Assembly (NCBI RefSeq): GCF_009192765.1
Contig: NZ_VOHQ01000001.1
Span: forward strand, 558,001-622,000
From: Agriterribacter humi
Lineage (GTDB): Bacteria; Bacteroidota; Bacteroidia; Chitinophagales; Chitinophagaceae
Length of the DNA stretch: 64,000 nucleotides
Direction of reading: 5' to 3'
Shown one piece after another: positions 1 through 64,000 of the stretch. The notes below the pieces were generated by a model, which did no database searches, was not told the origin of the DNA, and worked only from the letters and a program-made list of their open reading frames with translations. How positions within the stretch are numbered: the first letter of the stretch is position 1; the number at the start of each line of letters is the position of its first letter. The position numbers were made by a program, and so were the translations under genes.

Positions 1-1
1 G

Positions 2-2221
2 TGGTTCAAAGCCTATATAACAGATGGCATATTGAATGCTCCTGCTGATTTGAGCAAGGTTGCATATGTGGATGTTATTGACATCAGCAACAAGGTTTTT
101 CTTCAAACCAAAATAGCATTAAAAAGCGGAAAGGGAAATGGCTCATTATACCTGCCGGCAAATATGCCATCCGGCAAATACAAAATAAGGACCTATACCA
201 ACTGGATGAAAAATGCTGATGCGGCATTTTATTTTGAAAAGGCTTTTACAGTGGTGAACGCACAGTCAACTGCGGGGCTGGTTGTTGCCGGTACTACACC
301 AGAATACGATATACAATTTTTTCCGGAAGGTGGCAACCTGGTGAAAAACGTGGAAAGCAAGGTTGCCTTTCGCATGACAGATAAAAATGGGAAAGGGGTA
401 CAGGCATTTACGGGTATAGTGCTAAATCAAAACCGGGATACCATTGCCGTATTCAATCCTTCGCGGTTCGGTATTGGTTATTTTAATTTTACCCCTGCCG
501 ATACACGTCTTTACAAAGCTTATATTACTACTCCTTCAGGCAGAACAATAGTAAAAGACTTACCGGCTGCAATGGAAGAAGGCTATACCATGAAACTTCG
601 CAAGGCAGACCAGGGGCAGGTTGAAGTAACTGTACATTCACGCAATACAGGAAACACTGCATCGGCGGTATACCTTTTTATTCACACAAGAGGTTTGGTA
701 AAAAACGTACAAACTAAAGTGCTACAAAATAGCAGTGCGCATTTTATTATAGCTGAAGATATACTGGGGGACGGTATTTCCCATTTCACTGTATTCAATA
801 ATCTGCGGCAACCGGTATGCGAAAGGTTATACTTTAAAAATCCATTGAACCGGTTGGTTATTCATGCAAAAACCAATGTACCGGGGTATGGAATGAGAAA
901 AAAAGTAAACGTTGATGTAAACAGCGCTGATTCTCACAATGAATCCATTCCGGCAAACATGTCGCTTGCCGTGTACAGGTTAGATTCACTTCAAACCAGT
1001 GAGCAATCTGATATTTTCAGTTACCTGTGGCTGAGCGCCGATCTGAAAGGAACGGTTGAATCCCCGTCCTGGTATTTTAGCGGCAGCGACAGTACAGCGG
1101 AGGCAATGGACAACCTTATGCTTACACATGGATGGCGAAGATTTGCGTGGACGGCTATACAGCAAAACAGGCTCCCTACTTACAAATTTCTTCCTGAATA
1201 TACCGGGCATATCATAACCGGAAAGATAACGGATTCGGCCACACGCAAACCTCTGACTGATGTAATAGTATACCTGTCTGTACCCGGCGACCGTACACAA
1301 TTCTATGCTTCCAGTTCGGATGCAAACGGGAATATCCGGTTTTATACCCGCGAAGCATACGGACCGGGTGAGGTTATTCTGCAGCCGGAAGGGTTTTCAG
1401 TAAGCAGCTATAATATTGACATCAATACTCCATTCCAGGACCAGTTTTCAACAAAGCCATTGGCTGCTTTGCAGCTTTCAGCCGGACTTAAAAATGCGAT
1501 CGAACAAAATAGTATCAATGCACAGGTGCAGCGAAAATTTTTAGCGGATCAGTTAAGAATATACAACCTGCCCCAAACAGACAGCATCGCTTTTTACGGC
1601 AGACCCGATGAAAAATATTTACTTGATGATTATACGCGTTTTACTACAATGGAAGAAGTATTGCGGGAATATGTATCAGGGGTGCTGGTAGGAAGAGCTA
1701 AGGGAAAGTTTCATTTAAATGTAATTGACGTGGTGAATAACCGGCTGTTTAAAGACAACCCACTGGTTTTATTAGATGGCGTTCCGGTGCATGATATGGA
1801 TCGCATTATGAGCTATGATCCGTTAAAAATAAGAAAACTGGAACTGGTAAAAAGAAGATATTATTATGGCCCGCTGGTGGTAGACGGCATACTTAATTTT
1901 ACTACATATAAAGGCAATCTGCCGGAATTTGAAGTGGATAGTCGTGCTGTAATTCTTGATTATGAAGGGATGCAATGGCAAAGAGAATTTTATTCACCAC
2001 TGTATGAAACCGAAGCGCAGGCCGCCAGCCGCCTTCCCGATTTCAGGAACCTTTTATACTGGTGTCCTGATGTTATAACGGGTAAGGATGGACGTGCGGC
2101 CCTGACCTTTTTTACAGGGGACGTAAAAGGAAAATATATAGGTGTAATAGAAGGCATGAGCGCCGGTGGCAAAGCAGGCAGCAGCACATTTGGTTTTGAA
2201 GTAAAGGGAAGCGATCAATAA
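2..2221 (+). CDS. Outer-membrane/secreted MG2- and plug-domain protein, 5' end cut by window edge
   Basis: The reading frame is open from base 2, so the gene starts upstream of the window; 739 residues are visible. An early segment with MPSGKYKIRTYTNWM resembles a macroglobulin MG2-type strand, followed by FFPEGGNLV, common in large Bacteroidota surface proteins. Around visible residues 400-480 lies a carboxypeptidase-like regulatory fold (GKITDSATRKPLTDVIVYL). Around 585-610 is a TonB-plug-like stretch (NPLVLLDGVPVHDMDRI), but no beta-barrel follows. Such proteins are annotated as carboxypeptidase-regulatory or TonB-plug domain proteins of unknown role, probably in the outer membrane or periplasm. 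Architecture is clear; function and true start are unknown. Confidence 0.75.
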   Translation, partial: WFKAYITDGILNAPADLSKVAYVDVIDISNKVFLQTKIALKSGKGNGSLYLPANMPSGKYKIRTYTNWMKNADAAFYFEKAFTVVNAQSTAGLVVAGTTPEYDIQFFPEGGNLVKNVESKVAFRMTDKNGKGVQAFTGIVLNQNRDTIAVFNPSRFGIGYFNFTPADTRLYKAYITTPSGRTIVKDLPAAMEEGYTMKLRKADQGQVEVTVHSRNTGNTASAVYLFIHTRGLVKNVQTKVLQNSSAHFIIAEDILGDGISHFTVFNNLRQPVCERLYFKNPLNRLVIHAKTNVPGYGMRKKVNVDVNSADSHNESIPANMSLAVYRLDSLQTSEQSDIFSYLWLSADLKGTVESPSWYFSGSDSTAEAMDNLMLTHGWRRFAWTAIQQNRLPTYKFLPEYTGHIITGKITDSATRKPLTDVIVYLSVPGDRTQFYASSSDANGNIRFYTREAYGPGEVILQPEGFSVSSYNIDINTPFQDQFSTKPLAALQLSAGLKNAIEQNSINAQVQRKFLADQLRIYNLPQTDSIAFYGRPDEKYLLDDYTRFTTMEEVLREYVSGVLVGRAKGKFHLNVIDVVNNRLFKDNPLVLLDGVPVHDMDRIMSYDPLKIRKLELVKRRYYYGPLVVDGILNFTTYKGNLPEFEVDSRAVILDYEGMQWQREFYSPLYETEAQAASRLPDFRNLLYWCPDVITGKDGRAALTFFTGDVKGKYIGVIEGMSAGGKAGSSTFGFEVKGSDQ

Positions 2222-2422
2222 AACCGGGTATTCACTTAATTTTCTATCGCTTTACAGAAAAACAAAGCGAAACCGAAATCATTAGAATTTTACATCACCG
2301 GATGGATATTGAAAACCGGCTAAATGACTAAAGGTTTGGCTGCACACCATAGTGCAATAGCATGGCTCTATGTTGGAGCAACCGGCAATATATATATACA
2401 CCTGCACCTATGCAACCAGCAC

Positions 2423-2450
2423 CATGTAACCCGTAACTCCCCTCTCACCT
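2423..2450. repeat. Short heptad tract at convergent gap (weak)
   Basis: Four 7-nt units in register, beginning CATGTAA CCCGTAA, lie between the plug-domain gene and the convergent eboF. The last unit overlaps the eboF stop (TAG on the minus strand, bases 2451-2449). This is the weakest member of the heptad family described in the findings. Confidence 0.4.
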
Positions 2451-3801
2451 ACTCCGTAAGCTGCTTCCAGATAACATCATATACATCGGTTGCTACCAGT
2501 TCCGTTTTTCCAACAGGCTGATCAGTGATCAGTACAGGATGAAAAGATTGATCTGCGCGCACACTGCCATGCGAGCCTCTTACCAATGTGGCATCCAAAG
2601 GAATCACATCCATCACATACCTGAACCCTGCTTTTTTGCGCAGCAGTTTATACCCTGCCCGCGCTTTTGATGTCATAAATAACTCCACCGGGTCATAACC
2701 AGGCTTTTTATGTATGTCCACTGCCCTTGCATAATCGGGTGCTACGGCATCATCGAGCCAGAAATAATAAGTGAACCAGCTTTTTTCGTCCGCCATTAAT
2801 ACGATATCTCCCGAGCGCTCATGATCAATATGATATTCCTTCTGTGCTTCGCGATCCAGCACAAGCGCCACACCCGGTAAGCCGGAAACAATTTCTTTTA
2901 CCTGCGCAGTTACCGAAGAATCCTTAATATAAATATGCGCAACCTGGTGATCCGCCACAGCAAAGGCTCTGGACGCACCTGCATCTAAAAGCTCCAACCC
3001 ACGTTCTACTCTTATGCCCAGCATTCCATTTTGGCGCAGTACACGGTTGATATGAATGGGTTGATTAACCGGAGTTATACCATATTCCGATAAGAGCATG
3101 ATCCTGGCTCCCTTTCCTGAATAATAGTTAACGAGGTCTTCAACAACCTTATCTATCTCTTTTAAGTGCGTACTTATTTTTGAGAAGTCAGGACCATATT
3201 TTTGCAAACAATAATCCAAATGTGGCAGGTAAACCAGCGTAAGTGTGGGATCGTATTTTTTATCGGTAAAAACAGTGGCATCGGCAATCCATTGTGTGGA
3301 TTTGATATTGGCACCCGGGCCCCAGAACGTAAACAACGGAAACTGCCCCAGTTCTTTTTGCAGCTCATCTCTCAGCGCTGCGGGATGAGAATAGCAATCC
3401 GGCATTTTTCGCCCGTCAGCTAAATAATTGGGACGTGGCGTTACTGCGTACTCTGCACTTGAATACATATTATACCACCAGAACATTTTAGAAGTGGTAA
3501 ACGATGGATCCATCTTTTTTGCTCTTTCCCATATTTTTTCAGACCGGACTAACTTATTGGACTGCTTCCAGAACTTTATTTCACAATCGGTACGATCGTA
3601 CCAGCCATTGCCCACAATACCATGTTCATCCGGCCACTTACCGGTAATATAAGTGGATTGTACCGATGTGGTTACGGCAGGCAGCATGGGTGCAATCGTT
3701 TGTAAATGCTTATTACTGATATAGCGTTTTAAAAAGGGAGTATACTCTCCTATCAAATTAGAAGACAATCCCACAATATCTATTACAACGGTTTTATGCA
3801 T
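2449..3801 (-). CDS. eboF: EboF-like alkaline phosphatase/type I phosphodiesterase family protein
   Basis: The 450-residue protein has the type I phosphodiesterase/nucleotide pyrophosphatase fold signature: Asp8 in VVIDIVG, the candidate nucleophile Thr44/45 in AVTTSVQS, and a late RGSHGS motif (His411). Two metal-ligand motifs differ from the textbook family: the usual PDxxGHxxGP is LDYCLQKYGP (Asp196, Gln200 in place of His), and the usual DHG is EYG (Glu239, Tyr240). It is the last gene of the ebo cluster, 184 bp after eboE, a gap filled with heptad repeats. Its position identifies it as the ebo-cluster phosphatase. Whether it is active, and on which substrate, cannot be read from the sequence. 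Confidence 0.8.
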   Translation of the reverse strand: MHKTVVIDIVGLSSNLIGEYTPFLKRYISNKHLQTIAPMLPAVTTSVQSTYITGKWPDEHGIVGNGWYDRTDCEIKFWKQSNKLVRSEKIWERAKKMDPSFTTSKMFWWYNMYSSAEYAVTPRPNYLADGRKMPDCYSHPAALRDELQKELGQFPLFTFWGPGANIKSTQWIADATVFTDKKYDPTLTLVYLPHLDYCLQKYGPDFSKISTHLKEIDKVVEDLVNYYSGKGARIMLLSEYGITPVNQPIHINRVLRQNGMLGIRVERGLELLDAGASRAFAVADHQVAHIYIKDSSVTAQVKEIVSGLPGVALVLDREAQKEYHIDHERSGDIVLMADEKSWFTYYFWLDDAVAPDYARAVDIHKKPGYDPVELFMTSKARAGYKLLRKKAGFRYVMDVIPLDATLVRGSHGSVRADQSFHPVLITDQPVGKTELVATDVYDVIWKQLTE

Positions 3802-3810
3802 TATTAAGAA

Positions 3811-3873
3811 GGTTTCAGGTATGAGGTATCAGCAATTAGCTATTGGCAATCAGCTATCGGCTGTCAGCTAAAA
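3811..3873. repeat. Heptad tract, GCNATCA family
   Basis: Nine consecutive 7-nt units keep perfect register from 3811 to 3873. They start with GGTTTCA GGTATGA and pass into variants of GCAATTA, GCTATTG, GCAATCA and GCTGTCA. The tract lies between eboE and eboF, just upstream of the eboF start codon (3801, minus strand). Units vary at two or three positions while the spacing stays fixed, so this is degenerate tandem repetition rather than a simple microsatellite. Confidence 0.75.
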
Positions 3874-3906
3874 ACTACTAACGATGGGCTATGTACTCAC
3901 GTCTTA

Positions 3907-4000
3907 CTATTCACTTCTCACCTGTCACCTTCCCGCCTCGTGAAACGATAAACGTGAAACGATAGTTCTCACTATTCACCACTCACTATTCACTTCTCAC
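3907..4000. repeat. Heptad tract, TATTCAC/TTCTCAC and GTGAAAC families
   Basis: Three heptad blocks follow each other: CTATTCA CTTCTCA and variants (3907-3934), GTGAAAC alternating with GATAAAC (3940-3965), and TATTCAC/TTCTCAC (3966-4000). The last block runs into the 3' end of eboE: the eboE stop (TAG, 3988-3986 on the minus strand) and its last codons are made of repeat units. Confidence 0.75.
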
Positions 4001-5203
4001 TTTCAGCAATGCCATCACCCATTGCATTTCTCTTACAATAGATTGGGTAAGCGGTAGTCTTTTATCATCGGGCAATACTTCCCAGGTATAGGTTTCAATT
4101 TCAAGGTGTGCTGTAAACGGTTGCTGTTGGTGAATGGATAATACCTGTTCAATGTCTTGTTGTGTACACTGCAATACCCCGTATCCTTCCACAAACAATG
4201 GCACATGAAAATGAGCCCGCCATTCCGTTACTTCGGTATTATACGCATCGGGCAAAGCATCAGGCATATCCGCATATCTTTTCAATTTACCATTTTGCTG
4301 CATGGCCACCACCTGGTGCAGGTAAGTAGGTTCATTAAACCGGCTGAAGGCCTCAATTACAGGCGCTCTTTTTTCGAGTTCTGCGGGCAACTCCGCTTTC
4401 AGCGCTGCGCTGATCTGAATCTTACCTGTTTTGATACCCAGTTCCCGGATTTGTTTGATCACAGCCGCATGATCTTCATAACAAATAGCAAAATGGCATA
4501 CATCATAGCAAAGCTGAATATGCTCTTTTATGTGAAAAGCAGCAATATCATCACTGCATCCAAAAAGTTTTGCAATGTAAGGTATGCCCAGTGGCAGCAA
4601 ATATTGCGTATACCAGCTTATAAATTCTCCCCCTTCTCCCAATAATCCATCAGGCTCAGGTTCAATATCAATATGTATTGACTTTCCGGTAGACTGCTTT
4701 ATCTGGATCAACTGGTCAAGCACCGCCAATAAATGAAGTGTTGATTTTTCAAAAACCTCGGGCAGTTGTTCCGTGCTGTGCCAGAACCTGTACGATAAAG
4801 GAGATGTGGAAATTCCTCCGTCCATACCATCGGGCAGCAGCACCGATAATATTTGTGCCAGCCTGATCGTATATGCTTCGCGTTCAGTGGTAGTCCAGTC
4901 GGGTGCATGCACTTTATCTTTTACTACGGTATGGTGAAAACCGCCATAAGGAAATCCGTTCATGGTAAAAACATAGCAGTCATTATCGTGCAGCCACTGC
5001 TGAAAAATTTCGAGATTCTTCTCTTTGATCAGCTCAATACTTGCCATGTTGGAAAGCCGGAGCCCTATGCCAAAAGATTTACCGGGTGATACCTGTTTTT
5101 TGATGACAGGAATATGCTCCTTTAACTGTTTAAAGTGATCATCCCAGCTTTCACCGGCATGTATATTACTGCAATAGGTGAGATGTCCGAGTACTGTTTG
5201 CAT
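3986..5203 (-). CDS. eboE: EboE-like TIM-barrel (xylose-isomerase-like) metabolite traffic protein
   Basis: The 405-residue protein has features of the xylose isomerase-like/AP endonuclease 2 TIM-barrel superfamily, including HIDIEPEPDG and CYDVCHFAICYED, which look like metal-binding strands. In ebo clusters a protein of this type is called EboE (metabolite traffic protein); no reaction is known to me. It starts 9 bp after the eboD stop, so it is almost certainly cotranscribed and may be translationally coupled. The last residues (VRSE) and the stop are encoded by a heptad repeat tract, which suggests the tract was inserted or expanded into the gene end. Confidence 0.82.
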   Translation of the reverse strand: MQTVLGHLTYCSNIHAGESWDDHFKQLKEHIPVIKKQVSPGKSFGIGLRLSNMASIELIKEKNLEIFQQWLHDNDCYVFTMNGFPYGGFHHTVVKDKVHAPDWTTTEREAYTIRLAQILSVLLPDGMDGGISTSPLSYRFWHSTEQLPEVFEKSTLHLLAVLDQLIQIKQSTGKSIHIDIEPEPDGLLGEGGEFISWYTQYLLPLGIPYIAKLFGCSDDIAAFHIKEHIQLCYDVCHFAICYEDHAAVIKQIRELGIKTGKIQISAALKAELPAELEKRAPVIEAFSRFNEPTYLHQVVAMQQNGKLKRYADMPDALPDAYNTEVTEWRAHFHVPLFVEGYGVLQCTQQDIEQVLSIHQQQPFTAHLEIETYTWEVLPDDKRLPLTQSIVREMQWVMALLKVRSE

Positions 5204-5212
5204 ATTCTTTTT

Positions 5213-6358
5213 TTAACAGGTTTTCAGCCACTGGCTGGCTTTCTGTAACATAATTGTATCCAGTTCATGTACTTCTTCTCCCCTGCCAACAGATTCCAGC
5301 AGCATAATCGTTAATCGCCCGCCCAAATGTTCCCTGAATTCATTCAGCCCTTTCAATACCGGGCTTTCCCCGTTTTGTATATCCATCAGGGGGTGAGTAA
5401 CCGAAAAGCCAAGCGATTTCAATACGTCAACGATGGTTTTAGCATCTGTTTCTTCCAGTTTTCCCGACAAAAACGAATAGGCACTATCGAGCGCAATGCC
5501 CATTGCCACCGCTTCTCCGTGACGGATAGTGAAATCCGAAAGCTGTTCTACTTTGTGAGCGCTCCAGTGTCCGAAATCCAGGGGACGTGAGGATCCCATC
5601 TCAAAAGGATCGCCCCCGGCTATATGCTGCAGGTGCAGTTCTGCGCATCTTTTAATGAGGTATTGCATAGCCTCCATATTCCTGTCTGCTAAAAGTGCAG
5701 CATTCGCTTTTAACCATCCAAAGAAAGCCCTGTCTTTAATAAGCGCTACTTTCACCGCTTCCGACATGCCCGAACGCCATTCCGCATCGCTCAACGTGGT
5801 TAAAAAAAAATGATCATTGAATACAGCGGCAGGAGGAACAAATGTTCCCAGGAAATTTTTCTTACCAAGATAATTGATGCCGTTCTTTACGCCAACACCA
5901 GAATCGTTTTGCGAAAGTACGGTAGTGGGTATCCGTATATGCCGGATGCCCCGGTGCGATACGGCTGCTGCGTACCCAACAAGGTCGAGCACAGCACCGC
6001 CGCCTATCGCCACAATATAAGAATGCCGGTCTATGCCATGCGCATCAACAGCCTGCACAATGCTGTAAAAATGTGATTCGGTATTTTTAGATTGTTCACC
6101 ACCCGGGATAACCATGATATCTTTTACCAATGCAAAACCAGGTTCGTTGGCGAAATAGTTTTTGATCTGCTCCGGCAGTTGGGGATGATGTTTTGCTACA
6201 CCTTCATCAATTACAAAAAATACTTTCTTAGGAATATCCGTTGAGGTTGCCTTCAGGAAATTGCGGAAAAGAAAATTATCGGGTGCAAATAAATGATTGG
6301 TAAAAAAAACTTTGTACTCAAATCGTACGCTGAATGTTTGCTCTATATGATCCATCAC
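5213..6358 (-). CDS. eboD: EboD-like 3-dehydroquinate synthase/sugar phosphate cyclase
   Basis: At 381 residues this matches the dehydroquinate synthase (AroB-like) superfamily. The NAD-binding motif GGGAVLD lies at 119-125, IPTTVLSQNDS at 143-153, and likely zinc ligands are Glu200, His264 (in RPLDFGHWSAHK) and His280 (in IRHGEAVAMG). The residues needed for a cyclase are therefore present. In ebo clusters this paralog is EboD, thought to be distinct from shikimate-pathway AroB. Given its setting between eboC and eboE, a role on a sugar-phosphate-like or related substrate is more likely than aromatic amino-acid synthesis. The 80-bp gap to eboC holds no obvious terminator. Confidence 0.87.
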   Translation of the reverse strand: MMDHIEQTFSVRFEYKVFFTNHLFAPDNFLFRNFLKATSTDIPKKVFFVIDEGVAKHHPQLPEQIKNYFANEPGFALVKDIMVIPGGEQSKNTESHFYSIVQAVDAHGIDRHSYIVAIGGGAVLDLVGYAAAVSHRGIRHIRIPTTVLSQNDSGVGVKNGINYLGKKNFLGTFVPPAAVFNDHFFLTTLSDAEWRSGMSEAVKVALIKDRAFFGWLKANAALLADRNMEAMQYLIKRCAELHLQHIAGGDPFEMGSSRPLDFGHWSAHKVEQLSDFTIRHGEAVAMGIALDSAYSFLSGKLEETDAKTIVDVLKSLGFSVTHPLMDIQNGESPVLKGLNEFREHLGGRLTIMLLESVGRGEEVHELDTIMLQKASQWLKTC

Positions 6359-6438
6359 GTTGTTGCTAAAATAGTACGGAAACAGGATATTACGCCATTT
6401 TAAAACCGTAAAAATAAGTTATTAACAAATCATTGCCA

Positions 6439-7338
6439 TCAGGTAACTGCAAATAGTTTCGCCAGGAGCATAGAAACCGGCAAAAGCAATAATATAAGCA
6501 GCGCAAAGTAAATTGCGCCAAATGCGGCTGCCCATGAGGCGTTCATTACAATCAATGCAATTACACCAGCCTTTACAGCCTTTCCGATAAGCGGGCCGGC
6601 CGGGTTACGAATGGCTTTTTGCAAAGGCGGAAATATCATTGCACTTAATAAGATTACAAAAGCTATGGCATATAAATGATTATTGATCATTGCCACTGTT
6701 AAAATACCCGCGATGACCAATGCATACAGGAATACGGCGCCATACAAAGTGCTTTTCTTTCCGCCATGCACTTCTCCCCTGCTGATCATGGTAATTGCAG
6801 CTATATATAATACAGGCACTATGGCTATATAACCATACTGCGGTAAAGCCGCAGGAAGAATGCTTATGCCTAATAACAAATTCAAACCACGACAAACGCC
6901 CATACTAAGCGGACCCAGAAAACCGCTATGTTTCATCCATTTGTCGTATACCACTGCACAGACTGCAATAGCAATGGATATCATTGCGGAAGAAGAGAAC
7001 CAACCAGTTATATGTACACTGGCAGCAGTGGCAATGCCGGCCAACAGCAAAATGATGCCAAACAAAGCAGCGCCATTTTTTGTGATCAGCCCACTGGGAA
7101 TGGGGCGCTCAGGCCGTTCCTTACTATCCAGTTCTGCATCAAATACATCATTTAAAACCACCCCTCCCCCATACAAACCAATGGTGGAAAATATCAGTAA
7201 GCCAATGGATTGCCATTGATACGCATTTCCATCATTAACAACATATCCTGCAATGGCAACGCCTGCCAGTATATCTGCAATAGAAGTAACAATATTTGCC
7301 GGACGCATTAAACGCAAAAATCCAATCAGCTTATCCAC
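6439..7338 (-). CDS. eboC: EboC-like UbiA-family prenyltransferase
   Basis: A 299-residue polytopic membrane protein with the UbiA prenyltransferase motif NDVFDAELDSKERPERPI at about residues 63-80 (first Asp-rich motif) and a second polar loop around YDKWMKHSG. Hydrophobic helices fill the rest. UbiA enzymes attach a polyprenyl chain to an acceptor at the membrane. In ebo clusters EboC is the membrane component and is proposed to generate or anchor a lipid-linked compound. It begins 10 bp after the eboB stop, so it belongs to the same transcript. Confidence 0.88.
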   Translation of the reverse strand: MDKLIGFLRLMRPANIVTSIADILAGVAIAGYVVNDGNAYQWQSIGLLIFSTIGLYGGGVVLNDVFDAELDSKERPERPIPSGLITKNGAALFGIILLLAGIATAASVHITGWFSSSAMISIAIAVCAVVYDKWMKHSGFLGPLSMGVCRGLNLLLGISILPAALPQYGYIAIVPVLYIAAITMISRGEVHGGKKSTLYGAVFLYALVIAGILTVAMINNHLYAIAFVILLSAMIFPPLQKAIRNPAGPLIGKAVKAGVIALIVMNASWAAAFGAIYFALLILLLLPVSMLLAKLFAVT

Positions 7339-7348
7339 ATGCTGTATT

Positions 7349-8335
7349 TTATCGTATAATGATGGAGCTTTTGTCTGTGCGGGGTTGCTGTCCTCCCCTG
7401 AGAATGGTGTTCCCGCTAAACTTCAGGCTTTGATCAACATTTTTTACCGTGGCGAAATCCGATTCATCAATCTGCCCGCTTTGTGCGAAAGCGGTAATTG
7501 CGTTCTGATAGGTAACCAACCGAATGGCTTCATCGCTGATGCCCATATCTTTCATAAGTGCCGCGGTTTTAGGCACGGCCAGCGGATCGCTGATCCCCCA
7601 ATCTGCAGCCGAGTTAATCATTATGCGGTCTGTACCATATTGCTTCACCACATCTACCATACGTTCATTCCCCATTTTTGTAAAGGGGTAAATGGTGAAG
7701 GCCGCCCAGAATCCTCTGTCCAGCACTTCTTTCACAGTTTCTTCATTGTTATGATCAACGATCACCATCGCAGGATCAAGTCCCTGTTCCAGAGCAATAT
7801 CCATACTGCGGGTTGTGCCTCTTTTTTTATCGCGGTGCGGGGTATGTATCTGCACCGGAAGCCCGGCTTCTTTAGCCAGGTTGAGCTGCAGGCGATAATA
7901 TTTTTCTTCAGCGGGGGTTTGATCATCAAAGCCAATTTCTCCCACGCCCACTACGCCTTCTTTATATACGAACAAAGGCAGTATTTCCATTACCTGCTCG
8001 GCCAGGGCTTCATTGTTGGCCTCGCGTGAATTTAAACCGATGGTGCAATAGTGTTTTATGCCAAACTGAGAAGAGCGAAAACGTTCCCAGCCAATGAGGC
8101 TGCTGTAATAATCCCGAAACGTATCAACACCTGTACGGGGCTGCCCCAGCCAGAATGCGGGTTCAATAATGGCAACTATACCTGCATCTGCCATGGCTTC
8201 ATAATCATCGGTTGTACGCGATGTCATATGAATATGCGGATCAAAAAACTGCATCCCCTTTATACGTTCAAGGTAAGATTTGTCCTGAGTTCCGGGTTGA
8301 ATATCCTTTTCTGTAATGTTATGACTGCAACACAT
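7349..8335 (-). CDS. eboB: EboB-like TatD-family metal hydrolase
   Basis: The 328-residue protein has the amidohydrolase/TatD signature: the HxH pair His34 and His36 in FFDPHIHM, a GVGEIGFDD strand, PVQIHTPHRD, VIVDHNNEE and INSAADWG as further metal-site strands. TatD relatives are metal-dependent hydrolases; the ebo version has no established substrate. Its start overlaps the end of eboA by 17 bp, which suggests translational coupling. An alternative start at Met28 (GMQFFDPHIHM) would remove the overlap, so the exact start is uncertain. Confidence 0.87.
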   Translation of the reverse strand: MCCSHNITEKDIQPGTQDKSYLERIKGMQFFDPHIHMTSRTTDDYEAMADAGIVAIIEPAFWLGQPRTGVDTFRDYYSSLIGWERFRSSQFGIKHYCTIGLNSREANNEALAEQVMEILPLFVYKEGVVGVGEIGFDDQTPAEEKYYRLQLNLAKEAGLPVQIHTPHRDKKRGTTRSMDIALEQGLDPAMVIVDHNNEETVKEVLDRGFWAAFTIYPFTKMGNERMVDVVKQYGTDRIMINSAADWGISDPLAVPKTAALMKDMGISDEAIRLVTYQNAITAFAQSGQIDESDFATVKNVDQSLKFSGNTILRGGQQPRTDKSSIIIR

Positions 8336-9215
8336 GATTTTTTATTTTTTCTGCCAGTACATTCCAGTTCAACTCACCCGATGTTATGGCAGATTTAATA
8401 CCAGGCAATTTGTTTAATAATTCTTGTGCGGGAGGATAATGACTTTCACTGCAGGCCAGTGCCGCGGCTTCCCTGTCTAAAATATTTTCCGACTGCGCTA
8501 ATCTTTCCATATCAGGAAAAATGTCTTTGTCAATAAATTTTCCTGTGCAACGCCATATCTGCGGATTAACCGTACGATGTGCCGCCCATCTTTCATGGGC
8601 ATAATCGGATAAGGTTTTGGTCAACTCCGCATTAGCGCGTGCTTCCAACCCAATAATTTGCTCAACAGGCTTTTCCGTAAAAAAAGCTTTTAATACCAGT
8701 TGATTCCACGCCTGCTCATTTAAATAGGCTGCCGGGTACGGGTTGTTGCACATGATCGCTTCCAGGGCGCCGCCAATATTGCTGCGAATGCCTTCGGCGC
8801 AACGCTTGCTCCACATTTCGGGGTAAGCTAAAACAGGCAAAGCCGAATACAACGCTACCAGTTCATTTACTTCGGCTGCCAAAAATAAATTTTCAATCGT
8901 TTGAAAATATTGCGCTTTATCCGTGCTGTCAGCATTCGCAAGCAACCAAACCCTGCACAACCTGTCAATGGTCCACAACGCAATAGATAAGCCTGCCCCC
9001 TCTTTCCGGAGCGATTTTTCCTGCTCTTCTGTTACACGAATGAGCGATTTCCCTGTTTTACGGGGAACCGAAACAAAGGCAATATTAAACTGTTGGGAAT
9101 TATTGGTTTGGGCTGACTTATCGTTTAACCAATTCCAGACTTCGGGAGTTACATTTTGCCTGACAACTGCTGAAAATAATATCTTTAACGCTTCAGACTG
9201 ATAATGAGACATCAT
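8319..9215 (-). CDS. eboA: EboA domain-containing protein
   Basis: First gene of the ebo cluster, 298 residues. It has no catalytic motif that I recognise; it is mostly helical and Ala/Leu-rich (WIDRLCRVWLLANA is absent, but LWTIDRLCRVWLLANADS at about residues 100-117 is typical of the helical EboA family). The call rests on family resemblance and on the very specific context: eboB to eboF follow in order. A TAGCTTTG box 38 bp upstream of the start probably drives the whole cluster. Predicted soluble, role unknown. Confidence 0.8.
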   Translation of the reverse strand: MMSHYQSEALKILFSAVVRQNVTPEVWNWLNDKSAQTNNSQQFNIAFVSVPRKTGKSLIRVTEEQEKSLRKEGAGLSIALWTIDRLCRVWLLANADSTDKAQYFQTIENLFLAAEVNELVALYSALPVLAYPEMWSKRCAEGIRSNIGGALEAIMCNNPYPAAYLNEQAWNQLVLKAFFTEKPVEQIIGLEARANAELTKTLSDYAHERWAAHRTVNPQIWRCTGKFIDKDIFPDMERLAQSENILDREAAALACSESHYPPAQELLNKLPGIKSAITSGELNWNVLAEKIKNHVLQS

Positions 9216-9253
9216 ATTATCTTTAACCTGCTGCTTTAATAATTAATAATATG

Positions 9254-9261
9254 CAAAGCTA
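9254..9261 (-). promoter_or_regulatory. Candidate -7 promoter element of the ebo cluster
   Basis: The minus strand reads TAGCTTTG, an exact match to the Bacteroidota -7 consensus TAnnTTTG, about 38 bp before the eboA start. The flanking 12 bases GCAAAGCTAAGT (plus strand) are identical to those upstream of ribD. No clear -33 TTG at the usual 19-21 bp spacing is seen, so the call rests on the -7 box alone. Confidence 0.45.
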
Positions 9262-9336
9262 AGTAAGTTATTAATGAATTTAATTTACCTGTAAATTTAC
9301 AAATAACATTGCCTTAACCTCATATTCAAATTTTAT

Positions 9337-9714
9337 ATGCTTTTATCTGTATTAAATATCATTTTCTTTATTGCATTTGTATGGTTTGCCTGGTTAAATG
9401 TAAACGACAAAGATGCATGGCTTTGGGTAAGTATTTATATGGTATCCGCCATTTTGTGCGGTTTAGCAGCTTTTAAATATTATTATCCGCTTATTTATAT
9501 GCCGGTTATGGGCTTTTATTTGATATATGCCGTTATTCTTTTCTTTAAAAAAGATGGCGTTTGGGACTGGATGACCAAATACAAAAGACAAAATATTGCG
9601 GCAACCATGCAGGCTACCAGGCCATATATTGAAAATACAAGGGAATGCTTTGGATTGCTTATCATTACCGGTTCGTTGCTGATTAATTTATTAGTGAGTT
9701 ACCAGGTACATTAA
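9337..9714 (+). CDS. TMEM220-family membrane protein
   Basis: A 125-residue protein with four hydrophobic helices. NVNDKDAWLWVSIYM after the first helix and ENTRECFGLLI near the end match the two hallmark segments of the transmembrane family 220 (often QxNDPDxxxWxxIY and EExREFxGLxI). Function is unknown in this family. It is divergent from eboA and is followed after 46 bp by a Dabb protein, so the two may form a small operon. Confidence 0.75.
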   Translation: MLLSVLNIIFFIAFVWFAWLNVNDKDAWLWVSIYMVSAILCGLAAFKYYYPLIYMPVMGFYLIYAVILFFKKDGVWDWMTKYKRQNIAATMQATRPYIENTRECFGLLIITGSLLINLLVSYQVH

Positions 9715-9760
9715 ATATAAAACGCCCCATCAACTTAATCAATTTCACAAATCTGAATTC

Positions 9761-10060
9761 ATGATCCGTCATACCGTAGCATTTACATTAAAATACCCAA
9801 AGGGGTCTCCGGAAGAAAAAGAATTTTTAGATGCCGCTTTGCATTTGGTAAAGATACCCGGCGTACAACATTTTGAAAGGCTGAGGCAAACCAGTAAAAA
9901 GAACAGGTTTGATTTCGGTTTATCAATGGAGTTTTCAGATCGGGAAGCCTATGAAACATACAATAACCATCCCACACATACTGCATTTATTCAACAGTAC
10001 TGGATAACTGGAGTAGAAGATTTTTTAGAAACAGATTATGAGCCTTATTTTCTAACATGA
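9761..10060 (+). CDS. Dabb (stress-responsive alpha/beta barrel) domain protein
   Basis: 99 residues, the usual length for a single Dabb domain. It starts MIRHTVAFTLKY, and carries FDFGLSMEFSDREAYETYNNHPTH cut here to the hallmark pieces SMEFSDREAYETY and HPTHTAFI, typical of this ferredoxin-like dimeric barrel. Plant and bacterial members are linked to stress or small-molecule binding; the ligand here is unknown. The gene ends 11 bp from the convergent methyltransferase gene. Confidence 0.85.
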   Translation: MIRHTVAFTLKYPKGSPEEKEFLDAALHLVKIPGVQHFERLRQTSKKNRFDFGLSMEFSDREAYETYNNHPTHTAFIQQYWITGVEDFLETDYEPYFLT

Positions 10061-10071
10061 GCCTGTAATCT

Positions 10072-10542
10072 TCATATCCATCTTCTCACTTTCTTCTTAT
10101 ACTGCAGGTATGCGTTGCCGAAAGCTCTTTGCAGGTAATGCTCTTCTTTGCTGATAATATAAACCTGAACAGTTATAATAAGCAGTGGTATCACAATGAA
10201 GGTCCACCAGTTGCCTTTAAAAAAGCCAATGCCACTATACAATAACAACAAGCCCAAATACATGGGATTGCGGGTAAAAGCATATATCCCGGCTGTTTGC
10301 AGGGAATGAGCGGGCTTAATGGTAATCAGGGTATTATTAGAAACAAGAAACTTCCATAGCGCAGGCAGTAAAACCAATATACCTGCAATAAGTAAAACCC
10401 GGCCTGCCGTTGCAGCCACTGCCGTTTGCAAAAAAAGGCTGTTCAATGGCATCGCTTTTTGCAATGCAACAGACAAAAAGAAAAATGCCACATAAATTAA
10501 TGGCGGTGGTATATATACGCCCGGATGATCTTTCTTTTGCAT
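10072..10542 (-). CDS. Isoprenylcysteine carboxyl methyltransferase (ICMT/PEMT)-like membrane protein
   Basis: A 156-residue membrane protein with several hydrophobic helices and the family motif GIYAFTRNPMYLG followed by EEHYLQRAFGNAYLQYKK, characteristic of the ICMT/phospholipid methyltransferase group. The frame is open to an upstream Met at 10581. I prefer the internal ATG at 10542 because MQKKDHPGVYIPPPLIYV is a natural family N-terminus, whereas the 13 extra residues have no family character. The substrate (lipid, isoprenoid or other) cannot be told. Confidence 0.8.
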   Translation of the reverse strand: MQKKDHPGVYIPPPLIYVAFFFLSVALQKAMPLNSLFLQTAVAATAGRVLLIAGILVLLPALWKFLVSNNTLITIKPAHSLQTAGIYAFTRNPMYLGLLLLYSGIGFFKGNWWTFIVIPLLIITVQVYIISKEEHYLQRAFGNAYLQYKKKVRRWI

Positions 10543-10652
10543 TATGATTCTCTGTTTGTGCGCTGAAGTAATTATATACACTACAGGTATTCCTGCATCA
10601 GTCCAAAATTAAACGGACGCGGTATTAAATCTTAGTAAAAAAACGACATTCT

Positions 10653-11480
10653 TTAACCGGTTGGAAATGTACTGTACCCGCTGGTGGGTTGCAGGTAAAA
10701 GCGTCCCGGAGGAAACTCGGCAAATGTTTTAAATTCTTTCAACAGGTGAGAAGAATCCGTATACCCGCATTCTATGGCGATTTGCGACCAGTTTTTATAA
10801 GGATGTGCATTCTTTATTTTCATGGCATATTCAAACCGTACGATACGGATGAACAATTTGGGAGCGATCCCCACCCTTTTAGTAAAATTACGTTCAAACT
10901 GCCGGAGGCTCAGGCGGGCCAAATCTGCCCATGTTTTCAATGAATGCGCTGTCAACGGATCAAGCATGTCAACAGCGATCTGATCAATGGGTTCTTCCGT
11001 CCGGCAGGATGTATCAAACTTCTTTTCGAGGAATGACATAATTATTTCTGACATAGCATCATAAGATGAGGCGGCTGTTAGTTGCTCCATCAGATCCATC
11101 AATTCGCTACCCCATATTGTGGCAGCATCTACACCATTATTAACCGTTTGCTGCATGGGTATACCCAATAAGCGCCAGGTGCCGGTTGGATGAAAAGCCA
11201 CTTTAACCATCAGGTGATCTTTACCAAATAACAGTCCTACAGGTTTGTATTTTGGACCGGTAACCACTACACGGGGAAGCGGTATTTCTACGTGTGCGGC
11301 AGGTACAATTTTTACCAGGTCATTGATGTAGAAATAAAGATTTTGCTCGGTATTGGCCAGGCAGGTAATAAAAGGTTCTGGAAGCTTTGTTGCTTCACTC
11401 CATTGCGCATGATACACCTGCAATTCGCGAACTATTCCCTTAAGGATGGGAGAAGGCTGGTATACTTTATAAAAAGGCAA
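10653..11480 (-). CDS. AraC-family transcriptional regulator
   Basis: 275 residues with a C-terminal AraC/XylS double helix-turn-helix: LSLRQFERNFTKRVGIAPK is the first helix region, and WSQIAIECGYTDSSHLLKEF the second, ending in the typical FPPGRFY stretch. The N-terminal 170 residues are a sensing domain of the type seen in many Bacteroidota AraC proteins (YKPVGLLFGKDHLMVKVAFH). It stands alone; the target genes are not evident. Start at 11480 agrees with the family N-terminus (MPFYKVYQPSPIL). Confidence 0.88.
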   Translation of the reverse strand: MPFYKVYQPSPILKGIVRELQVYHAQWSEATKLPEPFITCLANTEQNLYFYINDLVKIVPAAHVEIPLPRVVVTGPKYKPVGLLFGKDHLMVKVAFHPTGTWRLLGIPMQQTVNNGVDAATIWGSELMDLMEQLTAASSYDAMSEIIMSFLEKKFDTSCRTEEPIDQIAVDMLDPLTAHSLKTWADLARLSLRQFERNFTKRVGIAPKLFIRIVRFEYAMKIKNAHPYKNWSQIAIECGYTDSSHLLKEFKTFAEFPPGRFYLQPTSGYSTFPTG

Positions 11481-11570
11481 TTTGTGCGTTTATGATGAAG
11501 GTAGCAAATTACAGGTATGCCGCCTTATAAAATGACGATAATTGTAAGACCTCCTGCTGCTGTGGAATCC

Positions 11571-11930
11571 TTACATAAAAAATTCCTCCGACACAATTTT
11601 TCCATCCTTCACCTGGTAAACGCACAATTCATTCATGTTCGAACGATCCTGCCCCTTCATGGTAATATCCATATCCAATGCAAAAGCAATGGCATTTCCT
11701 GCCACTAAAGGCTCCGACAGGGTAATACCATGTGTTTTTTCAACCATCGCCTCAAACTGGTGCCCCTTTTTAATGACCGCCGGCAACCCTTTTGTTTCTT
11801 TTTCAAATCCGGGAGTAGCATAAGGCTCAATACTTACCACATCTTTTGAGAACAATTCTTTTTGTGCCGTTTCAAACTCGCCTTTACGGCAAAGTTCAGC
11901 CAGCCGCGAAGCAATTTGTTGTGTTGTCAT
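11571..11930 (-). CDS. SnoaL-like/NTF2-fold protein
   Basis: 119 residues, the size of a single NTF2-like cone fold. The pattern ELCRKGEFETAQKELFSKDVV cut here to GEFETAQKELFSKDVVS and the C-terminal ELCVYQVKDGKIVSEEFFM are typical of SnoaL-like proteins in Bacteroidota. Catalytic function is unpredictable in this fold. It lies 45 bp after a small hypothetical gene and on the same strand as the topoisomerase. Confidence 0.8.
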   Translation of the reverse strand: MTTQQIASRLAELCRKGEFETAQKELFSKDVVSIEPYATPGFEKETKGLPAVIKKGHQFEAMVEKTHGITLSEPLVAGNAIAFALDMDITMKGQDRSNMNELCVYQVKDGKIVSEEFFM

Positions 11931-11975
11931 GATCTTATTTTTATGTCTTTACAAATCTTCATAAAAAGAATTATA

Positions 11976-12179
11976 CTATTTGGTTTCAAATGCATTGGCC
12001 GAGCCATCAGATTCCTGTTCATCAATATGCTCTTTTTTACCGGTTTTCGTTTCATTCTCAAAATCAACGGGTGCATTGATCCGCTGCGCCATTTCATCCA
12101 TAAAATCTTTATCCTCTTCCGTTGCCGGGGCAGACTGCTTTTTTTTAGAAAGATATTGCTGAAGTCTCTTGTCACTCAT
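11976..12179 (-). CDS. Small hydrophilic hypothetical protein
   Basis: 67 residues, highly charged (KRLQQYLSKKKQS, EEDKDFMDEMAQRI), with no membrane segment. It starts 10 bp after the topoisomerase stop, so it is probably cotranscribed. Composition looks like real coding sequence, unlike the overlapping frame at 11927-12175, which is basic and hydrophobic. I do not recognise the family. Confidence 0.6.
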   Translation of the reverse strand: MSDKRLQQYLSKKKQSAPATEEDKDFMDEMAQRINAPVDFENETKTGKKEHIDEQESDGSANAFETK

Positions 12180-12189
12180 GTAGCATCCT

Positions 12190-13281
12190 TTAATGGGTTT
12201 CCAATATTTTCATCACTATTTTTTCTTCCGCAGTTAACCCGGCTTTATTGTCATTTATACTTATTTTATCTAATTGCCGGATATATTTCTCCAGGCTATT
12301 GGTTTCATATAAAGATATAATTACCGGGTGCACATAATATTTTTTACATACGGTTCTGGTATTTCCCAATTGTGCAGATACCTGGTCTAAAGCCTCAACC
12401 ATCTTTTTTTTTGCATCAGTGTCTGTCTCCGCGATACCCATTTCTTTAAAAGCTAAAAAAGCCTGCACCGTGCCGGACCATGTGCGAAAATCCTTGGCTG
12501 TAAAATCACTACCGCTAATCTGCCTGATATACTCATTTACCATTCCCGAATCAATGGAGCGCCTTTCATCTCCTTCATAATACTGAAAAAGTTCCTTACC
12601 CGGAATATCCCTGCATTGTTTTACAATAGCGGCCAACTTTTTATTTTTGATCGTAATATTATGTTCAATGCCTTTTTTGCCTTTAAAACAGAAGGTAATC
12701 TTTTTTTGTTCAATAGCAACATGCTTATCCTTCAAAGTGGTTAATCCAAATGAGCCGTATAGTTTTTCATAAAAATTACTGCCTATCCGTATATTCGTTC
12801 GTTCCATTAAGCTTACCACAGTTGCCAGCACTTTTTGCAGAGGTAATCCTGGCAATGCAATGTCTTTTTCCAATTGCAGCCTGATAGCAGGTAAAGCTTC
12901 CCCAAACGCATGCAGGCGATAAAATTTTGTATGATTTCTTAAGGTGTTCCATAAGGGATGATAGCGGTATTGCTTTCTTTTCCGGGTATCAAGTCCGGTT
13001 GCCTGCAGGTGCCCGTTTTCCAAAGTACAGATCCACACATTTTCCCAGGCCGGTGGTATAACCAGGCTTTTAATCCGGAGGATCTGCTTTTTGTCTTTTA
13101 CAGTTGCCTTGCCCTGTACATAATAAAAGCCCTTTCCGTTTTTTACTCTTACAATACCCGGTTGCGTGTCTGTAACATATACCAGGTTAACAGCTTCCGC
13201 GCTTTTTACGGGATCGTTAACAATAGCTTCTATTTTTCTGTCAGGGAGCTTTATGATCTCTTCTTCATTAACAATGATCAT
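12190..13281 (-). CDS. DNA topoisomerase IB (poxvirus type)
   Basis: 363 residues with the viral/bacterial type IB fold. The N-terminal clamp includes GKGFYYVQGKATVKDK and VIPPAWENVWIC. Catalytic motifs are RTNIRIGS (first Arg), a KKITFCFKGKKG strand (catalytic Lys region), KDFRTWSGT (second Arg), and KKYYVHP with the likely nucleophile Tyr316. The usual His is Asn in LGNTRTV, as in other bacterial members. These enzymes relax supercoils through a 3'-phosphotyrosine intermediate. The gene probably forms a transcript with the two small genes downstream. Confidence 0.93.
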   Translation of the reverse strand: MIIVNEEEIIKLPDRKIEAIVNDPVKSAEAVNLVYVTDTQPGIVRVKNGKGFYYVQGKATVKDKKQILRIKSLVIPPAWENVWICTLENGHLQATGLDTRKRKQYRYHPLWNTLRNHTKFYRLHAFGEALPAIRLQLEKDIALPGLPLQKVLATVVSLMERTNIRIGSNFYEKLYGSFGLTTLKDKHVAIEQKKITFCFKGKKGIEHNITIKNKKLAAIVKQCRDIPGKELFQYYEGDERRSIDSGMVNEYIRQISGSDFTAKDFRTWSGTVQAFLAFKEMGIAETDTDAKKKMVEALDQVSAQLGNTRTVCKKYYVHPVIISLYETNSLEKYIRQLDKISINDNKAGLTAEEKIVMKILETH

Positions 13282-13427
13282 ATATTCATATGGTAAGCGT
13301 ATTTTTTTCGCCCGATGTTATCAAGCAAAAAATCGGCCAGCTCCTTAGTCATATCAAACTTCAATCATCTGGTGAAATATTGTAGAAATATTTCCCATCC
13401 GTGCAAAAGCGGGACAGTGTAGTGCAC

Positions 13428-13453
13428 AAAAAAGCCACCGGTTTCCCGGCGGC
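13428..13453 (-). terminator. Intrinsic terminator of the siderophore receptor gene
   Basis: Read on the minus strand, an 8-bp stem (GCCGCCGG with CCGGTGGC, one G-U pair) closed by a GAAA tetraloop is followed by six T. It begins 28 bp after the receptor stop codon. Confidence 0.85.
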
Positions 13454-13481
13454 CTCATTGCATTTGTCATAATATATTATA

Positions 13482-15890
13482 TTAAAATCTGTACGATACG
13501 GTAGCTATAAACTGACGTGGCGGTATAGGGTTGATACTATAGTTTTCGTGCACATAATAATTATAGGTATTGGTAAGATTGGAAACCTTTGCCAGTAAAG
13601 AAATCTTTTTAAAAGAATAACCTGCCGAAAGATCAATGCTGGTAAATCCTTCCACGGGTATTAACCTGGAATAATTTTGCGATTGCTGATGGGTATTATT
13701 CCATCCCGCAAAGCGTTTACCAGCATAAAATACAGATGCTCCTATTTTAAATCCCTTTAAACGGTTATTAAAGCTGTAAAAAATGCTTGCATTTGTGGTG
13801 TGGGCGGGTGTATTAACCAATCTTTCCCCTTCTACATAGCTCCCTTTTGTATCGGGGGTTTTTGTGTAACGCATATTATTATAGCTGTACCCGGCTATAA
13901 TATCCAGTCCTTTTGCAGGATGCCCGGTAATATCCAGTTCAATACCATCGCTGGTCGTTTGTCCTGCCAGTTCTTTTAATGCGGTATTATTATTTGGGGT
14001 AACCCCATCTGCTTCAAACTGCGCTGTTTGCGCCAGGTTATTGTTGATGATGCGGTAAGCGGTAACATTTACTGATAATAATCCTTTGAAAAAATCATTC
14101 TTTACGCCCAGTTCAAACTGATCAATAAGGGAAGGAGAAAGCGCATTGCCAAACACATCTGTTCCGCTGTTTACAGAAAAAGAATTGCTATAGCTTGCAA
14201 AAACGGCGGTATGGGAAAGTGGCTTGTACACTATGCCAAACCTGGGCGAAAAGGCCTGGTCGCTTTTACCGCTGCCTTTTACCATGCTGTCTTTTGCCAG
14301 GTAAGTGGTTTGGGCAGCCTGCGAATTTTGATACGACCAGCGTACACCTGCCAGCAATTTTAACTGATTTGAAATGCTGATCAAATCCTGCACATATGCC
14401 CCAAAACGATTAACCGGTGTTTGTACGCTTGTTACCTTAGCAGCATCCGGGATATCGGTGCGCTGCGTATATTTTGAGTGATCCAGTATATTAATGGTGT
14501 CGTAGGTTTTGGGATTATCGAAGGTATAGCTGGTGGTAAAATACTTATCAGCATCCACACCTGCCAGCAGCGTATGATCTATTTCACCCGTTTTGAATTT
14601 TCCGGTAAGATCTGCCTGTCCCAGGTAATAATTTTCTTTCGATTCAATTTTATTCAGCGGACGGATCCAGTCGCCATTTGCAGCGGCCTGTATTCTTTCG
14701 GTTGAATAATAGTCTCTTTTGTATGATTGGTAAGAACCTGTGAGGTTAAGGTTCCACGCATCGCTGAACTGGTGTTTTAAAGTGGCGGTAGCCGTTGCCT
14801 GGTTGGCTTTATTGTATTGCCATGAAACGCCCTGGAAAGTAGAACGGGGTACATCGGAGATGATGGTATTGTCTAAAGAACCAATTCCAAAATCTGGTGT
14901 AAATTCATGATTCAGATAATCAGCCTGGACCAGTAAACTGGTTCTTTTGTTCAAATTAAATAATACAGATGGGTTAATATAGTATCGTTCAGAATGTACC
15001 TGATCGCGGTAGCTTCCGGCATTTTCGTAGGTGCCATTGAGCCGCACAGCTATTTTAGATGATACAGGTCCATATACATCAAATGCGGGTTTGTATAAGT
15101 CATAACTTCCTGCTCTCATGGAAACTTCGCCCCCAAATTCAAACTTTGGCTGTTTGGTAACCATATTAACGATTCCCCCGGGCGCCACACTGCCATACAA
15201 AATAGCGGCACTACCCTTGAGCACCTCCACTTTTTCAAGGGAACTTACCTCCGGCATTACGCCCGAATTTACCCTTGCACCATTTTTATACATATTATCG
15301 TTAGAAAGACGATAGCCACGTGCTGAAAAAGTTTCCTGTGTGTTGGCTCTCGTAGTAGACAGGTAAACACCATTCACATTCCTGATTACATCGCTCAGGC
15401 GCTGAGCCTGCTGGTTCCGGATAACCGTTTGGCCTATTACCGCGATACTTTGTGGCAGATCCATTGGCGCAACAGGCAGTTTCCCCACAGAAACCGGTTG
15501 AAGATTGGGACTTCTTCTGCCTTCGATAACAATTTCATTTAACTGCTTAGCCGTTTCTTTAAAAGTAATTTCCAATTCCACGGCCCCATCTTCCCCGACA
15601 TTTACCTGTTTTTCCTGGGTTTGCAGACCGGTATAAGAAATACTAATGATGTATTGTCCCGGTTTTACATTTTTAATGATAAAAAAACCTTCTTCATCGG
15701 TTAAAGTGGCAACTGTTGAATTTTTGATCTGAACAGTTACCCAGGCAGCCGGCTTGCCATCTAATGTGGTCACTTTTCCTTTTATCCGTCCGTTGTATTC
15801 ATCGGCGGCATAAGCAGCCAGTACGGCTGTGCAACAAAAACAAATCACTATTAATCCTTTGGCCCAAAAACTTATAGCTTTTCCTTTCAC
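13482..15890 (-). CDS. TonB-dependent siderophore receptor
   Basis: 802 residues. A signal peptide (residues 1-29, ending near AAYAAD) precedes a carboxypeptidase-like regulatory domain (GKVTTLDGKPAAWVTVQI), a plug (DLPQSIAVIGQTVIRNQQ, LKGSAAILYGSVAPGGIVN) and a beta-barrel ending in the aromatic RQFIATVSYRF. The sequence type (SARGYR, DVIRNVNGV) is that of ferrichrome/hydroxamate-like TonB receptors. It should sit in the outer membrane and import a ferric siderophore with TonB energy. A TATCTTTG box and a short inverted repeat lie upstream, in keeping with iron control (inference). Confidence 0.93.
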   Translation of the reverse strand: MKGKAISFWAKGLIVICFCCTAVLAAYAADEYNGRIKGKVTTLDGKPAAWVTVQIKNSTVATLTDEEGFFIIKNVKPGQYIISISYTGLQTQEKQVNVGEDGAVELEITFKETAKQLNEIVIEGRRSPNLQPVSVGKLPVAPMDLPQSIAVIGQTVIRNQQAQRLSDVIRNVNGVYLSTTRANTQETFSARGYRLSNDNMYKNGARVNSGVMPEVSSLEKVEVLKGSAAILYGSVAPGGIVNMVTKQPKFEFGGEVSMRAGSYDLYKPAFDVYGPVSSKIAVRLNGTYENAGSYRDQVHSERYYINPSVLFNLNKRTSLLVQADYLNHEFTPDFGIGSLDNTIISDVPRSTFQGVSWQYNKANQATATATLKHQFSDAWNLNLTGSYQSYKRDYYSTERIQAAANGDWIRPLNKIESKENYYLGQADLTGKFKTGEIDHTLLAGVDADKYFTTSYTFDNPKTYDTINILDHSKYTQRTDIPDAAKVTSVQTPVNRFGAYVQDLISISNQLKLLAGVRWSYQNSQAAQTTYLAKDSMVKGSGKSDQAFSPRFGIVYKPLSHTAVFASYSNSFSVNSGTDVFGNALSPSLIDQFELGVKNDFFKGLLSVNVTAYRIINNNLAQTAQFEADGVTPNNNTALKELAGQTTSDGIELDITGHPAKGLDIIAGYSYNNMRYTKTPDTKGSYVEGERLVNTPAHTTNASIFYSFNNRLKGFKIGASVFYAGKRFAGWNNTHQQSQNYSRLIPVEGFTSIDLSAGYSFKKISLLAKVSNLTNTYNYYVHENYSINPIPPRQFIATVSYRF

Positions 15891-15915
15891 TTTAGTCTTT
15901 TTTTTATTACGAAAT

Positions 15916-15930
15916 TGAATACCCTATTCA
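15916..15930. promoter_or_regulatory. Inverted repeat in receptor leader
   Basis: TGAATA and TATTCA flank CCC, with a further GAAA/TTTC match outside. It lies between the candidate -7 box (15961) and the start codon (15890). The position suits a repressor operator such as Fur, but the match to a Fur box is loose. Confidence 0.3.
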
Positions 15931-15960
15931 TTTCAATTGACAAGCAGTTTTTTAACGCTG

Positions 15961-15968
15961 CAAAGATA
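15961..15968 (-). promoter_or_regulatory. Candidate -7 promoter element of the siderophore receptor
   Basis: The minus strand reads TATCTTTG, matching TAnnTTTG, 71 bp before the start codon. No convincing -33 element was found. Confidence 0.4.
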
Positions 15969-16039
15969 TTTTCGGCCTTGCCATTTCGTTTACGCTAAAA
16001 GGAAAAATGGTTACGTAATGAGGAAATTCGAAGGAATAC

Positions 16040-16081
16040 AAAGACAAATAACCAAAAGACAAATAACAAGAAACAAATAAG
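16040..16081. repeat. Heptad tract, AAAGACA/AATAACC family
   Basis: Six units of 7 nt (AAAGACA AATAACC and variants) in register. It lies in the 918-bp non-coding region between mgtC and the siderophore receptor (15891-16808), in which I find no credible gene. Confidence 0.6.
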
Positions 16082-16200
16082 GTTCAAATTCGAAGCGAAA
16101 TCCGAGAGAGGTCAGAGTTGAAAAGAGAAAGGTGAAAGAAGGCGTACCCAGCCTGCGGTTAGTAGTTTCTCAACTGATTGATTGTCGCAAAGCCGAAATA

Positions 16201-16270
16201 AACCACAAACAATAAACGATAACTCAGGTTGAAACGGATATTCCCTGAAACTTGAAACCTGTGACCTGGG
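16201..16270. repeat. Heptad tracts, AACNATA and CCTGAAA families
   Basis: AACCACA AACAATA and a third unit lie at 16201-16221, and CCTGAAA CTTGAAA with variants at 16244-16270. The second block has the word family also seen at 26731, 35881, 44623, 58477 and 61376. Confidence 0.65.
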
Positions 16271-16609
16271 TCAATCTCAAACTGCCCATCGCTGTGGATA
16301 TCAAACTATAAATTCTCTTTATCTTCTATCTGAAATCATGCCCTACGTACTTTTCCGTTGCAGAAGGTATATTAAGCATACAACCCTTTTCAATAAAACA
16401 TAGGATGGCAGCGGGTTTTGCTTTAAGCCCCATAACATTGCAGATAACCGCATTTCAATATCAGCCACCACCCATAGTAGTTTTCCCAATGCGTAGTAGA
16501 GCAGCTACAGTTTTTTTAAAATTCTTTTACGTTACAATAATATAAAGCACTATTTTTTTACACATCTTATTCACGTTCCTTTGTGCAACAAATCCAAATC
16601 CTGTTTTAA

Positions 16610-16637
16610 GATCCCTGATCCCTGATCCAATATCCAA
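16610..16637. repeat. Heptad tract, GATCCCT family
   Basis: Two exact copies of GATCCCT are followed by GATCCAA and TATCCAA in register. The tract lies inside a small minus-strand open frame (16527-16787), which argues that this frame is not coding. Confidence 0.6.
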
Positions 16638-16808
16638 AGAGAAGCATTTAATCCAATGCCTTTGAGAAAGCAATGTTTTTAACCGTCCGTATAAAAACAT
16701 TGAACCGGCAGCAATAAGCTGCAATTGAATATCCATATCGTATGAAACCCTGAACAGCAGCAGAGAGTGCAATAACGTTGATTTCATTCCTCTGTAACCA
16801 ACCGGAAA

Positions 16809-17516
16809 TTATTTTTCATTTTCTGCTGCTTTCATTTTGTTACCATTGCCCCAGGAAATTTCCTTTACCGCAGCATGTGATTGCAGACTCCTGATTATTT
16901 CAGCAAATTCTTTTTCTTCTATTTTATAGAAAGTGATGCGAATGGAATTTTCATTTTTAATTTCATTTAACGAGCTGTGTACGCCGGCTACATGCTTATT
17001 AAAAAGCAGCCCACCCATCATTTCAGCTACATCCGAAGCGTATGTAGTAGTGAACTGGAGGTATCTTTGCTCAAAACGTCCCATTATTTTTTTCTCCAGG
17101 GGCTGCAAAGCCCAGAGTATAAGCAGTGTCATTGCTGTTGTTACACCTGCAGCAAAATACATACCACCACCGGTTGCAAGCCCAATGGCAGCCACCGTCC
17201 ATAATCCCGCCGCGGTAGTTAATCCTTTAATTTCTGTTTGTTTCAGCAGTACTATTGTTCCGGCTCCAATAAAACCGATACCGGTTATAACCTGTGCGGC
17301 AACCCTGGATGGGTCGAGCGATACATTTTCATTCATTAATACATCAGCAAAGCCAAAAGCCGACACCATCATAATAAGAGAAGAACCTACACAAACCATC
17401 ATATGGGTTCGCATTCCGGCAGATGACCATTTCTTTCTTTCTCTTTCTAATCCTACCATTGCGCCAAATAAGGCAGCAACAAGCAATCGGGTTAATATTT
17501 CAGTCCACGAAATCAT
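16809..17516 (-). CDS. MgtC/SapB-family membrane protein
   Basis: 235 residues. The N-terminal half is the MgtC hydrophobic domain, with the hallmark GLERERKKWSSAGMRTHMMV and ITGIGFIGAGTI; the C-terminal about 90 residues form a soluble, ACT-like regulatory domain. MgtC proteins modulate Mg-limitation or acid survival and F-type ATPase in pathogens; in free-living bacteria the role is less clear. It is alone on its strand. No Mg-responsive leader is recognisable. Confidence 0.9.
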   Translation of the reverse strand: MISWTEILTRLLVAALFGAMVGLERERKKWSSAGMRTHMMVCVGSSLIMMVSAFGFADVLMNENVSLDPSRVAAQVITGIGFIGAGTIVLLKQTEIKGLTTAAGLWTVAAIGLATGGGMYFAAGVTTAMTLLILWALQPLEKKIMGRFEQRYLQFTTTYASDVAEMMGGLLFNKHVAGVHSSLNEIKNENSIRITFYKIEEKEFAEIIRSLQSHAAVKEISWGNGNKMKAAENEK

Positions 17517-17960
17517 TATCTGAAATGAATGGTATTATAGCAAAAAACCGTGCCGGGCCTTTTTATGCAAATCGGCCGCTATAAAAATCGGTTGCTTCAA
17601 CCCTGCATCACAGGGCCTACGGATTGATTGAGTTTTTATAAAAAATGTGAGGAAAAAATTCCACAACCTGCTTAAGATATTAAATTAAACTAACAATACA
17701 CAGCTAAATGCAAAACGCGGGAAATACCAGGCAACTAATGGTTGATTTTTTTTATCGGGCTTTTTGTCTTATCATACGGGGTGCAGAGCCATCACCTATA
17801 AGATTAAATGTTTTCACTACCTTTTGCAGGTTGTACCTATCCGCATTAACACCACAACAAATTTCAGAGCGCTGATTATAAGGAGTGAAGGCATGATTAT
17901 TGGCTCATAAAGACAAAACCATGCGGGTGTTTGGCTTAAGCAAAAAATTTATCCTCTAAA
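17517..17960. other. Non-coding divergent region between mgtC-like gene and glucan synthase
   Basis: 444 bp with no credible ORF, no heptad tract and no exact TAnnTTTG box that I can place with confidence. It must hold the promoters of both divergent genes, but I cannot assign them. Confidence 0.5.
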
Positions 17961-20900
17961 ATGAAATTTCAAAATAAAGAAAGGCAAAACAAAGATGTAT
18001 TTTCCGAACTGTTCCCCCAGGCTATTTCGGTGCTAAAAAAAACGATTATCAACCCACTATTTTCTGATAATCTTTTTCAAAAATATGCCAATGAAAAACC
18101 GCCCCTGCGTTCCGAGCTTTTTACCCTGCAGCAAATGGAGCATCATGCCAGGGATTTGGCGGCCAAACATATATTAACCAAAGGCGAGCCTTCAGAAAAA
18201 ATGCTGAAACGATTAGGAGAAAATGAACGCCTCCTGATGGAAATTCACGACCTGCTTACCAAAACAGTTAAGTCTAACATCCGCATTGCTCCGGCCGGTG
18301 AATGGCTTCTGGATAATTTTTATCTTATTGAAGACCAGGTAAACACAGGCAAAAAGCATTTACCCAAAGGATATAGTAAAGGTTTACCCCAACTCGCCAA
18401 TGGAGCATCGGAAGGTTTGCCAAGGGTATATGATATTGTTGTAGAGCTAATTTCGCACAGCGATGGCAGAGTTGATTTCGAAAGCTTATCGGGTTTTATC
18501 AGCGCCTACCAGTCGGTAACCAATCTTCAACTGGGTGAGTTGTGGGCTATTCCTATTATGCTCCGCCTTGCTTTAATTGAAAATTTACGTCGTTTATCAA
18601 CGGAGATAGCATTAGACATACTGCATAAAAACCTGGCCGATTACTGGGCCGACCAGATGCTGGACACCCTTGATAAGGATCCTAAAAACCTGGTGGTGGT
18701 AATAGCCGATATGGCCAGGTCGAAACCACCGGTAGTAGGCGCTTTTGTGGCGGAACTAACCAGGCGGCTCCAGGGCAGGGGTGCATCACTGAGCTTACCG
18801 CTTAGCTGGATTGAACAATTTGTGTCAGACATGTCACTGACCGGCGCCGAACTGGTACACATCGAAAATCAAAAACAGGCTGCCCGCCAGGTTTCTGTAA
18901 GCAACAGCATCAGCAGTCTTCGGTTTTTAAACAGCACCGACTGGCGCAAGTTCGTAGAACAGGAAAGCGCAGTTGAAAAAATATTGAGTGAAGATCCGGA
19001 TGGCATATATGAGAAAATGGATTTCTATACGAGAGATCATTACAGACATGTGGTTGAAAGAATATCCAAATACAGTACCTTGTCCGAAAAGGAAATAGCC
19101 CAAATTGCCATAGACCAGTCCAAATTGAGCCCGGAAGATGGCAGAAAGAAACATGTGGGATATTATCTTGTAGACCGCGGAGTAAGCAAAGTTGAAAAAA
19201 TGGCAAAGGCAAATATGCCTTTTACTACAAAATTACGAAGACATTTCGCTGGGCTGCCTTTGTTTTATTACCTGTTGAGTATCGCCCTGCTTACCTTTTT
19301 GTTTTGCCGCATAATCACTTATAACATCACCCAGAACCTGCAAACCTGGCAATACGGCCTGCTGCTGCTGATTTGCGCTGTTGCCACAAGCCAGCCGGCA
19401 ATAATGTTATTGAACTGGCTCACTACGCTGCTTACACGCCCCGGCCCGTTGCCGAGGATGGATTTTTCTTCAGGAATACCACAGGAGCACAGCACACTTG
19501 TTGTTATACCTACGATGCTTACAAATACCGATGCGGTTGATGAACTGGTTGAAGAGCTGGAAGTGCGCTTTGTGGCTAACCGCGATGACCACCTGCATTT
19601 TGCACTGCTCACCGACTTTAAAGACGCCGGAGCACAAACACTCCCTGAAGATGAGCCGCTGCTTGCATACGCGAAAAATAAAATCATTGAACTCAATGAG
19701 CGATACGGCAGATCCACACCCGATATTTTTATGCTGTTCCATCGCCCACGTAAGTGGAATGAAAAAGAAGAGGTATGGATGGGGCATGAACGAAAGAGAG
19801 GAAAGCTTGAAGAGCTGAATGCCCTGCTGAGGGGTAAAGGCGATGACAACTTTTCATCAATTACAGCCAACAGAAGCCTTTTTGCAGGCATTAAATATAT
19901 TATTACGCTCGACACAGATACCAAACTGCCCAGGGAAGCCGCATGGAAAATGACAGCTACTTTAGCGCACCCGCTTAATAAAGCGGTGTATAGTGATCAT
20001 AAAAAAAGAGTAACAGAAGGTTATACCATTTTACAACCCAGGGTTTCCAACAGTCTTCCCGGACCTACCGGTTCTTTATATGCGCGGATACATGGCAATG
20101 AACCCGGTATTGATCCTTATACACGGATGATTTCTGATGTATACCAGGACCTCTTTGCAGAAGGTTCCTTTATTGGAAAAGGTATTTACGATATAGATAC
20201 TTTTGTGCAATCGCTTAAAGGCAGATTTCCTGAAAACCGGATTCTTAGTCATGACCTGGTTGAAGGCTGCTATGCACGTTCAGGTTTTTTGAGCGATGTG
20301 CAGTTATATGAAGACTACCCACCCAGCTACTATGCCGATATGCAGCGCCGTCACCGCTGGATACGTGGCGACTGGCAGATACTGAGATGGTTGTTTCCGC
20401 TTGTGCCGGCGCCAGACAAAAATTACAGAAAAAACCCGCTGAGCACTTTATCGCACTGGAAAATTTTTGACAATATCCGGCGCAGTCTCGTACCCGCCTG
20501 CCTGCTGCTGTTGCTGTTATACGGATGGCTGTTCACTTCCGGTAGTTTCTGGACTTTTACCGTAGTGAGCATCATTGTTATTCCTTCCATCATAAAATTT
20601 ATATGGGAAGTATTCAACAAGCCAAAGGACATTGGCTTTTATCCTCACCTTTTATTTACGATACACGCTGCAGCAGATAACTTCTTCCGTCACCTGCTTG
20701 ACCTTGTATTTCTTCCTTATGAAGCTTTTATAAATACCCATGCCATTTTGCTCACGGCCTGGCGCATATTCATTTCAAAACGCAAATTACTGCAATGGAA
20801 TCCTTATGGCAATTCAATACGTTCCACTCCAAAAACGCTTGCAGCAAACTATGCCAGCATGTGGATGGTGCCTGCTTTTGCAACAGCAGTGGTACTGTTT

Positions 20901-23900
20901 TTACTGTATAAAGATCTTCCGTCTGTTGCAGTAGATCTTTGCGTGTTAATATTGTGGATGCTTTCTCCCGGCATTGCTTACCTCGTGAGCATGCCCCGCA
21001 GGCCAAAGAAAGCTGCACTTAATGAAGACCAGATCATTTTTCTTCAAAAGCTTTCCCGGAGAATATGGGCTTTCTTTGAAAAATTCGTAAACTATGAAGA
21101 CAACTGGCTTCCCCCTGACAATTATCAAAAAAAGCCCGGGCCAAAAATTGCGCACCGTACATCACCTACCAATATCGGGCTATCACTACTGGCTAATCTT
21201 ACCGCTTTTGATTTTGGCTATTTATCGGCCGGGAGATTAATAGATCGCACTACCCGTACGCTTAATACCGTACAGACATTGGAAAAGTACAGGGGGCATT
21301 TGTATAACTGGTACGACACGATAACACTCTCCTGTTTACAGCCAAGATACATTTCAACCGTAGACAGTGGGAATTTTACAGGACACCTGCTTACCTTAAA
21401 ACAGGGTTTACTCGCGTTAAAAGAAAACAAAATATTTTCTGCCAAAGCCTTTGATGGTCTCCGGGACACAATAGCCATATTGCTCGAAAAAAATGAGCAT
21501 GACAAATTTTTGCCGGAACTAAATAAAGAAATTGAAGCGGTTCAACTCAATCCACCAACATCGCTTCCCCAACTGATGCCATTGCTGGAAGATCTGAAAA
21601 ACAGGTATAATACGATTGCCGCGCAATATGAAAATATCAATGAAGAGTCCGACAGTGAAATCCGGGAATGGGTGGCCCTGTTAGGCGTACAGCTTAATGA
21701 CTTTGCGGGTGATATGGCCACTTTGGCGCCCTGGTTACTGATGCAGCCCCCATCGCCTGCATTTCAGAACATCATTAATGAAATAGATTATATTCCAACG
21801 CTAACACAATTGTGCAGTATACCAACAGAAGTTTTGCCAAAAGTAAAATCGCATTACCAGCAATCCAATACGCCGCAGGAAAACGACTGGTTAGACATGC
21901 TGGTATCCCATATCATTCAATCTGCCAAACGCGCCAAAGAAAGAATACTCGACCTGGATGATCTGGCGAGGCAATGCGATGAGTTCGCAAATGTTGAATA
22001 TGATTTTTTGTACGATAAAGCACAGCATCTGCTCGCTATAGGCTATAACGCCGAAGAACACCGGCGCGATAACAGTTATTACGATTTGCTGGCCTCTGAA
22101 GCAAGACTTGGAAACTTTGTTGCCATAGCCCAGGGAAAATTACCGCAGGAAAGCTGGTTTGCACTGGGGCGGCAACTCACCAGTTTTGGTTCAGCGCCGG
22201 CTTTGCTTTCGTGGAGCGGCTCCATGTTTGAATACCTTATGCCCTTATTGGTGATGCCATCGTATGAAAACACTTTGCTGGATCAAACGCATAAAGCCGT
22301 AGTACAAAAACAAATTGATTACGGCAATAAAAGAGATGTACCCTGGGGTATCTCGGAGTCGGGATATAATATGATAGACGCCCATATGAACTATCAGTAC
22401 AAAGCATTTGGTGTACCCGGAACCGGTTTCAAACGAGGACTGGGAGAAGAACTGGTTATATCTCCCTATTCCTCCATTATGGCTTTAATGGTAATGCCTG
22501 AAGAAGCATGCCACAATCTTCAGCTTATGGCAAAAAAGGAATTTGCCGGTATTTATGGTTTTTATGAAGCGATAGATTATACCCCCTCCCGTTTGCCGAG
22601 AGGGCAGGAACATGTTATCATTCATTCCTTTATGGTACATCACCAGGGGATGGCTTTATTGTCGCTTTCGCATTTGCTGCTTAATCAGCCTATGCAAAAA
22701 CGCTTTACGGCAGATGTGCAGTTCCAGGCAACACTGTTGTTATTACAGGAACGCATACCCCGTGTTACGGCGTTAAGCGCTCCTAATATTCATATTGCAG
22801 ATGCAGCAAGCGAGGTGAGCAAGGAAGATGATGCTTTTATGCGTGTTATCAGCACCCCTCAAACCGCCACTCCCGAAGTACAATTGCTTTCCAACGGAAG
22901 ATACCATGTTATGGTTTCCAATGCGGGGGGAGGCTACAGCAGGTGGAAAAATATTGCTGTAACCCGCTGGCGTGAAGACAGCACCTGCGACAACTGGGGC
23001 AATTTCTGCTTTATAAGAGACCTCGAAAACAATGAGTACTGGTCATCTGCTTACCAGCCCGCATTACAGGGTGGCGATCATTATGAAGCAGTATTTTCGC
23101 AGGGACGCGCTGAATTCCGCCGCCGCGATTTTTCTATTGAAGCGCATACCGAAATAGTGGTATCGCCTGAAGATGATGTGGAACTGAGAAGATTGCATCT
23201 TACCAACCGGTCGCGTAAAAAAAGAATAATTGAAGTAACCAGCTATGCCGAAGTAGTACTGGCGCCGGTGGGGTCGGATGCTGCGCATCCCGCTTTCAGT
23301 AACCTGTTCGTACAAACCGCTTTGCTGGAGCAAAGTCATGCTATTGTATGCACACGCCGTCCGCGTTCGCAGCACGAGCAGCCACCTTCCATGTTTCATT
23401 TAATGAAAGTATATCATGCAACCATACAAAATATAGCCTACGAAACAGACAGAACAAAATTTACCGGCCGAGGCAACACTATTCATCAGCCGTTGGCCAT
23501 GCAACAGGCTGCATCACTTTCTTCTACCCAGGGTTCTGTACTGGATCCTATTGTTTCTATACAATACAGAATAGAAATTGATCCGCAGCAAACCGCCGTA
23601 ATTGATATGATAACCGGCATTGCAGAAACGAAAGAAGACTGTAATGATATGATAGATAAATACCAGGATAAATTCCTGGTAGACCGCGGTTTCGAATTGT
23701 CGTGGACCCATAGCCAGATCGTATTGCGCCAGATCAATGCAACAGAAGCAGATGCACAACTGTATGCAAGATTAGCCAGTGCGGTTATTTATACGGATCC
23801 TGAAATGCGGGGTGCTTCCGACCTGATAGCGCGCAATAACCGCGGGCAATCGAGCCTTTGGAGCCATTCTATTTCAGGCGATCTGCCCATTGTGCTCGTG

Positions 23901-26696
23901 AAGATTGAGAACGCAGGCAATATTGAACTGGTAAAACAAATGATCCAGGCGCATGCTTACTGGCGCTTAAAAGGAATGACTGTTGACCTGGTTATCTGGA
24001 ATGAAGATCATGGCAGTTACAGGCATACACTTCAAAACCAGATCATGTCGCTGGTAGTTCCGCTGGTGGGTGCCCAAATCAATGAAGATCCCGGCGGCGT
24101 TTTTATACGCTCTGCAGATCAGCTCTCCAATGAAGATCACATTCTTTTTCAAACGGTGGCCCGGGTGGTGTTGTCCGACAGATTCGGTTCATTAGAAGAA
24201 CAGATCAACAGGAACATAAAAATAAAAAATGTAATTCCTTATTTTACCCCGGTTAAATTTTATCCTTCAACGCCTACTGCTGTTGCATTACCCGAAGACC
24301 TGCAGTTCTTTAACGGCACCGGTGGTTTTTCGGCAAACGGAAGAGAATATATTATTATAACACAGCCAGGGAAAGTAACCCCTGCCCCATGGTGCAATGT
24401 AATTGCCAATGCTGAATTTGGAACGATCATATCCGAAAGCGGTCAGGCATATACCTGGCTGGAAAATGCACATGAGTTCAGGCTTACCCCGTGGAATAAT
24501 AACCCGGTAAACGACCTGGAAGGAGAATGTTATTACCTGCGTGACGAGGAAAGCGGAAGATTCTGGTCGCCGGCTCCATTGCCTGCAAGAAGCAAAACAC
24601 CGTACATTACCAGGCATGGCTTCGGTTACAGTACGTTTGAGCACAGTGAAGATGGTATCTATTCGAAAATGACCGTGTTTGTTGACCTTGATACCGGTAT
24701 AAAGTTTACTATGCTGAAAATTCATAACCGGTCAGGAAGGCAAAGGAAACTATCTGTTACCGGGTATGTGGAATGGGTGCTGGGAGAGTTTCGCCCGAAA
24801 ACACAAATGCATGTGGTAACCTCCGTTGAAGGCGACATAGGAACCATCTTTGCCCGGAATGCCTACAATACGGAATTCGCCAACCGCGTGGCCTTTTTTG
24901 ATGCCGATGGCATGCCGGATTCCTTTACCTGCGATAGAAAAGAATTTCTTGGCCGCAACGGATCTTCACGCAATCCGGCTGCTATGAATAAAGTGAAACT
25001 TTCAGGAAAGTCAGGTTCTGCGCTCGATCCCTGTGCAGCTATACAAACCAACCTTGATTTAGCCAATGAAGAATCGCATGAAATTATTTTCAAACTGGGA
25101 GCTGCAAAAACGCATGGGGATGCACTGCACATCATTGAACAATTTAAAACCCATGCCAATATTTACCAGGCTTTGGATAAAGTAACCCATTTCTGGCAAC
25201 ACACATTAGGAACCATCCAGGTGGATACGCCCGATGCGGCATTAAACATTCTTGCCAACGGTTGGCTGAACTATCAAACGCTCGCCTCCAGGATATGGGG
25301 CAGAAGTGGCTATTATCAATCGGGCGGGGCATTTGGCTTCAGAGATCAGTTGCAGGATATTTTATCGCTGATGTATGCCAAACCCGATATAGCACGCCAG
25401 CAAATATTATTGAACGCTTCCAGGCAGTTCAGGGAAGGAGATGTACAGCATTGGTGGCATCCGCCTTCGGGAAGAGGGGTGCGCACCACCTGCTCCGATG
25501 ATTTTTTATGGCTGCCTTATGTAGTGGCAAAATACACAGTGCAAACAGGTGATACAGGAATATTGGAAGAACCTGTCGGTTATCTTGAAGGCCGGATGCT
25601 GAACGAGGGAGAAGAATCCTATTACGACCTGCCCTCCCGTTCCAGTCAAACAGCCAGTTTGTATATACATTGTACAAAGGCGATAGAAAGAGCGCTTCGT
25701 TTTGGAGAACATGGATTGCCATTAATAGGATCGGGCGACTGGAATGATGGCATGGATAAAGTGGGGGAAAAAGGAAAGGGGGAAAGCGTATGGCTTGCTT
25801 TTTTCCTGTATGATGTATTAACACGCTTTGGCACAATTGCAACAAACCGAAATGATGCAGCCTTTGAGCAAAAATGTAGTGAACAGGCTGAAACCCTCAG
25901 GAAAAATATTGAAGCAAATGCATGGGACGGACAATGGTATCGCCGTGCTTATTTTGATGACGGTACGCCTTTGGGCTCCTCGCAAAATGAAGAAGCCAGT
26001 ATTGATTCCATTGCTCAAAGCTGGAGCGTATTGTCTAAAGCCGGTGCCCCTCAAAGAATAAACATAGCCATGCAGTCGGCAATTCAACACCTGGTTAAAA
26101 AAGACGCGGGGCTGATCCAGTTGCTGAACCCGCCTTTCGATAAGTCGGACCTTAATCCCGGCTATATCAAGGGATATGTTCCGGGTGTACGTGAAAACGG
26201 CGGGCAATATACACATGCCGCCATATGGCTGGTAATGGCTTTGATGGCTTTAAAACAAAAGGAAGAGGGCTGGGAATTATTACAAATGATTAACCCTGTT
26301 AACAGGGGCAGCAGTGCCGAAACCATTGCAAAATATAAAGTGGAGCCTTATGTAATAGCTGCCGATGTATATTTCGAGCCTTCGCATCTTGGCCGCGGAG
26401 GATGGACATGGTATACCGGCTCTGCAGGGTGGATGTATCAATTGATACTCGAATCGTTTTTGGGTGTACAGCAAAAAGGGGAGCAACTGCATTTTGACCC
26501 CAGCACCCCACCATCATGGTCTTCATTTAACATCCGGTACAAGTATATGGATACTTTATACCATATCGGTATCAGAGCATCCGGGGCTGGCGAACATAAA
26601 ATAACGGTTCAGGTAGATGGGAATACTTCGGAAAATACTTTTCTTCAATTGCAAAACGATGGCCGGGAACATACAGTGGAAGTTGCGATACAGTAG
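17961..26696 (+). CDS. Cyclic beta-1,2-glucan synthase-like protein (NdvB/Cgs type)
   Basis: A 2911-residue membrane protein, close in length to rhizobial and Brucella Cgs (about 2830-2870). Order: soluble N-terminal region; two TM helices (about 432-490); a GT84 glycosyltransferase core with DTDTK near 651 and the RRHRWIRGDWQ motif near 796; four or more TM helices (about 845-1010); a glucoamylase-like segment; and a long C-terminal GH94 phosphorylase-type region with GSGDWNDGMDKVG near 2590. The family makes cyclic beta-1,2-glucans from UDP-glucose and exports or processes them in the periplasm. All modules seem intact. No separate exporter (NdvA) is adjacent. A linear glucan product or a different chain length cannot be excluded. 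Confidence 0.92.
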   Translation: MKFQNKERQNKDVFSELFPQAISVLKKTIINPLFSDNLFQKYANEKPPLRSELFTLQQMEHHARDLAAKHILTKGEPSEKMLKRLGENERLLMEIHDLLTKTVKSNIRIAPAGEWLLDNFYLIEDQVNTGKKHLPKGYSKGLPQLANGASEGLPRVYDIVVELISHSDGRVDFESLSGFISAYQSVTNLQLGELWAIPIMLRLALIENLRRLSTEIALDILHKNLADYWADQMLDTLDKDPKNLVVVIADMARSKPPVVGAFVAELTRRLQGRGASLSLPLSWIEQFVSDMSLTGAELVHIENQKQAARQVSVSNSISSLRFLNSTDWRKFVEQESAVEKILSEDPDGIYEKMDFYTRDHYRHVVERISKYSTLSEKEIAQIAIDQSKLSPEDGRKKHVGYYLVDRGVSKVEKMAKANMPFTTKLRRHFAGLPLFYYLLSIALLTFLFCRIITYNITQNLQTWQYGLLLLICAVATSQPAIMLLNWLTTLLTRPGPLPRMDFSSGIPQEHSTLVVIPTMLTNTDAVDELVEELEVRFVANRDDHLHFALLTDFKDAGAQTLPEDEPLLAYAKNKIIELNERYGRSTPDIFMLFHRPRKWNEKEEVWMGHERKRGKLEELNALLRGKGDDNFSSITANRSLFAGIKYIITLDTDTKLPREAAWKMTATLAHPLNKAVYSDHKKRVTEGYTILQPRVSNSLPGPTGSLYARIHGNEPGIDPYTRMISDVYQDLFAEGSFIGKGIYDIDTFVQSLKGRFPENRILSHDLVEGCYARSGFLSDVQLYEDYPPSYYADMQRRHRWIRGDWQILRWLFPLVPAPDKNYRKNPLSTLSHWKIFDNIRRSLVPACLLLLLLYGWLFTSGSFWTFTVVSIIVIPSIIKFIWEVFNKPKDIGFYPHLLFTIHAAADNFFRHLLDLVFLPYEAFINTHAILLTAWRIFISKRKLLQWNPYGNSIRSTPKTLAANYASMWMVPAFATAVVLFLLYKDLPSVAVDLCVLILWMLSPGIAYLVSMPRRPKKAALNEDQIIFLQKLSRRIWAFFEKFVNYEDNWLPPDNYQKKPGPKIAHRTSPTNIGLSLLANLTAFDFGYLSAGRLIDRTTRTLNTVQTLEKYRGHLYNWYDTITLSCLQPRYISTVDSGNFTGHLLTLKQGLLALKENKIFSAKAFDGLRDTIAILLEKNEHDKFLPELNKEIEAVQLNPPTSLPQLMPLLEDLKNRYNTIAAQYENINEESDSEIREWVALLGVQLNDFAGDMATLAPWLLMQPPSPAFQNIINEIDYIPTLTQLCSIPTEVLPKVKSHYQQSNTPQENDWLDMLVSHIIQSAKRAKERILDLDDLARQCDEFANVEYDFLYDKAQHLLAIGYNAEEHRRDNSYYDLLASEARLGNFVAIAQGKLPQESWFALGRQLTSFGSAPALLSWSGSMFEYLMPLLVMPSYENTLLDQTHKAVVQKQIDYGNKRDVPWGISESGYNMIDAHMNYQYKAFGVPGTGFKRGLGEELVISPYSSIMALMVMPEEACHNLQLMAKKEFAGIYGFYEAIDYTPSRLPRGQEHVIIHSFMVHHQGMALLSLSHLLLNQPMQKRFTADVQFQATLLLLQERIPRVTALSAPNIHIADAASEVSKEDDAFMRVISTPQTATPEVQLLSNGRYHVMVSNAGGGYSRWKNIAVTRWREDSTCDNWGNFCFIRDLENNEYWSSAYQPALQGGDHYEAVFSQGRAEFRRRDFSIEAHTEIVVSPEDDVELRRLHLTNRSRKKRIIEVTSYAEVVLAPVGSDAAHPAFSNLFVQTALLEQSHAIVCTRRPRSQHEQPPSMFHLMKVYHATIQNIAYETDRTKFTGRGNTIHQPLAMQQAASLSSTQGSVLDPIVSIQYRIEIDPQQTAVIDMITGIAETKEDCNDMIDKYQDKFLVDRGFELSWTHSQIVLRQINATEADAQLYARLASAVIYTDPEMRGASDLIARNNRGQSSLWSHSISGDLPIVLVKIENAGNIELVKQMIQAHAYWRLKGMTVDLVIWNEDHGSYRHTLQNQIMSLVVPLVGAQINEDPGGVFIRSADQLSNEDHILFQTVARVVLSDRFGSLEEQINRNIKIKNVIPYFTPVKFYPSTPTAVALPEDLQFFNGTGGFSANGREYIIITQPGKVTPAPWCNVIANAEFGTIISESGQAYTWLENAHEFRLTPWNNNPVNDLEGECYYLRDEESGRFWSPAPLPARSKTPYITRHGFGYSTFEHSEDGIYSKMTVFVDLDTGIKFTMLKIHNRSGRQRKLSVTGYVEWVLGEFRPKTQMHVVTSVEGDIGTIFARNAYNTEFANRVAFFDADGMPDSFTCDRKEFLGRNGSSRNPAAMNKVKLSGKSGSALDPCAAIQTNLDLANEESHEIIFKLGAAKTHGDALHIIEQFKTHANIYQALDKVTHFWQHTLGTIQVDTPDAALNILANGWLNYQTLASRIWGRSGYYQSGGAFGFRDQLQDILSLMYAKPDIARQQILLNASRQFREGDVQHWWHPPSGRGVRTTCSDDFLWLPYVVAKYTVQTGDTGILEEPVGYLEGRMLNEGEESYYDLPSRSSQTASLYIHCTKAIERALRFGEHGLPLIGSGDWNDGMDKVGEKGKGESVWLAFFLYDVLTRFGTIATNRNDAAFEQKCSEQAETLRKNIEANAWDGQWYRRAYFDDGTPLGSSQNEEASIDSIAQSWSVLSKAGAPQRINIAMQSAIQHLVKKDAGLIQLLNPPFDKSDLNPGYIKGYVPGVRENGGQYTHAAIWLVMALMALKQKEEGWELLQMINPVNRGSSAETIAKYKVEPYVIAADVYFEPSHLGRGGWTWYTGSAGWMYQLILESFLGVQQKGEQLHFDPSTPPSWSSFNIRYKYMDTLYHIGIRASGAGEHKITVQVDGNTSENTFLQLQNDGREHTVEVAIQ

Positions 26697-26702
26697 GCTC
26701 GT

Positions 26703-26751
26703 AGGTGCAAGGTGCAAGTTGCAGGGCCGTCCCTGAAACCTGAAACATGAG
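26703..26751. repeat. Heptad tract after the glucan synthase gene
   Basis: Seven contiguous 7-nt units, starting with AGGTGCA AGGTGCA and ending with ACATGAG. The upstream ATG at 26747, in frame with aconitase, is part of the last unit, which is a reason to prefer the aconitase start at 26819. Confidence 0.75.
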
Positions 26752-26818
26752 CACAATGCTTCATCTCAAAAAAATTGCTTACATTAAGCATTCTACAGAA
26801 CAGAATAATTTTAAAATC

Positions 26819-29542
26819 ATGAATAATAAAATCGCTTCGCTTACAAAACTTCAGCAGGAAGGAAAAAATATTCATCGCCTTCCTTTTTCCATCAGGATAT
26901 TGCTGGAAAACATACTTCGCAACCACGATGGCTTTGCCATTACCGATGAGCACCTGCATACTTTAACCGGATGGAATGCTGCAGGATCGGATAAGGATAT
27001 TCCGTTTAAACCGGCACGCGTGCTGATGCAGGACTTTACAGGCGTTCCCGCTGTGGTAGATATCGCATCTCTTCGTGCTGAATTGATCCGGAAAGGGGGG
27101 GATGGATCAAGGATCAACCCGGCTATACCAGTAGATCTTGTAATTGACCACTCTGTACAGGTAGATTTTTTTGGCACGGATTATTCCTATAAAAGCAATG
27201 TGGCTTTAGAATATGAACGCAATGCCGAACGATATAAACTTCTAAAATGGGCGCAAAAGGGATTGGATAATTTTACTGTTGTGCCCCCGGGCATGGGCAT
27301 TTGTCACCAGGTAAACTTAGAATACTTAGCCAAAGGTGTTATTGAAAGAGATGGATGGGCCTTCCCTGATACGCTTGTAGGGACCGATTCGCATACCCCG
27401 ATGGTAAATGGAATTGGTGTTTTGGCCTGGGGCGTTGGCGGCATTGAAGCCGAAGCCGCTATGCTGGGACAACCCATTTATTTTTCGTGCCCGCAGGTGG
27501 TAGGTTTAAAATTAACAGGCAAAATCCCGCAGGGATGCACCGCAACCGATATGGTGCTTACCATAACAAAGCTGCTTCGCGATTATGGCGTAGTTGGAAA
27601 ATTTGTTGAAGTATTTGGAAACGGGCTGGATCATTTAACGGTTACCGACCGGGCTACCATATCCAATATGTCGCCGGAATTTGGTTGCACGGTTACTTAT
27701 TTTCCAATAGACGATCAAACGCTGGATTATATGAAGCGCACCGCCCGCAGCCAGCAACAAATTGATCTTGTAAAAAAATATTGTCAGGACAATATGCTCT
27801 GGCGCACGGGAAATGAAGCCATTGAATACTCCCATGTGCTGGAATTGAACCTCGACAGTTTGCGGCCTACGGTTGCCGGGCCAAAACGTCCGCAGGATAA
27901 AATATTACTGGAAGAATTAGACGAAAAATTCACAGAGGTGCTTAAGACAGAATTTTTAAGAGATTATGTTCCGTTTCACAGCCGCCAGGAACATGCCTGG
28001 CTTGCGGAAGGCGGTTCGGGTACCGAATTTTCGTATTCACCACGCCAGGAACATGCCGGCATTACTGTAGAAAAAGAAAACAACCTGAGATCGGTAAGAA
28101 TAAAAATAAAAAACAAGGAATATGTGCTGAGCGATGGAAGCATTGTTATTGCAGCCATTACCAGTTGCACCAATACTTCTAACCCTACAGTTATGGTGGG
28201 GGCGGGATTGGTAGCCAGGAAAGCCATTGAAAGAGGATTGCGGTCAAAGTCGTGGGTAAAAACAAGCCTGGCCCCTGGTTCCAAAGTGGTAACCAGCTAC
28301 CTGCAACGTTCAGGGTTAGCCGAAGACCTGGAAGCATTGCGATTTCATACTGTTGGATATGGTTGTACTTCCTGTATCGGCAACAGCGGTCCGCTCCCAC
28401 CGCATATAGCCGAGGCCATTGACAAGAGTGAAATGATAGTAGCTTCCGTATTATCGGGTAACCGCAATTTTGAAGCGAGGGTACATCCGCAGGTAAAGAT
28501 GAATTTCTTAATGTCGCCAATGCTGGTAGTAGCTTTTTCATTGGTGGGGCGTGTAGATGTTGATCTGCTGCATGATCCTTTGGATTACGATCCCAATGGC
28601 GAGCCCGTTTACCTGAAAGATATCTGGCCTACCCAGGAAGAAATCAATGAAACGATAAAAGCCTGTATGCGTGTGGAAGATTTTGAAAAGGTATACAGTG
28701 TAATTTTTGAAGGAGAGGAAGACTGGAAAAACTTAGTAGCGCCCGAAGGCACGAAATATGTTTGGGATAACCATTCTACTTATATCCAGGAGGCGCCCTT
28801 CTTTCAAAACCTTAGTAACATTCCGGAAAAACTATCCGATATCAAAGACGCGCGTGTACTGTTATTTCTGGGAGATTCGGTTACCACGGATCATATTTCA
28901 CCGGCAGGCGCTTTTGGCGAACAAACCGCAGCAGGACAATACTTAGTTAGCAAAGGCGTGGCCCGGAAAGATTTTAACTCCTACGGCTCCCGCAGGGGGA
29001 ACCATGAAGTGATGATGCGCGGCACCTTCGCCAATGTGCGTATTAAAAATAAGATCACAGACAAGGTGGGCGGATTTTCAACTTATTTACCGACCAACGA
29101 AACACTGACGGTATTTGATACGGCAATGAAATACGCGGCAGACCAAACACCGCTGATCGTTTTAGCTGGTAAAGAATATGGCAGTGGTTCATCGAGAGAC
29201 TGGGCGGCAAAAGGGCCAAGCCTGTTGGGTGTTAAAGTGGTAATTGCCGAAAGCTTTGAACGCATTCACAGGAGTAATTTGGTAGGTATGGGTATTTTGC
29301 CTTTGGAATTTCCGGCAGGAGAAACCGCGGAAACATTGGGCTTAACGGGTAAAGAAAAATTTGATATTACAGGGATAGCTGAAGATTTGTATCCCTTTAA
29401 AAAAATAAAAGTCATAGCAAGAAAAGATTCCGGTGAAACAATAACATTTGAAGCAAAAGCAAGGTTAGATTCCGCCATTGATGTGGCGTATTTTGAAAAC
29501 GGCGGTATCCTGCAATATGTGCTGAGAGGGTTTTTGAAATAA
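26819..29542 (+). CDS. acnA: Aconitate hydratase A
   Basis: 907 residues from the start chosen here. The three Fe-S cysteines are present: SCTNTSNP (about residue 450), then GYGCTSCIGN exactly 66 and 69 residues later, the spacing of AcnA/IRP1-type enzymes. Other signatures: VGTDSHTPMVNG, and the swivel domain motif YGSGSSRDWAAKG. It isomerises citrate to isocitrate in the TCA cycle. The frame extends to an ATG at 26747, but those 24 residues (LHLKKIAYIKHST) are unlike the family and start inside a repeat tract, so MNNKIASLTKLQ is preferred. Confidence 0.93.
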   Translation: MNNKIASLTKLQQEGKNIHRLPFSIRILLENILRNHDGFAITDEHLHTLTGWNAAGSDKDIPFKPARVLMQDFTGVPAVVDIASLRAELIRKGGDGSRINPAIPVDLVIDHSVQVDFFGTDYSYKSNVALEYERNAERYKLLKWAQKGLDNFTVVPPGMGICHQVNLEYLAKGVIERDGWAFPDTLVGTDSHTPMVNGIGVLAWGVGGIEAEAAMLGQPIYFSCPQVVGLKLTGKIPQGCTATDMVLTITKLLRDYGVVGKFVEVFGNGLDHLTVTDRATISNMSPEFGCTVTYFPIDDQTLDYMKRTARSQQQIDLVKKYCQDNMLWRTGNEAIEYSHVLELNLDSLRPTVAGPKRPQDKILLEELDEKFTEVLKTEFLRDYVPFHSRQEHAWLAEGGSGTEFSYSPRQEHAGITVEKENNLRSVRIKIKNKEYVLSDGSIVIAAITSCTNTSNPTVMVGAGLVARKAIERGLRSKSWVKTSLAPGSKVVTSYLQRSGLAEDLEALRFHTVGYGCTSCIGNSGPLPPHIAEAIDKSEMIVASVLSGNRNFEARVHPQVKMNFLMSPMLVVAFSLVGRVDVDLLHDPLDYDPNGEPVYLKDIWPTQEEINETIKACMRVEDFEKVYSVIFEGEEDWKNLVAPEGTKYVWDNHSTYIQEAPFFQNLSNIPEKLSDIKDARVLLFLGDSVTTDHISPAGAFGEQTAAGQYLVSKGVARKDFNSYGSRRGNHEVMMRGTFANVRIKNKITDKVGGFSTYLPTNETLTVFDTAMKYAADQTPLIVLAGKEYGSGSSRDWAAKGPSLLGVKVVIAESFERIHRSNLVGMGILPLEFPAGETAETLGLTGKEKFDITGIAEDLYPFKKIKVIARKDSGETITFEAKARLDSAIDVAYFENGGILQYVLRGFLK

Positions 29543-29572
29543 ACCGCTGCACCACAGGGACACACAGAGAAG

Positions 29573-29758
29573 TTTATAATTTATGGTTTATGGTTTGTAG
29601 TTCTTTAAACTCCAAACTGTAAACCTTTCTTTGCGTCCGCTGCTTCTTTGCGCACTTTGCGTGAAACAATCCGAAATCTGGGGAAATACAAAGCAAGTGG
29701 AATCAAATAAAATTCAAATGTCAAATTCAAAGCAGAAAATTCGAAATTCGAAGACAAA
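29573..29758. repeat. Heptad tracts, TTTATGG, AAACTGT and AATTCGA families
   Basis: TTTATGG TTTATGG and neighbours run at 29573-29600, AAACTCC AAACTGT and a third unit at 29607-29627, and eight units from TCAAATA to the exact pair AATTCGA AATTCGA at 29703-29758. They fill part of the 423-bp convergent gap between acnA and the YncE-like gene. Apparent ORFs here (29631-29870) are not coding. Confidence 0.72.
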
Positions 29759-29822
29759 TGCAACTATAATAATAAACTGTAAACTAAAAAGATCCGAAGC
29801 CGGGAATTCGAAATCCGAAAGA

Positions 29823-29972
29823 AGCTGTCAGCAATCAGTTTTGAGCTACGGCCAATACATGATGAAGTAGTATTCACTATCGTTAGTAATTAACGCACTG
29901 ATACCTGACGGCTGATTGCTGATAGCCCTAAATGCAACGATAAACTACAAATTACAAACCACAAACTATCTT
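29823..29972. repeat. Heptad tracts, GCTGTCA and TTACAAA families
   Basis: AGCTGTC AGCAATC (29823-29836), CTGATTG CTGATAG with one preceding unit (29905-29925), and CTACAAA TTACAAA with neighbours (29938-29972). The last block runs into the 3' end of the YncE-like gene and contains its TAG stop (29968-29966, minus strand). Confidence 0.72.
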
Positions 29973-30946
29973 GCCCATCCCATGCCATCCGGTCCGTTGC
30001 CGGTTTTAATATCGTCTGTAAATTCCAGTGTATCCAGGTCAAACACACTTACTATGCCCGATCCGCTGCGTGCAACAAAAGCCTTTCTGCCATCCCGAAC
30101 GATCAGTATCCCTACCGGTGCACCCTCCGCCTTAACCCGTTTGATCACTTTGCGCGTAGTGGCGTCTATGATGATCAGCTCTCCCGCACCATTATCGGAT
30201 ACCAGCACTCTTTTGCCATCGGGCGTAAACTTAACGCGGATAGGCACTTTTCCAACCGCGAAGCTTTGCTTTATGGCATTGGACGCCACATCTATGATAT
30301 CAATGGTTCCATCACCGGTATTACCCACCCATACTTCTTTGCCATCGGGTGAAATATCAATTCCTTCAGGTTTGCTGCCCGTTGCGATCTGCATCATTTT
30401 CCCTGGCGATGCCGGTGTACCAATGTCAATGGAAGTAACGGTATTGGATACCCTGTTTGCTGTATACATTCGTTTACCATCAGGTGTTAATACCAGCATA
30501 TGTCCGCCATCCTGCCCGGTTCCCGTGAGCCAGTCAATTTTATCAGCGGCAAAATCATAGCGGCCCACCGTTCGCGTAAGCTCTGAAATAAAATATACTT
30601 TACCTGCTTTTGCTTCAATGCCGTGAGGGCGCAGCAAAGAGCCCAGTTCAACCCGGCGGATTTCTTTCCGGGCAGCTATATCAACAACACAAAGACTATG
30701 TCCATGCTGTTGTGCACCATAGTTGGCAACAAAAGCCAGCTTACCATCATCCGATACCGTCATTTCATGCGGCCCTTCGCCGGTGGGCACGGTGGCTACT
30801 ACTTTTAAAGTTGCTCCATCAACAACAACCAGGGTATTGTCTGCTTTATTCAACACCAGCAGGGAACCGGTGGCTGTTTTTTGTGCAATGCCATTGCAGC
30901 AGCATAGTAAACATGTTAATACAGCAAGCGTGATTTTTGCATGCAT
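29966..30946 (-). CDS. YncE-like YVTN beta-propeller protein
   Basis: 326 residues: a signal peptide (about 1-21, ending near NGIAQ) and then repeated beta-propeller blades with the recurring pattern VxDxxTxKVxxxVxxGxxPxGI and TPDGKRVLVS. This matches the YVTN/cytochrome D1-like propeller group to which E. coli YncE belongs. It is probably periplasmic; ligand unknown, though E. coli YncE is iron-repressed and binds DNA in vitro. A near-perfect palindrome sits just upstream. It lies downstream of the PQQ dehydrogenase gene but separated by 304 bp, so it is likely a separate transcript. Confidence 0.85.
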   Translation of the reverse strand: MHAKITLAVLTCLLCCCNGIAQKTATGSLLVLNKADNTLVVVDGATLKVVATVPTGEGPHEMTVSDDGKLAFVANYGAQQHGHSLCVVDIAARKEIRRVELGSLLRPHGIEAKAGKVYFISELTRTVGRYDFAADKIDWLTGTGQDGGHMLVLTPDGKRMYTANRVSNTVTSIDIGTPASPGKMMQIATGSKPEGIDISPDGKEVWVGNTGDGTIDIIDVASNAIKQSFAVGKVPIRVKFTPDGKRVLVSDNGAGELIIIDATTRKVIKRVKAEGAPVGILIVRDGRKAFVARSGSGIVSVFDLDTLEFTDDIKTGNGPDGMGWAR

Positions 30947-30962
30947 AGCAGAAGTATTGAAG

Positions 30963-30986
30963 GAATAAGAATGATCGTTCTTATTC
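30963..30986. promoter_or_regulatory. 24-bp palindrome upstream of the YncE-like gene, Fur-like operator
   Basis: Arms GAATAAGAA and TTCTTATTC (9 bp, perfect) flank TGATCG, whose core GATC is itself symmetric; only one pair breaks symmetry. It ends 17 bp before the start codon. AT-rich arms around a central GAT/ATC core recall the classical Fur box (GATAATGATAATCATTATC). Confidence 0.5.
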
Positions 30987-31020
30987 TAAGATACAAATAT
31001 TACCTGGTCGTGTTTGCACA

Positions 31021-31190
31021 AAACACTTAATCGCGCTGAAGATGCCGAAGGTCGGAGCCAGACCCTTCCTGCGTCAGGGTGACAGACAGTGGGTTCTTTG
31101 TTCAGCATTAGCGGGAAAGCTCATCACCTTTACACTGCTTGTCATGCTAACGCAGCTTGACTACCGGCAGGCAGGGAAGCATCTATAACA
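31021..31190. repeat. Candidate dispersed intergenic repeat remnant
   Basis: The 304-bp gap between the PQQ dehydrogenase and the YncE-like gene has no ORF. It includes GTCAGGGTGACAGACAGT and GTCATGCTAACGCAG...GGGAAGCATCT, which resemble the GTCATGCTGA...GAAGCATCT repeats I know from many Bacteroidota intergenic regions. This is pattern memory; there is no second full copy in the window. Confidence 0.35.
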
Positions 31191-31250
31191 ATTAATCGCA
31201 ACGATATCATACGTTTCATCCGACTCCTTAATGCGGATACAAATTAAATG

Positions 31251-33419
31251 CTATGGCAATGCAAAAGCCACGTACGCATCGCCGGAAGCTGTACCCAATT
31301 TTCCACCACCGCATGCAATAACGATAAACTGCTTGCCATTCACTTCATACATAGCAGGTGTAGCAAAGCCGGGTGCGGGCAAAGTGGTTTCCCATAATAA
31401 TTTCCCGTTGCTTTTATTAAAAGCCCTGAACTTAGCATCCTTAGTGGCGGCTATAAACAAAAGCCCGGTTTTGGTAACAACAGGCCCGCCATAATTTTCT
31501 GTTCCCGTTTCTTTTATCCCCATTTCTTTAAACGCTGCATCTTCCCCAAGAACGGTTTTCCATACATGCTCGCCCGTATTTAAATCAATGGCCGTAAGTG
31601 TTCCCCATGGAGGCGCTAAAGCAGGCTTGCCGGTTTTAGTCAAAAATTTATCATACCCTGTAAACCGGTAAGGCAACTGGCGGAATATATCAGCCGCTGT
31701 TTGTTGTATTTCAAATTTGCGTTGATATTCATTCTTCACATTCAGTACTACCGAAGCAATGGCTTCTTTTTCTTCCTGTTTCAGATGGCTAAAAGCGGGC
31801 ATCATCCGTCGTCCATTATTTATAAATTCAATCAGTGATGTCTTGTCGTATTTTTTATCCATGCCGGCTATAGAAGGATAATTACCACCGCCTTTCATAT
31901 CTTTTCCATGACAACTGGTACAATGTTGCTGGTATAAGCGTTGCCCGGCCTGTAAATAATTTTCGTTGTAGCTTTCCTTCTTTTTAACCTCTTCCATTTT
32001 CAATATCCAGGCCATTTCATTGGCGTTCACATACAGCAATCCTGTTTCGGGATCAACGGCCGGACCACCCCATTCCCCGCCGCCATCAAACCCTGGTAAT
32101 ACAATGGTACCCTGCAGCGAGCCGGGCATAAACATTTTACCCGTGCGGTATGATCTCAACTGTTTTTTTACTTCCTCCGATTCCTCCGGTGACAAATAAG
32201 GATTGATATCTTTTTCTAAAAAAGACTGCCGCACAAAAGGCATGGGCTTTTGCGGAATGGGTTGTGTGGGCCATAATCTTTCGCCATGCAATGCACCAGA
32301 AGTATCTACAGGCGTTTCCGCTATGGGAAATAAAGGTTCACCGGTATCGCGGTTGAATATAAATACAAAACCTGTTTTAGTGGTCTGTGCCACCGCGTCA
32401 ATTTCTTTTCCATTATGCGTTACCGTTAGCAACACCGGTGCAGAAGATGGATCATAATCCCAGGTATCGTGATGAATATATTGAAAATGCCAGCGTAACT
32501 TTCCGGTTAACGCATCCAGGGCCAGCAAACAATCTGCATACAGGTTAGCGCCCAGCCTTTTGCCACCATAAAAATCCATAGCGGCCGACCCTGTGGACGC
32601 ATAGGCAATGCCGCGTTTCTGGTCAATGGTCATGCCCATCCAGTTGTTAGCTCCCCCGGTCACTTTCCATGCATCCTTATCTTCCCAGGTTTCATAGCCC
32701 GGCTCTCCGGGCTGTGGTATGGTATGAAAGATCCATTTCATTTGTCCGGTACGCACATCAAAAGCACGGATATGCCCGGGCGCCGCATCCATACCTTCGG
32801 AAACCCGTGTACCTGTTAACAAAAGATCTTTATAAATGGTGGGAGCAGACGTTGCCGTAACAAAGAGACCGGCCGCCTCTTCGCCCAGCCCTTCATGTAA
32901 ATCCAGTTTGCCTTTTTTACCAAAACCGGCGATTGTTTTACCCGTGCCGGCATCAACAGCATAAATAAATGCACCAGCCGTATAAAATAGCCGCTTATCA
33001 TCTTTGTCATCGCTCCAATACGCAACACCACGGTTGTTGTTGAGATTGAAGTTCGGTTTCTTACCTGCGCCCGCTGTATCATAAGGAAGAAACTCCCATT
33101 TGAGTATACCGGTAGCAGCATCAAGCGCTAACAATTTAAGTTGTGGCGATACGGCATAGAGTATGCCATTAACAATTACAGGATTGCATTGGATTTGTGA
33201 ATGCGCCGCTGTATCTGCATCGCCTGTACGGTAAATCCAAGCTACCTGCAGTTGCTTAACATTGCCGGTATCTATTTGCGCCAGGGAAGAATACTTGTTT
33301 CCGGTGTAATTACCATTTACCATTCCCCAGCCGGAGTATTGATCCGGCGTGGCATTATTACATCCCAGCCATAACAGGGCATTTGCCAGCAGCATAATAT
33401 AAAGCCGGTATAATTTCAT
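31251..33419 (-). CDS. PQQ-dependent dehydrogenase with inserted cytochrome c domain, lipoprotein
   Basis: 722 residues. A lipoprotein signal ends at LWLGCNN. The protein is an eight-blade quinoprotein propeller: WIYRTGDADT, LDAATGILKWEF, GANNWMGMTID and a last blade TKDAKFRAFNKSNGKLLW. A cytochrome c domain is inserted late (CTSCHG at about 499-504, with MMPAFSHL carrying the likely axial Met). Similar proteins are called PQQ-dependent or quinoprotein glucose dehydrogenases and would oxidise a sugar or alcohol and pass electrons to the inserted heme. No pqq synthesis genes are nearby, so the cofactor must come from elsewhere in the genome or from outside. Confidence 0.88.
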   Translation of the reverse strand: MKLYRLYIMLLANALLWLGCNNATPDQYSGWGMVNGNYTGNKYSSLAQIDTGNVKQLQVAWIYRTGDADTAAHSQIQCNPVIVNGILYAVSPQLKLLALDAATGILKWEFLPYDTAGAGKKPNFNLNNNRGVAYWSDDKDDKRLFYTAGAFIYAVDAGTGKTIAGFGKKGKLDLHEGLGEEAAGLFVTATSAPTIYKDLLLTGTRVSEGMDAAPGHIRAFDVRTGQMKWIFHTIPQPGEPGYETWEDKDAWKVTGGANNWMGMTIDQKRGIAYASTGSAAMDFYGGKRLGANLYADCLLALDALTGKLRWHFQYIHHDTWDYDPSSAPVLLTVTHNGKEIDAVAQTTKTGFVFIFNRDTGEPLFPIAETPVDTSGALHGERLWPTQPIPQKPMPFVRQSFLEKDINPYLSPEESEEVKKQLRSYRTGKMFMPGSLQGTIVLPGFDGGGEWGGPAVDPETGLLYVNANEMAWILKMEEVKKKESYNENYLQAGQRLYQQHCTSCHGKDMKGGGNYPSIAGMDKKYDKTSLIEFINNGRRMMPAFSHLKQEEKEAIASVVLNVKNEYQRKFEIQQTAADIFRQLPYRFTGYDKFLTKTGKPALAPPWGTLTAIDLNTGEHVWKTVLGEDAAFKEMGIKETGTENYGGPVVTKTGLLFIAATKDAKFRAFNKSNGKLLWETTLPAPGFATPAMYEVNGKQFIVIACGGGKLGTASGDAYVAFALP

Positions 33420-33491
33420 TACGATCCGTATTTGATGCTATTTACGAAAAAATATGATTACCAGGTAGAGTACTACTCACACACTCTCTGG

Positions 33492-33523
33492 CTAACGGCT
33501 GGTGACTGATTGCTGACAGCTCC
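33492..33523. repeat. Heptad tract, CTGATTG/CTGACAG family
   Basis: Four units (CTAACGG CTGGTGA and two more) between the PQQ dehydrogenase start and the groEL terminator. CTGATTG also appears at 29912. Confidence 0.6.
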
Positions 33524-33533
33524 ACACCGTAAT

Positions 33534-33564
33534 AAAAAAATCCCGCTTCTTTGCAGAAGCGGGA
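33534..33564 (-). terminator. Intrinsic terminator of groES-groEL
   Basis: A perfect 10-bp stem (TCCCGCTTCT with AGAAGCGGGA) with a 4-nt loop is followed, reading the minus strand, by seven T. It begins 30 bp after the groEL stop. Confidence 0.93.
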
Positions 33565-33594
33565 CCTGTTATTATTTGCTTTAAGAAAGGCAGA

Positions 33595-35232
33595 TTAATA
33601 ACCCATTCCACCCATATCAGGGGCGCCATGGTTATGCCCGGCTGCTTCTTCTTTCTTAGGCTTGTCGGCAATCACACATTCTGTAGTGAGCAACATACCA
33701 GCAATTGAAGCTGCATTTTCCAGTGCAATACGGGTAACCTTGGTAGGATCAATAACGCCGGCTTTGAACAGGTTTTCATATATTTCTGTTCTGGCATTAA
33801 AGCCGTAATCACCCTTACCTTCTTTTACTTTTTGTACAACAATGCTGCCTTCAATACCGCTGTTGATAACAATCTGGCGGAGCGGTTCTTCAATAGCCCT
33901 TTTTACAATAGCAATTCCGGTCAGTTCATCTTCGTTCAGTCCTTTGAATTTTTCTAATGATTCGATAGCGCGTATATATGCTACACCACCACCAGGAACG
34001 ATACCTTCTTCAACCGCAGCGCGGGTTGCATGCAAAGCATCATCCACACGGTCTTTCTTTTCTTTCATTTCCATTTCGGTAGCAGCGCCAACCTGCAATA
34101 CAGCCACACCACCGCTTAATTTAGCAAGGCGTTCCTGTAATTTCTCTTTATCATAATCGGAAGTTGTTGATTCGATCTGTGCTTTGATCTGGTTAACACG
34201 TCCGGCGATATCCACTTTTTTACCTTTACCACCAACAATGGTAGTATTGTCCTTATCAATAACTACTCTTTCTGCTCTTCCTAAGGAAGTAAGGTCAACG
34301 CCTTCTAATTTATGCCCCATGTCTTCGCTTATTACAGTACCGGCAGTAAGAATACCGATATCTGTAAGCATTTCTTTTCTTCTGTCGCCGAAACCGGGAG
34401 CTTTAACTGCAGCTACTTTAAGCGTACCGCGCAATTTATTTACCACCAGGGTGGCCAATGCTTCACCTTCCAGGTCTTCAGAAATGATCAGCAAAGGAGC
34501 GCCCTGCTGAGCTACTTTCTCCAGAATTTGAAGGATATCCTTCATGGTGCTGATCTTTTTGTCGTAGATAAGAATATAGGGCTTTTCCAGTTCAGCTTCC
34601 ATTTTTTCGCTGTTGGTAACGAAATAAGGAGAAACATAACCACGGTCGAACTGCATACCTTCTACCACTTCTACAGTTGTTTCTGTACCGCGGGCTTCTT
34701 CAACGGTAATTACACCGTCTTTACCCACTTTACCGAAAGCTTCGGCAATCAGTTTACCTATGGTTTCATCATTATTAGCAGAAATAGAAGCTACCTGCTG
34801 AATTTTTTTACTGTCGGAACCTACAGCCTGTGACTGTCCGCGCAAGTGTTCAACTACTTTCTCAACCGCTTTGGTAATACCGCGCTTCAAATCCATGGGA
34901 TTAGCACCGGCAGCAACATTCTTTAAACCTTCGCTGATAATAGACTGGGCCAGCACAGTGGCGGTAGTAGTACCATCACCTGCAATATCAGCAGTTTTGC
35001 TGGCTACTTCTTTTACCATCTGGGCGCCCATATTTTCAATAGGATCTTCCAGTTCAATTTCTTTAGCTACAGTAACACCATCTTTAGTTACTGCGGGTGC
35101 ACCAAATTTCTTTTCCAATACCACGTTACGTCCTTTTGGCCCCAGGGTAACCTTTACCGCATTGGCAAGGATATCAACCCCTCTTTTCATTTTATTGCGG
35201 GCTTCAACTTCGAAGAATAATTGTTTTGCCAT
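33595..35232 (-). CDS. groEL: Chaperonin GroEL (60 kDa)
   Basis: 545 residues, standard length. Hallmarks: [15 protein letters not shown] and [12 protein letters not shown] (ATP site), and a Met/Gly-rich C-terminus ending DMGGMGY, shorter than the GGM tail of E. coli. It forms the folding chamber with GroES. It is 88 bp downstream of groES and shares its transcript, ended by a strong terminator. Confidence 0.98.
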
Positions 35233-35246
35233 AATTATAACAATTT

Positions 35247-35278
35247 GAAAATTTGTGAATTTGTAATTTGAAATGAAA
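35247..35278. repeat. AATTTG-rich 7/8-nt repeat between groES and groEL
   Basis: Five variants of AATTTG spaced by 7 or 8 nt occupy the 88-bp space between groES and groEL. This is a looser member of the heptad family and lies within an operon. Confidence 0.45.
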
Positions 35279-35320
35279 ATCGTCCCCGGTTTAGAGACAA
35301 ACTGATTTTGCGTTTATTCA

Positions 35321-35602
35321 TTATACGATCGCTAAAATGTCAGATTCTCTCATAATGAGATAATCAGCACCTTCAATCGTAATTTCAGTACCGGCATATT
35401 TGCCATATAAAACGGTATCGCCCGATTTTACACTTACCGGCTCATCTTTTTTGCCTGGTCCTGCTGCAACAACAGTTCCGCGCTGAGGTTTTTCTTTAGC
35501 GGTATCAGGAATAATAATGCCACCGGCAGTTTTTTCTTCGGCAGCGGCGGGCTTCACAATCACCCTGTCATGGAGTGGAGTTACATTGAACTTTTTAGAC
35601 AT
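35321..35602 (-). CDS. groES: Co-chaperonin GroES
   Basis: 93 residues, standard length, with [11 protein letters not shown] at the start, [16 protein letters not shown] (mobile loop) and YGKYAGTEI. It caps GroEL. No CIRCE element is seen upstream, so HrcA control is not supported; a TACCTTTG box lies 57 bp before the start. Confidence 0.98.
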
Positions 35603-35658
35603 AGTTAATAATTTTTTTGTGTTGGTTAAAGATTGGTTTTATAAATCTTTAAGGCTGC

Positions 35659-35666
35659 CAAAGGTA
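35659..35666 (-). promoter_or_regulatory. Candidate -7 promoter element of groES
   Basis: The minus strand reads TACCTTTG, a match to TAnnTTTG, 57 bp before the start. A TTG lies 22 bp upstream of it (35691-35689), close to the expected -33 spacing. Confidence 0.5.
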
Positions 35667-35784
35667 AACGAATAATATGCCAAAGCGTCAAGCCCGGAAA
35701 AATTTTCATGTTTTGATGATAATTACGGGGTCAAATCAAAAACTTGGCAGCGTTTGACACAGAGCGGTATGCCAAATTTGCACA

Positions 35785-35842
35785 ACCTGTTAGGTTTGCC
35801 AGGTAACAGGTGCATTTGAGATTTAATATCCGCCACGGCGGA
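35785..35842. repeat. Two intergenic hairpins in the groES-nusB gap
   Basis: ACCTGTTA (35785-35792) pairs with TAACAGGT (35804-35811), and TCCGCC (35829-35834) with GGCGGA (35837-35842). Both resemble short REP-like intergenic palindromes of Bacteroidota. They lie in the 347-bp divergent gap 35603-35949 with the heptad tract that follows. Confidence 0.45.
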
Positions 35843-35846
35843 CAGG

Positions 35847-35915
35847 TTTGAAATTTGAAATTGAAGTCCGATAGCTCAATCCTGTAACCTGAGACCTGAA
35901 ACCTGCTTCAAATTT
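35847..35915. repeat. Heptad tract, TTTGAAA and CCTGAAA families
   Basis: TTTGAAA TTTGAAA and a third unit (35847-35867), then CCTGTAA and three or four further CCTG units (35881-35915). This is the clearest tract in a divergent gap. Confidence 0.7.
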
Positions 35916-35917
35916 CC

Positions 35918-35925
35918 TATCTTCG
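35918..35925 (+). promoter_or_regulatory. Possible -7 element of nusB
   Basis: TATCTTCG differs by one base from TAnnTTTG and lies 25 bp before the nusB start. Suggestive only. Confidence 0.3.
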
Positions 35926-35949
35926 CCGCCGCATAATAAGCTCTTTAAG

Positions 35950-36870
35950 ATGATTAGCAGAAGAAATATCCGGGTTAAAGTAATGCAAACGCTGTATACC
36001 ATTGATGCGGCCGAAGACCAGAAAGATAAAGCGAACAGGCTATTGGATAAACACCTGGAGCAATCGCGGCAATTATTTGTTTATCTCCTTCATTTTATAA
36101 TACAGGTGGCGCGTTATGCCGAAAAGGATTCCCATAACAGGTCGTCCAAGCATTTGCCTACCGAACAGGATCTGAATGTAAATATTAAAATTGCAGGCAA
36201 TGAACTGATCTGGAAGATTATGGAAGATCCCTCCTACCAGAAAGCCTGTAGTGACATTAAACCCCAGCAATGGGATAACCCCCCTTTTATCCGGAAAACA
36301 TACCTGCAACTGGCTGAAACTCCTGTATATAAGGAATACATTGAATTACAGGAACGCAATAAAAAATCGGAAAAAAATATCCTGGAATTTATCTTTACCG
36401 ATCTCATGCTTCCCAATGATGATTTTATATCGGAAATGGAGGATATTTTTATTCACTGGGATGATGATGCAGAAATGATGAACCAGCTTATACTGAACTT
36501 TCTGCAAAAACCCGTGAACTGCAATTTCCAGGATATGCTGGGCACAGAAAAAAGAAAATTTGCCAACGAACTGTTAGATGCAGTAATCAATAAGGAATCC
36601 TATTGCATGGAATTGATCAAACCCAAATTAAAAAACTGGGATGCTGAAAGAATTGCCGTTCTGGATATGATTTTGATGCGGATGGGCGTATGTGAATTCC
36701 TGTATTTTGAAACCATTCCAACAAAAGTTACCATAAACGAATATATTGACCTGGCTAAAGAGTACAGCACCCCCCAAAGCGGGCAGTTTGTGAACGGCAT
36801 ACTAGATAACATCCATAAAGATTTGCTGGCGCAGGATAAACTGCACAAAATATCTTATAAAAAACCCTGA
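35950..36870 (+). CDS. nusB: Transcription antitermination factor NusB
   Basis: 306 residues, about twice the E. coli length, as usual in Bacteroidota. SRRNIRVKVMQTLY at the start and the C-terminal helical NusB core (VLDMILMRMGVCEFLYF, TKVTINEYIDLAKEYSTPQSG) are diagnostic; the middle about 130 residues are an insertion with no known role. NusB binds boxA RNA with NusE in rRNA transcription. It is followed by the DUF1573 gene, which has its own -7 box. Confidence 0.95.
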   Translation: MISRRNIRVKVMQTLYTIDAAEDQKDKANRLLDKHLEQSRQLFVYLLHFIIQVARYAEKDSHNRSSKHLPTEQDLNVNIKIAGNELIWKIMEDPSYQKACSDIKPQQWDNPPFIRKTYLQLAETPVYKEYIELQERNKKSEKNILEFIFTDLMLPNDDFISEMEDIFIHWDDDAEMMNQLILNFLQKPVNCNFQDMLGTEKRKFANELLDAVINKESYCMELIKPKLKNWDAERIAVLDMILMRMGVCEFLYFETIPTKVTINEYIDLAKEYSTPQSGQFVNGILDNIHKDLLAQDKLHKISYKKP

Positions 36871-36912
36871 AATTAGTGGCATTGATGAAGCCGTGATATA
36901 CCTCCAAATGCA

Positions 36913-36920
36913 TACATTTG
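36913..36920 (+). promoter_or_regulatory. Candidate -7 promoter element of the DUF1573-yajC genes
   Basis: TACATTTG, an exact TAnnTTTG match, 24 bp before the ATG at 36945. A TTG start at 36918 would lie inside this element, which supports the ATG. Confidence 0.5.
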
Positions 36921-36944
36921 CACCTTCAAAAAGTTTTTGCAATT

Positions 36945-37394
36945 ATGACAAAAAATCCTTTTTTACTGCTGGCTGTTTTTGGCATTGTATTTACGGCCTG
37001 CCAGTCTTCGGAAAACAAACCCGGGGATAGCGATATTGCTGTTCAGGCAAACACACCTGCCAGTGAACCCGCGGCCATTACTACCATCCAATGGCTGGAT
37101 TCAACTTTTAATAAAGGCACTATTACAGAAGGGGAGAAAATAGAGATCGTTTATCGCTTTAAAAACACCGGTGAAAAACCACTGATTATAAAAGATGTCC
37201 GCCCGTCCTGTGGCTGTACGGTAGCCGAAAAACCATTGGAACCTATTGCACCCGGTAAGGAAGGAATCATTAAAGCAGTGTTCGACAGCCATAACAAACC
37301 AGGTCCCAATCATAAAACCATTACAGTAGTAGCCAATACACAACCGGAAACCTATGGCCTTACTTTTAATGTAATCGTTAATAAAAAGAGTTAG
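36945..37394 (+). CDS. DUF1573 lipoprotein
   Basis: 149 residues. A lipoprotein signal (FGIVFTACQSS) precedes a DUF1573 immunoglobulin-like domain with DSTFNKGTITEGEKIEIVY and the hallmark VRPSCGCTVAEKP. The Cys-x-Cys pair is conserved in the family; function unknown. The frame extends to a TTG at 36918, but the signal peptide begins at the ATG 36945. It is 24 bp from yajC, thus cotranscribed. Confidence 0.92.
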   Translation: MTKNPFLLLAVFGIVFTACQSSENKPGDSDIAVQANTPASEPAAITTIQWLDSTFNKGTITEGEKIEIVYRFKNTGEKPLIIKDVRPSCGCTVAEKPLEPIAPGKEGIIKAVFDSHNKPGPNHKTITVVANTQPETYGLTFNVIVNKKS

Positions 37395-37418
37395 TACTTA
37401 TATATTTAAATCATCAAC

Positions 37419-37751
37419 ATGAACAATTATTTCGTTTTATTACAAAGTGGCGGAGGAAACGCTCAAATGATGCAGATGATAATGCTGGTTGGTATTATTG
37501 CTGTGTTCTACTTCTTTATGATCCGCCCCCAAACTAAAAAAGCAAAAGAAGCCAAAAACTTTCAAAGCAACCTGCAAAAAGGCGATAAAATAGTAACCAT
37601 TGCCGGCATACATGGCAAAATTGATAAGATAGAAGACAATACCATCCAGTTGGAAGTGAGTCCCGGAAGCTACCTGCGCATTGAAAAAAGCGCTGTAAGC
37701 ATGGAATGGAGCAAGCAATTGAACAGCGGAACTGCTGCTGACAAAAAATAA
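37419..37751 (+). CDS. yajC: Preprotein translocase subunit YajC
   Basis: 110 residues: one N-terminal TM helix (MMQMIMLVGIIAVFYFFMIRPQ) given here as IIAVFYFFMIRPQ, then KGDKIVTIAGIHGKI, the YajC signature. It assists the SecDF complex, encoded separately at 46508. It shares a transcript with the DUF1573 gene and is followed by a hairpin. Confidence 0.96.
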   Translation: MNNYFVLLQSGGGNAQMMQMIMLVGIIAVFYFFMIRPQTKKAKEAKNFQSNLQKGDKIVTIAGIHGKIDKIEDNTIQLEVSPGSYLRIEKSAVSMEWSKQLNSGTAADKK

Positions 37752-37775
37752 GCTTTTACGAAACCTCAGTTTCAG

Positions 37776-37814
37776 AATCCGAAATCCGAATATTAAAAGG
37801 ATTTCGGATTTTTG
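37776..37814 (+). terminator. Intrinsic terminator after yajC
   Basis: AATCCGAAAT (37776-37785) pairs with ATTTCGGATT (37801-37810), followed by a T-rich run. The left arm is itself a heptad pair (AATCCGA AATCCGA), so here a repeat unit forms half of the hairpin. Confidence 0.7.
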
Positions 37815-37854
37815 TTTTACATAAAGTTCAAAAATGGCTAAAATTTAAAATGGA

Positions 37855-38439
37855 GTGCTCAAAATTGGCTTAACAGGAGGCATAGGATCAGGCAAAACCA
37901 TGGTTGCCCGTATATTTGAACTATTGGGTATACCGGTATACTATGCGGATGCCGCTGCCAAAACCATTATGAATGAAGACGAAAGCCTTAAAGCATTAAT
38001 AATTGAGCATTTTGGTAAAGCTGCATATACAGATGGCACGCTTAACCGGGCATATATTTCGTCCATTGTTTTTCAAAACAAAGAAAAGTTAGCTTTACTA
38101 AATTCACTGGTTCACCCGGCCACCATAAGAGCTGCAGAAAAATGGATGCTACAGCAGCAGGCAGCATATGCAATTAAGGAAGCTGCATTGATCTTCGAAA
38201 GTGGCTCGCAGAACGGGCTTGACCTGGTAATAGGCGTATATGCACCTAAGTCCCTTCGTATTCTACGAACGATGCAGCGGGATACGATTAGCCGGGATGA
38301 AGTACTGAAGCGCATGAGCAACCAGGTGAATGAAGAATTAAAAATGAAGCTTTGTGATTTTGTGATATACAATAATGAACAACAATTATTAATACCACAG
38401 GTTATTGCACTGCATGAAAAGTTGTTAAAAACCGAGTAA
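37855..38439 (+). CDS. coaE: Dephospho-CoA kinase
   Basis: 194 residues, normal length. The P-loop GLTGGIGSGKT lies at the N-terminus, then YYADAAAK and VHPATIRAAEKW, typical of CoaE. It phosphorylates dephospho-CoA, the last step of CoA synthesis. The start is GTG at 37855; the ATG five bases upstream is out of frame and stops soon. Confidence 0.96.
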   Translation: MLKIGLTGGIGSGKTMVARIFELLGIPVYYADAAAKTIMNEDESLKALIIEHFGKAAYTDGTLNRAYISSIVFQNKEKLALLNSLVHPATIRAAEKWMLQQQAAYAIKEAALIFESGSQNGLDLVIGVYAPKSLRILRTMQRDTISRDEVLKRMSNQVNEELKMKLCDFVIYNNEQQLLIPQVIALHEKLLKTE

Positions 38440-38474
38440 CCGAAAAGTTAGCCTGCTGCGCAAACTTTTAAACC

Positions 38475-38666
38475 ATGAGCAATAAAGTCATTCCCGTGTT
38501 GCGCATTTTTGACTATGCAAAAGCCGGTGAGTTTTATACCCTGCTATCCGAAAAAAAGTACAAATACAATCGTCCCGGATTAGAGCATACGCCATGGAAC
38601 GCCATTACGATGGAAGTAACGGATCCGTTTGGAAACAGGGTATTGTTCAGCGAAAAAGAAGAGTGA
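38475..38666 (+). pseudogene. Internally deleted glyoxalase/bleomycin-resistance-like protein
   Basis: 63 residues where homologs of this glyoxalase superfamily have about 120. The N-terminal piece KVIPVLRIFDYAKAGEFY and the C-terminal pieces EKKYKYNRPGLEHTPW and VTDPFGNRVLFSE match the two ends of the usual domain, but the central part is missing, apparently in frame after Tyr21. It cannot form a whole VOC module. Either a decaying gene or a minimal product; I favour a pseudogene. It lies 35 bp after coaE. Confidence 0.65.
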
Positions 38667-38784
38667 GGGGTGAGGTGTCAACTATTTGTTACGGGTTGCA
38701 AGTTGCAGGGAGGTATTGTTACCCGAAGGAACGGAACCAATCACCAATGAACCGACCAACCAATCACTAATGAACCAATCAACC
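38663..38784. repeat. Heptad tracts, GTGAGGG, AGTTGCA and ACCAATC families
   Basis: GTGAGGG GTGAGGT begins at the stop codon of the truncated glyoxalase gene (38664-38666). GGTTGCA AGTTGCA follows at 38694, and ACCAATC ACCAATG with 7- to 9-nt spaced variants at 38736-38784. Together they fill the convergent gap to the cysteine desulfurase gene. Confidence 0.65.
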
Positions 38785-38790
38785 ATAGGA

Positions 38791-39921
38791 TCATATCAAC
38801 TCCTTTAGTTTTTCAACCACTATATCTACTTCCTCTTTTGTGTTATGCCTGCAGAATGAAAAACGAACGGCAACCCTGTTGGGGTTATTATTAACAGAGC
38901 GGATAACATGAGAGCCCTGGTCTGCGCCGCTGGTGCATGCACTCCCACCGGATGCACATATGTTATTGATATCAAGATTAAACAAAAGCATTTCCGATTT
39001 TTCAGTTTTCGGCAAGCTCACATTTAGCACGGTATACAAACTTCTCCCTGTAAAATCGCCGTTAAATCCAACGCCTTTGATATGTTTTTTTAGCTGTTCG
39101 GCCATATACTGCTTAATGGATCTGATGAACTCGCTATCTGTTGCATAAGCGGCTGTAGCCAGCTCAAGCGCTTTTGCGAAACCTACAATGCCATACAGGT
39201 TTTCTGTTCCGGCGCGCATATTTCTTTCCTGGCTTCCGCCATGTATATAAGGATGTATGCTTACATTTTCATTGATATACAATAAACCAACGCCTTTAGG
39301 ACCGTGAAACTTATGAGCGGCTGCTGTAATAAAATGAACAGGTGTATGCCGCAGATCAATGGAATAATGACCCACTGTTTGCACCGTGTCTGAATGAAAA
39401 ATTGCCCCATACAGCTTACACATTTCGCCCACCGCGTGCAGGTCAAGCAGGTTACCAATTTCATTATTGGCGTGCATAAGCGTAACTAAAGTTTTTTCTT
39501 CGCTGCCTGCAAGCAACTGCTCCAGGTTATCCAGGTCAATATGACCGTTGGGCAATAATTTAACAAAGGAAAGCTGCGCTTCTCCCCGGTTCCGTAAATA
39601 CTCTGCCGTGTGCAAAACAGCATGGTGCTCAATGGGTGAAGTAATTATGCGTTTGCATCCCAGATCTCTTACAGAAGCGGTTATGGCTGTATTGGAACTT
39701 TCCGTTCCCCCACTGGTAAAGAAAATTTCTGCGGGATGCGCATTGAGTATTTTGGCAACAGATTTCCTTGCGCTTTCAATTGCAAGCCTGCTTTCCCGCC
39801 CGTAAGAATAAATAGAAGAAGGGTTACCAAACTTCTCTGTCATATAGGGTAACATCACATCCAATACAGCGGGAGCCAGCGCCGTAGTGGCGGCATTATC
39901 AAAATATATTCTTTTTTGCAC
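38791..39921 (-). CDS. Cysteine desulfurase family protein (IscS/NifS type)
   Basis: 376 residues from the GTG at 39921. Motifs: YFDNAATT at the N-terminus, TSGGTESSNTA, the PLP lysine in AAAHKFHGPKGVG, and the active-site Cys in GGSACTSG. It removes sulfur from cysteine for Fe-S or thio-modification. The frame extends to an ATG at 39960, but MLPAGFVRINLNF is not family-like, whereas VQKRIYFDNAATT is. It follows glmM on the same strand, probably by chance of operon grouping. Confidence 0.92.
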   Translation of the reverse strand: MQKRIYFDNAATTALAPAVLDVMLPYMTEKFGNPSSIYSYGRESRLAIESARKSVAKILNAHPAEIFFTSGGTESSNTAITASVRDLGCKRIITSPIEHHAVLHTAEYLRNRGEAQLSFVKLLPNGHIDLDNLEQLLAGSEEKTLVTLMHANNEIGNLLDLHAVGEMCKLYGAIFHSDTVQTVGHYSIDLRHTPVHFITAAAHKFHGPKGVGLLYINENVSIHPYIHGGSQERNMRAGTENLYGIVGFAKALELATAAYATDSEFIRSIKQYMAEQLKKHIKGVGFNGDFTGRSLYTVLNVSLPKTEKSEMLLFNLDINNICASGGSACTSGADQGSHVIRSVNNNPNRVAVRFSFCRHNTKEEVDIVVEKLKELI

Positions 39922-39985
39922 GAAATTTAAGTTTATCCTCACAAAACCTGCAGGCAACAAAAAATTAAAAAGCGGCAGTACTATA

Positions 39986-41371
39986 CTATTTCAATTCCCT
40001 GATATCCTGCATTAAGCGCAGTGCTATGTTATTTGCGGTAGATTCAAAATTACTTTCAGCATAAATGCGGATGATCGGTTCCGTATTACTGGTACGCAGG
40101 TGTACCCAATCGTTATCAAACTCAATTTTTAGACCATCTTCGGTATTAACGGGATGGCTTTTATATTTGGTTTTAATTTTTTCAAACACTTGCTTTACGT
40201 CTACCCCATGTTCCAGTTCGAGTTTGTTTTTACTGATAAAATAATCCGGGTAGGTGCCTCTTAACTGTTTGATGCTTTTTTGCGTTTTTGCCAGTTGGGT
40301 AAGAAATAGCGCTATACCCACCAGGGCATCGCGTCCGTAATGTAAAGCAGGTAATATAATGCCTCCATTGCCTTCGCCACCTATCACAGCATTTATTTCT
40401 TTCATCCGGTTCACCACATTTACTTCGCCCACAGCGCTGGGATAATACTGCCCCCCATGTTTTAAAGTAATATCTTTTAAAGCCCGGGTAGAAGACATAT
40501 TGCTGACTGTATTACCGGGCTGCCTGCTTAACACGTAATCGGCAACGGCAACCAGTGTATATTCTTCTCCAAACATGCTACCATCTTCACATACAAAACA
40601 AAGCCGGTCAACGTCTGGGTCAACGGCAATACCCATATCTGCCCCGCTCTTGCGCACCATATTGCTTAGCTCCCCCAGGTTTTCGGGAAGCGGCTCGGGG
40701 TTATGAGCAAACTTACCATTGATCTCCCCGTTTATCACTGTAATATCCTTAGCCTGCACGCCCAGGGCATGCAATAGCTCCGGCACAAACAGGGCGCCGG
40801 TGCTGTTTACAGCATCTACAATAATTTTAAATTTCCGGGCTTTAACGGCTGCAATATCAACCAGGTTAAGAGAAGTAATAGCTTCTATATGCTTTTTAAG
40901 ATATGAGTCATCTTCTTTTACCGTACCCAGCTTATCAACCGGAACGAATGTAAAATTTTCAGCGTCCGCAATCTCCAGCACCTCTTTTCCATCCTGTGCC
41001 GAAATGAATTCTCCGTTGCTGTTCAGCAATTTCAAAGCATTCCACTCTTTGGGGTTGTGGCTTGCAGTTAAAATAATTCCCCCACCGGCCTTTTCCATTA
41101 CTACTGCAACTTCTACAGTAGGTGTTGTACTTAAGCCCAGGTCAACTACGTCTATTCCAAGAGCATTCAGCGTGCTTACAACAATGCTTTGTATTAATGG
41201 CCCGCTTATCCTTCCGTCTCGTCCAATAACTACTTTCTTATTACCGGTTTTTGCAACCAGCCAGCTTCCATAAGCCGCTGTAAATTTTACTGTATCCAAT
41301 GGTGAAAGTGTTTCCCCAGGTTTTCCTCCTATGGTGCCCCGGATTCCGGATATGCTCTTAATCAATGCCAC
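39986..41371 (-). CDS. glmM: Phosphoglucosamine mutase
   Basis: 461 residues. The N-terminal ISGIRGTIGG, the phosphoserine loop LTASHNPKEWNALK, the metal loop AVDPDVDRL, and the sugar loop GGEGNGG are all present, and the C-terminal phosphate-binding RTSNTEPIIRIY is intact. It converts GlcN-6-P to GlcN-1-P for UDP-GlcNAc and thus cell wall. Archaeal-like GlmM/phosphomannomutase variants are similar, so sugar specificity is inferred. A TAAGTTTG box lies upstream. Confidence 0.92.
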   Translation of the reverse strand: MALIKSISGIRGTIGGKPGETLSPLDTVKFTAAYGSWLVAKTGNKKVVIGRDGRISGPLIQSIVVSTLNALGIDVVDLGLSTTPTVEVAVVMEKAGGGIILTASHNPKEWNALKLLNSNGEFISAQDGKEVLEIADAENFTFVPVDKLGTVKEDDSYLKKHIEAITSLNLVDIAAVKARKFKIIVDAVNSTGALFVPELLHALGVQAKDITVINGEINGKFAHNPEPLPENLGELSNMVRKSGADMGIAVDPDVDRLCFVCEDGSMFGEEYTLVAVADYVLSRQPGNTVSNMSSTRALKDITLKHGGQYYPSAVGEVNVVNRMKEINAVIGGEGNGGIILPALHYGRDALVGIALFLTQLAKTQKSIKQLRGTYPDYFISKNKLELEHGVDVKQVFEKIKTKYKSHPVNTEDGLKIEFDNDWVHLRTSNTEPIIRIYAESNFESTANNIALRLMQDIRELK

Positions 41372-41711
41372 GGTACTAATTATTTTATGGATGCAAACTT
41401 AGTTTAAATTTTTAAATCCGCCTGCCTGTAATAAGTCGGGAAGACATACCTGTTTATATCTTATTCCATGTTTAGCAGTACCTGTCCGGCTTCCCCGGAA
41501 CAATTTTGAAGCAGGAATTATAACAGGTATTGCAAGTAAACCCATCCTAAATGAGCCGGGTTGTAAAAGTATAATTACATTTGCCTAAACAATTCATCCT
41601 ATTCATGCCGGGCAACCGTTGGTTCTTCACACTTTATCATACATCTGTTTATCTGGCAAAATCCCACAGCATAGCTACAACAGCGCTGTTCCATACTAAA
41701 ATTCTTTTGGC
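41372..41711. other. Non-coding divergent region between glmM and PAP2
   Basis: 340 bp without a credible ORF or heptad tract. Besides the -7 box of glmM, TACATTTG at 41576-41583 could be a plus-strand -7 element for the PAP2 gene, but it is 129 bp from the start. Confidence 0.4.
41394..41401 (-). promoter_or_regulatory. Candidate -7 promoter element of glmM
   Basis: The minus strand reads TAAGTTTG, matching TAnnTTTG, 23 bp before the start, which would leave a short leader of about 16 nt. Confidence 0.42.
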
Positions 41712-42281
41712 ATGAACAACCTGATCCGGTATGATATTGAATTATTTTTTAAGATAAACAGGCAATGGCATAATTCCTTTTTAGACTGGCTTTTGCCCTT
41801 GTTAAGGAACCAGTTCTTCTGGTCGCCCCTATACCTGTTCACCCTTGTTTTTATATTAATAAATTTTAAAAAGAAAGGTTTTGGCTGGATCGCTTTTTTC
41901 CTGATAACATTTGCTATAACTGATATGCTCAGCAGTTCCGTAATTAAGCCCTGGGTAGGCCGTTTAAGGCCATGCGCCGATCCATTTCTTGCCGATTCGG
42001 TACGGCAGGTTGTAGGTTGCGGCGGACCATATAGCTTTACTTCTTCGCATGCCGCCAATCATTTTGGCATGGCCATGTTTGCTTTTAAAACCCTTTTATT
42101 TATCCCATTGGCATGGAGATGGATATTGTTTGCATGGGCCTTTGCCATATCATATGCCCAGGTATATGTTGGTGTACATTTTCCATTGGATATTGCCTGC
42201 GGAGCCTTGCTGGGCTGCGCTATTGGCATGGGTACTGCCTGGACTTTCAATAAGAAAGCAGGTTTACCCACTTTAGCTTAA
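41712..42281 (+). CDS. PAP2-family membrane phosphatase
   Basis: 189 residues, several TM helices. The three acid-phosphatase motifs are seen: KPWVGRLRP, SFTSSHAANHFG, and SYAQVYVGVHFPLDI. The Arg usual in the third motif is Gln here (AQVYVG), which also occurs in relatives as far as I recall. Likely substrates are lipid or isoprenyl phosphates. The next gene starts 11 bp after, so the two form an operon. Confidence 0.9.
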   Translation: MNNLIRYDIELFFKINRQWHNSFLDWLLPLLRNQFFWSPLYLFTLVFILINFKKKGFGWIAFFLITFAITDMLSSSVIKPWVGRLRPCADPFLADSVRQVVGCGGPYSFTSSHAANHFGMAMFAFKTLLFIPLAWRWILFAWAFAISYAQVYVGVHFPLDIACGALLGCAIGMGTAWTFNKKAGLPTLA

Positions 42282-42292
42282 CTTCATACATT

Positions 42293-43588
42293 ATGATCGA
42301 AATTTTGATTATACTGGGATTAATTTTATTGAACGGCATTTTTTCCATGGCAGAGATGGCACTGGTATCTTCCCGGAAAACACGATTAGAAACACAGGCA
42401 GCAAAGGGCGACAAAAGGGCAAAAGAGGCATTAAAACTCATGGAGAAACCCGATGCTTTTTTTTCTACTGTACAAATTGGCATTACCCTTATCGGCATTT
42501 TAACCGGTATCTTCTCAGGTGAAGCATTAAAAACAGATTTGATTGCTTATCTCAACAGGTTCGAATGGATCGGCCCTTATGCAAGCGCATCCGCCACAGC
42601 CATTATTGTAATTATCCTTACCTATTTTACACTCATATTAGGCGAACTGGTTCCCAAACGGATTGGACTTTCGCGGCCGGAAAGTATAGCCAAACTGGTT
42701 GCCGCGCCCATGCGCATACTCAGCAAAATAGCCTATCCCTTTGTTTGGTTTTTAAGCAGGTCAACCCATTATACCGTTAAATTATTGAACATAAAAGGAA
42801 AAGACACCCAGGTAACAGAAGAAGAGATCAAGGCGATCATTAGTGAAGGAACGGAGCAGGGAACCATTGAAGAAGCCGAACAGGAAATCATTGAGCGTGT
42901 CTTTCATCTTGGCGACAGGAACATTACATCATTAATGACCCACCGGAATGATATTGTTTGGTTCAGTCTTCATAAAGACGAAGAAAAAATAAAAGAAAAG
43001 ATCATCGCCGAACCACACTCCGTATACCCTGTTTGTGATGGTGATATTGACAATATAAAGGGCGTGGTATCCATTAAAGACCTGTATGTGCATGAAAACA
43101 GCACATTGCTTGCCGAGATCATGCAACCTACACTGTTTGTACCCGAAAACAATACAGCCTACCAGGTGCTGGAAAGGTTTAAGGAAACAAAAATACATTG
43201 CTGTTTTGTAGTAGATGAATATGGAAGTCTCCTGGGCATGATCACGCTCAACGATATTTTGGAAGCCATTGTGGGAGACATACCAGAAACAGATGAAGAA
43301 GACTACGAGATAACGGAAAGAGAAGACGGCACTTACTTTGTAGATGGTCAGATCCCTTTTTACGATTTTTTAAGAACCTTTGAAAAAACAGAATGGATGA
43401 ATGAAGGCGAGCATGATTTTGATACGCTTGCAGGATTTATCTTACATCAATTAGAACGCATTCCACATACCGGCGACAGGCTTGACTGGCGGGGATTTAC
43501 TTTTGAAGTAGCCGATATGGACGGGCACCGGATTGATAAAGTACTGGTAGCCATTTCCGAAACGATCAAAAGAGAAATGGAAGAATAA
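42293..43588 (+). CDS. CNNM/TlyC-family (hemolysin-like) transporter-associated protein
   Basis: 431 residues: an N-terminal DUF21/CNNM membrane domain of about 200 residues (ILLNGIFSMAEMALVSSRKTR), two CBS domains (TSLMTHRNDIVWFS, LAEIMQPTLFVPEN, FVVDEYGSLLGMITLNDILEAI) and a C-terminal CorC/HlyC domain. The family is linked to Mg or Co transport; the hemolysin name is historic. It is translated with the PAP2 gene. Confidence 0.93.
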   Translation: MIEILIILGLILLNGIFSMAEMALVSSRKTRLETQAAKGDKRAKEALKLMEKPDAFFSTVQIGITLIGILTGIFSGEALKTDLIAYLNRFEWIGPYASASATAIIVIILTYFTLILGELVPKRIGLSRPESIAKLVAAPMRILSKIAYPFVWFLSRSTHYTVKLLNIKGKDTQVTEEEIKAIISEGTEQGTIEEAEQEIIERVFHLGDRNITSLMTHRNDIVWFSLHKDEEKIKEKIIAEPHSVYPVCDGDIDNIKGVVSIKDLYVHENSTLLAEIMQPTLFVPENNTAYQVLERFKETKIHCCFVVDEYGSLLGMITLNDILEAIVGDIPETDEEDYEITEREDGTYFVDGQIPFYDFLRTFEKTEWMNEGEHDFDTLAGFILHQLERIPHTGDRLDWRGFTFEVADMDGHRIDKVLVAISETIKREMEE

Positions 43589-43618
43589 ATTTTCACATTT
43601 ATCAACTACAACCGGCAC

Positions 43619-43664
43619 CAGATTTGAATAAACAACGGCGATAATCCGTTATTTATAAAATCTG
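43619..43664 (+). promoter_or_regulatory. Long hairpin in the 5' leader of the esterase gene
   Basis: Arms 43619-43638 and 43646-43664 give about 17 base pairs with one A-C mismatch and one small internal loop, around a 7-nt loop. It ends five bases before the ATG at 43670. No T run follows, so it is a poor terminator for the upstream gene. Confidence 0.45.
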
Positions 43665-43669
43665 ATCCC

Positions 43670-44512
43670 ATGAAACCTGCAATTGCAAAATTGTTATGTA
43701 TTCTTTTACTCCATAGCATTTTCATTTCCTGCAAAAAAGAAAACGCCGGCTTAAACGCAGACGGTAGCAGCACTAAACCAGATATTGATATTATTGAAAC
43801 CCTCCCCCCAATTCAGGTGGCGGTTCATTATAATGTTACAGCCAATTGCGCCGGATTTTACAGGGCATTGCCCGCACGTTACGACTCAACAACAAAACAT
43901 TATCCTTTGCTCATCTTCCTTCATGGAGCCGGAGAAATGGGTAACGGCACAACAGACTTACCCAAAGTATTAAAAAATGCAGTTCCCAACCTCATCAATA
44001 AAAAGAAATTCCCTCCCAGCTTTACAGCAGGAGGCAAACACTTCTCTTTTATTGTGCTTTCCCCACAGGTTAAAAGCTGGACAACACCTGAAGATGTACG
44101 CGCCATGATAAAATATGCCATCACCAAATTAAGGGTGGATACCACCAGAATATATGTTACAGGGCTGAGCTTAGGAGGTAATACCACATGGAATTTCGCA
44201 TCTAAATATGGAGAAATGGCAGCAGCAGTTGCACCCATTTGCGCTTCCAATACTGCAACCGTTTCAAACACAAAAGCAATAGCGTCAAAAAATATACCTG
44301 TGTGGACATTTCACAATGAAGATGATCCGGCGGCACCTGTACAAAAAACAAAAGATTTTGTACGGCTTATCAACAGCTACAATCCAAATCCCAAAGCCAG
44401 GATGACCTTATGGCCAACCGGTGGCCACGATGCATGGACAAAAGCCACCAATCCTTCTTACAAAGAAAACGGCATGAATGTTTATGAATGGATGCTGCAG
44501 TATCATAAGTAG
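43670..44512 (+). CDS. Alpha/beta-hydrolase esterase lipoprotein
   Basis: 280 residues. A lipoprotein signal (HSIFISCKKE) is followed by an alpha/beta-hydrolase of the dienelactone hydrolase/PHB depolymerase-like group: LLIFLHGAGE (oxyanion loop), nucleophile Ser167 in VTGLSLGGN, acid in HNEDDPAAP, and His in GGHDAW. The full triad is there. It may cleave an acyl or feruloyl-type ester at the cell surface, but the substrate is not readable. Confidence 0.87.
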   Translation: MKPAIAKLLCILLLHSIFISCKKENAGLNADGSSTKPDIDIIETLPPIQVAVHYNVTANCAGFYRALPARYDSTTKHYPLLIFLHGAGEMGNGTTDLPKVLKNAVPNLINKKKFPPSFTAGGKHFSFIVLSPQVKSWTTPEDVRAMIKYAITKLRVDTTRIYVTGLSLGGNTTWNFASKYGEMAAAVAPICASNTATVSNTKAIASKNIPVWTFHNEDDPAAPVQKTKDFVRLINSYNPNPKARMTLWPTGGHDAWTKATNPSYKENGMNVYEWMLQYHK

Positions 44513-44523
44513 TGGTAAGATGG

Positions 44524-44545
44524 GTTACATGTTGCAAGTTACAAG
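44524..44545. repeat. Heptad tract, GTTACAA family
   Basis: GTTACAT GTTGCAA and one more unit, 12 bp after the esterase stop. Confidence 0.55.
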
Positions 44546-44622
44546 GCACGCACATTCCATTACAAATCATTACTATACTTTAGTCAGTTGCCGGGAACGG
44601 AGACCTGCAACTTTTGTTTCTC

Positions 44623-44678
44623 CTTGAAACTTGTTCCCTGAAACCTGAGACCTGTAACCTGCACCCGGCAACTCACAC
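44623..44678. repeat. Heptad tract, CCTGAAA family
   Basis: Eight contiguous units: CTTGAAA CTTGTTC, then four starting with CCTG, then two divergent units. The TGA stop of YigZ (44675-44673, minus strand) lies in the last unit. This is the cleanest CCTG-type tract. Confidence 0.75.
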
Positions 44679-45272
44679 CTCAGCATTTATCTCCAGCCCT
44701 CTTATTTCTTTCAATTTGAACAACACTTCTTCCAGCCGGTTTTGTGGTATACCAATTGTCATAGTACAAAATAGTTGCAATTGCTGTTCCGTTATGCTGC
44801 AATTATACTGTTTAATGATTGTCATGATACTATTCATAATAGTATAGTCGAATTGGAGTTTGTAGTTCCGTTCGATGGCTTTTTGCACAACAGGTACGGT
44901 TTGCAGCACCAGGGCGGCCGCCGATCGGTACGCGTTAATTAAACCTGGCACGCCCAGTAAAGTGCCTCCGAAGTAACGGACCACCACTATCAGCACATTG
45001 GTAAGCTGCCTGCTTTCCATAAGGCCGAGAACAGGTTTTCCGGCAGTGCCCGAAGGTTCACCATCATCACTAACACGGAAATTATTTCCATCCAATCCCA
45101 CCCGGTAAGCAAAACAATAGTGCGTAGCTTTGGGATATTCCTTTTTAACAGTCTCCAATTCTTTTTTAAAATCACCAACCGATGCAAGCGGAATTAAACA
45201 GGCAATAAACCGGCTTCCCCTGTCTTTAAATTCTGCCATTGCCCTTTGCTCAACTGTATAATAAAAATCCAT
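44673..45272 (-). CDS. YigZ/IMPACT family protein
   Basis: 199 residues. The IMPACT domain is marked by KDRGSRFIACLIPLAS, VSDDGEPSGTAGKPVL and VVVRYFGGTLLGVPGL, and the C-terminal DUF1949-type ferredoxin-like part follows. Function in bacteria is unclear (translation-linked suspected). It is 53 bp downstream of ribD on the same strand and its stop is inside a heptad tract. Confidence 0.93.
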   Translation of the reverse strand: MDFYYTVEQRAMAEFKDRGSRFIACLIPLASVGDFKKELETVKKEYPKATHYCFAYRVGLDGNNFRVSDDGEPSGTAGKPVLGLMESRQLTNVLIVVVRYFGGTLLGVPGLINAYRSAAALVLQTVPVVQKAIERNYKLQFDYTIMNSIMTIIKQYNCSITEQQLQLFCTMTIGIPQNRLEEVLFKLKEIRGLEINAEV

Positions 45273-45325
45273 ATGCTTGTCATTATCCTGAATAAATCGC
45301 TCTCCCGCACAGTATATACCAATAC

Positions 45326-46405
45326 TTAAACCAATACTGAAGGATTAATATAATGCTCAATCCTGTCGGAAAACAAATGATCTTCCCTTATCATTTGCGC
45401 CTGTGCCAGTTCCGGCGCTTTAATACCTCCGGGAATCCGCAATGTTTCATTCGTAATAATCCTTGCTTCATTCCACCTGTTTTCATTTATAAAAGATTGC
45501 AGTAATTTTGCCCCGCCTTCTACCAGCACACTTTGTATACGCAGTTGATACAGGGCGTTCATAAGCTGATGAATGATACTTGTATCCTGCTTAAACTGGT
45601 AATACCAGTTTCTTCCATCCGTAAAAACATTATTTCCATCCATCGAAACTGTATTCCTGAGTTCATTGAAAATAACAGTCGGAGCAGTTTCATCAAACAA
45701 CCGTAAAGAGGCAGGCAGTTTCAACTCCCTGTCAATAACCAGCCTTACGGCGTTTTTACCCGGCCATAATCGTGTGGTTAAGGCAGGATCATCAAGCATG
45801 GCAGTTCTGGTTCCTACCAAAATAGCGCATTCCTCACTGCGCCAGCGATGCACCAGCCTGTTGCTGTATACATTGCTGATTTGCACAGCGGAACCACCAG
45901 CAGCGGCTATGGCTCCATCACTGCTTTGAGCCCATTTAAGTATTATATAAGGACTATGCTGTGTATGAAATGTAAAGAACCGTTTATTCAATTGCCGGCA
46001 TTCTTTTTCCAATACACCTGTTGCAACGGTTACACCTGCCGCCAAAAGTTTTTCAATTCCCTTTCCGTTTACTTCCGGAAAAGGATCCCTGCAGCCAATT
46101 ACTACTTTGGGGATGCGATGTTGTACAATAAGATCGGCGCAGGGTGGGGTTTTACCATAATGTGCACAAGGTTCCAGCGATACGTACATCACGCTTTTAT
46201 TAACCAGGTGCAGGTCTTCTTTTTTTACCGATGCAATACAATTCACTTCGGCATGAGGCATGCCATACTCCCGGTGGTAGCCTTCGCCTATTATTCGGTT
46301 ATTGTACACCAGTACAGCGCCTACCATCGGGTTAGGTGCAACGTGTCCCGCCCCGGCCTGAGCCAGTTGGAGGCAACGGTACATATATAATTCATCAATG
46401 GTCAA
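45326..46405 (-). CDS. ribD: Bifunctional riboflavin biosynthesis deaminase/reductase RibD
   Basis: 359 residues. The N-terminal zinc deaminase has HAEVNCI and EPCAHYGKTPPCADL; the C-terminal reductase has ILKWAQSSDGAIA and VLVEGGAKLLQSF. It does two steps of riboflavin synthesis. Upstream there is no FMN riboswitch (leader too short); a TAGCTTTG box lies 34 bp before the start. Confidence 0.96.
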   Translation of the reverse strand: MTIDELYMYRCLQLAQAGAGHVAPNPMVGAVLVYNNRIIGEGYHREYGMPHAEVNCIASVKKEDLHLVNKSVMYVSLEPCAHYGKTPPCADLIVQHRIPKVVIGCRDPFPEVNGKGIEKLLAAGVTVATGVLEKECRQLNKRFFTFHTQHSPYIILKWAQSSDGAIAAAGGSAVQISNVYSNRLVHRWRSEECAILVGTRTAMLDDPALTTRLWPGKNAVRLVIDRELKLPASLRLFDETAPTVIFNELRNTVSMDGNNVFTDGRNWYYQFKQDTSIIHQLMNALYQLRIQSVLVEGGAKLLQSFINENRWNEARIITNETLRIPGGIKAPELAQAQMIREDHLFSDRIEHYINPSVLV

Positions 46406-46438
46406 TGCCTGTTAACGGGATTAGTGAATGAATGATAG

Positions 46439-46446
46439 CAAAGCTA
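46439..46446 (-). promoter_or_regulatory. Candidate -7 promoter element of ribD
   Basis: The minus strand reads TAGCTTTG, identical to the one before eboA; with flanks, GCAAAGCTAAGT on the plus strand is shared by both loci. Confidence 0.45.
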
Positions 46447-46458
46447 AGTTACTGCAAT

Positions 46459-46487
46459 AAAAAACCCCGGACTGCTTACCCGGGGTT
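46459..46487 (-). terminator. Intrinsic terminator of secDF
   Basis: On the minus strand, an 8-bp stem (AACCCCGG with CCGGGGTT) with a 9-nt loop is followed by six T, about 20 bp after the secDF stop. Confidence 0.9.
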
Positions 46488-46507
46488 GGTTTATAGAAAC
46501 GATTTTG

Positions 46508-49500
46508 TTAGTGCGCGGCGGCAGCGGCCTGTTTTGCTTTAGCCCGCTGTTTTGTTTCTTCGGAAGTTAACTTACCCAAAGGTTTATCTTTTGCAAAGTC
46601 AACCAATATAGGCGCAGCGACAAATATCGAGGAATAGATACCTGTTATTACACCGATCAGCATAGCAAAAGAAAATCCTCTTGTTACTTCTCCGCCAAAA
46701 ATGAATAAAACCACTAAAACAATAAATACAGTTACCGATGTCATAACGGTACGGCTTAAAGTATCATTAATAGCCGCATTAATAATTTTGGTTTTACTTT
46801 CTCCTTTCATTGTTCTGCTATATTCACGAATACGGTCAAATACAACCACCGTATCATTCATCGAAAACCCTACTACCGTTAATATCGCGGCAATAAAGTG
46901 CTGGTCAATTTCGAGCGGGAAGGGCATAATATGCCTGAAGAAAGAAAACACCGCCAGTGTAACAAATACATCATGCACCAGTGAAAAGATAGTACCGAGC
47001 GAAAATCTCCAGTCGCGGAAACGGAGAAAAATATAAAAGAAAATAAGAATTATGGATACAATCGTAGCAGTTACAGCGCCACGCTTCAGGTCTTCCGAAA
47101 TAGAAGGCTGAACGCTTTGCGAGCTTTGCAGGTATACCCTTTTAAAATCGGAAGCAGTTGCTCCTTCGGCTAAAAATGGCTTAAGCCCTCCATATAAAGT
47201 TGCTTCAACCAAAGAATCCGCTGTACGCGAAGGATTTTCTTTCTGAAAAGCTGTAGTGATATTGAGAGTACGCGCATCACCTACTGTTTTTACTACAGGA
47301 TATTCGCCAAAAACCTTTTGCAAAGCATTCTTTACATCATTGTTTTCCTGGGCATGATCAAAATGAATGGTATAACTTCTTCCACCCTTATATTCAACCC
47401 CTTCATCAAATCCGTAAAAGAAAGACCCAATTCCAAATATAAATACCACTACAGAGATAGCATAGGCATATTTACGCGCCTCAACGAATTTGAAATGCGC
47501 CTTTTTAAATATAGTGCGGGACAGCTTAGTGAAGTATTCAAAGTGACGTCCTTTTTTGTTTGTCCACCATTCGGAAACCAGCCTGGCGATAAGAATACCA
47601 CAAAACAGGTTCAATACCACGGCAATAATTTGCGTAGTGGCAAAACCTTTAATAGGCCCCATGCCAAAAATATACAGGATGATTGCGGTTAGTAACGTGG
47701 TAACGTGCGCATCAAGCACCGGCGGCAACGACCGGTTATACCCATGGTCTACGGCCATAGCATAGCTTCGTCCCCAGGTTATTTCTTCCTTGATACGTTC
47801 AAATATAATCACGTTGGTGTCTACTGCCATCCCAATTGCAAGCACCAATGCTGCAATACTCGCAGACGTTAATGTAGCGCCCAAACCGCTTAAAACACCA
47901 ATAGTGAAGAACAGGTTTAATATTAATGTTATGTTGGCGATCCAGCCACTGGTATTAAAATACAATAACATAAGGGCGAATATTACCGCAAAAGAAATGA
48001 CGAAAGACATAGCGCCACCTCTAACGGCTTCCGCACCCAGCGTAGGACCGACCATTTGTTCCTGTACAATTCTTGCCGGTGCAGCTAACTGACCCGACTG
48101 GAGGATATTTGCCAGATCAGAAGCTTCTTCTACGGTAAAACTGCCGGAAATCTGGGAGTTGCCATCTAATATGGGATTGATAACATTAGGTGCTGAATAG
48201 ATAATATTATCCAGCGCGATGGCTACCGGTTTGTTTACATTTTCCGTAGTGAGATCTGCCCATTTTTTTGTTCCCTGCTTGGTCATCCTCAGTGAAACTG
48301 CAGGTCTGCCACGCTCATCGTAAGAAATAGTAGATTCTTCCACATCATCTCCTTCAAGGGGCGCTTTATCGCCATCGCGTGTTTTGATCGCATATAGCGG
48401 AAGCACATTTGAAGTTGTACCCGCCCCTTTTGGTGCAATGCCATACAAAAAACGGGCATTGGCCGGAAAGATATCCTGTACAGTATTAAGGTTTTGATTT
48501 AATAAGGCGGTGTCTTTTACCTGCACATAGGCAATCGCCGCATCACCCTGCGGAGCCTGCATCAATAAACCAAGTATGGTATGGGTAGTTGAGGGTGCAA
48601 CGCCAATATCTTTTGCCTGATTCGTATCGGTGGAGAGCTCGTTTAACGAAAGTGTTTTAGTAGTATCGGCAGAAGCAGCAGCGGTTTGTGCAGTATCCGT
48701 GGCTTTTTGACTTGTGTCGGCAGCCGGTTTACTTTCGCCGCCCATTTTCTTCAACGTTTCTTCGGCCTGTGTAAAAGACTGTGCCAGTTCATTACCTGTA
48801 TACACTTCCCAAAACTGCATGTTGGCGGTAGCCTGTAATATTTTACGTACTCTTTCAGGATCATCTTTTACACCCGCCAGCTCCACACTTATCGTACCCT
48901 TGCGCGGATCGGGGTTAATATTGGGCTGAGCCACGCCAAACTGGTCAATGCGCTTGGTTAATACCCTGAAAGTATTTTGAAAGGCCTCTCCTGCCATCGT
49001 TCTTAACTTGGCAACAACCTGGTCGTCAGAATCTTCCAATTTAATGTTGCGCTGGCCGGCATTGGCAAATAAACCCGATAATTTCCCGGAAGGGTTTACT
49101 TCTTTATATGCTGTTGCAAACAGGCTTATATAATCAGCGTCTGTTGTTCCTTTACGCTGACTGGCAAGTTCCAAAGCCTTGTTCAGGTTAGCATCCTTGG
49201 GACTGTTGGAAATAGACCGCAGCAGGTTTTCCAGTTCCACCTCAAGCGTTACGCTCATACCACCCTGTAAATCCAATCCCAGGCTTAATTCCTGTTCCTT
49301 GGCTTTTTGGTAACTGGTAGCGCCGTTAATGCCGTAAGTAATGATTTTTCCTTTGGTACTGTCCAATAAGCGGCTTAATCTGCGCTCATAGGCAGAATCT
49401 TTGGCTTCCTGTGAAGCGCCGTTATAATGAGAATTTACCCAGTTAAGGGCTTGTTTTTCCATCTTCCCCTCGTGGTTATGTACCACCCATGTAAAATGCA

Positions 49501-49564
49501 GTTGGTAAAGGGATATAGCAATCAATGCAATCGCAAAAACAGAGACCAAACCTTTCAGTTGCAT
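46508..49564 (-). CDS. secDF: Fused protein translocase subunit SecDF
   Basis: 1018 residues with SecD (about 1-650: GLDLQGGMSVTLEVE, then membrane block with AIGMAVDTNVIIFERIKEE) fused to SecF (about 690-1010: GFSMNDTVVVFDRIREYSR, VMTSVTVFIVLVVLF). A low-complexity Ala/Thr/Ser stretch near residues 285-305 is an extra in the periplasmic part. SecDF uses proton flow to pull exported proteins. The fusion is usual in Bacteroidota. Confidence 0.97.
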   Translation of the reverse strand: MQLKGLVSVFAIALIAISLYQLHFTWVVHNHEGKMEKQALNWVNSHYNGASQEAKDSAYERRLSRLLDSTKGKIITYGINGATSYQKAKEQELSLGLDLQGGMSVTLEVELENLLRSISNSPKDANLNKALELASQRKGTTDADYISLFATAYKEVNPSGKLSGLFANAGQRNIKLEDSDDQVVAKLRTMAGEAFQNTFRVLTKRIDQFGVAQPNINPDPRKGTISVELAGVKDDPERVRKILQATANMQFWEVYTGNELAQSFTQAEETLKKMGGESKPAADTSQKATDTAQTAAASADTTKTLSLNELSTDTNQAKDIGVAPSTTHTILGLLMQAPQGDAAIAYVQVKDTALLNQNLNTVQDIFPANARFLYGIAPKGAGTTSNVLPLYAIKTRDGDKAPLEGDDVEESTISYDERGRPAVSLRMTKQGTKKWADLTTENVNKPVAIALDNIIYSAPNVINPILDGNSQISGSFTVEEASDLANILQSGQLAAPARIVQEQMVGPTLGAEAVRGGAMSFVISFAVIFALMLLYFNTSGWIANITLILNLFFTIGVLSGLGATLTSASIAALVLAIGMAVDTNVIIFERIKEEITWGRSYAMAVDHGYNRSLPPVLDAHVTTLLTAIILYIFGMGPIKGFATTQIIAVVLNLFCGILIARLVSEWWTNKKGRHFEYFTKLSRTIFKKAHFKFVEARKYAYAISVVVFIFGIGSFFYGFDEGVEYKGGRSYTIHFDHAQENNDVKNALQKVFGEYPVVKTVGDARTLNITTAFQKENPSRTADSLVEATLYGGLKPFLAEGATASDFKRVYLQSSQSVQPSISEDLKRGAVTATIVSIILIFFYIFLRFRDWRFSLGTIFSLVHDVFVTLAVFSFFRHIMPFPLEIDQHFIAAILTVVGFSMNDTVVVFDRIREYSRTMKGESKTKIINAAINDTLSRTVMTSVTVFIVLVVLFIFGGEVTRGFSFAMLIGVITGIYSSIFVAAPILVDFAKDKPLGKLTSEETKQRAKAKQAAAAAH

Positions 49565-49951
49565 ACAAAAAAGCGTTTACAAAAGTTTAAAGTGGGGGCA
49601 AAGATAGGGGTTTCAACATGAATTTGTGGCATAAAAACAGTTCTCCCCGAAGTGCTTTTCTTTTCTCAATTGCTTTACAAGCATAGGTTACGGGTGCTTA
49701 TGAATGTGCAGGAACGGTATGCCGGATTAAAGCAATTTATTATATATGCATCTTTGCTTCTTTTACCATTACAGCTTAGGTGCTAATGGCAACATTGGCT
49801 TCATTGCATTTTAGCCACAAGGTATGCGGGGGTGGATAAAGCAACAATAATTGGTATTTTCATAAAAAAATATTAAAATGTTTACAGTAGAACAAATCCC
49901 GCAATAAAAACTGACTGCAGGGAGAAAACGATAAATCATAAACTTTACATA
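49565..49951. other. Non-coding divergent region between secDF and serine hydrolase
   Basis: 387 bp without a credible ORF or heptad tract. A TATCTTTG on the minus strand at 49606-49599, 35 bp before the secDF start, is a candidate -7 box; nothing else is clear. Confidence 0.45.
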
Positions 49952-51367
49952 ATGCATATAAAACGCGATATCCTATCACTAATAACGTTCACGGTAATTT
50001 CATTCTTCGCCTGTAAAACCACTCAAAAATCCATAGCGCCGGATAACAATAATGATAATGTTATTGGGGTAACGGATTCAATTGAAATAATAGACTCCAT
50101 CACTGATACTACTAAAATAAACCCGAAAGATACCGTTGCTGTAACAGCAGAGAAACCTGTTCCCCAAAAAGACAGCAGCCGCACAGATGCCTTTTTGGAA
50201 AACCTGCTTCAGCAATACCCGCAATATTTTGATTCAATACTCAAAAAAAGAACAGACTTTAAAGTACAGATCATTTACACGCAAATAAACAGGGATGCTG
50301 ATAATAATCCCCATTTTACAGATTACTACTTTCACGTAAATTCAAAAGCTTATTTCTATCCTGCTTCTACGGTTAAAATGCCGGTGGCGCTATTGGCTTT
50401 ACAGCGCTTGAATGAACTCAATATAGCAGGACTTAACCGCCACACCACAATGATAACTGAAAGCGATTACAGTGGTGAAACTGCCGTTTACAATGATCCC
50501 ACTACTCCGGATGGAAGCCCGTCGGTGGAACAATATATTAAAAAAATATTCTTGGTGAGTGATAACAATGCTTTCAACCGTTTGTATGAATTTTTAGGAC
50601 AACAATATATTAATGATCAATTGCATAGCAAAGGATATAAGGATGTGCAAATCAATCACCGCCTCAATATTGCGCTACCGGATGATGAAAACCGCCATAC
50701 CAATCCTGTACAGTTCAGGAATGCACAGGGAAAAGTTATTTATGATCAGCCCATGCAATACAGCACTACTCCCTATTTGCAAAGAAATGACCGGCTGGGA
50801 AAAGGATATTATAAAGATGAGGTATTGATAAACGAGCCCATGAATTTTTCCATTAAAAACCGTATCTCATTAGAGGACCTTCATCATATGCTGCGCAGCA
50901 TAATATTCCCACAATCAGTTCCTGCGGGTGAGCGGTTTAATATTACACCTGAAGATTACCGCTTTGTACGGCAATACATGTCGCAATTACCGCAGGAAAC
51001 AGTTTACCCTCCATATGACTCTTTGTATTATGATGCTTCCTGCAAATTTCTGTTGCTGGGGGCCGATAAAAAAGCTATGCTACCACGAGGTGTTCGCATA
51101 TTCAATAAGATTGGGGGCGCCTATGGTTTTTTAACCGATGCCGCCTATATAGCAGATTTTGAAAACCAGGTTGAGTTTATGCTGAGCGCGGTTATTTACT
51201 GCAATGAGGATAATATTATTAATGATGGCGTTTATGACTATAATACGGTTGGGTTTCCATTTATGAAATATTTGGGTGAAGTACTGTACCGACACGAATT
51301 AAACCGGGAGCGGAAATATAAACCTGATCTGTCGGAATTTAAAATGCAGTACGATATTATAAAATAA
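49952..51367 (+). CDS. Class A beta-lactamase-like serine hydrolase, lipoprotein
   Basis: 471 residues. A lipoprotein signal (TVISFFACKTTQ), a low-complexity acidic/Thr linker, then the serine hydrolase domain with nucleophile Ser139 and Lys142 in ASTVKM, and the SDN triad Ser203-Asp204-Asn205 in VSDNNAF. Related proteins range from beta-lactamases to peptidoglycan-acting enzymes; the length and sequence favour the latter or an unknown role. It does not look like a resistance gene. It is convergent with the response regulator gene, 29 bp apart. Confidence 0.88.
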   Translation: MHIKRDILSLITFTVISFFACKTTQKSIAPDNNNDNVIGVTDSIEIIDSITDTTKINPKDTVAVTAEKPVPQKDSSRTDAFLENLLQQYPQYFDSILKKRTDFKVQIIYTQINRDADNNPHFTDYYFHVNSKAYFYPASTVKMPVALLALQRLNELNIAGLNRHTTMITESDYSGETAVYNDPTTPDGSPSVEQYIKKIFLVSDNNAFNRLYEFLGQQYINDQLHSKGYKDVQINHRLNIALPDDENRHTNPVQFRNAQGKVIYDQPMQYSTTPYLQRNDRLGKGYYKDEVLINEPMNFSIKNRISLEDLHHMLRSIIFPQSVPAGERFNITPEDYRFVRQYMSQLPQETVYPPYDSLYYDASCKFLLLGADKKAMLPRGVRIFNKIGGAYGFLTDAAYIADFENQVEFMLSAVIYCNEDNIINDGVYDYNTVGFPFMKYLGEVLYRHELNRERKYKPDLSEFKMQYDIIK

Positions 51368-51396
51368 AGGATGCCTGCGACAATATGGGCTATTCA

Positions 51397-52026
51397 TTAC
51401 AGGTTATGTTCCATTATAAATTTCATTAAAGCAGCGGGTGTTTTTAAATCCAGTTTCTGCATAATGTTCTTTCTATGAGTTTCCACGGTATACACGCTTA
51501 GAAATAAGGTATCGGCAATCTGCTGATTGGTTAATCCTTTCTTGAGCAACTGTATCATTTCGGCTTCGCGTTTGGTAAGATTGAATTGTTTCAAAAAGCT
51601 GTCGCCCGCATTAAAACCATTATCTGTTTTGGGCAAACGATAAGGAAAACAGCTATGCCCTTCCATTACAAGCCCGATAGCCTGCAACAGCTCTTCCCTA
51701 CTGCTGTTTTTAAGCAGGTAGGCATTAGCACCATATTGTTTTGCTTTCTCTACCAGGTGATCTTCGTTATAAGTGGAAAGCATAATAATTTTTACCGTGG
51801 GATAAGCCTGCTTTATAAAACGTGCTGATTCCAGTCCATTCATTTTGGGCATATTGATATCAAGCAAAACAATATCCGGAAGTTTTTTATCTAAAATATC
51901 CAGTAGTTCTTTTCCATCGCGTGCAATATCCAATATTTCTAAATAAGGTTCTGCCTTCAGCAGCAACTGCAATCCATGAATAAACAAATCATGGTCATCG
52001 GCAATTATGATGTTTATATTATTCAT
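51397..52026 (-). CDS. LuxR-type response regulator (NarL family)
   Basis: 209 residues from ATG 52026: receiver domain with IIADDHDLF and phospho-acceptor Asp in VLLDINMPKMNG, and a C-terminal LuxR helix-turn-helix (LTKREAEMIQLLKKGLTNQQ, VETHRKNIMQKL). The frame extends to 52086, but those 20 residues are not family-like. The ATG overlaps the kinase stop by 8 bp (ATGAATAA), so the two are translationally coupled. Confidence 0.92.
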   Translation of the reverse strand: MNNINIIIADDHDLFIHGLQLLLKAEPYLEILDIARDGKELLDILDKKLPDIVLLDINMPKMNGLESARFIKQAYPTVKIIMLSTYNEDHLVEKAKQYGANAYLLKNSSREELLQAIGLVMEGHSCFPYRLPKTDNGFNAGDSFLKQFNLTKREAEMIQLLKKGLTNQQIADTLFLSVYTVETHRKNIMQKLDLKTPAALMKFIMEHNL

Positions 52027-53884
52027 CCTGCTGTTTTTTGTAAGGGATATGAAACATAACCGTAGTGCCGTGCATTCCCGAATCAATATTCATTGTGCCG
52101 TTAAGGTAATTTACCCTGGAACGAATATTTTTTAATCCGATGCCCGTCTGCGTATCGGAAATAAATCCTTTGCCATTATCTTCGGACATAATCGCCAGTT
52201 GCTTTTCATGATATACCAATTGTATGGTGGCGTCAGTGGCTTTTGAATGCCTGATGATATTGCTGGTAAGCTCCATGATAATGCGGTAAATCATCAGTTC
52301 ATCTTTTTTATTAAACTTTTCGTCAATCCCCGAATAATGAAAGTGAAACTTTATAGTTCCTTCTGTATTTAGCCTGGTATAATAATTCCTCAACAGGTCA
52401 TCCAGCCTGGTTTCAATAAACTCGGGGGGCATCAGGTTATGCGATATATTGCGGGCGTTAGTGGAGGCTTTATCAATAAGCCCGGTTAATGCATCGGATT
52501 GCTCACCGGGCAAATCCAGGGTTTGCAAAGTCATTTTAATGGCGGCCAGGTTGCCGCCCAGTTCATCGTGCAGGTCTTCCGCAATGCGCTTTTGCTCCTG
52601 CTCCTGCGCAAAGAGTATTTCCTGTGCTGCGTTTATTTTTTGTTCCTGTAGTTGAAAGGTTAATTGCTCTTTCTCCTTTTTATACAAGTTGTAGCGGTAC
52701 ATTAATCCAAATGAAATGATTACCACTTCGGCTACTAATCCTGTTTCAAACAGGGAGGGTGGGAAGATATAACTTTCAGTGCCTATAAAAAGTGCTCTGC
52801 TGATTCCGCCTATAATAAAAAGGGATTGACCGATCAATATAAATAATGCAGGTTTAAAGCCTTTATAAAAACTATAAATACAGGAAATCAAAATAAGCAT
52901 AAAAGCAAGCAATGCGGTTTTGTTGGACCATTCAAAAACAAATCGCTCAATTTTGTAATCGGGCCGAACGTAAAAAACAATGAATTGAATAATTGCAGTA
53001 ACAAATGAAGACCATTTTGTTAAAAGCATTATTTTGTACAGAAAACTTTTTGGTTTAATATTCATTAAAAACAATTGCACCACCTGCAGCAAAAAACCTA
53101 CAGCCAGGCTGGCAACAGCACCCATGTAAGTGGTTCTGTAGCCTTGGTCTGAATCCAATCCTAAAAATTCCGCATCAATTCCCTCCTGCTTTATAAGAAA
53201 AAACAAAATGGCGAATATGTACAGGCTATACCACAAATGAATTTTTTCTTTTACAGAGATAAATAAATACAGGTTGAAAATTGAAAACAGCAACAATAAT
53301 CCTATTATGATACCCATTATAAAATAGAATCGATGTTCAAACTTTCGCATACTTGCAGGTTCTACCAATACAAACGCGGTGCTTTTATACGCATGGCTTT
53401 CGTCCATTCTAATATAAAAAGTGTCGGTGCTATATGCGGCAATAGTCATTGGAAACGCATGATGCACATATGGATAAGGCCTTTTGTCGAAGGGGTACTG
53501 ATAACCGGATCTTCCTGAAAAAATAGAGCGGTTATTTTTTCGTTGCCATAAATCAGCCTCGTGTATGCCGAGACCGCCCAGAAGTAAAATAATATCCTTA
53601 TTTAAAGTATCCTTATTAGAGATGCTAAACCTGTACCAATAGTAATACGGATCATATCCTATAAATAGCACTTTCTTATTTTCAAGCCTGACAAATTGCT
53701 CCTGCGTTCGTGGTTGAAGAATTGAATCCAGCGGGATAGGATTAGTAGTTTTTAGATAATCGGTAAAGCCATTAATGAATATATATTTCTCCTGAGAAAA
53801 ATCTTTTAACTGAACTGGCTGTGAATAAGTCAGCAGCCAGCTCAAAATAGAAAACGAAAGCAGTATGATTTTTTTAAATCGCAT
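52019..53884 (-). CDS. 7TMR-DISM sensor histidine kinase (HisKA_3 type)
   Basis: 621 residues from ATG 53884, where MRFKKIILLSFSILSWLL starts a signal peptide. A periplasmic 7TMR-DISM extracellular domain, seven TM helices (about 180-390), a coiled coil, the HisKA_3 box AEDLHDELGGNLAAIKMTL (His about 439), and HATPase (GIGLKNIRSRVNYLNG). It partners the LuxR regulator encoded next, with 8-bp overlap. The upstream frame to 53968 goes into a long inverted repeat and should be dropped. Ligand probably a carbohydrate or lipid-like compound, by family only. Confidence 0.93.
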   Translation of the reverse strand: MRFKKIILLSFSILSWLLTYSQPVQLKDFSQEKYIFINGFTDYLKTTNPIPLDSILQPRTQEQFVRLENKKVLFIGYDPYYYWYRFSISNKDTLNKDIILLLGGLGIHEADLWQRKNNRSIFSGRSGYQYPFDKRPYPYVHHAFPMTIAAYSTDTFYIRMDESHAYKSTAFVLVEPASMRKFEHRFYFIMGIIIGLLLLFSIFNLYLFISVKEKIHLWYSLYIFAILFFLIKQEGIDAEFLGLDSDQGYRTTYMGAVASLAVGFLLQVVQLFLMNIKPKSFLYKIMLLTKWSSFVTAIIQFIVFYVRPDYKIERFVFEWSNKTALLAFMLILISCIYSFYKGFKPALFILIGQSLFIIGGISRALFIGTESYIFPPSLFETGLVAEVVIISFGLMYRYNLYKKEKEQLTFQLQEQKINAAQEILFAQEQEQKRIAEDLHDELGGNLAAIKMTLQTLDLPGEQSDALTGLIDKASTNARNISHNLMPPEFIETRLDDLLRNYYTRLNTEGTIKFHFHYSGIDEKFNKKDELMIYRIIMELTSNIIRHSKATDATIQLVYHEKQLAIMSEDNGKGFISDTQTGIGLKNIRSRVNYLNGTMNIDSGMHGTTVMFHIPYKKQQDE

Positions 53885-54298
53885 TCCAGTTCTAAAAAAA
53901 TATTTAAAATAACTCCATTTCGGGCCACAAGATAATCTCCTCATACGCCGGGTGGTGCGCGTCTCCACGCACCACCCGGCGTATGGTTAAACGAATAAAT
54001 AAGATATCCGCGTTTCCAACCACAAGATAGCCTGATGGAAAATCTAAAAAAATACCAACTGCTTTGTATTGTCCTGGTTTTTATAGTGTGCAATATTTGT
54101 ATCGGTAAAGTGATGCCAAACAAAAGACTCCTCCTAATGAAAGATACGCAATAGCGGGTTCCGTTCATTATCCTTTTCAAAACCATTTTTACTATACCGG
54201 GGAAAATACGGTGGTAAACCGGGCTTAAAACGGTTTGATGAGATGGGCTTCCCTTTCAGTTTTGACCAATGATTTTTAAAAAACTCAAACCCAGTAAT
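53885..54298. other. Non-coding divergent region with a strong inverted repeat
   Basis: 414 bp between the sensor kinase and the lipoprotein gene. Apart from the inverted repeat at 53942-53985 I see no gene, heptad tract or exact -7 box. Confidence 0.5.
53942..53985. repeat. Perfect 18-bp inverted repeat, REP-like
   Basis: CATACGCCGGGTGGTGCG (53942-53959) and its exact complement (53968-53985) flank an 8-nt loop. The GC-rich stem stands out in an AT-rich region. It lies 58 bp upstream of the kinase start, and no T run follows on either strand, so it is not a normal terminator. It resembles REP elements tied to RAYT transposases, but no such gene is in the window. Confidence 0.7.
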
Positions 54299-54964
54299 AT
54301 GAAATCAACAGCTTTAAAATTCCTCTTGTTATTTGCAGCCATCAGTTCCATTTATTGCATGTGTTTCAAAGAGAATGCTACAGATCCCGATAAAAACAAC
54401 GGCAATGGCCTGCCCGATGACAGTAAGGCCTATGTCGCCTATTATGCCAATGCTGTGGGAATAAATGAGCCTCATTATGGAGTAGCAACTTTTTCCTCGC
54501 CATTCATAATAACAACACATGGCGATACCACTTTTTTAAATTTTGAATTCCGGAATAAGACGCTAGAGAATGATGATACCCAAACCAATTTCTGGGACCT
54601 GTGTGATTCTACTTATGATTTTAAAGGCCACGACAGATTCTTAAATTCAATTGAATGGACGGGAGGAACCCAGGGTGAATTAACAGTGGGTGCAACTTAC
54701 AGCCTGTCGCATCATAAAGATGGTGCGGGAAACTGGTTGAGCATTAGTGACACAAGAGGTGCTTCTATTTTTGTACACGCACATGCCAACAATGCAGTTG
54801 TCGTTTCCTTCAATACCTATTTTGGAGGCAATGGTGGTAATGTTGCTGAGAGCTACCTGAAAATTGAAAAAATGGAAAACAATACTGCCTCTGATTCCTT
54901 TTCACTAAGTTTCGGCTCTGTCTGCGAGCTCAACAGTAACGGCTTCCAATTGCCACCAACTTAA
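54299..54964 (+). CDS. Lipoprotein of unknown function, paralog of 56622-57314
   Basis: 221 residues from ATG 54299 (the frame runs up to 54269). A lipoprotein-like signal ends at YCMCFKEN, then an acidic Asn/Asp linker (PDKNNGNGLPDD) and a predicted beta-rich domain. Its C-terminal part shares with the later gene DTRG, an xYLKIEKME/SWLKIETIE strand, and a final SxxFSLSFGSV/TFLFSFGCI. I do not recognise a named family. It precedes the DUF5723 gene by 134 bp. Confidence 0.72.
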   Translation: MKSTALKFLLLFAAISSIYCMCFKENATDPDKNNGNGLPDDSKAYVAYYANAVGINEPHYGVATFSSPFIITTHGDTTFLNFEFRNKTLENDDTQTNFWDLCDSTYDFKGHDRFLNSIEWTGGTQGELTVGATYSLSHHKDGAGNWLSISDTRGASIFVHAHANNAVVVSFNTYFGGNGGNVAESYLKIEKMENNTASDSFSLSFGSVCELNSNGFQLPPT

Positions 54965-55098
54965 AAGGCCGGTTTAATAAAATTCCGATAAATCATTACT
55001 AACAGGTAAAAAGCAATGAATGTCCTTTTAACCCTTAGCATTATCTTCTTAAAAAAATCTGAATAACAATCTTTTTCGTCAACACATAAACCCTTTAT

Positions 55099-56571
55099 AT
55101 GCGCATTTATAAAACACTTGGCATTATCGCCCTGTTCGCTTCAGGTCAATTGAGCGCCCAGGATTTCCCCGGTTACAACAGTGGAAATTATACCGGCGTT
55201 AACGGTGCTTTTTTTAATCCCGCCAATATTGCGGATAGCCGTTATAGTTGGGATTTTAATTTGTTTTCCCTAAATACTTATGTGGGTAATAACCAGGCCT
55301 CCTTTAACCTTAAAAACATTGGGCAAACCTTCGGCGACTCTATACTCAATCAATTCATTGGCAAAAACGCAGGCTTAACAAATGCCCTGGCAAATGTGAT
55401 AATGAACGGACCTTCCCTGATGATCAATACCAGTAAAAAAAGCGCTATCGCGCTTACCACGCGTGCAAGGGTAATGGAAAACGCCAACGAAATAGACGCT
55501 GCACTGGCAAATCAAATAATAGATGGCTCATCGGGCGATATTGCTTTTCCTTACAGCATTAACTCCAATGCGAATATGGGCGTTGGCATAAACGGATGGA
55601 CGGAATACGGGCTTTCCTACGCTATGGTAATCACCGATAAGGATAAACATTTTTTTAAAGGCGGGCTCACGCTCAAATACCTGGCTGGCGCCGCTAACGC
55701 CTATCTTAATATTAATAGCCTTAAGGGTACATTAAATTTTGATGATGTAAAAGAGGAAGCCTATTTGCAAAACAGTACCGGCAACATGCAGTTAGGGTTT
55801 GGCGGCATAAATCTTGATGATTTTGAAGCCAGTCAGTTGCTCACTTTTAAAAGCACGGGCATTGGCGCTGATATAGGCTTTGTATATGAATTTAGGCCCG
55901 ATTATGACAAGTACCGGCTTGATGATAACAGTTGGAGAAAAGACATGAATAAATACAAATTAAGGATTGGCGTGGCCTTACTTGATATCGGTTCCCTTCA
56001 ATATGAAAAAGATATGCAGCGCAGCGGCGCCTACAACATGGATATTACAGGCTCCGAAAAATGGTATGTAAATGAATTGGCCGACGTGCCGGTTGATGAT
56101 CTTAAAAACTATTTTGATGGGCACCCGCAATACTTTACACCTGGTGCAGTTAGTAGCGATAAAAAATATAAAGTGGCACTGCCTTCTTCGCTACGCGTTG
56201 ATGCGGATTATCATTTCAATAAAGGTTTTTATATTAACGTTGCCGGGCAGCTAAGTTTAGTAGATGCCTCCAACAAAGCCTGGAACAGCTATTATTATTC
56301 CTCCATTACTGTTACACCCCGTATAGAAGGCAGAAAGCTGGGTTTGTATATACCCGTTAATTATAATCAGTTAACCAAACTCAATGCAGGCGTATCCCTT
56401 CGCCTGGGGCAATTAGTTGTAGGCTCAGGCAGTGTGCTTACCGCTTTGTTCGGCAATTCAAAGCAGGTAGATTTTCATGTGGGGTTACGTTTTGGGGGAT
56501 TGAGAAAGAATATGTTTAAAAAACAGAAGCGCCAAAAAGAAATGGAAACTGAAAAAGAAAGCAATAATTAA
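55099..56571 (+). CDS. DUF5723-family outer-membrane protein
   Basis: 490 residues. A signal peptide (to about SAQ, residue 21) is followed by YTGVNGAFFNPANIADSRY, the DUF5723 start typical of Bacteroidota, and alternating aromatic beta strands up to GLRFGGLRKN; the tail is basic (KKQKRQKEMETEKESNN). Predicted outer-membrane barrel. Function unknown. It sits between two related lipoproteins, and its stop is 2 bp before the first possible start of the next frame. Confidence 0.82.
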   Translation: MRIYKTLGIIALFASGQLSAQDFPGYNSGNYTGVNGAFFNPANIADSRYSWDFNLFSLNTYVGNNQASFNLKNIGQTFGDSILNQFIGKNAGLTNALANVIMNGPSLMINTSKKSAIALTTRARVMENANEIDAALANQIIDGSSGDIAFPYSINSNANMGVGINGWTEYGLSYAMVITDKDKHFFKGGLTLKYLAGAANAYLNINSLKGTLNFDDVKEEAYLQNSTGNMQLGFGGINLDDFEASQLLTFKSTGIGADIGFVYEFRPDYDKYRLDDNSWRKDMNKYKLRIGVALLDIGSLQYEKDMQRSGAYNMDITGSEKWYVNELADVPVDDLKNYFDGHPQYFTPGAVSSDKKYKVALPSSLRVDADYHFNKGFYINVAGQLSLVDASNKAWNSYYYSSITVTPRIEGRKLGLYIPVNYNQLTKLNAGVSLRLGQLVVGSGSVLTALFGNSKQVDFHVGLRFGGLRKNMFKKQKRQKEMETEKESNN

Positions 56572-56621
56572 AAATGCAACACCAATCAACAATAACTAAA
56601 CATCGCTTAAAATATCGCGTT

Positions 56622-57314
56622 ATGAAACAATTACTTTCTACACTTAAATATTCCGTGTTCTGCTTTATTTTCTATTCAATATCGGTAGCGGGTATGTGCT
56701 CAAAAGAGGATGTATCGCCGGATGATAACAATAATGATAATGACCCTCCGGCTCTCGACCAGGTACAATCTTACGTAGCCATGAAAATTCAGGGTGTTCC
56801 TGTTGAGGTTACAAACGAAGATTATGAGTTTAAAGCCTCCATGCCGGTCAGCGGAACCATGAGAATATATACGGCTAAAGATACCATTCGGTGCATTTGG
56901 ATTTTCACAGTTTCAAGAGTGGCAACTTCTCCTCCTTTACCTCAATGGCAATTCTGCGATGCAAGCTACCAAAGCGGTGGCACAGATGAGTATATAGTAA
57001 GCTTCGAATGGTCGCGTGCCGTGGATGGAGATAAGCTGATAGAGGGTAAAACCTATAATCTCAACTATTATAATGTACCCCTTGCCGATACCAGGGGCAC
57101 AATTTCCTATTCGCATTTTAAAGGAAATTCGCTGATAAAGCATTTTTATGTATTCGACTATTTTACAACTAAATCCTGGCTTAAAATAGAAACTATTGAA
57201 GGCAATAAGGCATCCGGCACCTTTCTTTTTTCTTTCGGCTGTATTGATGCAGGAGGGAACTCTGGCAGCATCACCGATGCTTCCGGCAGGTTTAACAATA
57301 TACCGGTAAATTAA
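56622..57314 (+). CDS. Lipoprotein of unknown function, paralog of 54299-54964
   Basis: 230 residues from ATG 56622; the frame also has an ATG at 56574, but MKQLLSTLKYSVFCFIFY is a signal peptide with Cys in VAGMCSKE. A DDNNNDND linker and a beta-rich domain with LADTRGTISYSHF and SWLKIETIEGNKASGTFLF follow. It is clearly related to the lipoprotein gene before the DUF5723 gene. A strong hairpin follows its stop. Confidence 0.72.
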   Translation: MKQLLSTLKYSVFCFIFYSISVAGMCSKEDVSPDDNNNDNDPPALDQVQSYVAMKIQGVPVEVTNEDYEFKASMPVSGTMRIYTAKDTIRCIWIFTVSRVATSPPLPQWQFCDASYQSGGTDEYIVSFEWSRAVDGDKLIEGKTYNLNYYNVPLADTRGTISYSHFKGNSLIKHFYVFDYFTTKSWLKIETIEGNKASGTFLFSFGCIDAGGNSGSITDASGRFNNIPVN

Positions 57315-57328
57315 TACGAAACGCTACT

Positions 57329-57376
57329 GTTCGCGGCGTCCTCGCCGCGAACTTTCTTATTATCGCCTCCGGCGAT
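57329..57376 (+). terminator. Double hairpin after the second lipoprotein gene
   Basis: GTTCGCGGCG (57329-57338) pairs perfectly with CGCCGCGAAC (57343-57352) around TCCT, followed by a T-rich stretch; ATCGCC (57362-57367) and GGCGAT (57371-57376) form a second stem. The first works as a terminator; its GC-rich form also resembles REP elements. Confidence 0.65.
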
Positions 57377-57448
57377 GGCCCAATATTATTAGTTAAGAGA
57401 CCCAACTTCTACTACCGGCAAATCATGTAGTTTCGCATAAAAAGCATA

Positions 57449-58432
57449 ATGAAAAGAATAATGCTGATTAGTGCTTTATTGGTTTACGCCACCATCCTTC
57501 ATGCGCAACAAAAGAAAGACGTAATCAAATCAGGCAATCCCATTTTTCCGGGATGGTACGCCGACCCTGAAGGCATCATTTTTAATAATACATACTGGAT
57601 ATATCCTACTTACTCCGCGCCTTATGACAAGCAGGTTTTTTTAGACGCTTTTTCATCACCAGACCTTATTCAATGGACAAAGCATAACCGCATAATGGAT
57701 ACCGCTGCTATTAAGTGGGCCAAAAGGGCGGTGTGGGCGCCGGCCATTGTAGAGAAAGAAAACAAGTACTATTTATTTTTCGGCGCCAACGATATTCAAA
57801 GTGATAAAGAACCGGGTGGCATTGGGGTTGCCGTTGCCGATCATCCCGCAGGGCCCTTTAAAGATCACCTGGGCAAACCATTGGTGGATAAGTTTCGTAA
57901 CGGCGCACAGCCTATTGACCAGTTTGTTTTTAAAGACAGCACCGGGCAGTATTATTTAATATACGGCGGATGGAGACATTGCAACATCGCCCAACTCAAT
58001 GATGATTTTACGGGCTTCATTCCTTTTGAAGACGGAACAACATTTAAAGAAATAACACCGGAAGGATATGTTGAAGGCCCCTTTATGTTTATACGCAATG
58101 GCAAATATTATTTTATGTGGTCGGAAGGCGGCTGGACAGGCCCCAACTACAGCGTTGCCTATGCAATTGCTGATTCGCCGTTTGGTCCGTTCAAAAGAAT
58201 TGGAAAGATACTCCAGCAGGATCCGAAAATCGCAACCGGCGCCGGCCACCATTCGGTGATCCACAGCCCAGGCGCCGACCAATGGTATATGGTTTACCAT
58301 CGCCGGCCTTTAACCGAAACCGACCGCAATGCGAGAGTAACCTGTATTGACCGCATGTATTTTGATGGAAATGGATTGATCAAACCCGTGATTATTACCA
58401 ACGATGGCGTTGAAAAGAATAAGTTGAAGTGA
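57449..58432 (+). CDS. Glycoside hydrolase family 43 protein, secreted
   Basis: 327 residues. A signal peptide (to ILHAQ) and a five-blade propeller with PGWYADPEGIIF (catalytic base Asp), WAPAIVEKENKYYLFF (pKa-modulating Asp region differs) and VEGPFMFIRNGKYYF (catalytic acid Glu). Members cut arabinan, xylan or related side chains; the precise substrate is open. No SusC/D pair is adjacent, so it is not in a classical polysaccharide utilisation locus here. Confidence 0.9.
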   Translation: MKRIMLISALLVYATILHAQQKKDVIKSGNPIFPGWYADPEGIIFNNTYWIYPTYSAPYDKQVFLDAFSSPDLIQWTKHNRIMDTAAIKWAKRAVWAPAIVEKENKYYLFFGANDIQSDKEPGGIGVAVADHPAGPFKDHLGKPLVDKFRNGAQPIDQFVFKDSTGQYYLIYGGWRHCNIAQLNDDFTGFIPFEDGTTFKEITPEGYVEGPFMFIRNGKYYFMWSEGGWTGPNYSVAYAIADSPFGPFKRIGKILQQDPKIATGAGHHSVIHSPGADQWYMVYHRRPLTETDRNARVTCIDRMYFDGNGLIKPVIITNDGVEKNKLK

Positions 58433-58476
58433 AAGGGGGTGATTGCCTGATTGGTTCCCTTCTTTGAGAGGGCGTC

Positions 58477-58511
58477 CCTGTAACTTGCAACCTGTAACCT
58501 GCTGCCCTACC
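58477..58511. repeat. Heptad tract, CCTGTAA family, at the convergent gap
   Basis: CCTGTAA CTTGCAA and three further units. The TAG stop of the M13 peptidase gene (58509-58507, minus strand) lies inside the last unit. Confidence 0.7.
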
Positions 58512-60549
58512 ATATTTTCGCTCTTACGCTATCAGCACGGTACATTTTATCGCCGGGCTCTATATTAAATGCATTGTAAAACACAGGCATGCTCGAAACC
58601 GAACCGTTTGCCCTGTATTTTGCAGGTGAATGCGGATCAAGCAGCAGTCTTTCCCTCACCGTAGCATCCCTGAATTTTGAACGCCATACATTGGCGAAAG
58701 ATAAAAAGAAACGCTGATCAGGTGTGAGCCCGTCAATTTTTTCATCACCCTTACCCTGAGGCGTATTTTTAAAAGCATCGTAAGCAATCATCAAACCACC
58801 AATATCAGCAATATTTTCTCCCAACGTTAACCTGCCGTTTACATGCAAACTATCCAGCATCGTATACGCATCGTACTGGTCAATTACCACTTTTGCTTTC
58901 TGCGTAAATAGCTCTGCATCCTTTTTCGTCCACCAGTCGTGCAGGTTGCCGTTTGCATCATACTGTCTGCCCTGGTCGTCAAAGCCGTGCGTCATCTCAT
59001 GCCCGATAACCGCACCTATGGCGCCATAGTTAATGGCGTCATCTGCGGCGTTATTAAAAAACGGCGGCTGAAGAATTCCTGCAGGAAACGCGATTTCATT
59101 AAAAGAAGGATTATAATACGCATTTACCTCGGAAGCATTCATAAACCATTCTGTTTTGTCTACCGGTTTATCAATTTTAGCCAAATCTCTTTTAAACTCA
59201 TATATCTCCAGTTGCCTGATGTTACTGAAATAATCATTCCTTTCAATATGCACGCCGGCATAATCTTTCCATTTATCGGGATACCCTATCTTTTTTACAA
59301 AGCCATTGAGTTTGTTCAACGCTTTTTCCTTGGTGCTGTCGCTCATCCAGTCTAAATTCTTTATCCTGCTCTCGTATACACGCTGCAGGTTATTTACCAG
59401 GTCAAGCATTCTTTTTTTAGCATCGGCCGGAAAATATTTATTTACATACACCCTGCCCAGCAGGTCTCCTGCCAGGTTATTCACAACGCCCGTTGCCATT
59501 TTCCAGCGCACAGGTTTTTCCTGTATACCTCTTAATGTTTTCCTGTAAAATGAAAACTGCAGATCTTCGAAAGGATTGCCCAGTGATGCTTCCTCTATTA
59601 CGCCCAGTTTGAGCTTATTTTTCCACACCTCTAATGGAGCAGATTTCAATTGCCTGTCCAGTTCTTTAAAGTAATCCGGCTGACCCACCAATACGGTATC
59701 TGTATTTGCACCATAGGTTTCAATAAACTGATCCCAGTTTATGCCTGGTGTTAACGTATTGAGATCCTTTACTGCGAACTTGTTATAATTTTTTACGGGA
59801 TCCCTTAATTCAACCGGGGTGGAATGCGATTTGGCCAAAGCTGTTTCCAGTTCAAGAATAGCTGACGCATTTTTTGTTGCCGTTAAACTATCCACGCCAA
59901 TTGCTTTAAATATACGGGCAACATAGTGTACAAATTCACTGCGGATATGTTTTGTTTCAGCATCATCTTTCAAATAATAGTCCCTGCCGGGCAGCGATAA
60001 TCCAGACTGGTAAAATTGTAGTTTATTAACAGCCGCATTTCTGTCATCGGCCGCCACATAGGCGCCAAACAGGTTACCTGCACCCTGGCTGTATTCATAA
60101 GCACACTCCTTAACGATATCTGCTGCAGAAGACAATCCATCAATCCGTTTAAGATCATTTGCAACAGGAGTATACCCCGCCTTATCAATAGCCAAGGAAT
60201 CCATTGCTCCCGCATACAAATCACCCATCATCTGTTCGGGCGAACCTTTCGCAAAATTATTGCCTGCGGCAGATTCCTCCAGCATGGCATGCAATTTTTC
60301 TCTGTTGTCTTCATACAATATATGAGCAGTACCCCAGCCAGACTGGTCGGCAGGAATAACCGTGTTTTGATACCACTTACCATTGGCATACGAAAAGAAA
60401 TCTTCGCCCGCCTTCACTGTTGAATCCATGCCGGTCAGATCAATAAACGGTTCGCTCTTTATTTGTGAAGACTTGTTTTTGCAGGATAATAAACTTATCA
60501 TGAAGAACATGGATGAAATGATCCATGCCAATTTTTTAAACACATACAT
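58507..60549 (-). CDS. M13 family zinc metallopeptidase (neprilysin/PepO-like), lipoprotein
   Basis: 680 residues. A lipoprotein signal (FMISLLSCKNK), then the M13 fold: zinc site HEMTH (His517, Glu518, His521), third ligand in LGENIADIGGL, and NAYYNPSFNEIAFPAGIL. It degrades peptides in the periplasm or at the surface. The stop codon is made of repeat sequence. Confidence 0.94.
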   Translation of the reverse strand: MYVFKKLAWIISSMFFMISLLSCKNKSSQIKSEPFIDLTGMDSTVKAGEDFFSYANGKWYQNTVIPADQSGWGTAHILYEDNREKLHAMLEESAAGNNFAKGSPEQMMGDLYAGAMDSLAIDKAGYTPVANDLKRIDGLSSAADIVKECAYEYSQGAGNLFGAYVAADDRNAAVNKLQFYQSGLSLPGRDYYLKDDAETKHIRSEFVHYVARIFKAIGVDSLTATKNASAILELETALAKSHSTPVELRDPVKNYNKFAVKDLNTLTPGINWDQFIETYGANTDTVLVGQPDYFKELDRQLKSAPLEVWKNKLKLGVIEEASLGNPFEDLQFSFYRKTLRGIQEKPVRWKMATGVVNNLAGDLLGRVYVNKYFPADAKKRMLDLVNNLQRVYESRIKNLDWMSDSTKEKALNKLNGFVKKIGYPDKWKDYAGVHIERNDYFSNIRQLEIYEFKRDLAKIDKPVDKTEWFMNASEVNAYYNPSFNEIAFPAGILQPPFFNNAADDAINYGAIGAVIGHEMTHGFDDQGRQYDANGNLHDWWTKKDAELFTQKAKVVIDQYDAYTMLDSLHVNGRLTLGENIADIGGLMIAYDAFKNTPQGKGDEKIDGLTPDQRFFLSFANVWRSKFRDATVRERLLLDPHSPAKYRANGSVSSMPVFYNAFNIEPGDKMYRADSVRAKIW

Positions 60550-60652
60550 ACGAATCTGTTTTCTTTTTTGAATGAAGCACTTAAAGGAAACACAATTATA
60601 TTAAAAATGCAATAGTATACACTACAAATTTTAAAGTATGATTTTCATACCT

Positions 60653-61342
60653 CTAACTCCTGGCGCCGAATAATAAACTGCCAATTCTAACCATATTGCT
60701 TCCTTCCTCGATAGCAATCGGGTAATCATTGCTCATGCCCATGGAAAGGGTAGTGAGTGGTAAGGGGTGAATGGCCAGTGATGAGTGGAGGGCAGGTTGC
60801 GCAGGTAACGAGAACTGATCGTATAATGATTTCAGGTAACGGAATTCTGTTCTTATGGTTTCCCTGTCATCTGTTAATGATGCCATGCCCATCAGTCCTT
60901 TTATTGCTACATTATTCAATCCCGAAAGGCTTTTTACTATTTCTTCCAGTTCGTTTTCATCCAGTCCAAATTTTGTTTCTTCACGTGCTATATGCACCTG
61001 CAGCAATACGGAAATGGTTCTGTTACCCCTGGTAGCCTGCTTATTGATCTCAGCCAAAAGCCTCAGGCTGTCCACGCCATGAATTAAATGAACAAAAGCC
61101 GCTATTTCCTTTACTTTATTGCGCTGGAGGTGACCTATAAAATGCCAGCGGATATCACCGGGTAAGTGCTTTTGTTTTTCCACAAGCTCCTGCACGTAGT
61201 TTTCACCAAAATCGCGTTGACCCAGATCATATAAAGTACGAATGTCATTAACGGGCTTGGTCTTAGATACTGCAACCAACACTACATTTTTACTATCCAG
61301 TTCTTTTTTTATACTTTGATATGCTTCAATATTTACCGCCAT
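60653..61342 (-). CDS. YggS-family PLP homeostasis protein
   Basis: 229 residues, normal length. The PLP lysine is in LVAVSKTKP, and ENYVQELVEKQ, RWHFIGHLQRNKVK and LSMGMSNDYPIAIEEG are hallmarks. The family regulates free PLP and has no catalytic activity known. It is 72 bp downstream of a heptad tract after the dehydrogenase. Confidence 0.95.
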   Translation of the reverse strand: MAVNIEAYQSIKKELDSKNVVLVAVSKTKPVNDIRTLYDLGQRDFGENYVQELVEKQKHLPGDIRWHFIGHLQRNKVKEIAAFVHLIHGVDSLRLLAEINKQATRGNRTISVLLQVHIAREETKFGLDENELEEIVKSLSGLNNVAIKGLMGMASLTDDRETIRTEFRYLKSLYDQFSLPAQPALHSSLAIHPLPLTTLSMGMSNDYPIAIEEGSNMVRIGSLLFGARS

Positions 61343-61375
61343 GAATTGCTTATTGTATATCCCTGAATTCTATAA

Positions 61376-61414
61376 CCTGTAGCCCCTTACCTCCCTGTAA
61401 CCTGTAACTCCCCC
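61376..61414. repeat. Heptad tract, CCTGTAA family, between yggS and acyl-CoA dehydrogenase
   Basis: Includes the exact pair CCTGTAA CCTGTAA at 61394-61407 and a further unit at 61376. The TAG stop of the dehydrogenase gene (61416-61414, minus strand) touches its end. Confidence 0.65.
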
Positions 61415-62568
61415 TACTTCAATATCCCCCTTCCAATCACTATCCTTTGCACTTCGCTGGTGCCTTCATATATCTGTGTAATTTTTGCATCGCGCATCAG
61501 GCGTTCTACATGATATTCTTTTACATAGCCATAGCCTCCGTGAATCTGCACTGCTTCTGTAGTAACCCACATAGCTGTTTCAGAAGCATATACTTTAGCC
61601 ATAGAACTGCTAAGTGTATAATCATTACCGTTGTCCTTTTCCCATGCCGCCCGCAAACACAATAACCGCGCGGCTTCAATACGGGTTGCCATGTCTGCCA
61701 GTTTAAACTGTATAATCTGGTGATGGGCGATCTCTTTACCAAAGGCCTTGCGCTGTTTCGCGTAATCAACCGCTCTTTCATAGGCCCCGGAAGCTATGCC
61801 CAACGCCTGCGCTGCAATGCCGATGCGCCCGCCAGCCAGTGTTTTCATGGCGAAGCTAAAGCCAAAGCCATCATCGCCTATGCGGTTTTGTTTGGGCACT
61901 TTTACATCCTGGAACATAACACTGTGCGTATCGCTTCCCCTGATGCCTAATTTATTTTCTTTTGCTCCAACTGTTATACCTGCGGTATTTTTTTCTACAA
62001 TAAAAGTATTAATGCCTTTGCTGCCTTTTGATACATCTGTTTGCGCCATTACCAGGTATATGCTGGCAGTTTTGCCGTTGGTGATCCAGTTTTTGGTTCC
62101 GTTCAATACATAATGATCGCCTTTATCTTCGGCTATGGTATGCTGTGAGGTTGCATCACTCCCGGCTTCCGGTTCGCTGAGCAAAAAAGCACCCAGGTAT
62201 AAGCTCCCCTCTTTACGGCCCTGGGCCAATGGAGTAAGGTATTGCTGCTTTTGTTCTTCGCTGCCATATTTTTCCAAACCCCAGCAAACCAGGCTATTGT
62301 TAACGCTCATGCATACACTCACACTTGCATCTATTTTGCTTATTTCTTCCATGGCCAGCACATAACTGATGCTATCCATACCTGCACCTCCGTATTCGGG
62401 CGCAGTCATCATTCCCATAAAACCCAGTTCCGCTAATTTTAAGACCTGTGCTTCAGGAAACTGTTGCTTCTCATCTCTTTCTATTACACCCGGTAAACAT
62501 TCATTTTGTGCAAAATCTCGCGCTGCTTTTTGAATCATCAATTGTTCTTCATTCAACTGGAATTGCAT
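61414..62568 (-). CDS. Acyl-CoA dehydrogenase
   Basis: 384 residues from ATG 62568, where MQFQLNEEQLMIQKAARDF is the family N-terminus; the upstream 21 residues in frame are not. LSEPEAGSDATS and NGTKNWITNGKTA line the FAD/substrate site, and the catalytic Glu is in QIYEGTSEVQRIVI. The type is short/branched chain (Bcd/AcdA-like). It oxidises an acyl-CoA to the enoyl-CoA. Confidence 0.95.
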   Translation of the reverse strand: MQFQLNEEQLMIQKAARDFAQNECLPGVIERDEKQQFPEAQVLKLAELGFMGMMTAPEYGGAGMDSISYVLAMEEISKIDASVSVCMSVNNSLVCWGLEKYGSEEQKQQYLTPLAQGRKEGSLYLGAFLLSEPEAGSDATSQHTIAEDKGDHYVLNGTKNWITNGKTASIYLVMAQTDVSKGSKGINTFIVEKNTAGITVGAKENKLGIRGSDTHSVMFQDVKVPKQNRIGDDGFGFSFAMKTLAGGRIGIAAQALGIASGAYERAVDYAKQRKAFGKEIAHHQIIQFKLADMATRIEAARLLCLRAAWEKDNGNDYTLSSSMAKVYASETAMWVTTEAVQIHGGYGYVKEYHVERLMRDAKITQIYEGTSEVQRIVIGRGILK

Positions 62569-62616
62569 AGTACTGTTATTTAAAAGAAAACAAAAATACA
62601 AGAATTGAACTAACAA

Positions 62617-62644
62617 CCGTTCACCCTTCACTTTTACCTTCCGG
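62617..62644. repeat. Weak heptad tract upstream of the dehydrogenase
   Basis: CCGTTCA CCCTTCA and two looser units. One of few near-tracts in a divergent gap. Confidence 0.35.
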
Positions 62645-62803
62645 CATAGCCCAACAACTGCCTGTTGCTATTTTACCTGGAACGCTTCTGCCGTCCGGCC
62701 ATTGTAAAACAATAGTTAATGCTGGTTCATTAACAACCCGTTACAGGCGCCGGCGATATTTTGGAATTAATTATGCTGTATAATTCTATAAAAAATTACA
62801 ATT

Positions 62804-63121
62804 ATGAAAAAGATTATTCTCGCCTGTTTTATTATGCTGTTCACAGGAAGCGCCATATTCGCACAGCAAACCCAATCGGCTCAGCCGGCACAGGAAAAAA
62901 CAAAGACGGCTAAAAAAGAAGTTGCACATGCAAAAACACATGCTGTAAAAACAGCGGACCATCAAAAACAAACAACGGCTGCGGTTAAGGAATCTTCAGC
63001 AACAGCAACTGCTGCACCTTTAAAGAAAGATGGTACGCCGGATAAAAGGTATAAGAAGCACAGCCAGCACCTAAAAAAAGACGGTACCGCAGACAAAAGG
63101 TTTAAAAAAAATAAACAATAG
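62804..63121 (+). CDS. Small secreted Lys-rich protein with KKDGTPDKR repeats
   Basis: 105 residues. A signal peptide (FTGSAIFAQ) is followed by an Ala/Lys/Thr/Gln-rich spacer, then two copies of a unit LKKDGTPDKRYKKH / LKKDGTADKRFKKN. Very basic. Similar proteins with this repeat occur in Bacteroidota; function unknown. It has its own strong terminator. Confidence 0.75.
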   Translation: MKKIILACFIMLFTGSAIFAQQTQSAQPAQEKTKTAKKEVAHAKTHAVKTADHQKQTTAAVKESSATATAAPLKKDGTPDKRYKKHSQHLKKDGTADKRFKKNKQ

Positions 63122-63150
63122 CCGGAAGCAGGGATAAGAGAGCAATATAA

Positions 63151-63187
63151 AGGCTTGCTGAATACGATTTCAGCGAGCCTTTTTTTA
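63151..63187 (+). terminator. Intrinsic terminator of the small basic protein gene
   Basis: AGGCTTGCTGAA and TTCAGCGAGCCT pair over 12 bp with one T-G pair around a 6-nt loop; seven T follow. Confidence 0.93.
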
Positions 63188-63249
63188 TTCCTATTAAGCC
63201 CGCTCCCTGTAAAGAGATAAAAAATACCTTTACCTCAAAATATTCACTA

Positions 63250-64000
63250 TTGCATACTGCCCGGATCAATCTACGACTGCAAAAGATAGTAACTGTTATA
63301 GCAGTGGCTTTATTCATCATCAAAATCATTGCATGGTACCTTACCCGGTCTGTGGCTGTGCTTACAGATGCGCTGGAAAGTACAGTTAATGTAACAGCAG
63401 GATTTATCAGCCTTTTCGGTTTATATATTGCTGGCAAACCGCGCGATGCGAATCATCCTTACGGGCATGGCAAAGCCGAATTTCTATCCGCAGCCATAGA
63501 AGGCGCACTGATGATGATAGCAGGCGTTTTTATTATATATGAATCCATTCATCATTTTATTTATCCCCGGGAGTTAAAAAAATTAGACTTTGGTATTCTC
63601 CTCATAGCTGTTACAGCTATTATCAATTATATAGCCGGCGGCTATTGTATAAAAACAGGAAAACAAAACAATTCCCTGGCATTGGTTGCCAGCGGTAAGC
63701 ATTTGCAAAGCGATACTTGGTCTACTTTGGGCATTATAGCAGGACTGGCACTCATATGGTTTACCCACCTGCAATGGATAGACAGCACGATTGCCATTGG
63801 ATTTTCGTTTTTTATTATTTATACAGGTTACCGCATAGTAAGAAGTTCTGTGGCAGGCATAATGGATGAAGCCGACAAGGCCCTGTTGCAAAGAATGGTG
63901 GCATTGCTGAATGCCAACAGGCGGGTAAACTGGATTGACCTGCACAATCTGCGTATTATTAAATACGGCAATGTGCTGCACATGGATTGCCATCTTACAG
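63250..64000 (+). CDS. Cation diffusion facilitator transporter, cut by window end
   Basis: About 250 residues are visible and the frame is open to the end. TM helices, AVLTDALESTVNV (metal site A), HPYGHGKAEF and HLQSDTWST (second metal-binding helix) identify the CDF family. The metal is not predictable. There is no ATG: the TTG at 63250 is the nearest usual start, but the residues just upstream (KYSLL) look conserved, so a start such as ATA 63217 is possible. Confidence 0.8.
   Translation, partial: MHTARINLRLQKIVTVIAVALFIIKIIAWYLTRSVAVLTDALESTVNVTAGFISLFGLYIAGKPRDANHPYGHGKAEFLSAAIEGALMMIAGVFIIYESIHHFIYPRELKKLDFGILLIAVTAIINYIAGGYCIKTGKQNNSLALVASGKHLQSDTWSTLGIIAGLALIWFTHLQWIDSTIAIGFSFFIIYTGYRIVRSSVAGIMDEADKALLQRMVALLNANRRVNWIDLHNLRIIKYGNVLHMDCHLT

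Follow-up and report, generated by a model that had tools for sequence, protein, structure and literature searches.

Intergenic DNA of this genome holds a family of tandem arrays with a 7-nt unit, in which the period is kept while the repeated word drifts. The genome scan encompassed 864 kb, including the 64-kb window (the whole stretch of DNA analysed here), with 486 spacers of 30 nt or longer (125,576 nt), and used a match/mismatch score threshold of at least 12, with five dinucleotide shuffles as the null for intergenic DNA and one shuffle for coding DNA. Spacers yielded 71 period-7 tracts against a shuffle mean of 0.6, no period-6 tracts (shuffle mean 0.2) and 15 period-8 tracts (shuffle mean 0.4), and coding DNA displayed no clear excess of period 7 (5 tracts versus 3 in the one shuffle). 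The family of degenerate heptamer arrays proposed in the first-pass annotation is thus real, as is the predominance of period 7 over periods 6 and 8 across the scan; the description of these arrays as filling many gaps was too strong, as tracts were found in 51 of the 486 spacers and make up approximately 3.1 kb of 125.6 kb of spacer DNA. With a lower threshold for the window (score of at least 9), 18 tracts in 7 spacers were obtained, lying at or close to many of the sites picked out in the first-pass annotation; of those sites, 29823, 33506, 37776, 61376 and 3966 fell short. Degenerate CCTGTAA words are nevertheless visible at 61376 (Tandem Repeats Finder score 30), and at 3966 the repeat crosses from the spacer into an ORF end (scores 39 and 55). 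Tandem Repeats Finder returned 42 rows for the window: period 7 accounts for 21 of these, period 6 for 3 and period 8 for 5; the period-7 rows at 2519 and 33310 lie entirely within ORFs and may be due to chance.

Drift was assessed across the 26 arrays with a length of 42 nt or more, where unit identity fell from 0.72 through 0.66, 0.58 and 0.55 to 0.50 over lags of 7 to 35, neighbouring units resembling each other more than distant units and one word sliding into another inside single arrays. An adjacent-unit identity of merely 0.72 sets the arrays apart from microsatellites, as had been proposed. The consensus word of this genome is RGTTWNA and, judged by eye, GGTTNCA, GGTGARA and RGTATRA predominate; GGTTGCA is present in 11 of the 71 arrays, and words low in G, TTTGTAG and AGTGAGA for example, are found within the same arrays as G-rich words. 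The words are genome-specific dialects and the architecture is common across dialects. Among the at least 46 pairs listed, unlinked loci share similar stretches (74-90% over 45-114 nt), one family of which has a common non-heptamer core. Much of the likeness within these listed pairs could reflect common words rather than copying.

In the window, spacer 3802-3985 contains a left tract at 3810-3882 (+), 8 nt from the left gene edge, in which AGGTTTC passes into AGGTATC and then AGCTATC/GGCTGTC and whose G-rich end lies at that edge, and a right tract at 3906-4005 (-) of TATTCAC/TTCTCAC words, C-rich on the plus strand, with a GTGAAACGATAAAC core found again elsewhere in the genome; as the spacer ends at 3985, the final 20 nt of this right tract lie inside the ORF end. 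The long spacer 15891-16808 holds mixed short tracts at 16044-16268 (no strand assigned; ACAAATA, AAAGGTG, AATAAAC and CTTGAAACCTGTGACCTG; scores 9-10), none close to a gene edge, and a GATCCCT tract at 16610-16637 (-). Six nucleotides 3' of the stop of ORF 17961-26696, a G-rich left arm (AGGTGCA AGGTGCA AGTTGCA) at 26703-26723 (+) shares a 59-nt spacer with a C-rich right arm (CCTGAAA CCTGAAA) at 26732-26750 (-; skew -0.25), which lies by the start of the next ORF. Convergent spacer 29543-29965 has a TTTATGG/TTTGTAG tract at 29573-29624 (+), the first half of which pairs with the second in the predicted fold, a short AATTCGA tract at 29737-29752 (no strand assigned; score 9), and GCTGATT and AAACTAC/AAACCAC tracts at 29898-29965 (-) that end at the ORF edge, the latter C-rich on the plus strand. 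Upstream of a NusB-family gene, a TTTGAAA pair and a CCTGTAA/CCTGAGA/CCTGAAA array occupy 35847-35905 (-) in one of the few tract-bearing divergent spacers, and this array-bearing stretch is missing from the orthologous spacer of relative G203. Convergent spacer 44513-44672 combines a G-rich left arm, GTTACATGTTGCAAGTTACAAG, at 44524-44545 (+; score 9) with a C-rich right arm of CCTGAAA/CCTGAGA/CCTGTAA at 44637-44670 (-). A CCTGTAA/CTTGCAA array lies at 58477-58501 (-; skew -0.20), the right edge of convergent spacer 58433-58506, and the CCTGTAA words of spacer 61343-61413, below threshold in this genome, span 61376-61408 (-).

Orientation follows the gene edge. Of 45 skewed arrays close to a gene edge, 41 have a G-rich strand that points 5' to 3' into the spacer, as do 39 of 41 from genus relatives and 85 of 105 from other genomes; over four sets the series is 41/45, 39/41, 15/17 and 85/105, against 150/260, 49/96, 96/181 and 92/184 (0.50-0.58) in array-free control windows. 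At stop edges of this genome, which 35 of the 45 counted arrays adjoin, the G-rich strand is the sense strand in 32 of 35, and at start edges it is antisense in 9 of 10. The polarity is independent of the word and of the gene's reading direction, holds across thresholds near edges (34/35 within 20 nt) and is followed by the period-8 arrays of this genome (9/9). The observation that, 3811 apart, CCTG words read on the plus strand was correct by word, and since the CCTG arrays near edges (26732, 44637, 58477 and 61376) adjoin right-hand edges and 3811, a G-rich end, adjoins a left-hand one, such orientation is what the edge rule predicts; the tracts at 3810-3882 (whole-tract skew 0.07), 26732 and 58477 are under the skew filter and therefore outside the 45 counted arrays. 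Replication, suggested earlier as the reference for orientation, was not supported as such: the array G-strand agreed with local GC skew 29 times and disagreed 33 times, giving no replication-strand preference.

Neighbouring arrays of opposite skew are ordered G-rich then C-rich, by 9:1 in this genome, 48:2 in 118 other loci and 7:2 in a third set, compared with 193:125 for random windows in array-free spacers. Same-skew neighbours are common too (two G-rich 7 and two C-rich 3 here; 10 and 7 in the 118 other loci), and lone arms are frequent. Unit-by-unit complementarity was not detected between the arms of the 9 pairs of this genome (score 18.2, versus 18.5 with units permuted and 16.2 with an arm of another locus; p=0.25); unit order had an effect in the 118 other loci only (28.9 versus 25.7, p=8e-5, 48 pairs), and this was absent in the 7 pairs of the third set (p=0.5). 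Arrays are scarce between divergent genes: among spacers of at least 100 nt in this genome, 2 of 71 divergent versus 44 of 281 others carried a tract (p=0.0026), with 2/28 versus 32/105 in genus relatives, and this avoidance was not seen in 40 Bacteroidota stretches (6/58 versus 12/177).

At orthologous junctions, relatives have other words or merely 3-4 nt. The junction of 3802-3985 measures 184 nt here, 223 nt in G203 and 172 nt in G201, 70-76% of it arrays, and just 3-4 nt in G123, G195 and G199. In spacer 61343-61413 the words differ among G203, G202, G195 and G201, the arrays being long in G203, G195 and G201 and shorter in G202, and arrays were not found there in G196, G028 and G199. Of 39 gene pairs conserved with G203, arrays were present in both genomes at 5, in one only at 2 and in neither at 32; the indels separating arrays of the two genomes, which aligned poorly, did not visibly come in multiples of 7. 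One perfect stem, 25 bp long and with unequal units, was found in G195. The G-rich-then-C-rich pairing, gene-edge orientation, promoter avoidance and same-junction word turnover are features absent from the first-pass annotation.

Cyanobacterial heptamer repeats of Calothrix bear the name STRR. The architecture described here is not a first: it is known from the G-rich heptamers of Xanthomonas, (GGGANTN)n, and Nostoc, GGGGA(C/T)T (Rehm et al., 2015; PMC4692102, which also cites the tandem heptamers of Calothrix), and the supposition that nothing had been described in Bacteroidota does not hold, as TAACTGA direct repeats occur in Beggiatoaceae, cyanobacteria and five Bacteroidetes (MacGregor, 2015; PMC4679880). 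According to the available text of PMC4692102, the Xanthomonas and Nostoc repeats likewise have a degenerate 7-nt unit, are mostly intergenic with few between divergent ORFs, carry the G-rich strand as sense after stops and antisense before starts, lack a replication-strand preference, and differ in length and sequence at the same junctions of sister species; inverted pairs are convergent in Xanthomonas, as here, and few in Nostoc. By comparison with that text, GGG runs are rare in the present arrays, each genome has several word families that grade into each other, period-8 arrays follow the same polarity, and a spacer of 172-223 nt, mostly arrays, stands where relatives have 3-4 nt. The TAACTGA repeats, as far as the available text of PMC4679880 describes them, are also intergenic heptamer arrays, Bacteroidetes included, whose close relatives can have a shorter repeat-free spacer between the same flanking genes, and in two Cyanothece strains arrays differ mostly by indels in 7-nt increments; however, they consist of one fixed word, mostly forward and just upstream of starts in the type genome, whereas many words occur here, mostly at stop edges (35/45) and antisense at start edges. 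Among long repeats, heptamers are the most frequent unit in most genomes, with slippage proposed (Mrazek, 2007, as cited in PMC4679880 and PMC4692102); adjacent units here are merely ~72% alike, unlike those long simple sequence repeats.

We favour, with slightly less than even confidence, the reading that the arrays are self-remodelling spacer DNA built by 7-nt slippage and inverted copying. Non-coding DNA would enter a gene junction, usually on the stop-codon side, either as one array or as a two-part unit of G-rich heptamer array, loop and C-rich heptamer array. The array would then lengthen or shorten by tandem duplication, 7 nt (at times 8 nt) per step, as point changes drift the word, so that period and polarity outlast spelling. 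A second arm would arise when the first is copied in inverted orientation, by fold-back or template switching, and therefore the arms of one locus would have a common word family and some would form long hairpins. Seeding between copies at unlinked loci would give the genome-specific dialect. Such elements would persist after genes, where nothing else is needed, be kept out of promoter spacers, and have no sequence-specific function. We infer these steps, the lack of function and what causes the strand asymmetry. The period-7 excess, the decay of identity within arrays, the edge polarity, the G-then-C order, the scarcity between divergent genes in this genome and its genus relatives, the turnover at orthologous junctions, the similar stretches among the at least 46 listed pairs, the stem in G195 and the 7-nt indels of Cyanothece speak for this reading. 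Counting against it are the common same-skew neighbours, the unit-by-unit complementarity not detected between arms of this genome, folding z-scores close to those of other spacers, the indels relative to G203 and the divergent avoidance not seen in the 40 Bacteroidota stretches.

Plain neutral microsatellites, made by local slippage with a 7-nt preference and neither inverted copying nor exchange between loci, are an unlikely account: 7 as the preferred step, identity decay with lag, promoter avoidance and the polymerase-footprint idea for 7 nt (Mrazek, 2007, as cited in PMC4679880 and PMC4692102) agree with it, but neither the edge polarity, which already strains it, nor the G-then-C order, nor the recurrence of words across many loci (GGTTGCA, 11/71), nor the core common to separate loci among the at least 46 pairs listed, is predicted. 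Rather improbable are selected 3'-end structures, with hairpins acting as terminators, mRNA stabilisers or inter-gene insulation. The stop-edge preference (35/45), some large hairpins predicted in array spacers and an ordinary-looking terminator hairpin, identified by eye at the array site of 44513-44672 in G199 and G195, point that way, but folding z-scores scarcely differ from those of other spacers (medians -0.81 versus -0.55 in co-directional and -0.98 versus -2.04 in convergent spacers), lone arms are frequent, words turn over, and arrays occur at start edges and in the junction of 3-4 nt in relatives. A mobile element family (REP- or MITE-like), heptameric by chance, would explain the 45-114-nt similarities among the at least 46 listed pairs of unlinked loci, the long insert between genes adjoining in relatives and the NusB-upstream stretch absent in G203; it is held to be quite improbable, given that fixed ends or target duplication were not recognised by eye, that one site has different words in different species and that the REP-associated Y1 transposase domain (Y1_Tnp) is present in 12/12 genus genomes, array-rich and array-poor.

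A G-rich strand folding into quadruplexes (or i-motif elements) that act on nearby genes, a role considered for the Xanthomonas and Nostoc heptamers in PMC4692102, is very doubtful here. Polarity, gene-edge location and divergent avoidance match that account, and 29/71 arrays have at least four GG runs; only 1/71 has at least four GGG runs, however, and G-quadruplexes are therefore unlikely as the common cause, while low-G words in the same arrays and the identical polarity of period-8 arrays also count against them. Bacterial heptamers were treated word by word in the available text of PMC4692102 and PMC4679880 (GGGAATC, GGGGAYT, TAACTGA), and because the architecture is common with Xanthomonas and Nostoc but the words are not, a one-word or G-quadruplex explanation is unlikely to be general. 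Degraded coding sequence, the alternative raised initially, is extremely improbable: beyond a few tracts overlapping ORF ends nothing speaks for it, coding DNA is without clear excess, and three relatives have 3-4 nt at the junction that measures 184 nt here.

The edge-polarity rule is simple and testable in any genome; if mutational, it would expose an unrecognised strand-asymmetric process building bacterial spacers, and if selected, it would point to an overlooked gene-edge constraint. One far-fetched reading takes the arrays as scars of a putative, unrecognised bacterial break healing in spacers, with the geometry of a telomere fusion: each 3' end at a break would grow through successive self-templated additions of 7 nt of the G-rich strand, and joining of two extended ends would leave a G-array followed by a C-array. 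Against this, a gradient of unit similarity along arrays was not detected (0.789 versus 0.794, 156 arrays, p=0.92). Such healing, if true, would give, in unrelated phyla, the stop/start edge polarity, convergent pairs, drifting words and insertion into near-zero-length junctions.

The genome of Agriterribacter humi (5.69 Mb, 34 contigs) was sampled over 864 kb, comprising contig 1:1-400000, contig 12:1-400000 and the window, with genes called using a custom script. TRF returned 42 rows for the window, 21 of them with period 7, three with period 6 and five with period 8. Across 486 spacers between genes, 71 tracts of period 7 scoring at least 12 were found (0.6 expected), together with 15 period-8 tracts and no period-6 tract, which bears out the degenerate heptamer arrays described in the first-pass annotation and extends the excess of period 7 over 6 and 8 genome-wide. 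Periods 14 and 21 were also elevated in these spacers (43 and 14 tracts), and coding DNA contained 5 period-7 tracts, compared with 3 in a single shuffle. Of the 486 spacers, 51 hold a tract, and tracts account for about 2.4% of the total spacer sequence; the pattern CCTGNAACCTGNAACCTG had 90 matches in the genome, overlapping ones included, and its reversed control had 0. At 118 loci of other genomes chosen by the CCTG word, the tracts remaining after exclusion of the selected arrays numbered 97, 12 and 30 for periods 7, 6 and 8 (shuffles 0), and stretches of 40 Bacteroidota genomes gave 32, 13 and 11 (shuffles 0, 4 and 2). Among the 118 loci, the closest matches to the proteins of the own genome were on contigs of a Sphingobacteriales MAG (identity of up to 72.8%, for a handful of proteins), consistent with a place in Bacteroidota. 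Densities in genus relatives were 42 period-7 tracts in 160 kb (G028), 27 in 138 kb (G203), 7 in 40 kb (G195) and 0 in 40 kb (G123). Among spacers of at least 100 nt in the own genome, tracts were rarer between divergent genes (2/71) than elsewhere (44/281, p=0.0026); the corresponding values were 2/28 and 32/105 in genus relatives and 13/71 and 92/233 at the 118 loci, and this avoidance was not seen in the 40 stretches (6/58 and 12/177).

The rule that holds is geometric: the G-rich strand of an array runs 5' to 3' from the gene edge into the spacer. For arrays with clear G/C skew lying no more than 40 nt from an edge, this polarity was observed in 41/45 cases in the own genome (stop edges 32/35, start edges 9/10), in 39/41 in stretches of the relatives G028, G203, G195 and G123, in 85/105 at the 118 loci, which were selected by word and not by orientation and whose genes are simple ORF calls, and in 15/17 in the 40 stretches. 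Array-free edge windows gave 150/260 in the own genome, a slight bias of its own (p=0.015), and 49/96, 92/184 and 96/181 in the other three sets. Near gene edges the polarity of the own arrays was robust at all thresholds tried (52/65 to 32/33), and with the main threshold it reached 34/35 for arrays no more than 20 nt from the edge; it weakened with distance, to 47/67 across whole spacers. Arrays of period 8 follow the same polarity (own genome 9/9, the 118 loci 17/21, the other two sets 3/4 and 2/3). Where neighbouring arrays within 150 nt have opposite skew, a G-rich array followed by a C-rich one outnumbers the reverse order by 9:1 in the own genome (10 same-skew pairs), 48:2 at the 118 loci (17 same-skew pairs) and 7:2 in the 40 stretches (3 same-skew pairs), as compared with 193:125 for random windows of array-free spacers. 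The earlier observation that the CCTG words of the window read on the plus strand except at 3811 is correct and is explained by this gene-edge polarity: the arrays at 26732, 44637, 58477 and 61376 lie at right-hand gene edges, and that at 3811, which reads in the opposite sense, has its G-rich end at a left-hand gene edge. Comparison of orientation with replication direction, also proposed there, led to rejection of a replication polarity, as the G-rich strand of the arrays agreed with local GC skew in 29 cases and disagreed in 33, with no link to the replication strand.

Within own arrays one word passes gradually into another, and the identity between units declines with their spacing, being 0.72 at lag 7 and 0.50 at lag 35 (26 arrays of at least 42 nt), A/G being the commonest difference between adjacent units on the G-rich strand (240/646). 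The 71 arrays share the circular motif RGTTWNA, with a score of 2.38 compared to 1.60 (sd 0.05) when unit columns were permuted; GGTTGCA is present in 11 of them and TTGCAGG in 13. Dialects of other genomes, judged by eye, include AGTACNA, AGTYTAA, RGTGAAA and RGTAYGA, and CCTGNAA was found in at least 118 stretches of contigs labelled with many phyla, in a scan run without a control. The form RGTNNNA fits the own arrays and was rejected as a phylum-wide word grammar, since over 395 genomes the pattern gave 5149 matches and its reversal, which overlaps it for words such as GGTGAAA, gave 5161; in both cross-genome word tests the genomes had been picked by words, hence no grammar is claimed. Tandem stop codons were likewise rejected as the purpose of the arrays, the excess of sense stops in 56 co-directional tracts being slight (0.073 per nt, compared to 0.061, sd 0.0035, shuffled and 0.063 antisense) and common words such as GGTTACA and GGTTTCA lacking stops.

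Arrays may arise through tandem steps of 7 nt followed by drift, as suggested by the identity decay, the higher-order periods and the published 7-nt indels of Cyanothece arrays (PMC4679880); own indel lengths, which are beyond the resolution of alignments with G203, lend no support to such steps. Inverted copying may also contribute, judging from a perfect stem in G195 and from arm complementarity in unit order at the 118 loci (28.9 vs 25.7, p=8e-5). Ordered palindromes were not borne out at the own loci (score 18.2 vs 18.5, n=9 pairs), and the folding energies of array spacers were unremarkable. The strand asymmetry would be explained if the G-rich strand were the one extended or folded back. 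If arrays grew at one end, the inner one, unit similarity should change gradually along them; this model was rejected, as no such gradient was present. Loss of the hairpin nuclease SbcCD was considered as a cause over the 395 phylum genomes, which gave a raw SbcD difference at p=0.0002 (p=0.74 for reversed-pattern words and 0.15 for the two combined), and was rejected since the difference was gone after stratification by family (p=0.38). SbcD scored above the family cut-off in 3/12 genus genomes (G123, G195 and G196), some assemblies being fragmented; pattern matches numbered 1, 10 and 33 in these three and 3 to 216 in the nine without, which at first favoured such a loss, and SbcD-bearing G195 still has its 7 period-7 tracts. 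The presence of SbcD is thus patchy inside one genus. A Y1 transposase was rejected as the cause, having no link with the arrays.

The same junctions were compared in genus relatives. At window 3802-3985, gene order is conserved in 10/11 relatives, and the spacer, whose length in relatives was projected from alignments, measures 184 nt in the own genome, 223 nt in G203 and 172 nt in G201, with arrays making up 70-76%. G197 has 34 nt, including a C-rich array, and G028 has 21 nt, whereas the spacer is as short as 3-4 nt in G123, G195 and G199. In G202, G198 and G196 it spans 56-177 nt, and no tract was scored there. At 61343-61413, with order conserved in 7/11, the own array does not reach the threshold. 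About 18 units of GGTGTGA/GGGATGA type are present in G203 and units of GGTTGCA type in G202, G195 carries a 25-bp perfect stem with unequal units and G201 a hairpin of CAGGGTG/CACCCTG type, and no array was found in G196, G028 or G199. At 44513-44672, compared in seven relatives, order and array are retained in G028, G203 has an array with order broken, and the other five have no tract. Among 39 pairs conserved between the own genome and G203, arrays occur in both in 5, in one only in 2 and in neither in 32; ungapped identity is 0.80-0.90 in the five both-array spacers, with many gaps in most, and has a median of 0.83 in array-free spacers (n=19). Arrays are therefore retained at a given site by inheritance for some time and later replaced, lengthened or lost. 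Gene-order breaks relative to G203 coincide with the array spacers 44513-44672 and 58433-58506. An association of such breaks with arrays (2/8 array spacers vs 0/33, p=0.034) was rejected, the cases being too few and contig ends possibly contributing.

Rehm et al. (2015, PMC4692102) reported G-rich heptamers from two Xanthomonas and a Nostoc; their placement, polarity and turnover between sister species are as here, as are the convergent pairs in Xanthomonas, so that the architecture is the same, whereas the words here are different and the spread is wider. Rehm et al. studied G-quadruplexes and did not find a function. Four GGG runs occur in 1/71 own arrays, and therefore the own genome has the architecture without the quadruplex. 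TAACTGA arrays, including those of five Bacteroidetes, are described in MacGregor, 2015 (PMC4679880), and passages of PMC4060949 held nothing specific. No published account of such polarity at gene edges, or of convergent pairs, was recognised for Bacteroidota in a search covering few subscription papers.

Array-rich stretches of 45-114 nt are common to unlinked loci of the own genome, 74-90% alike among the pairs listed (at least 46), and part of this likeness may reflect shared words. A TTTATCGTTTCACGTTTATCGTTTCACG core with heptamer flanks of GTGA type is present at contig 1:229459-229926, contig 12:200989-201236 and window 3802-3985, these loci being 78-86% alike among the pairs listed. 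Period-8 arrays of GGTAAGAC / ACCGTAAG words, at contig 1:118943-119160, contig 1:120517-120798 and contig 12:199774-199959, show the G-rich-then-C-rich order by eye and are 72-76% alike among the pairs listed; they are an octamer sister of the heptamer arrays. A dispersed non-heptameric family, CAGCGCCAGGGTCTCATGG...GACCCCGGCGCG (about 55-140 nt, 74-96% alike among the pairs listed), is concentrated in contig 1 at 39-78 kb (39084-78375) and also occurs at contig 12:189207 and contig 12:218715. Window 17961-26696 is a single ORF of 2911 codons, separated from the next ORF by a G-rich-then-C-rich array pair.
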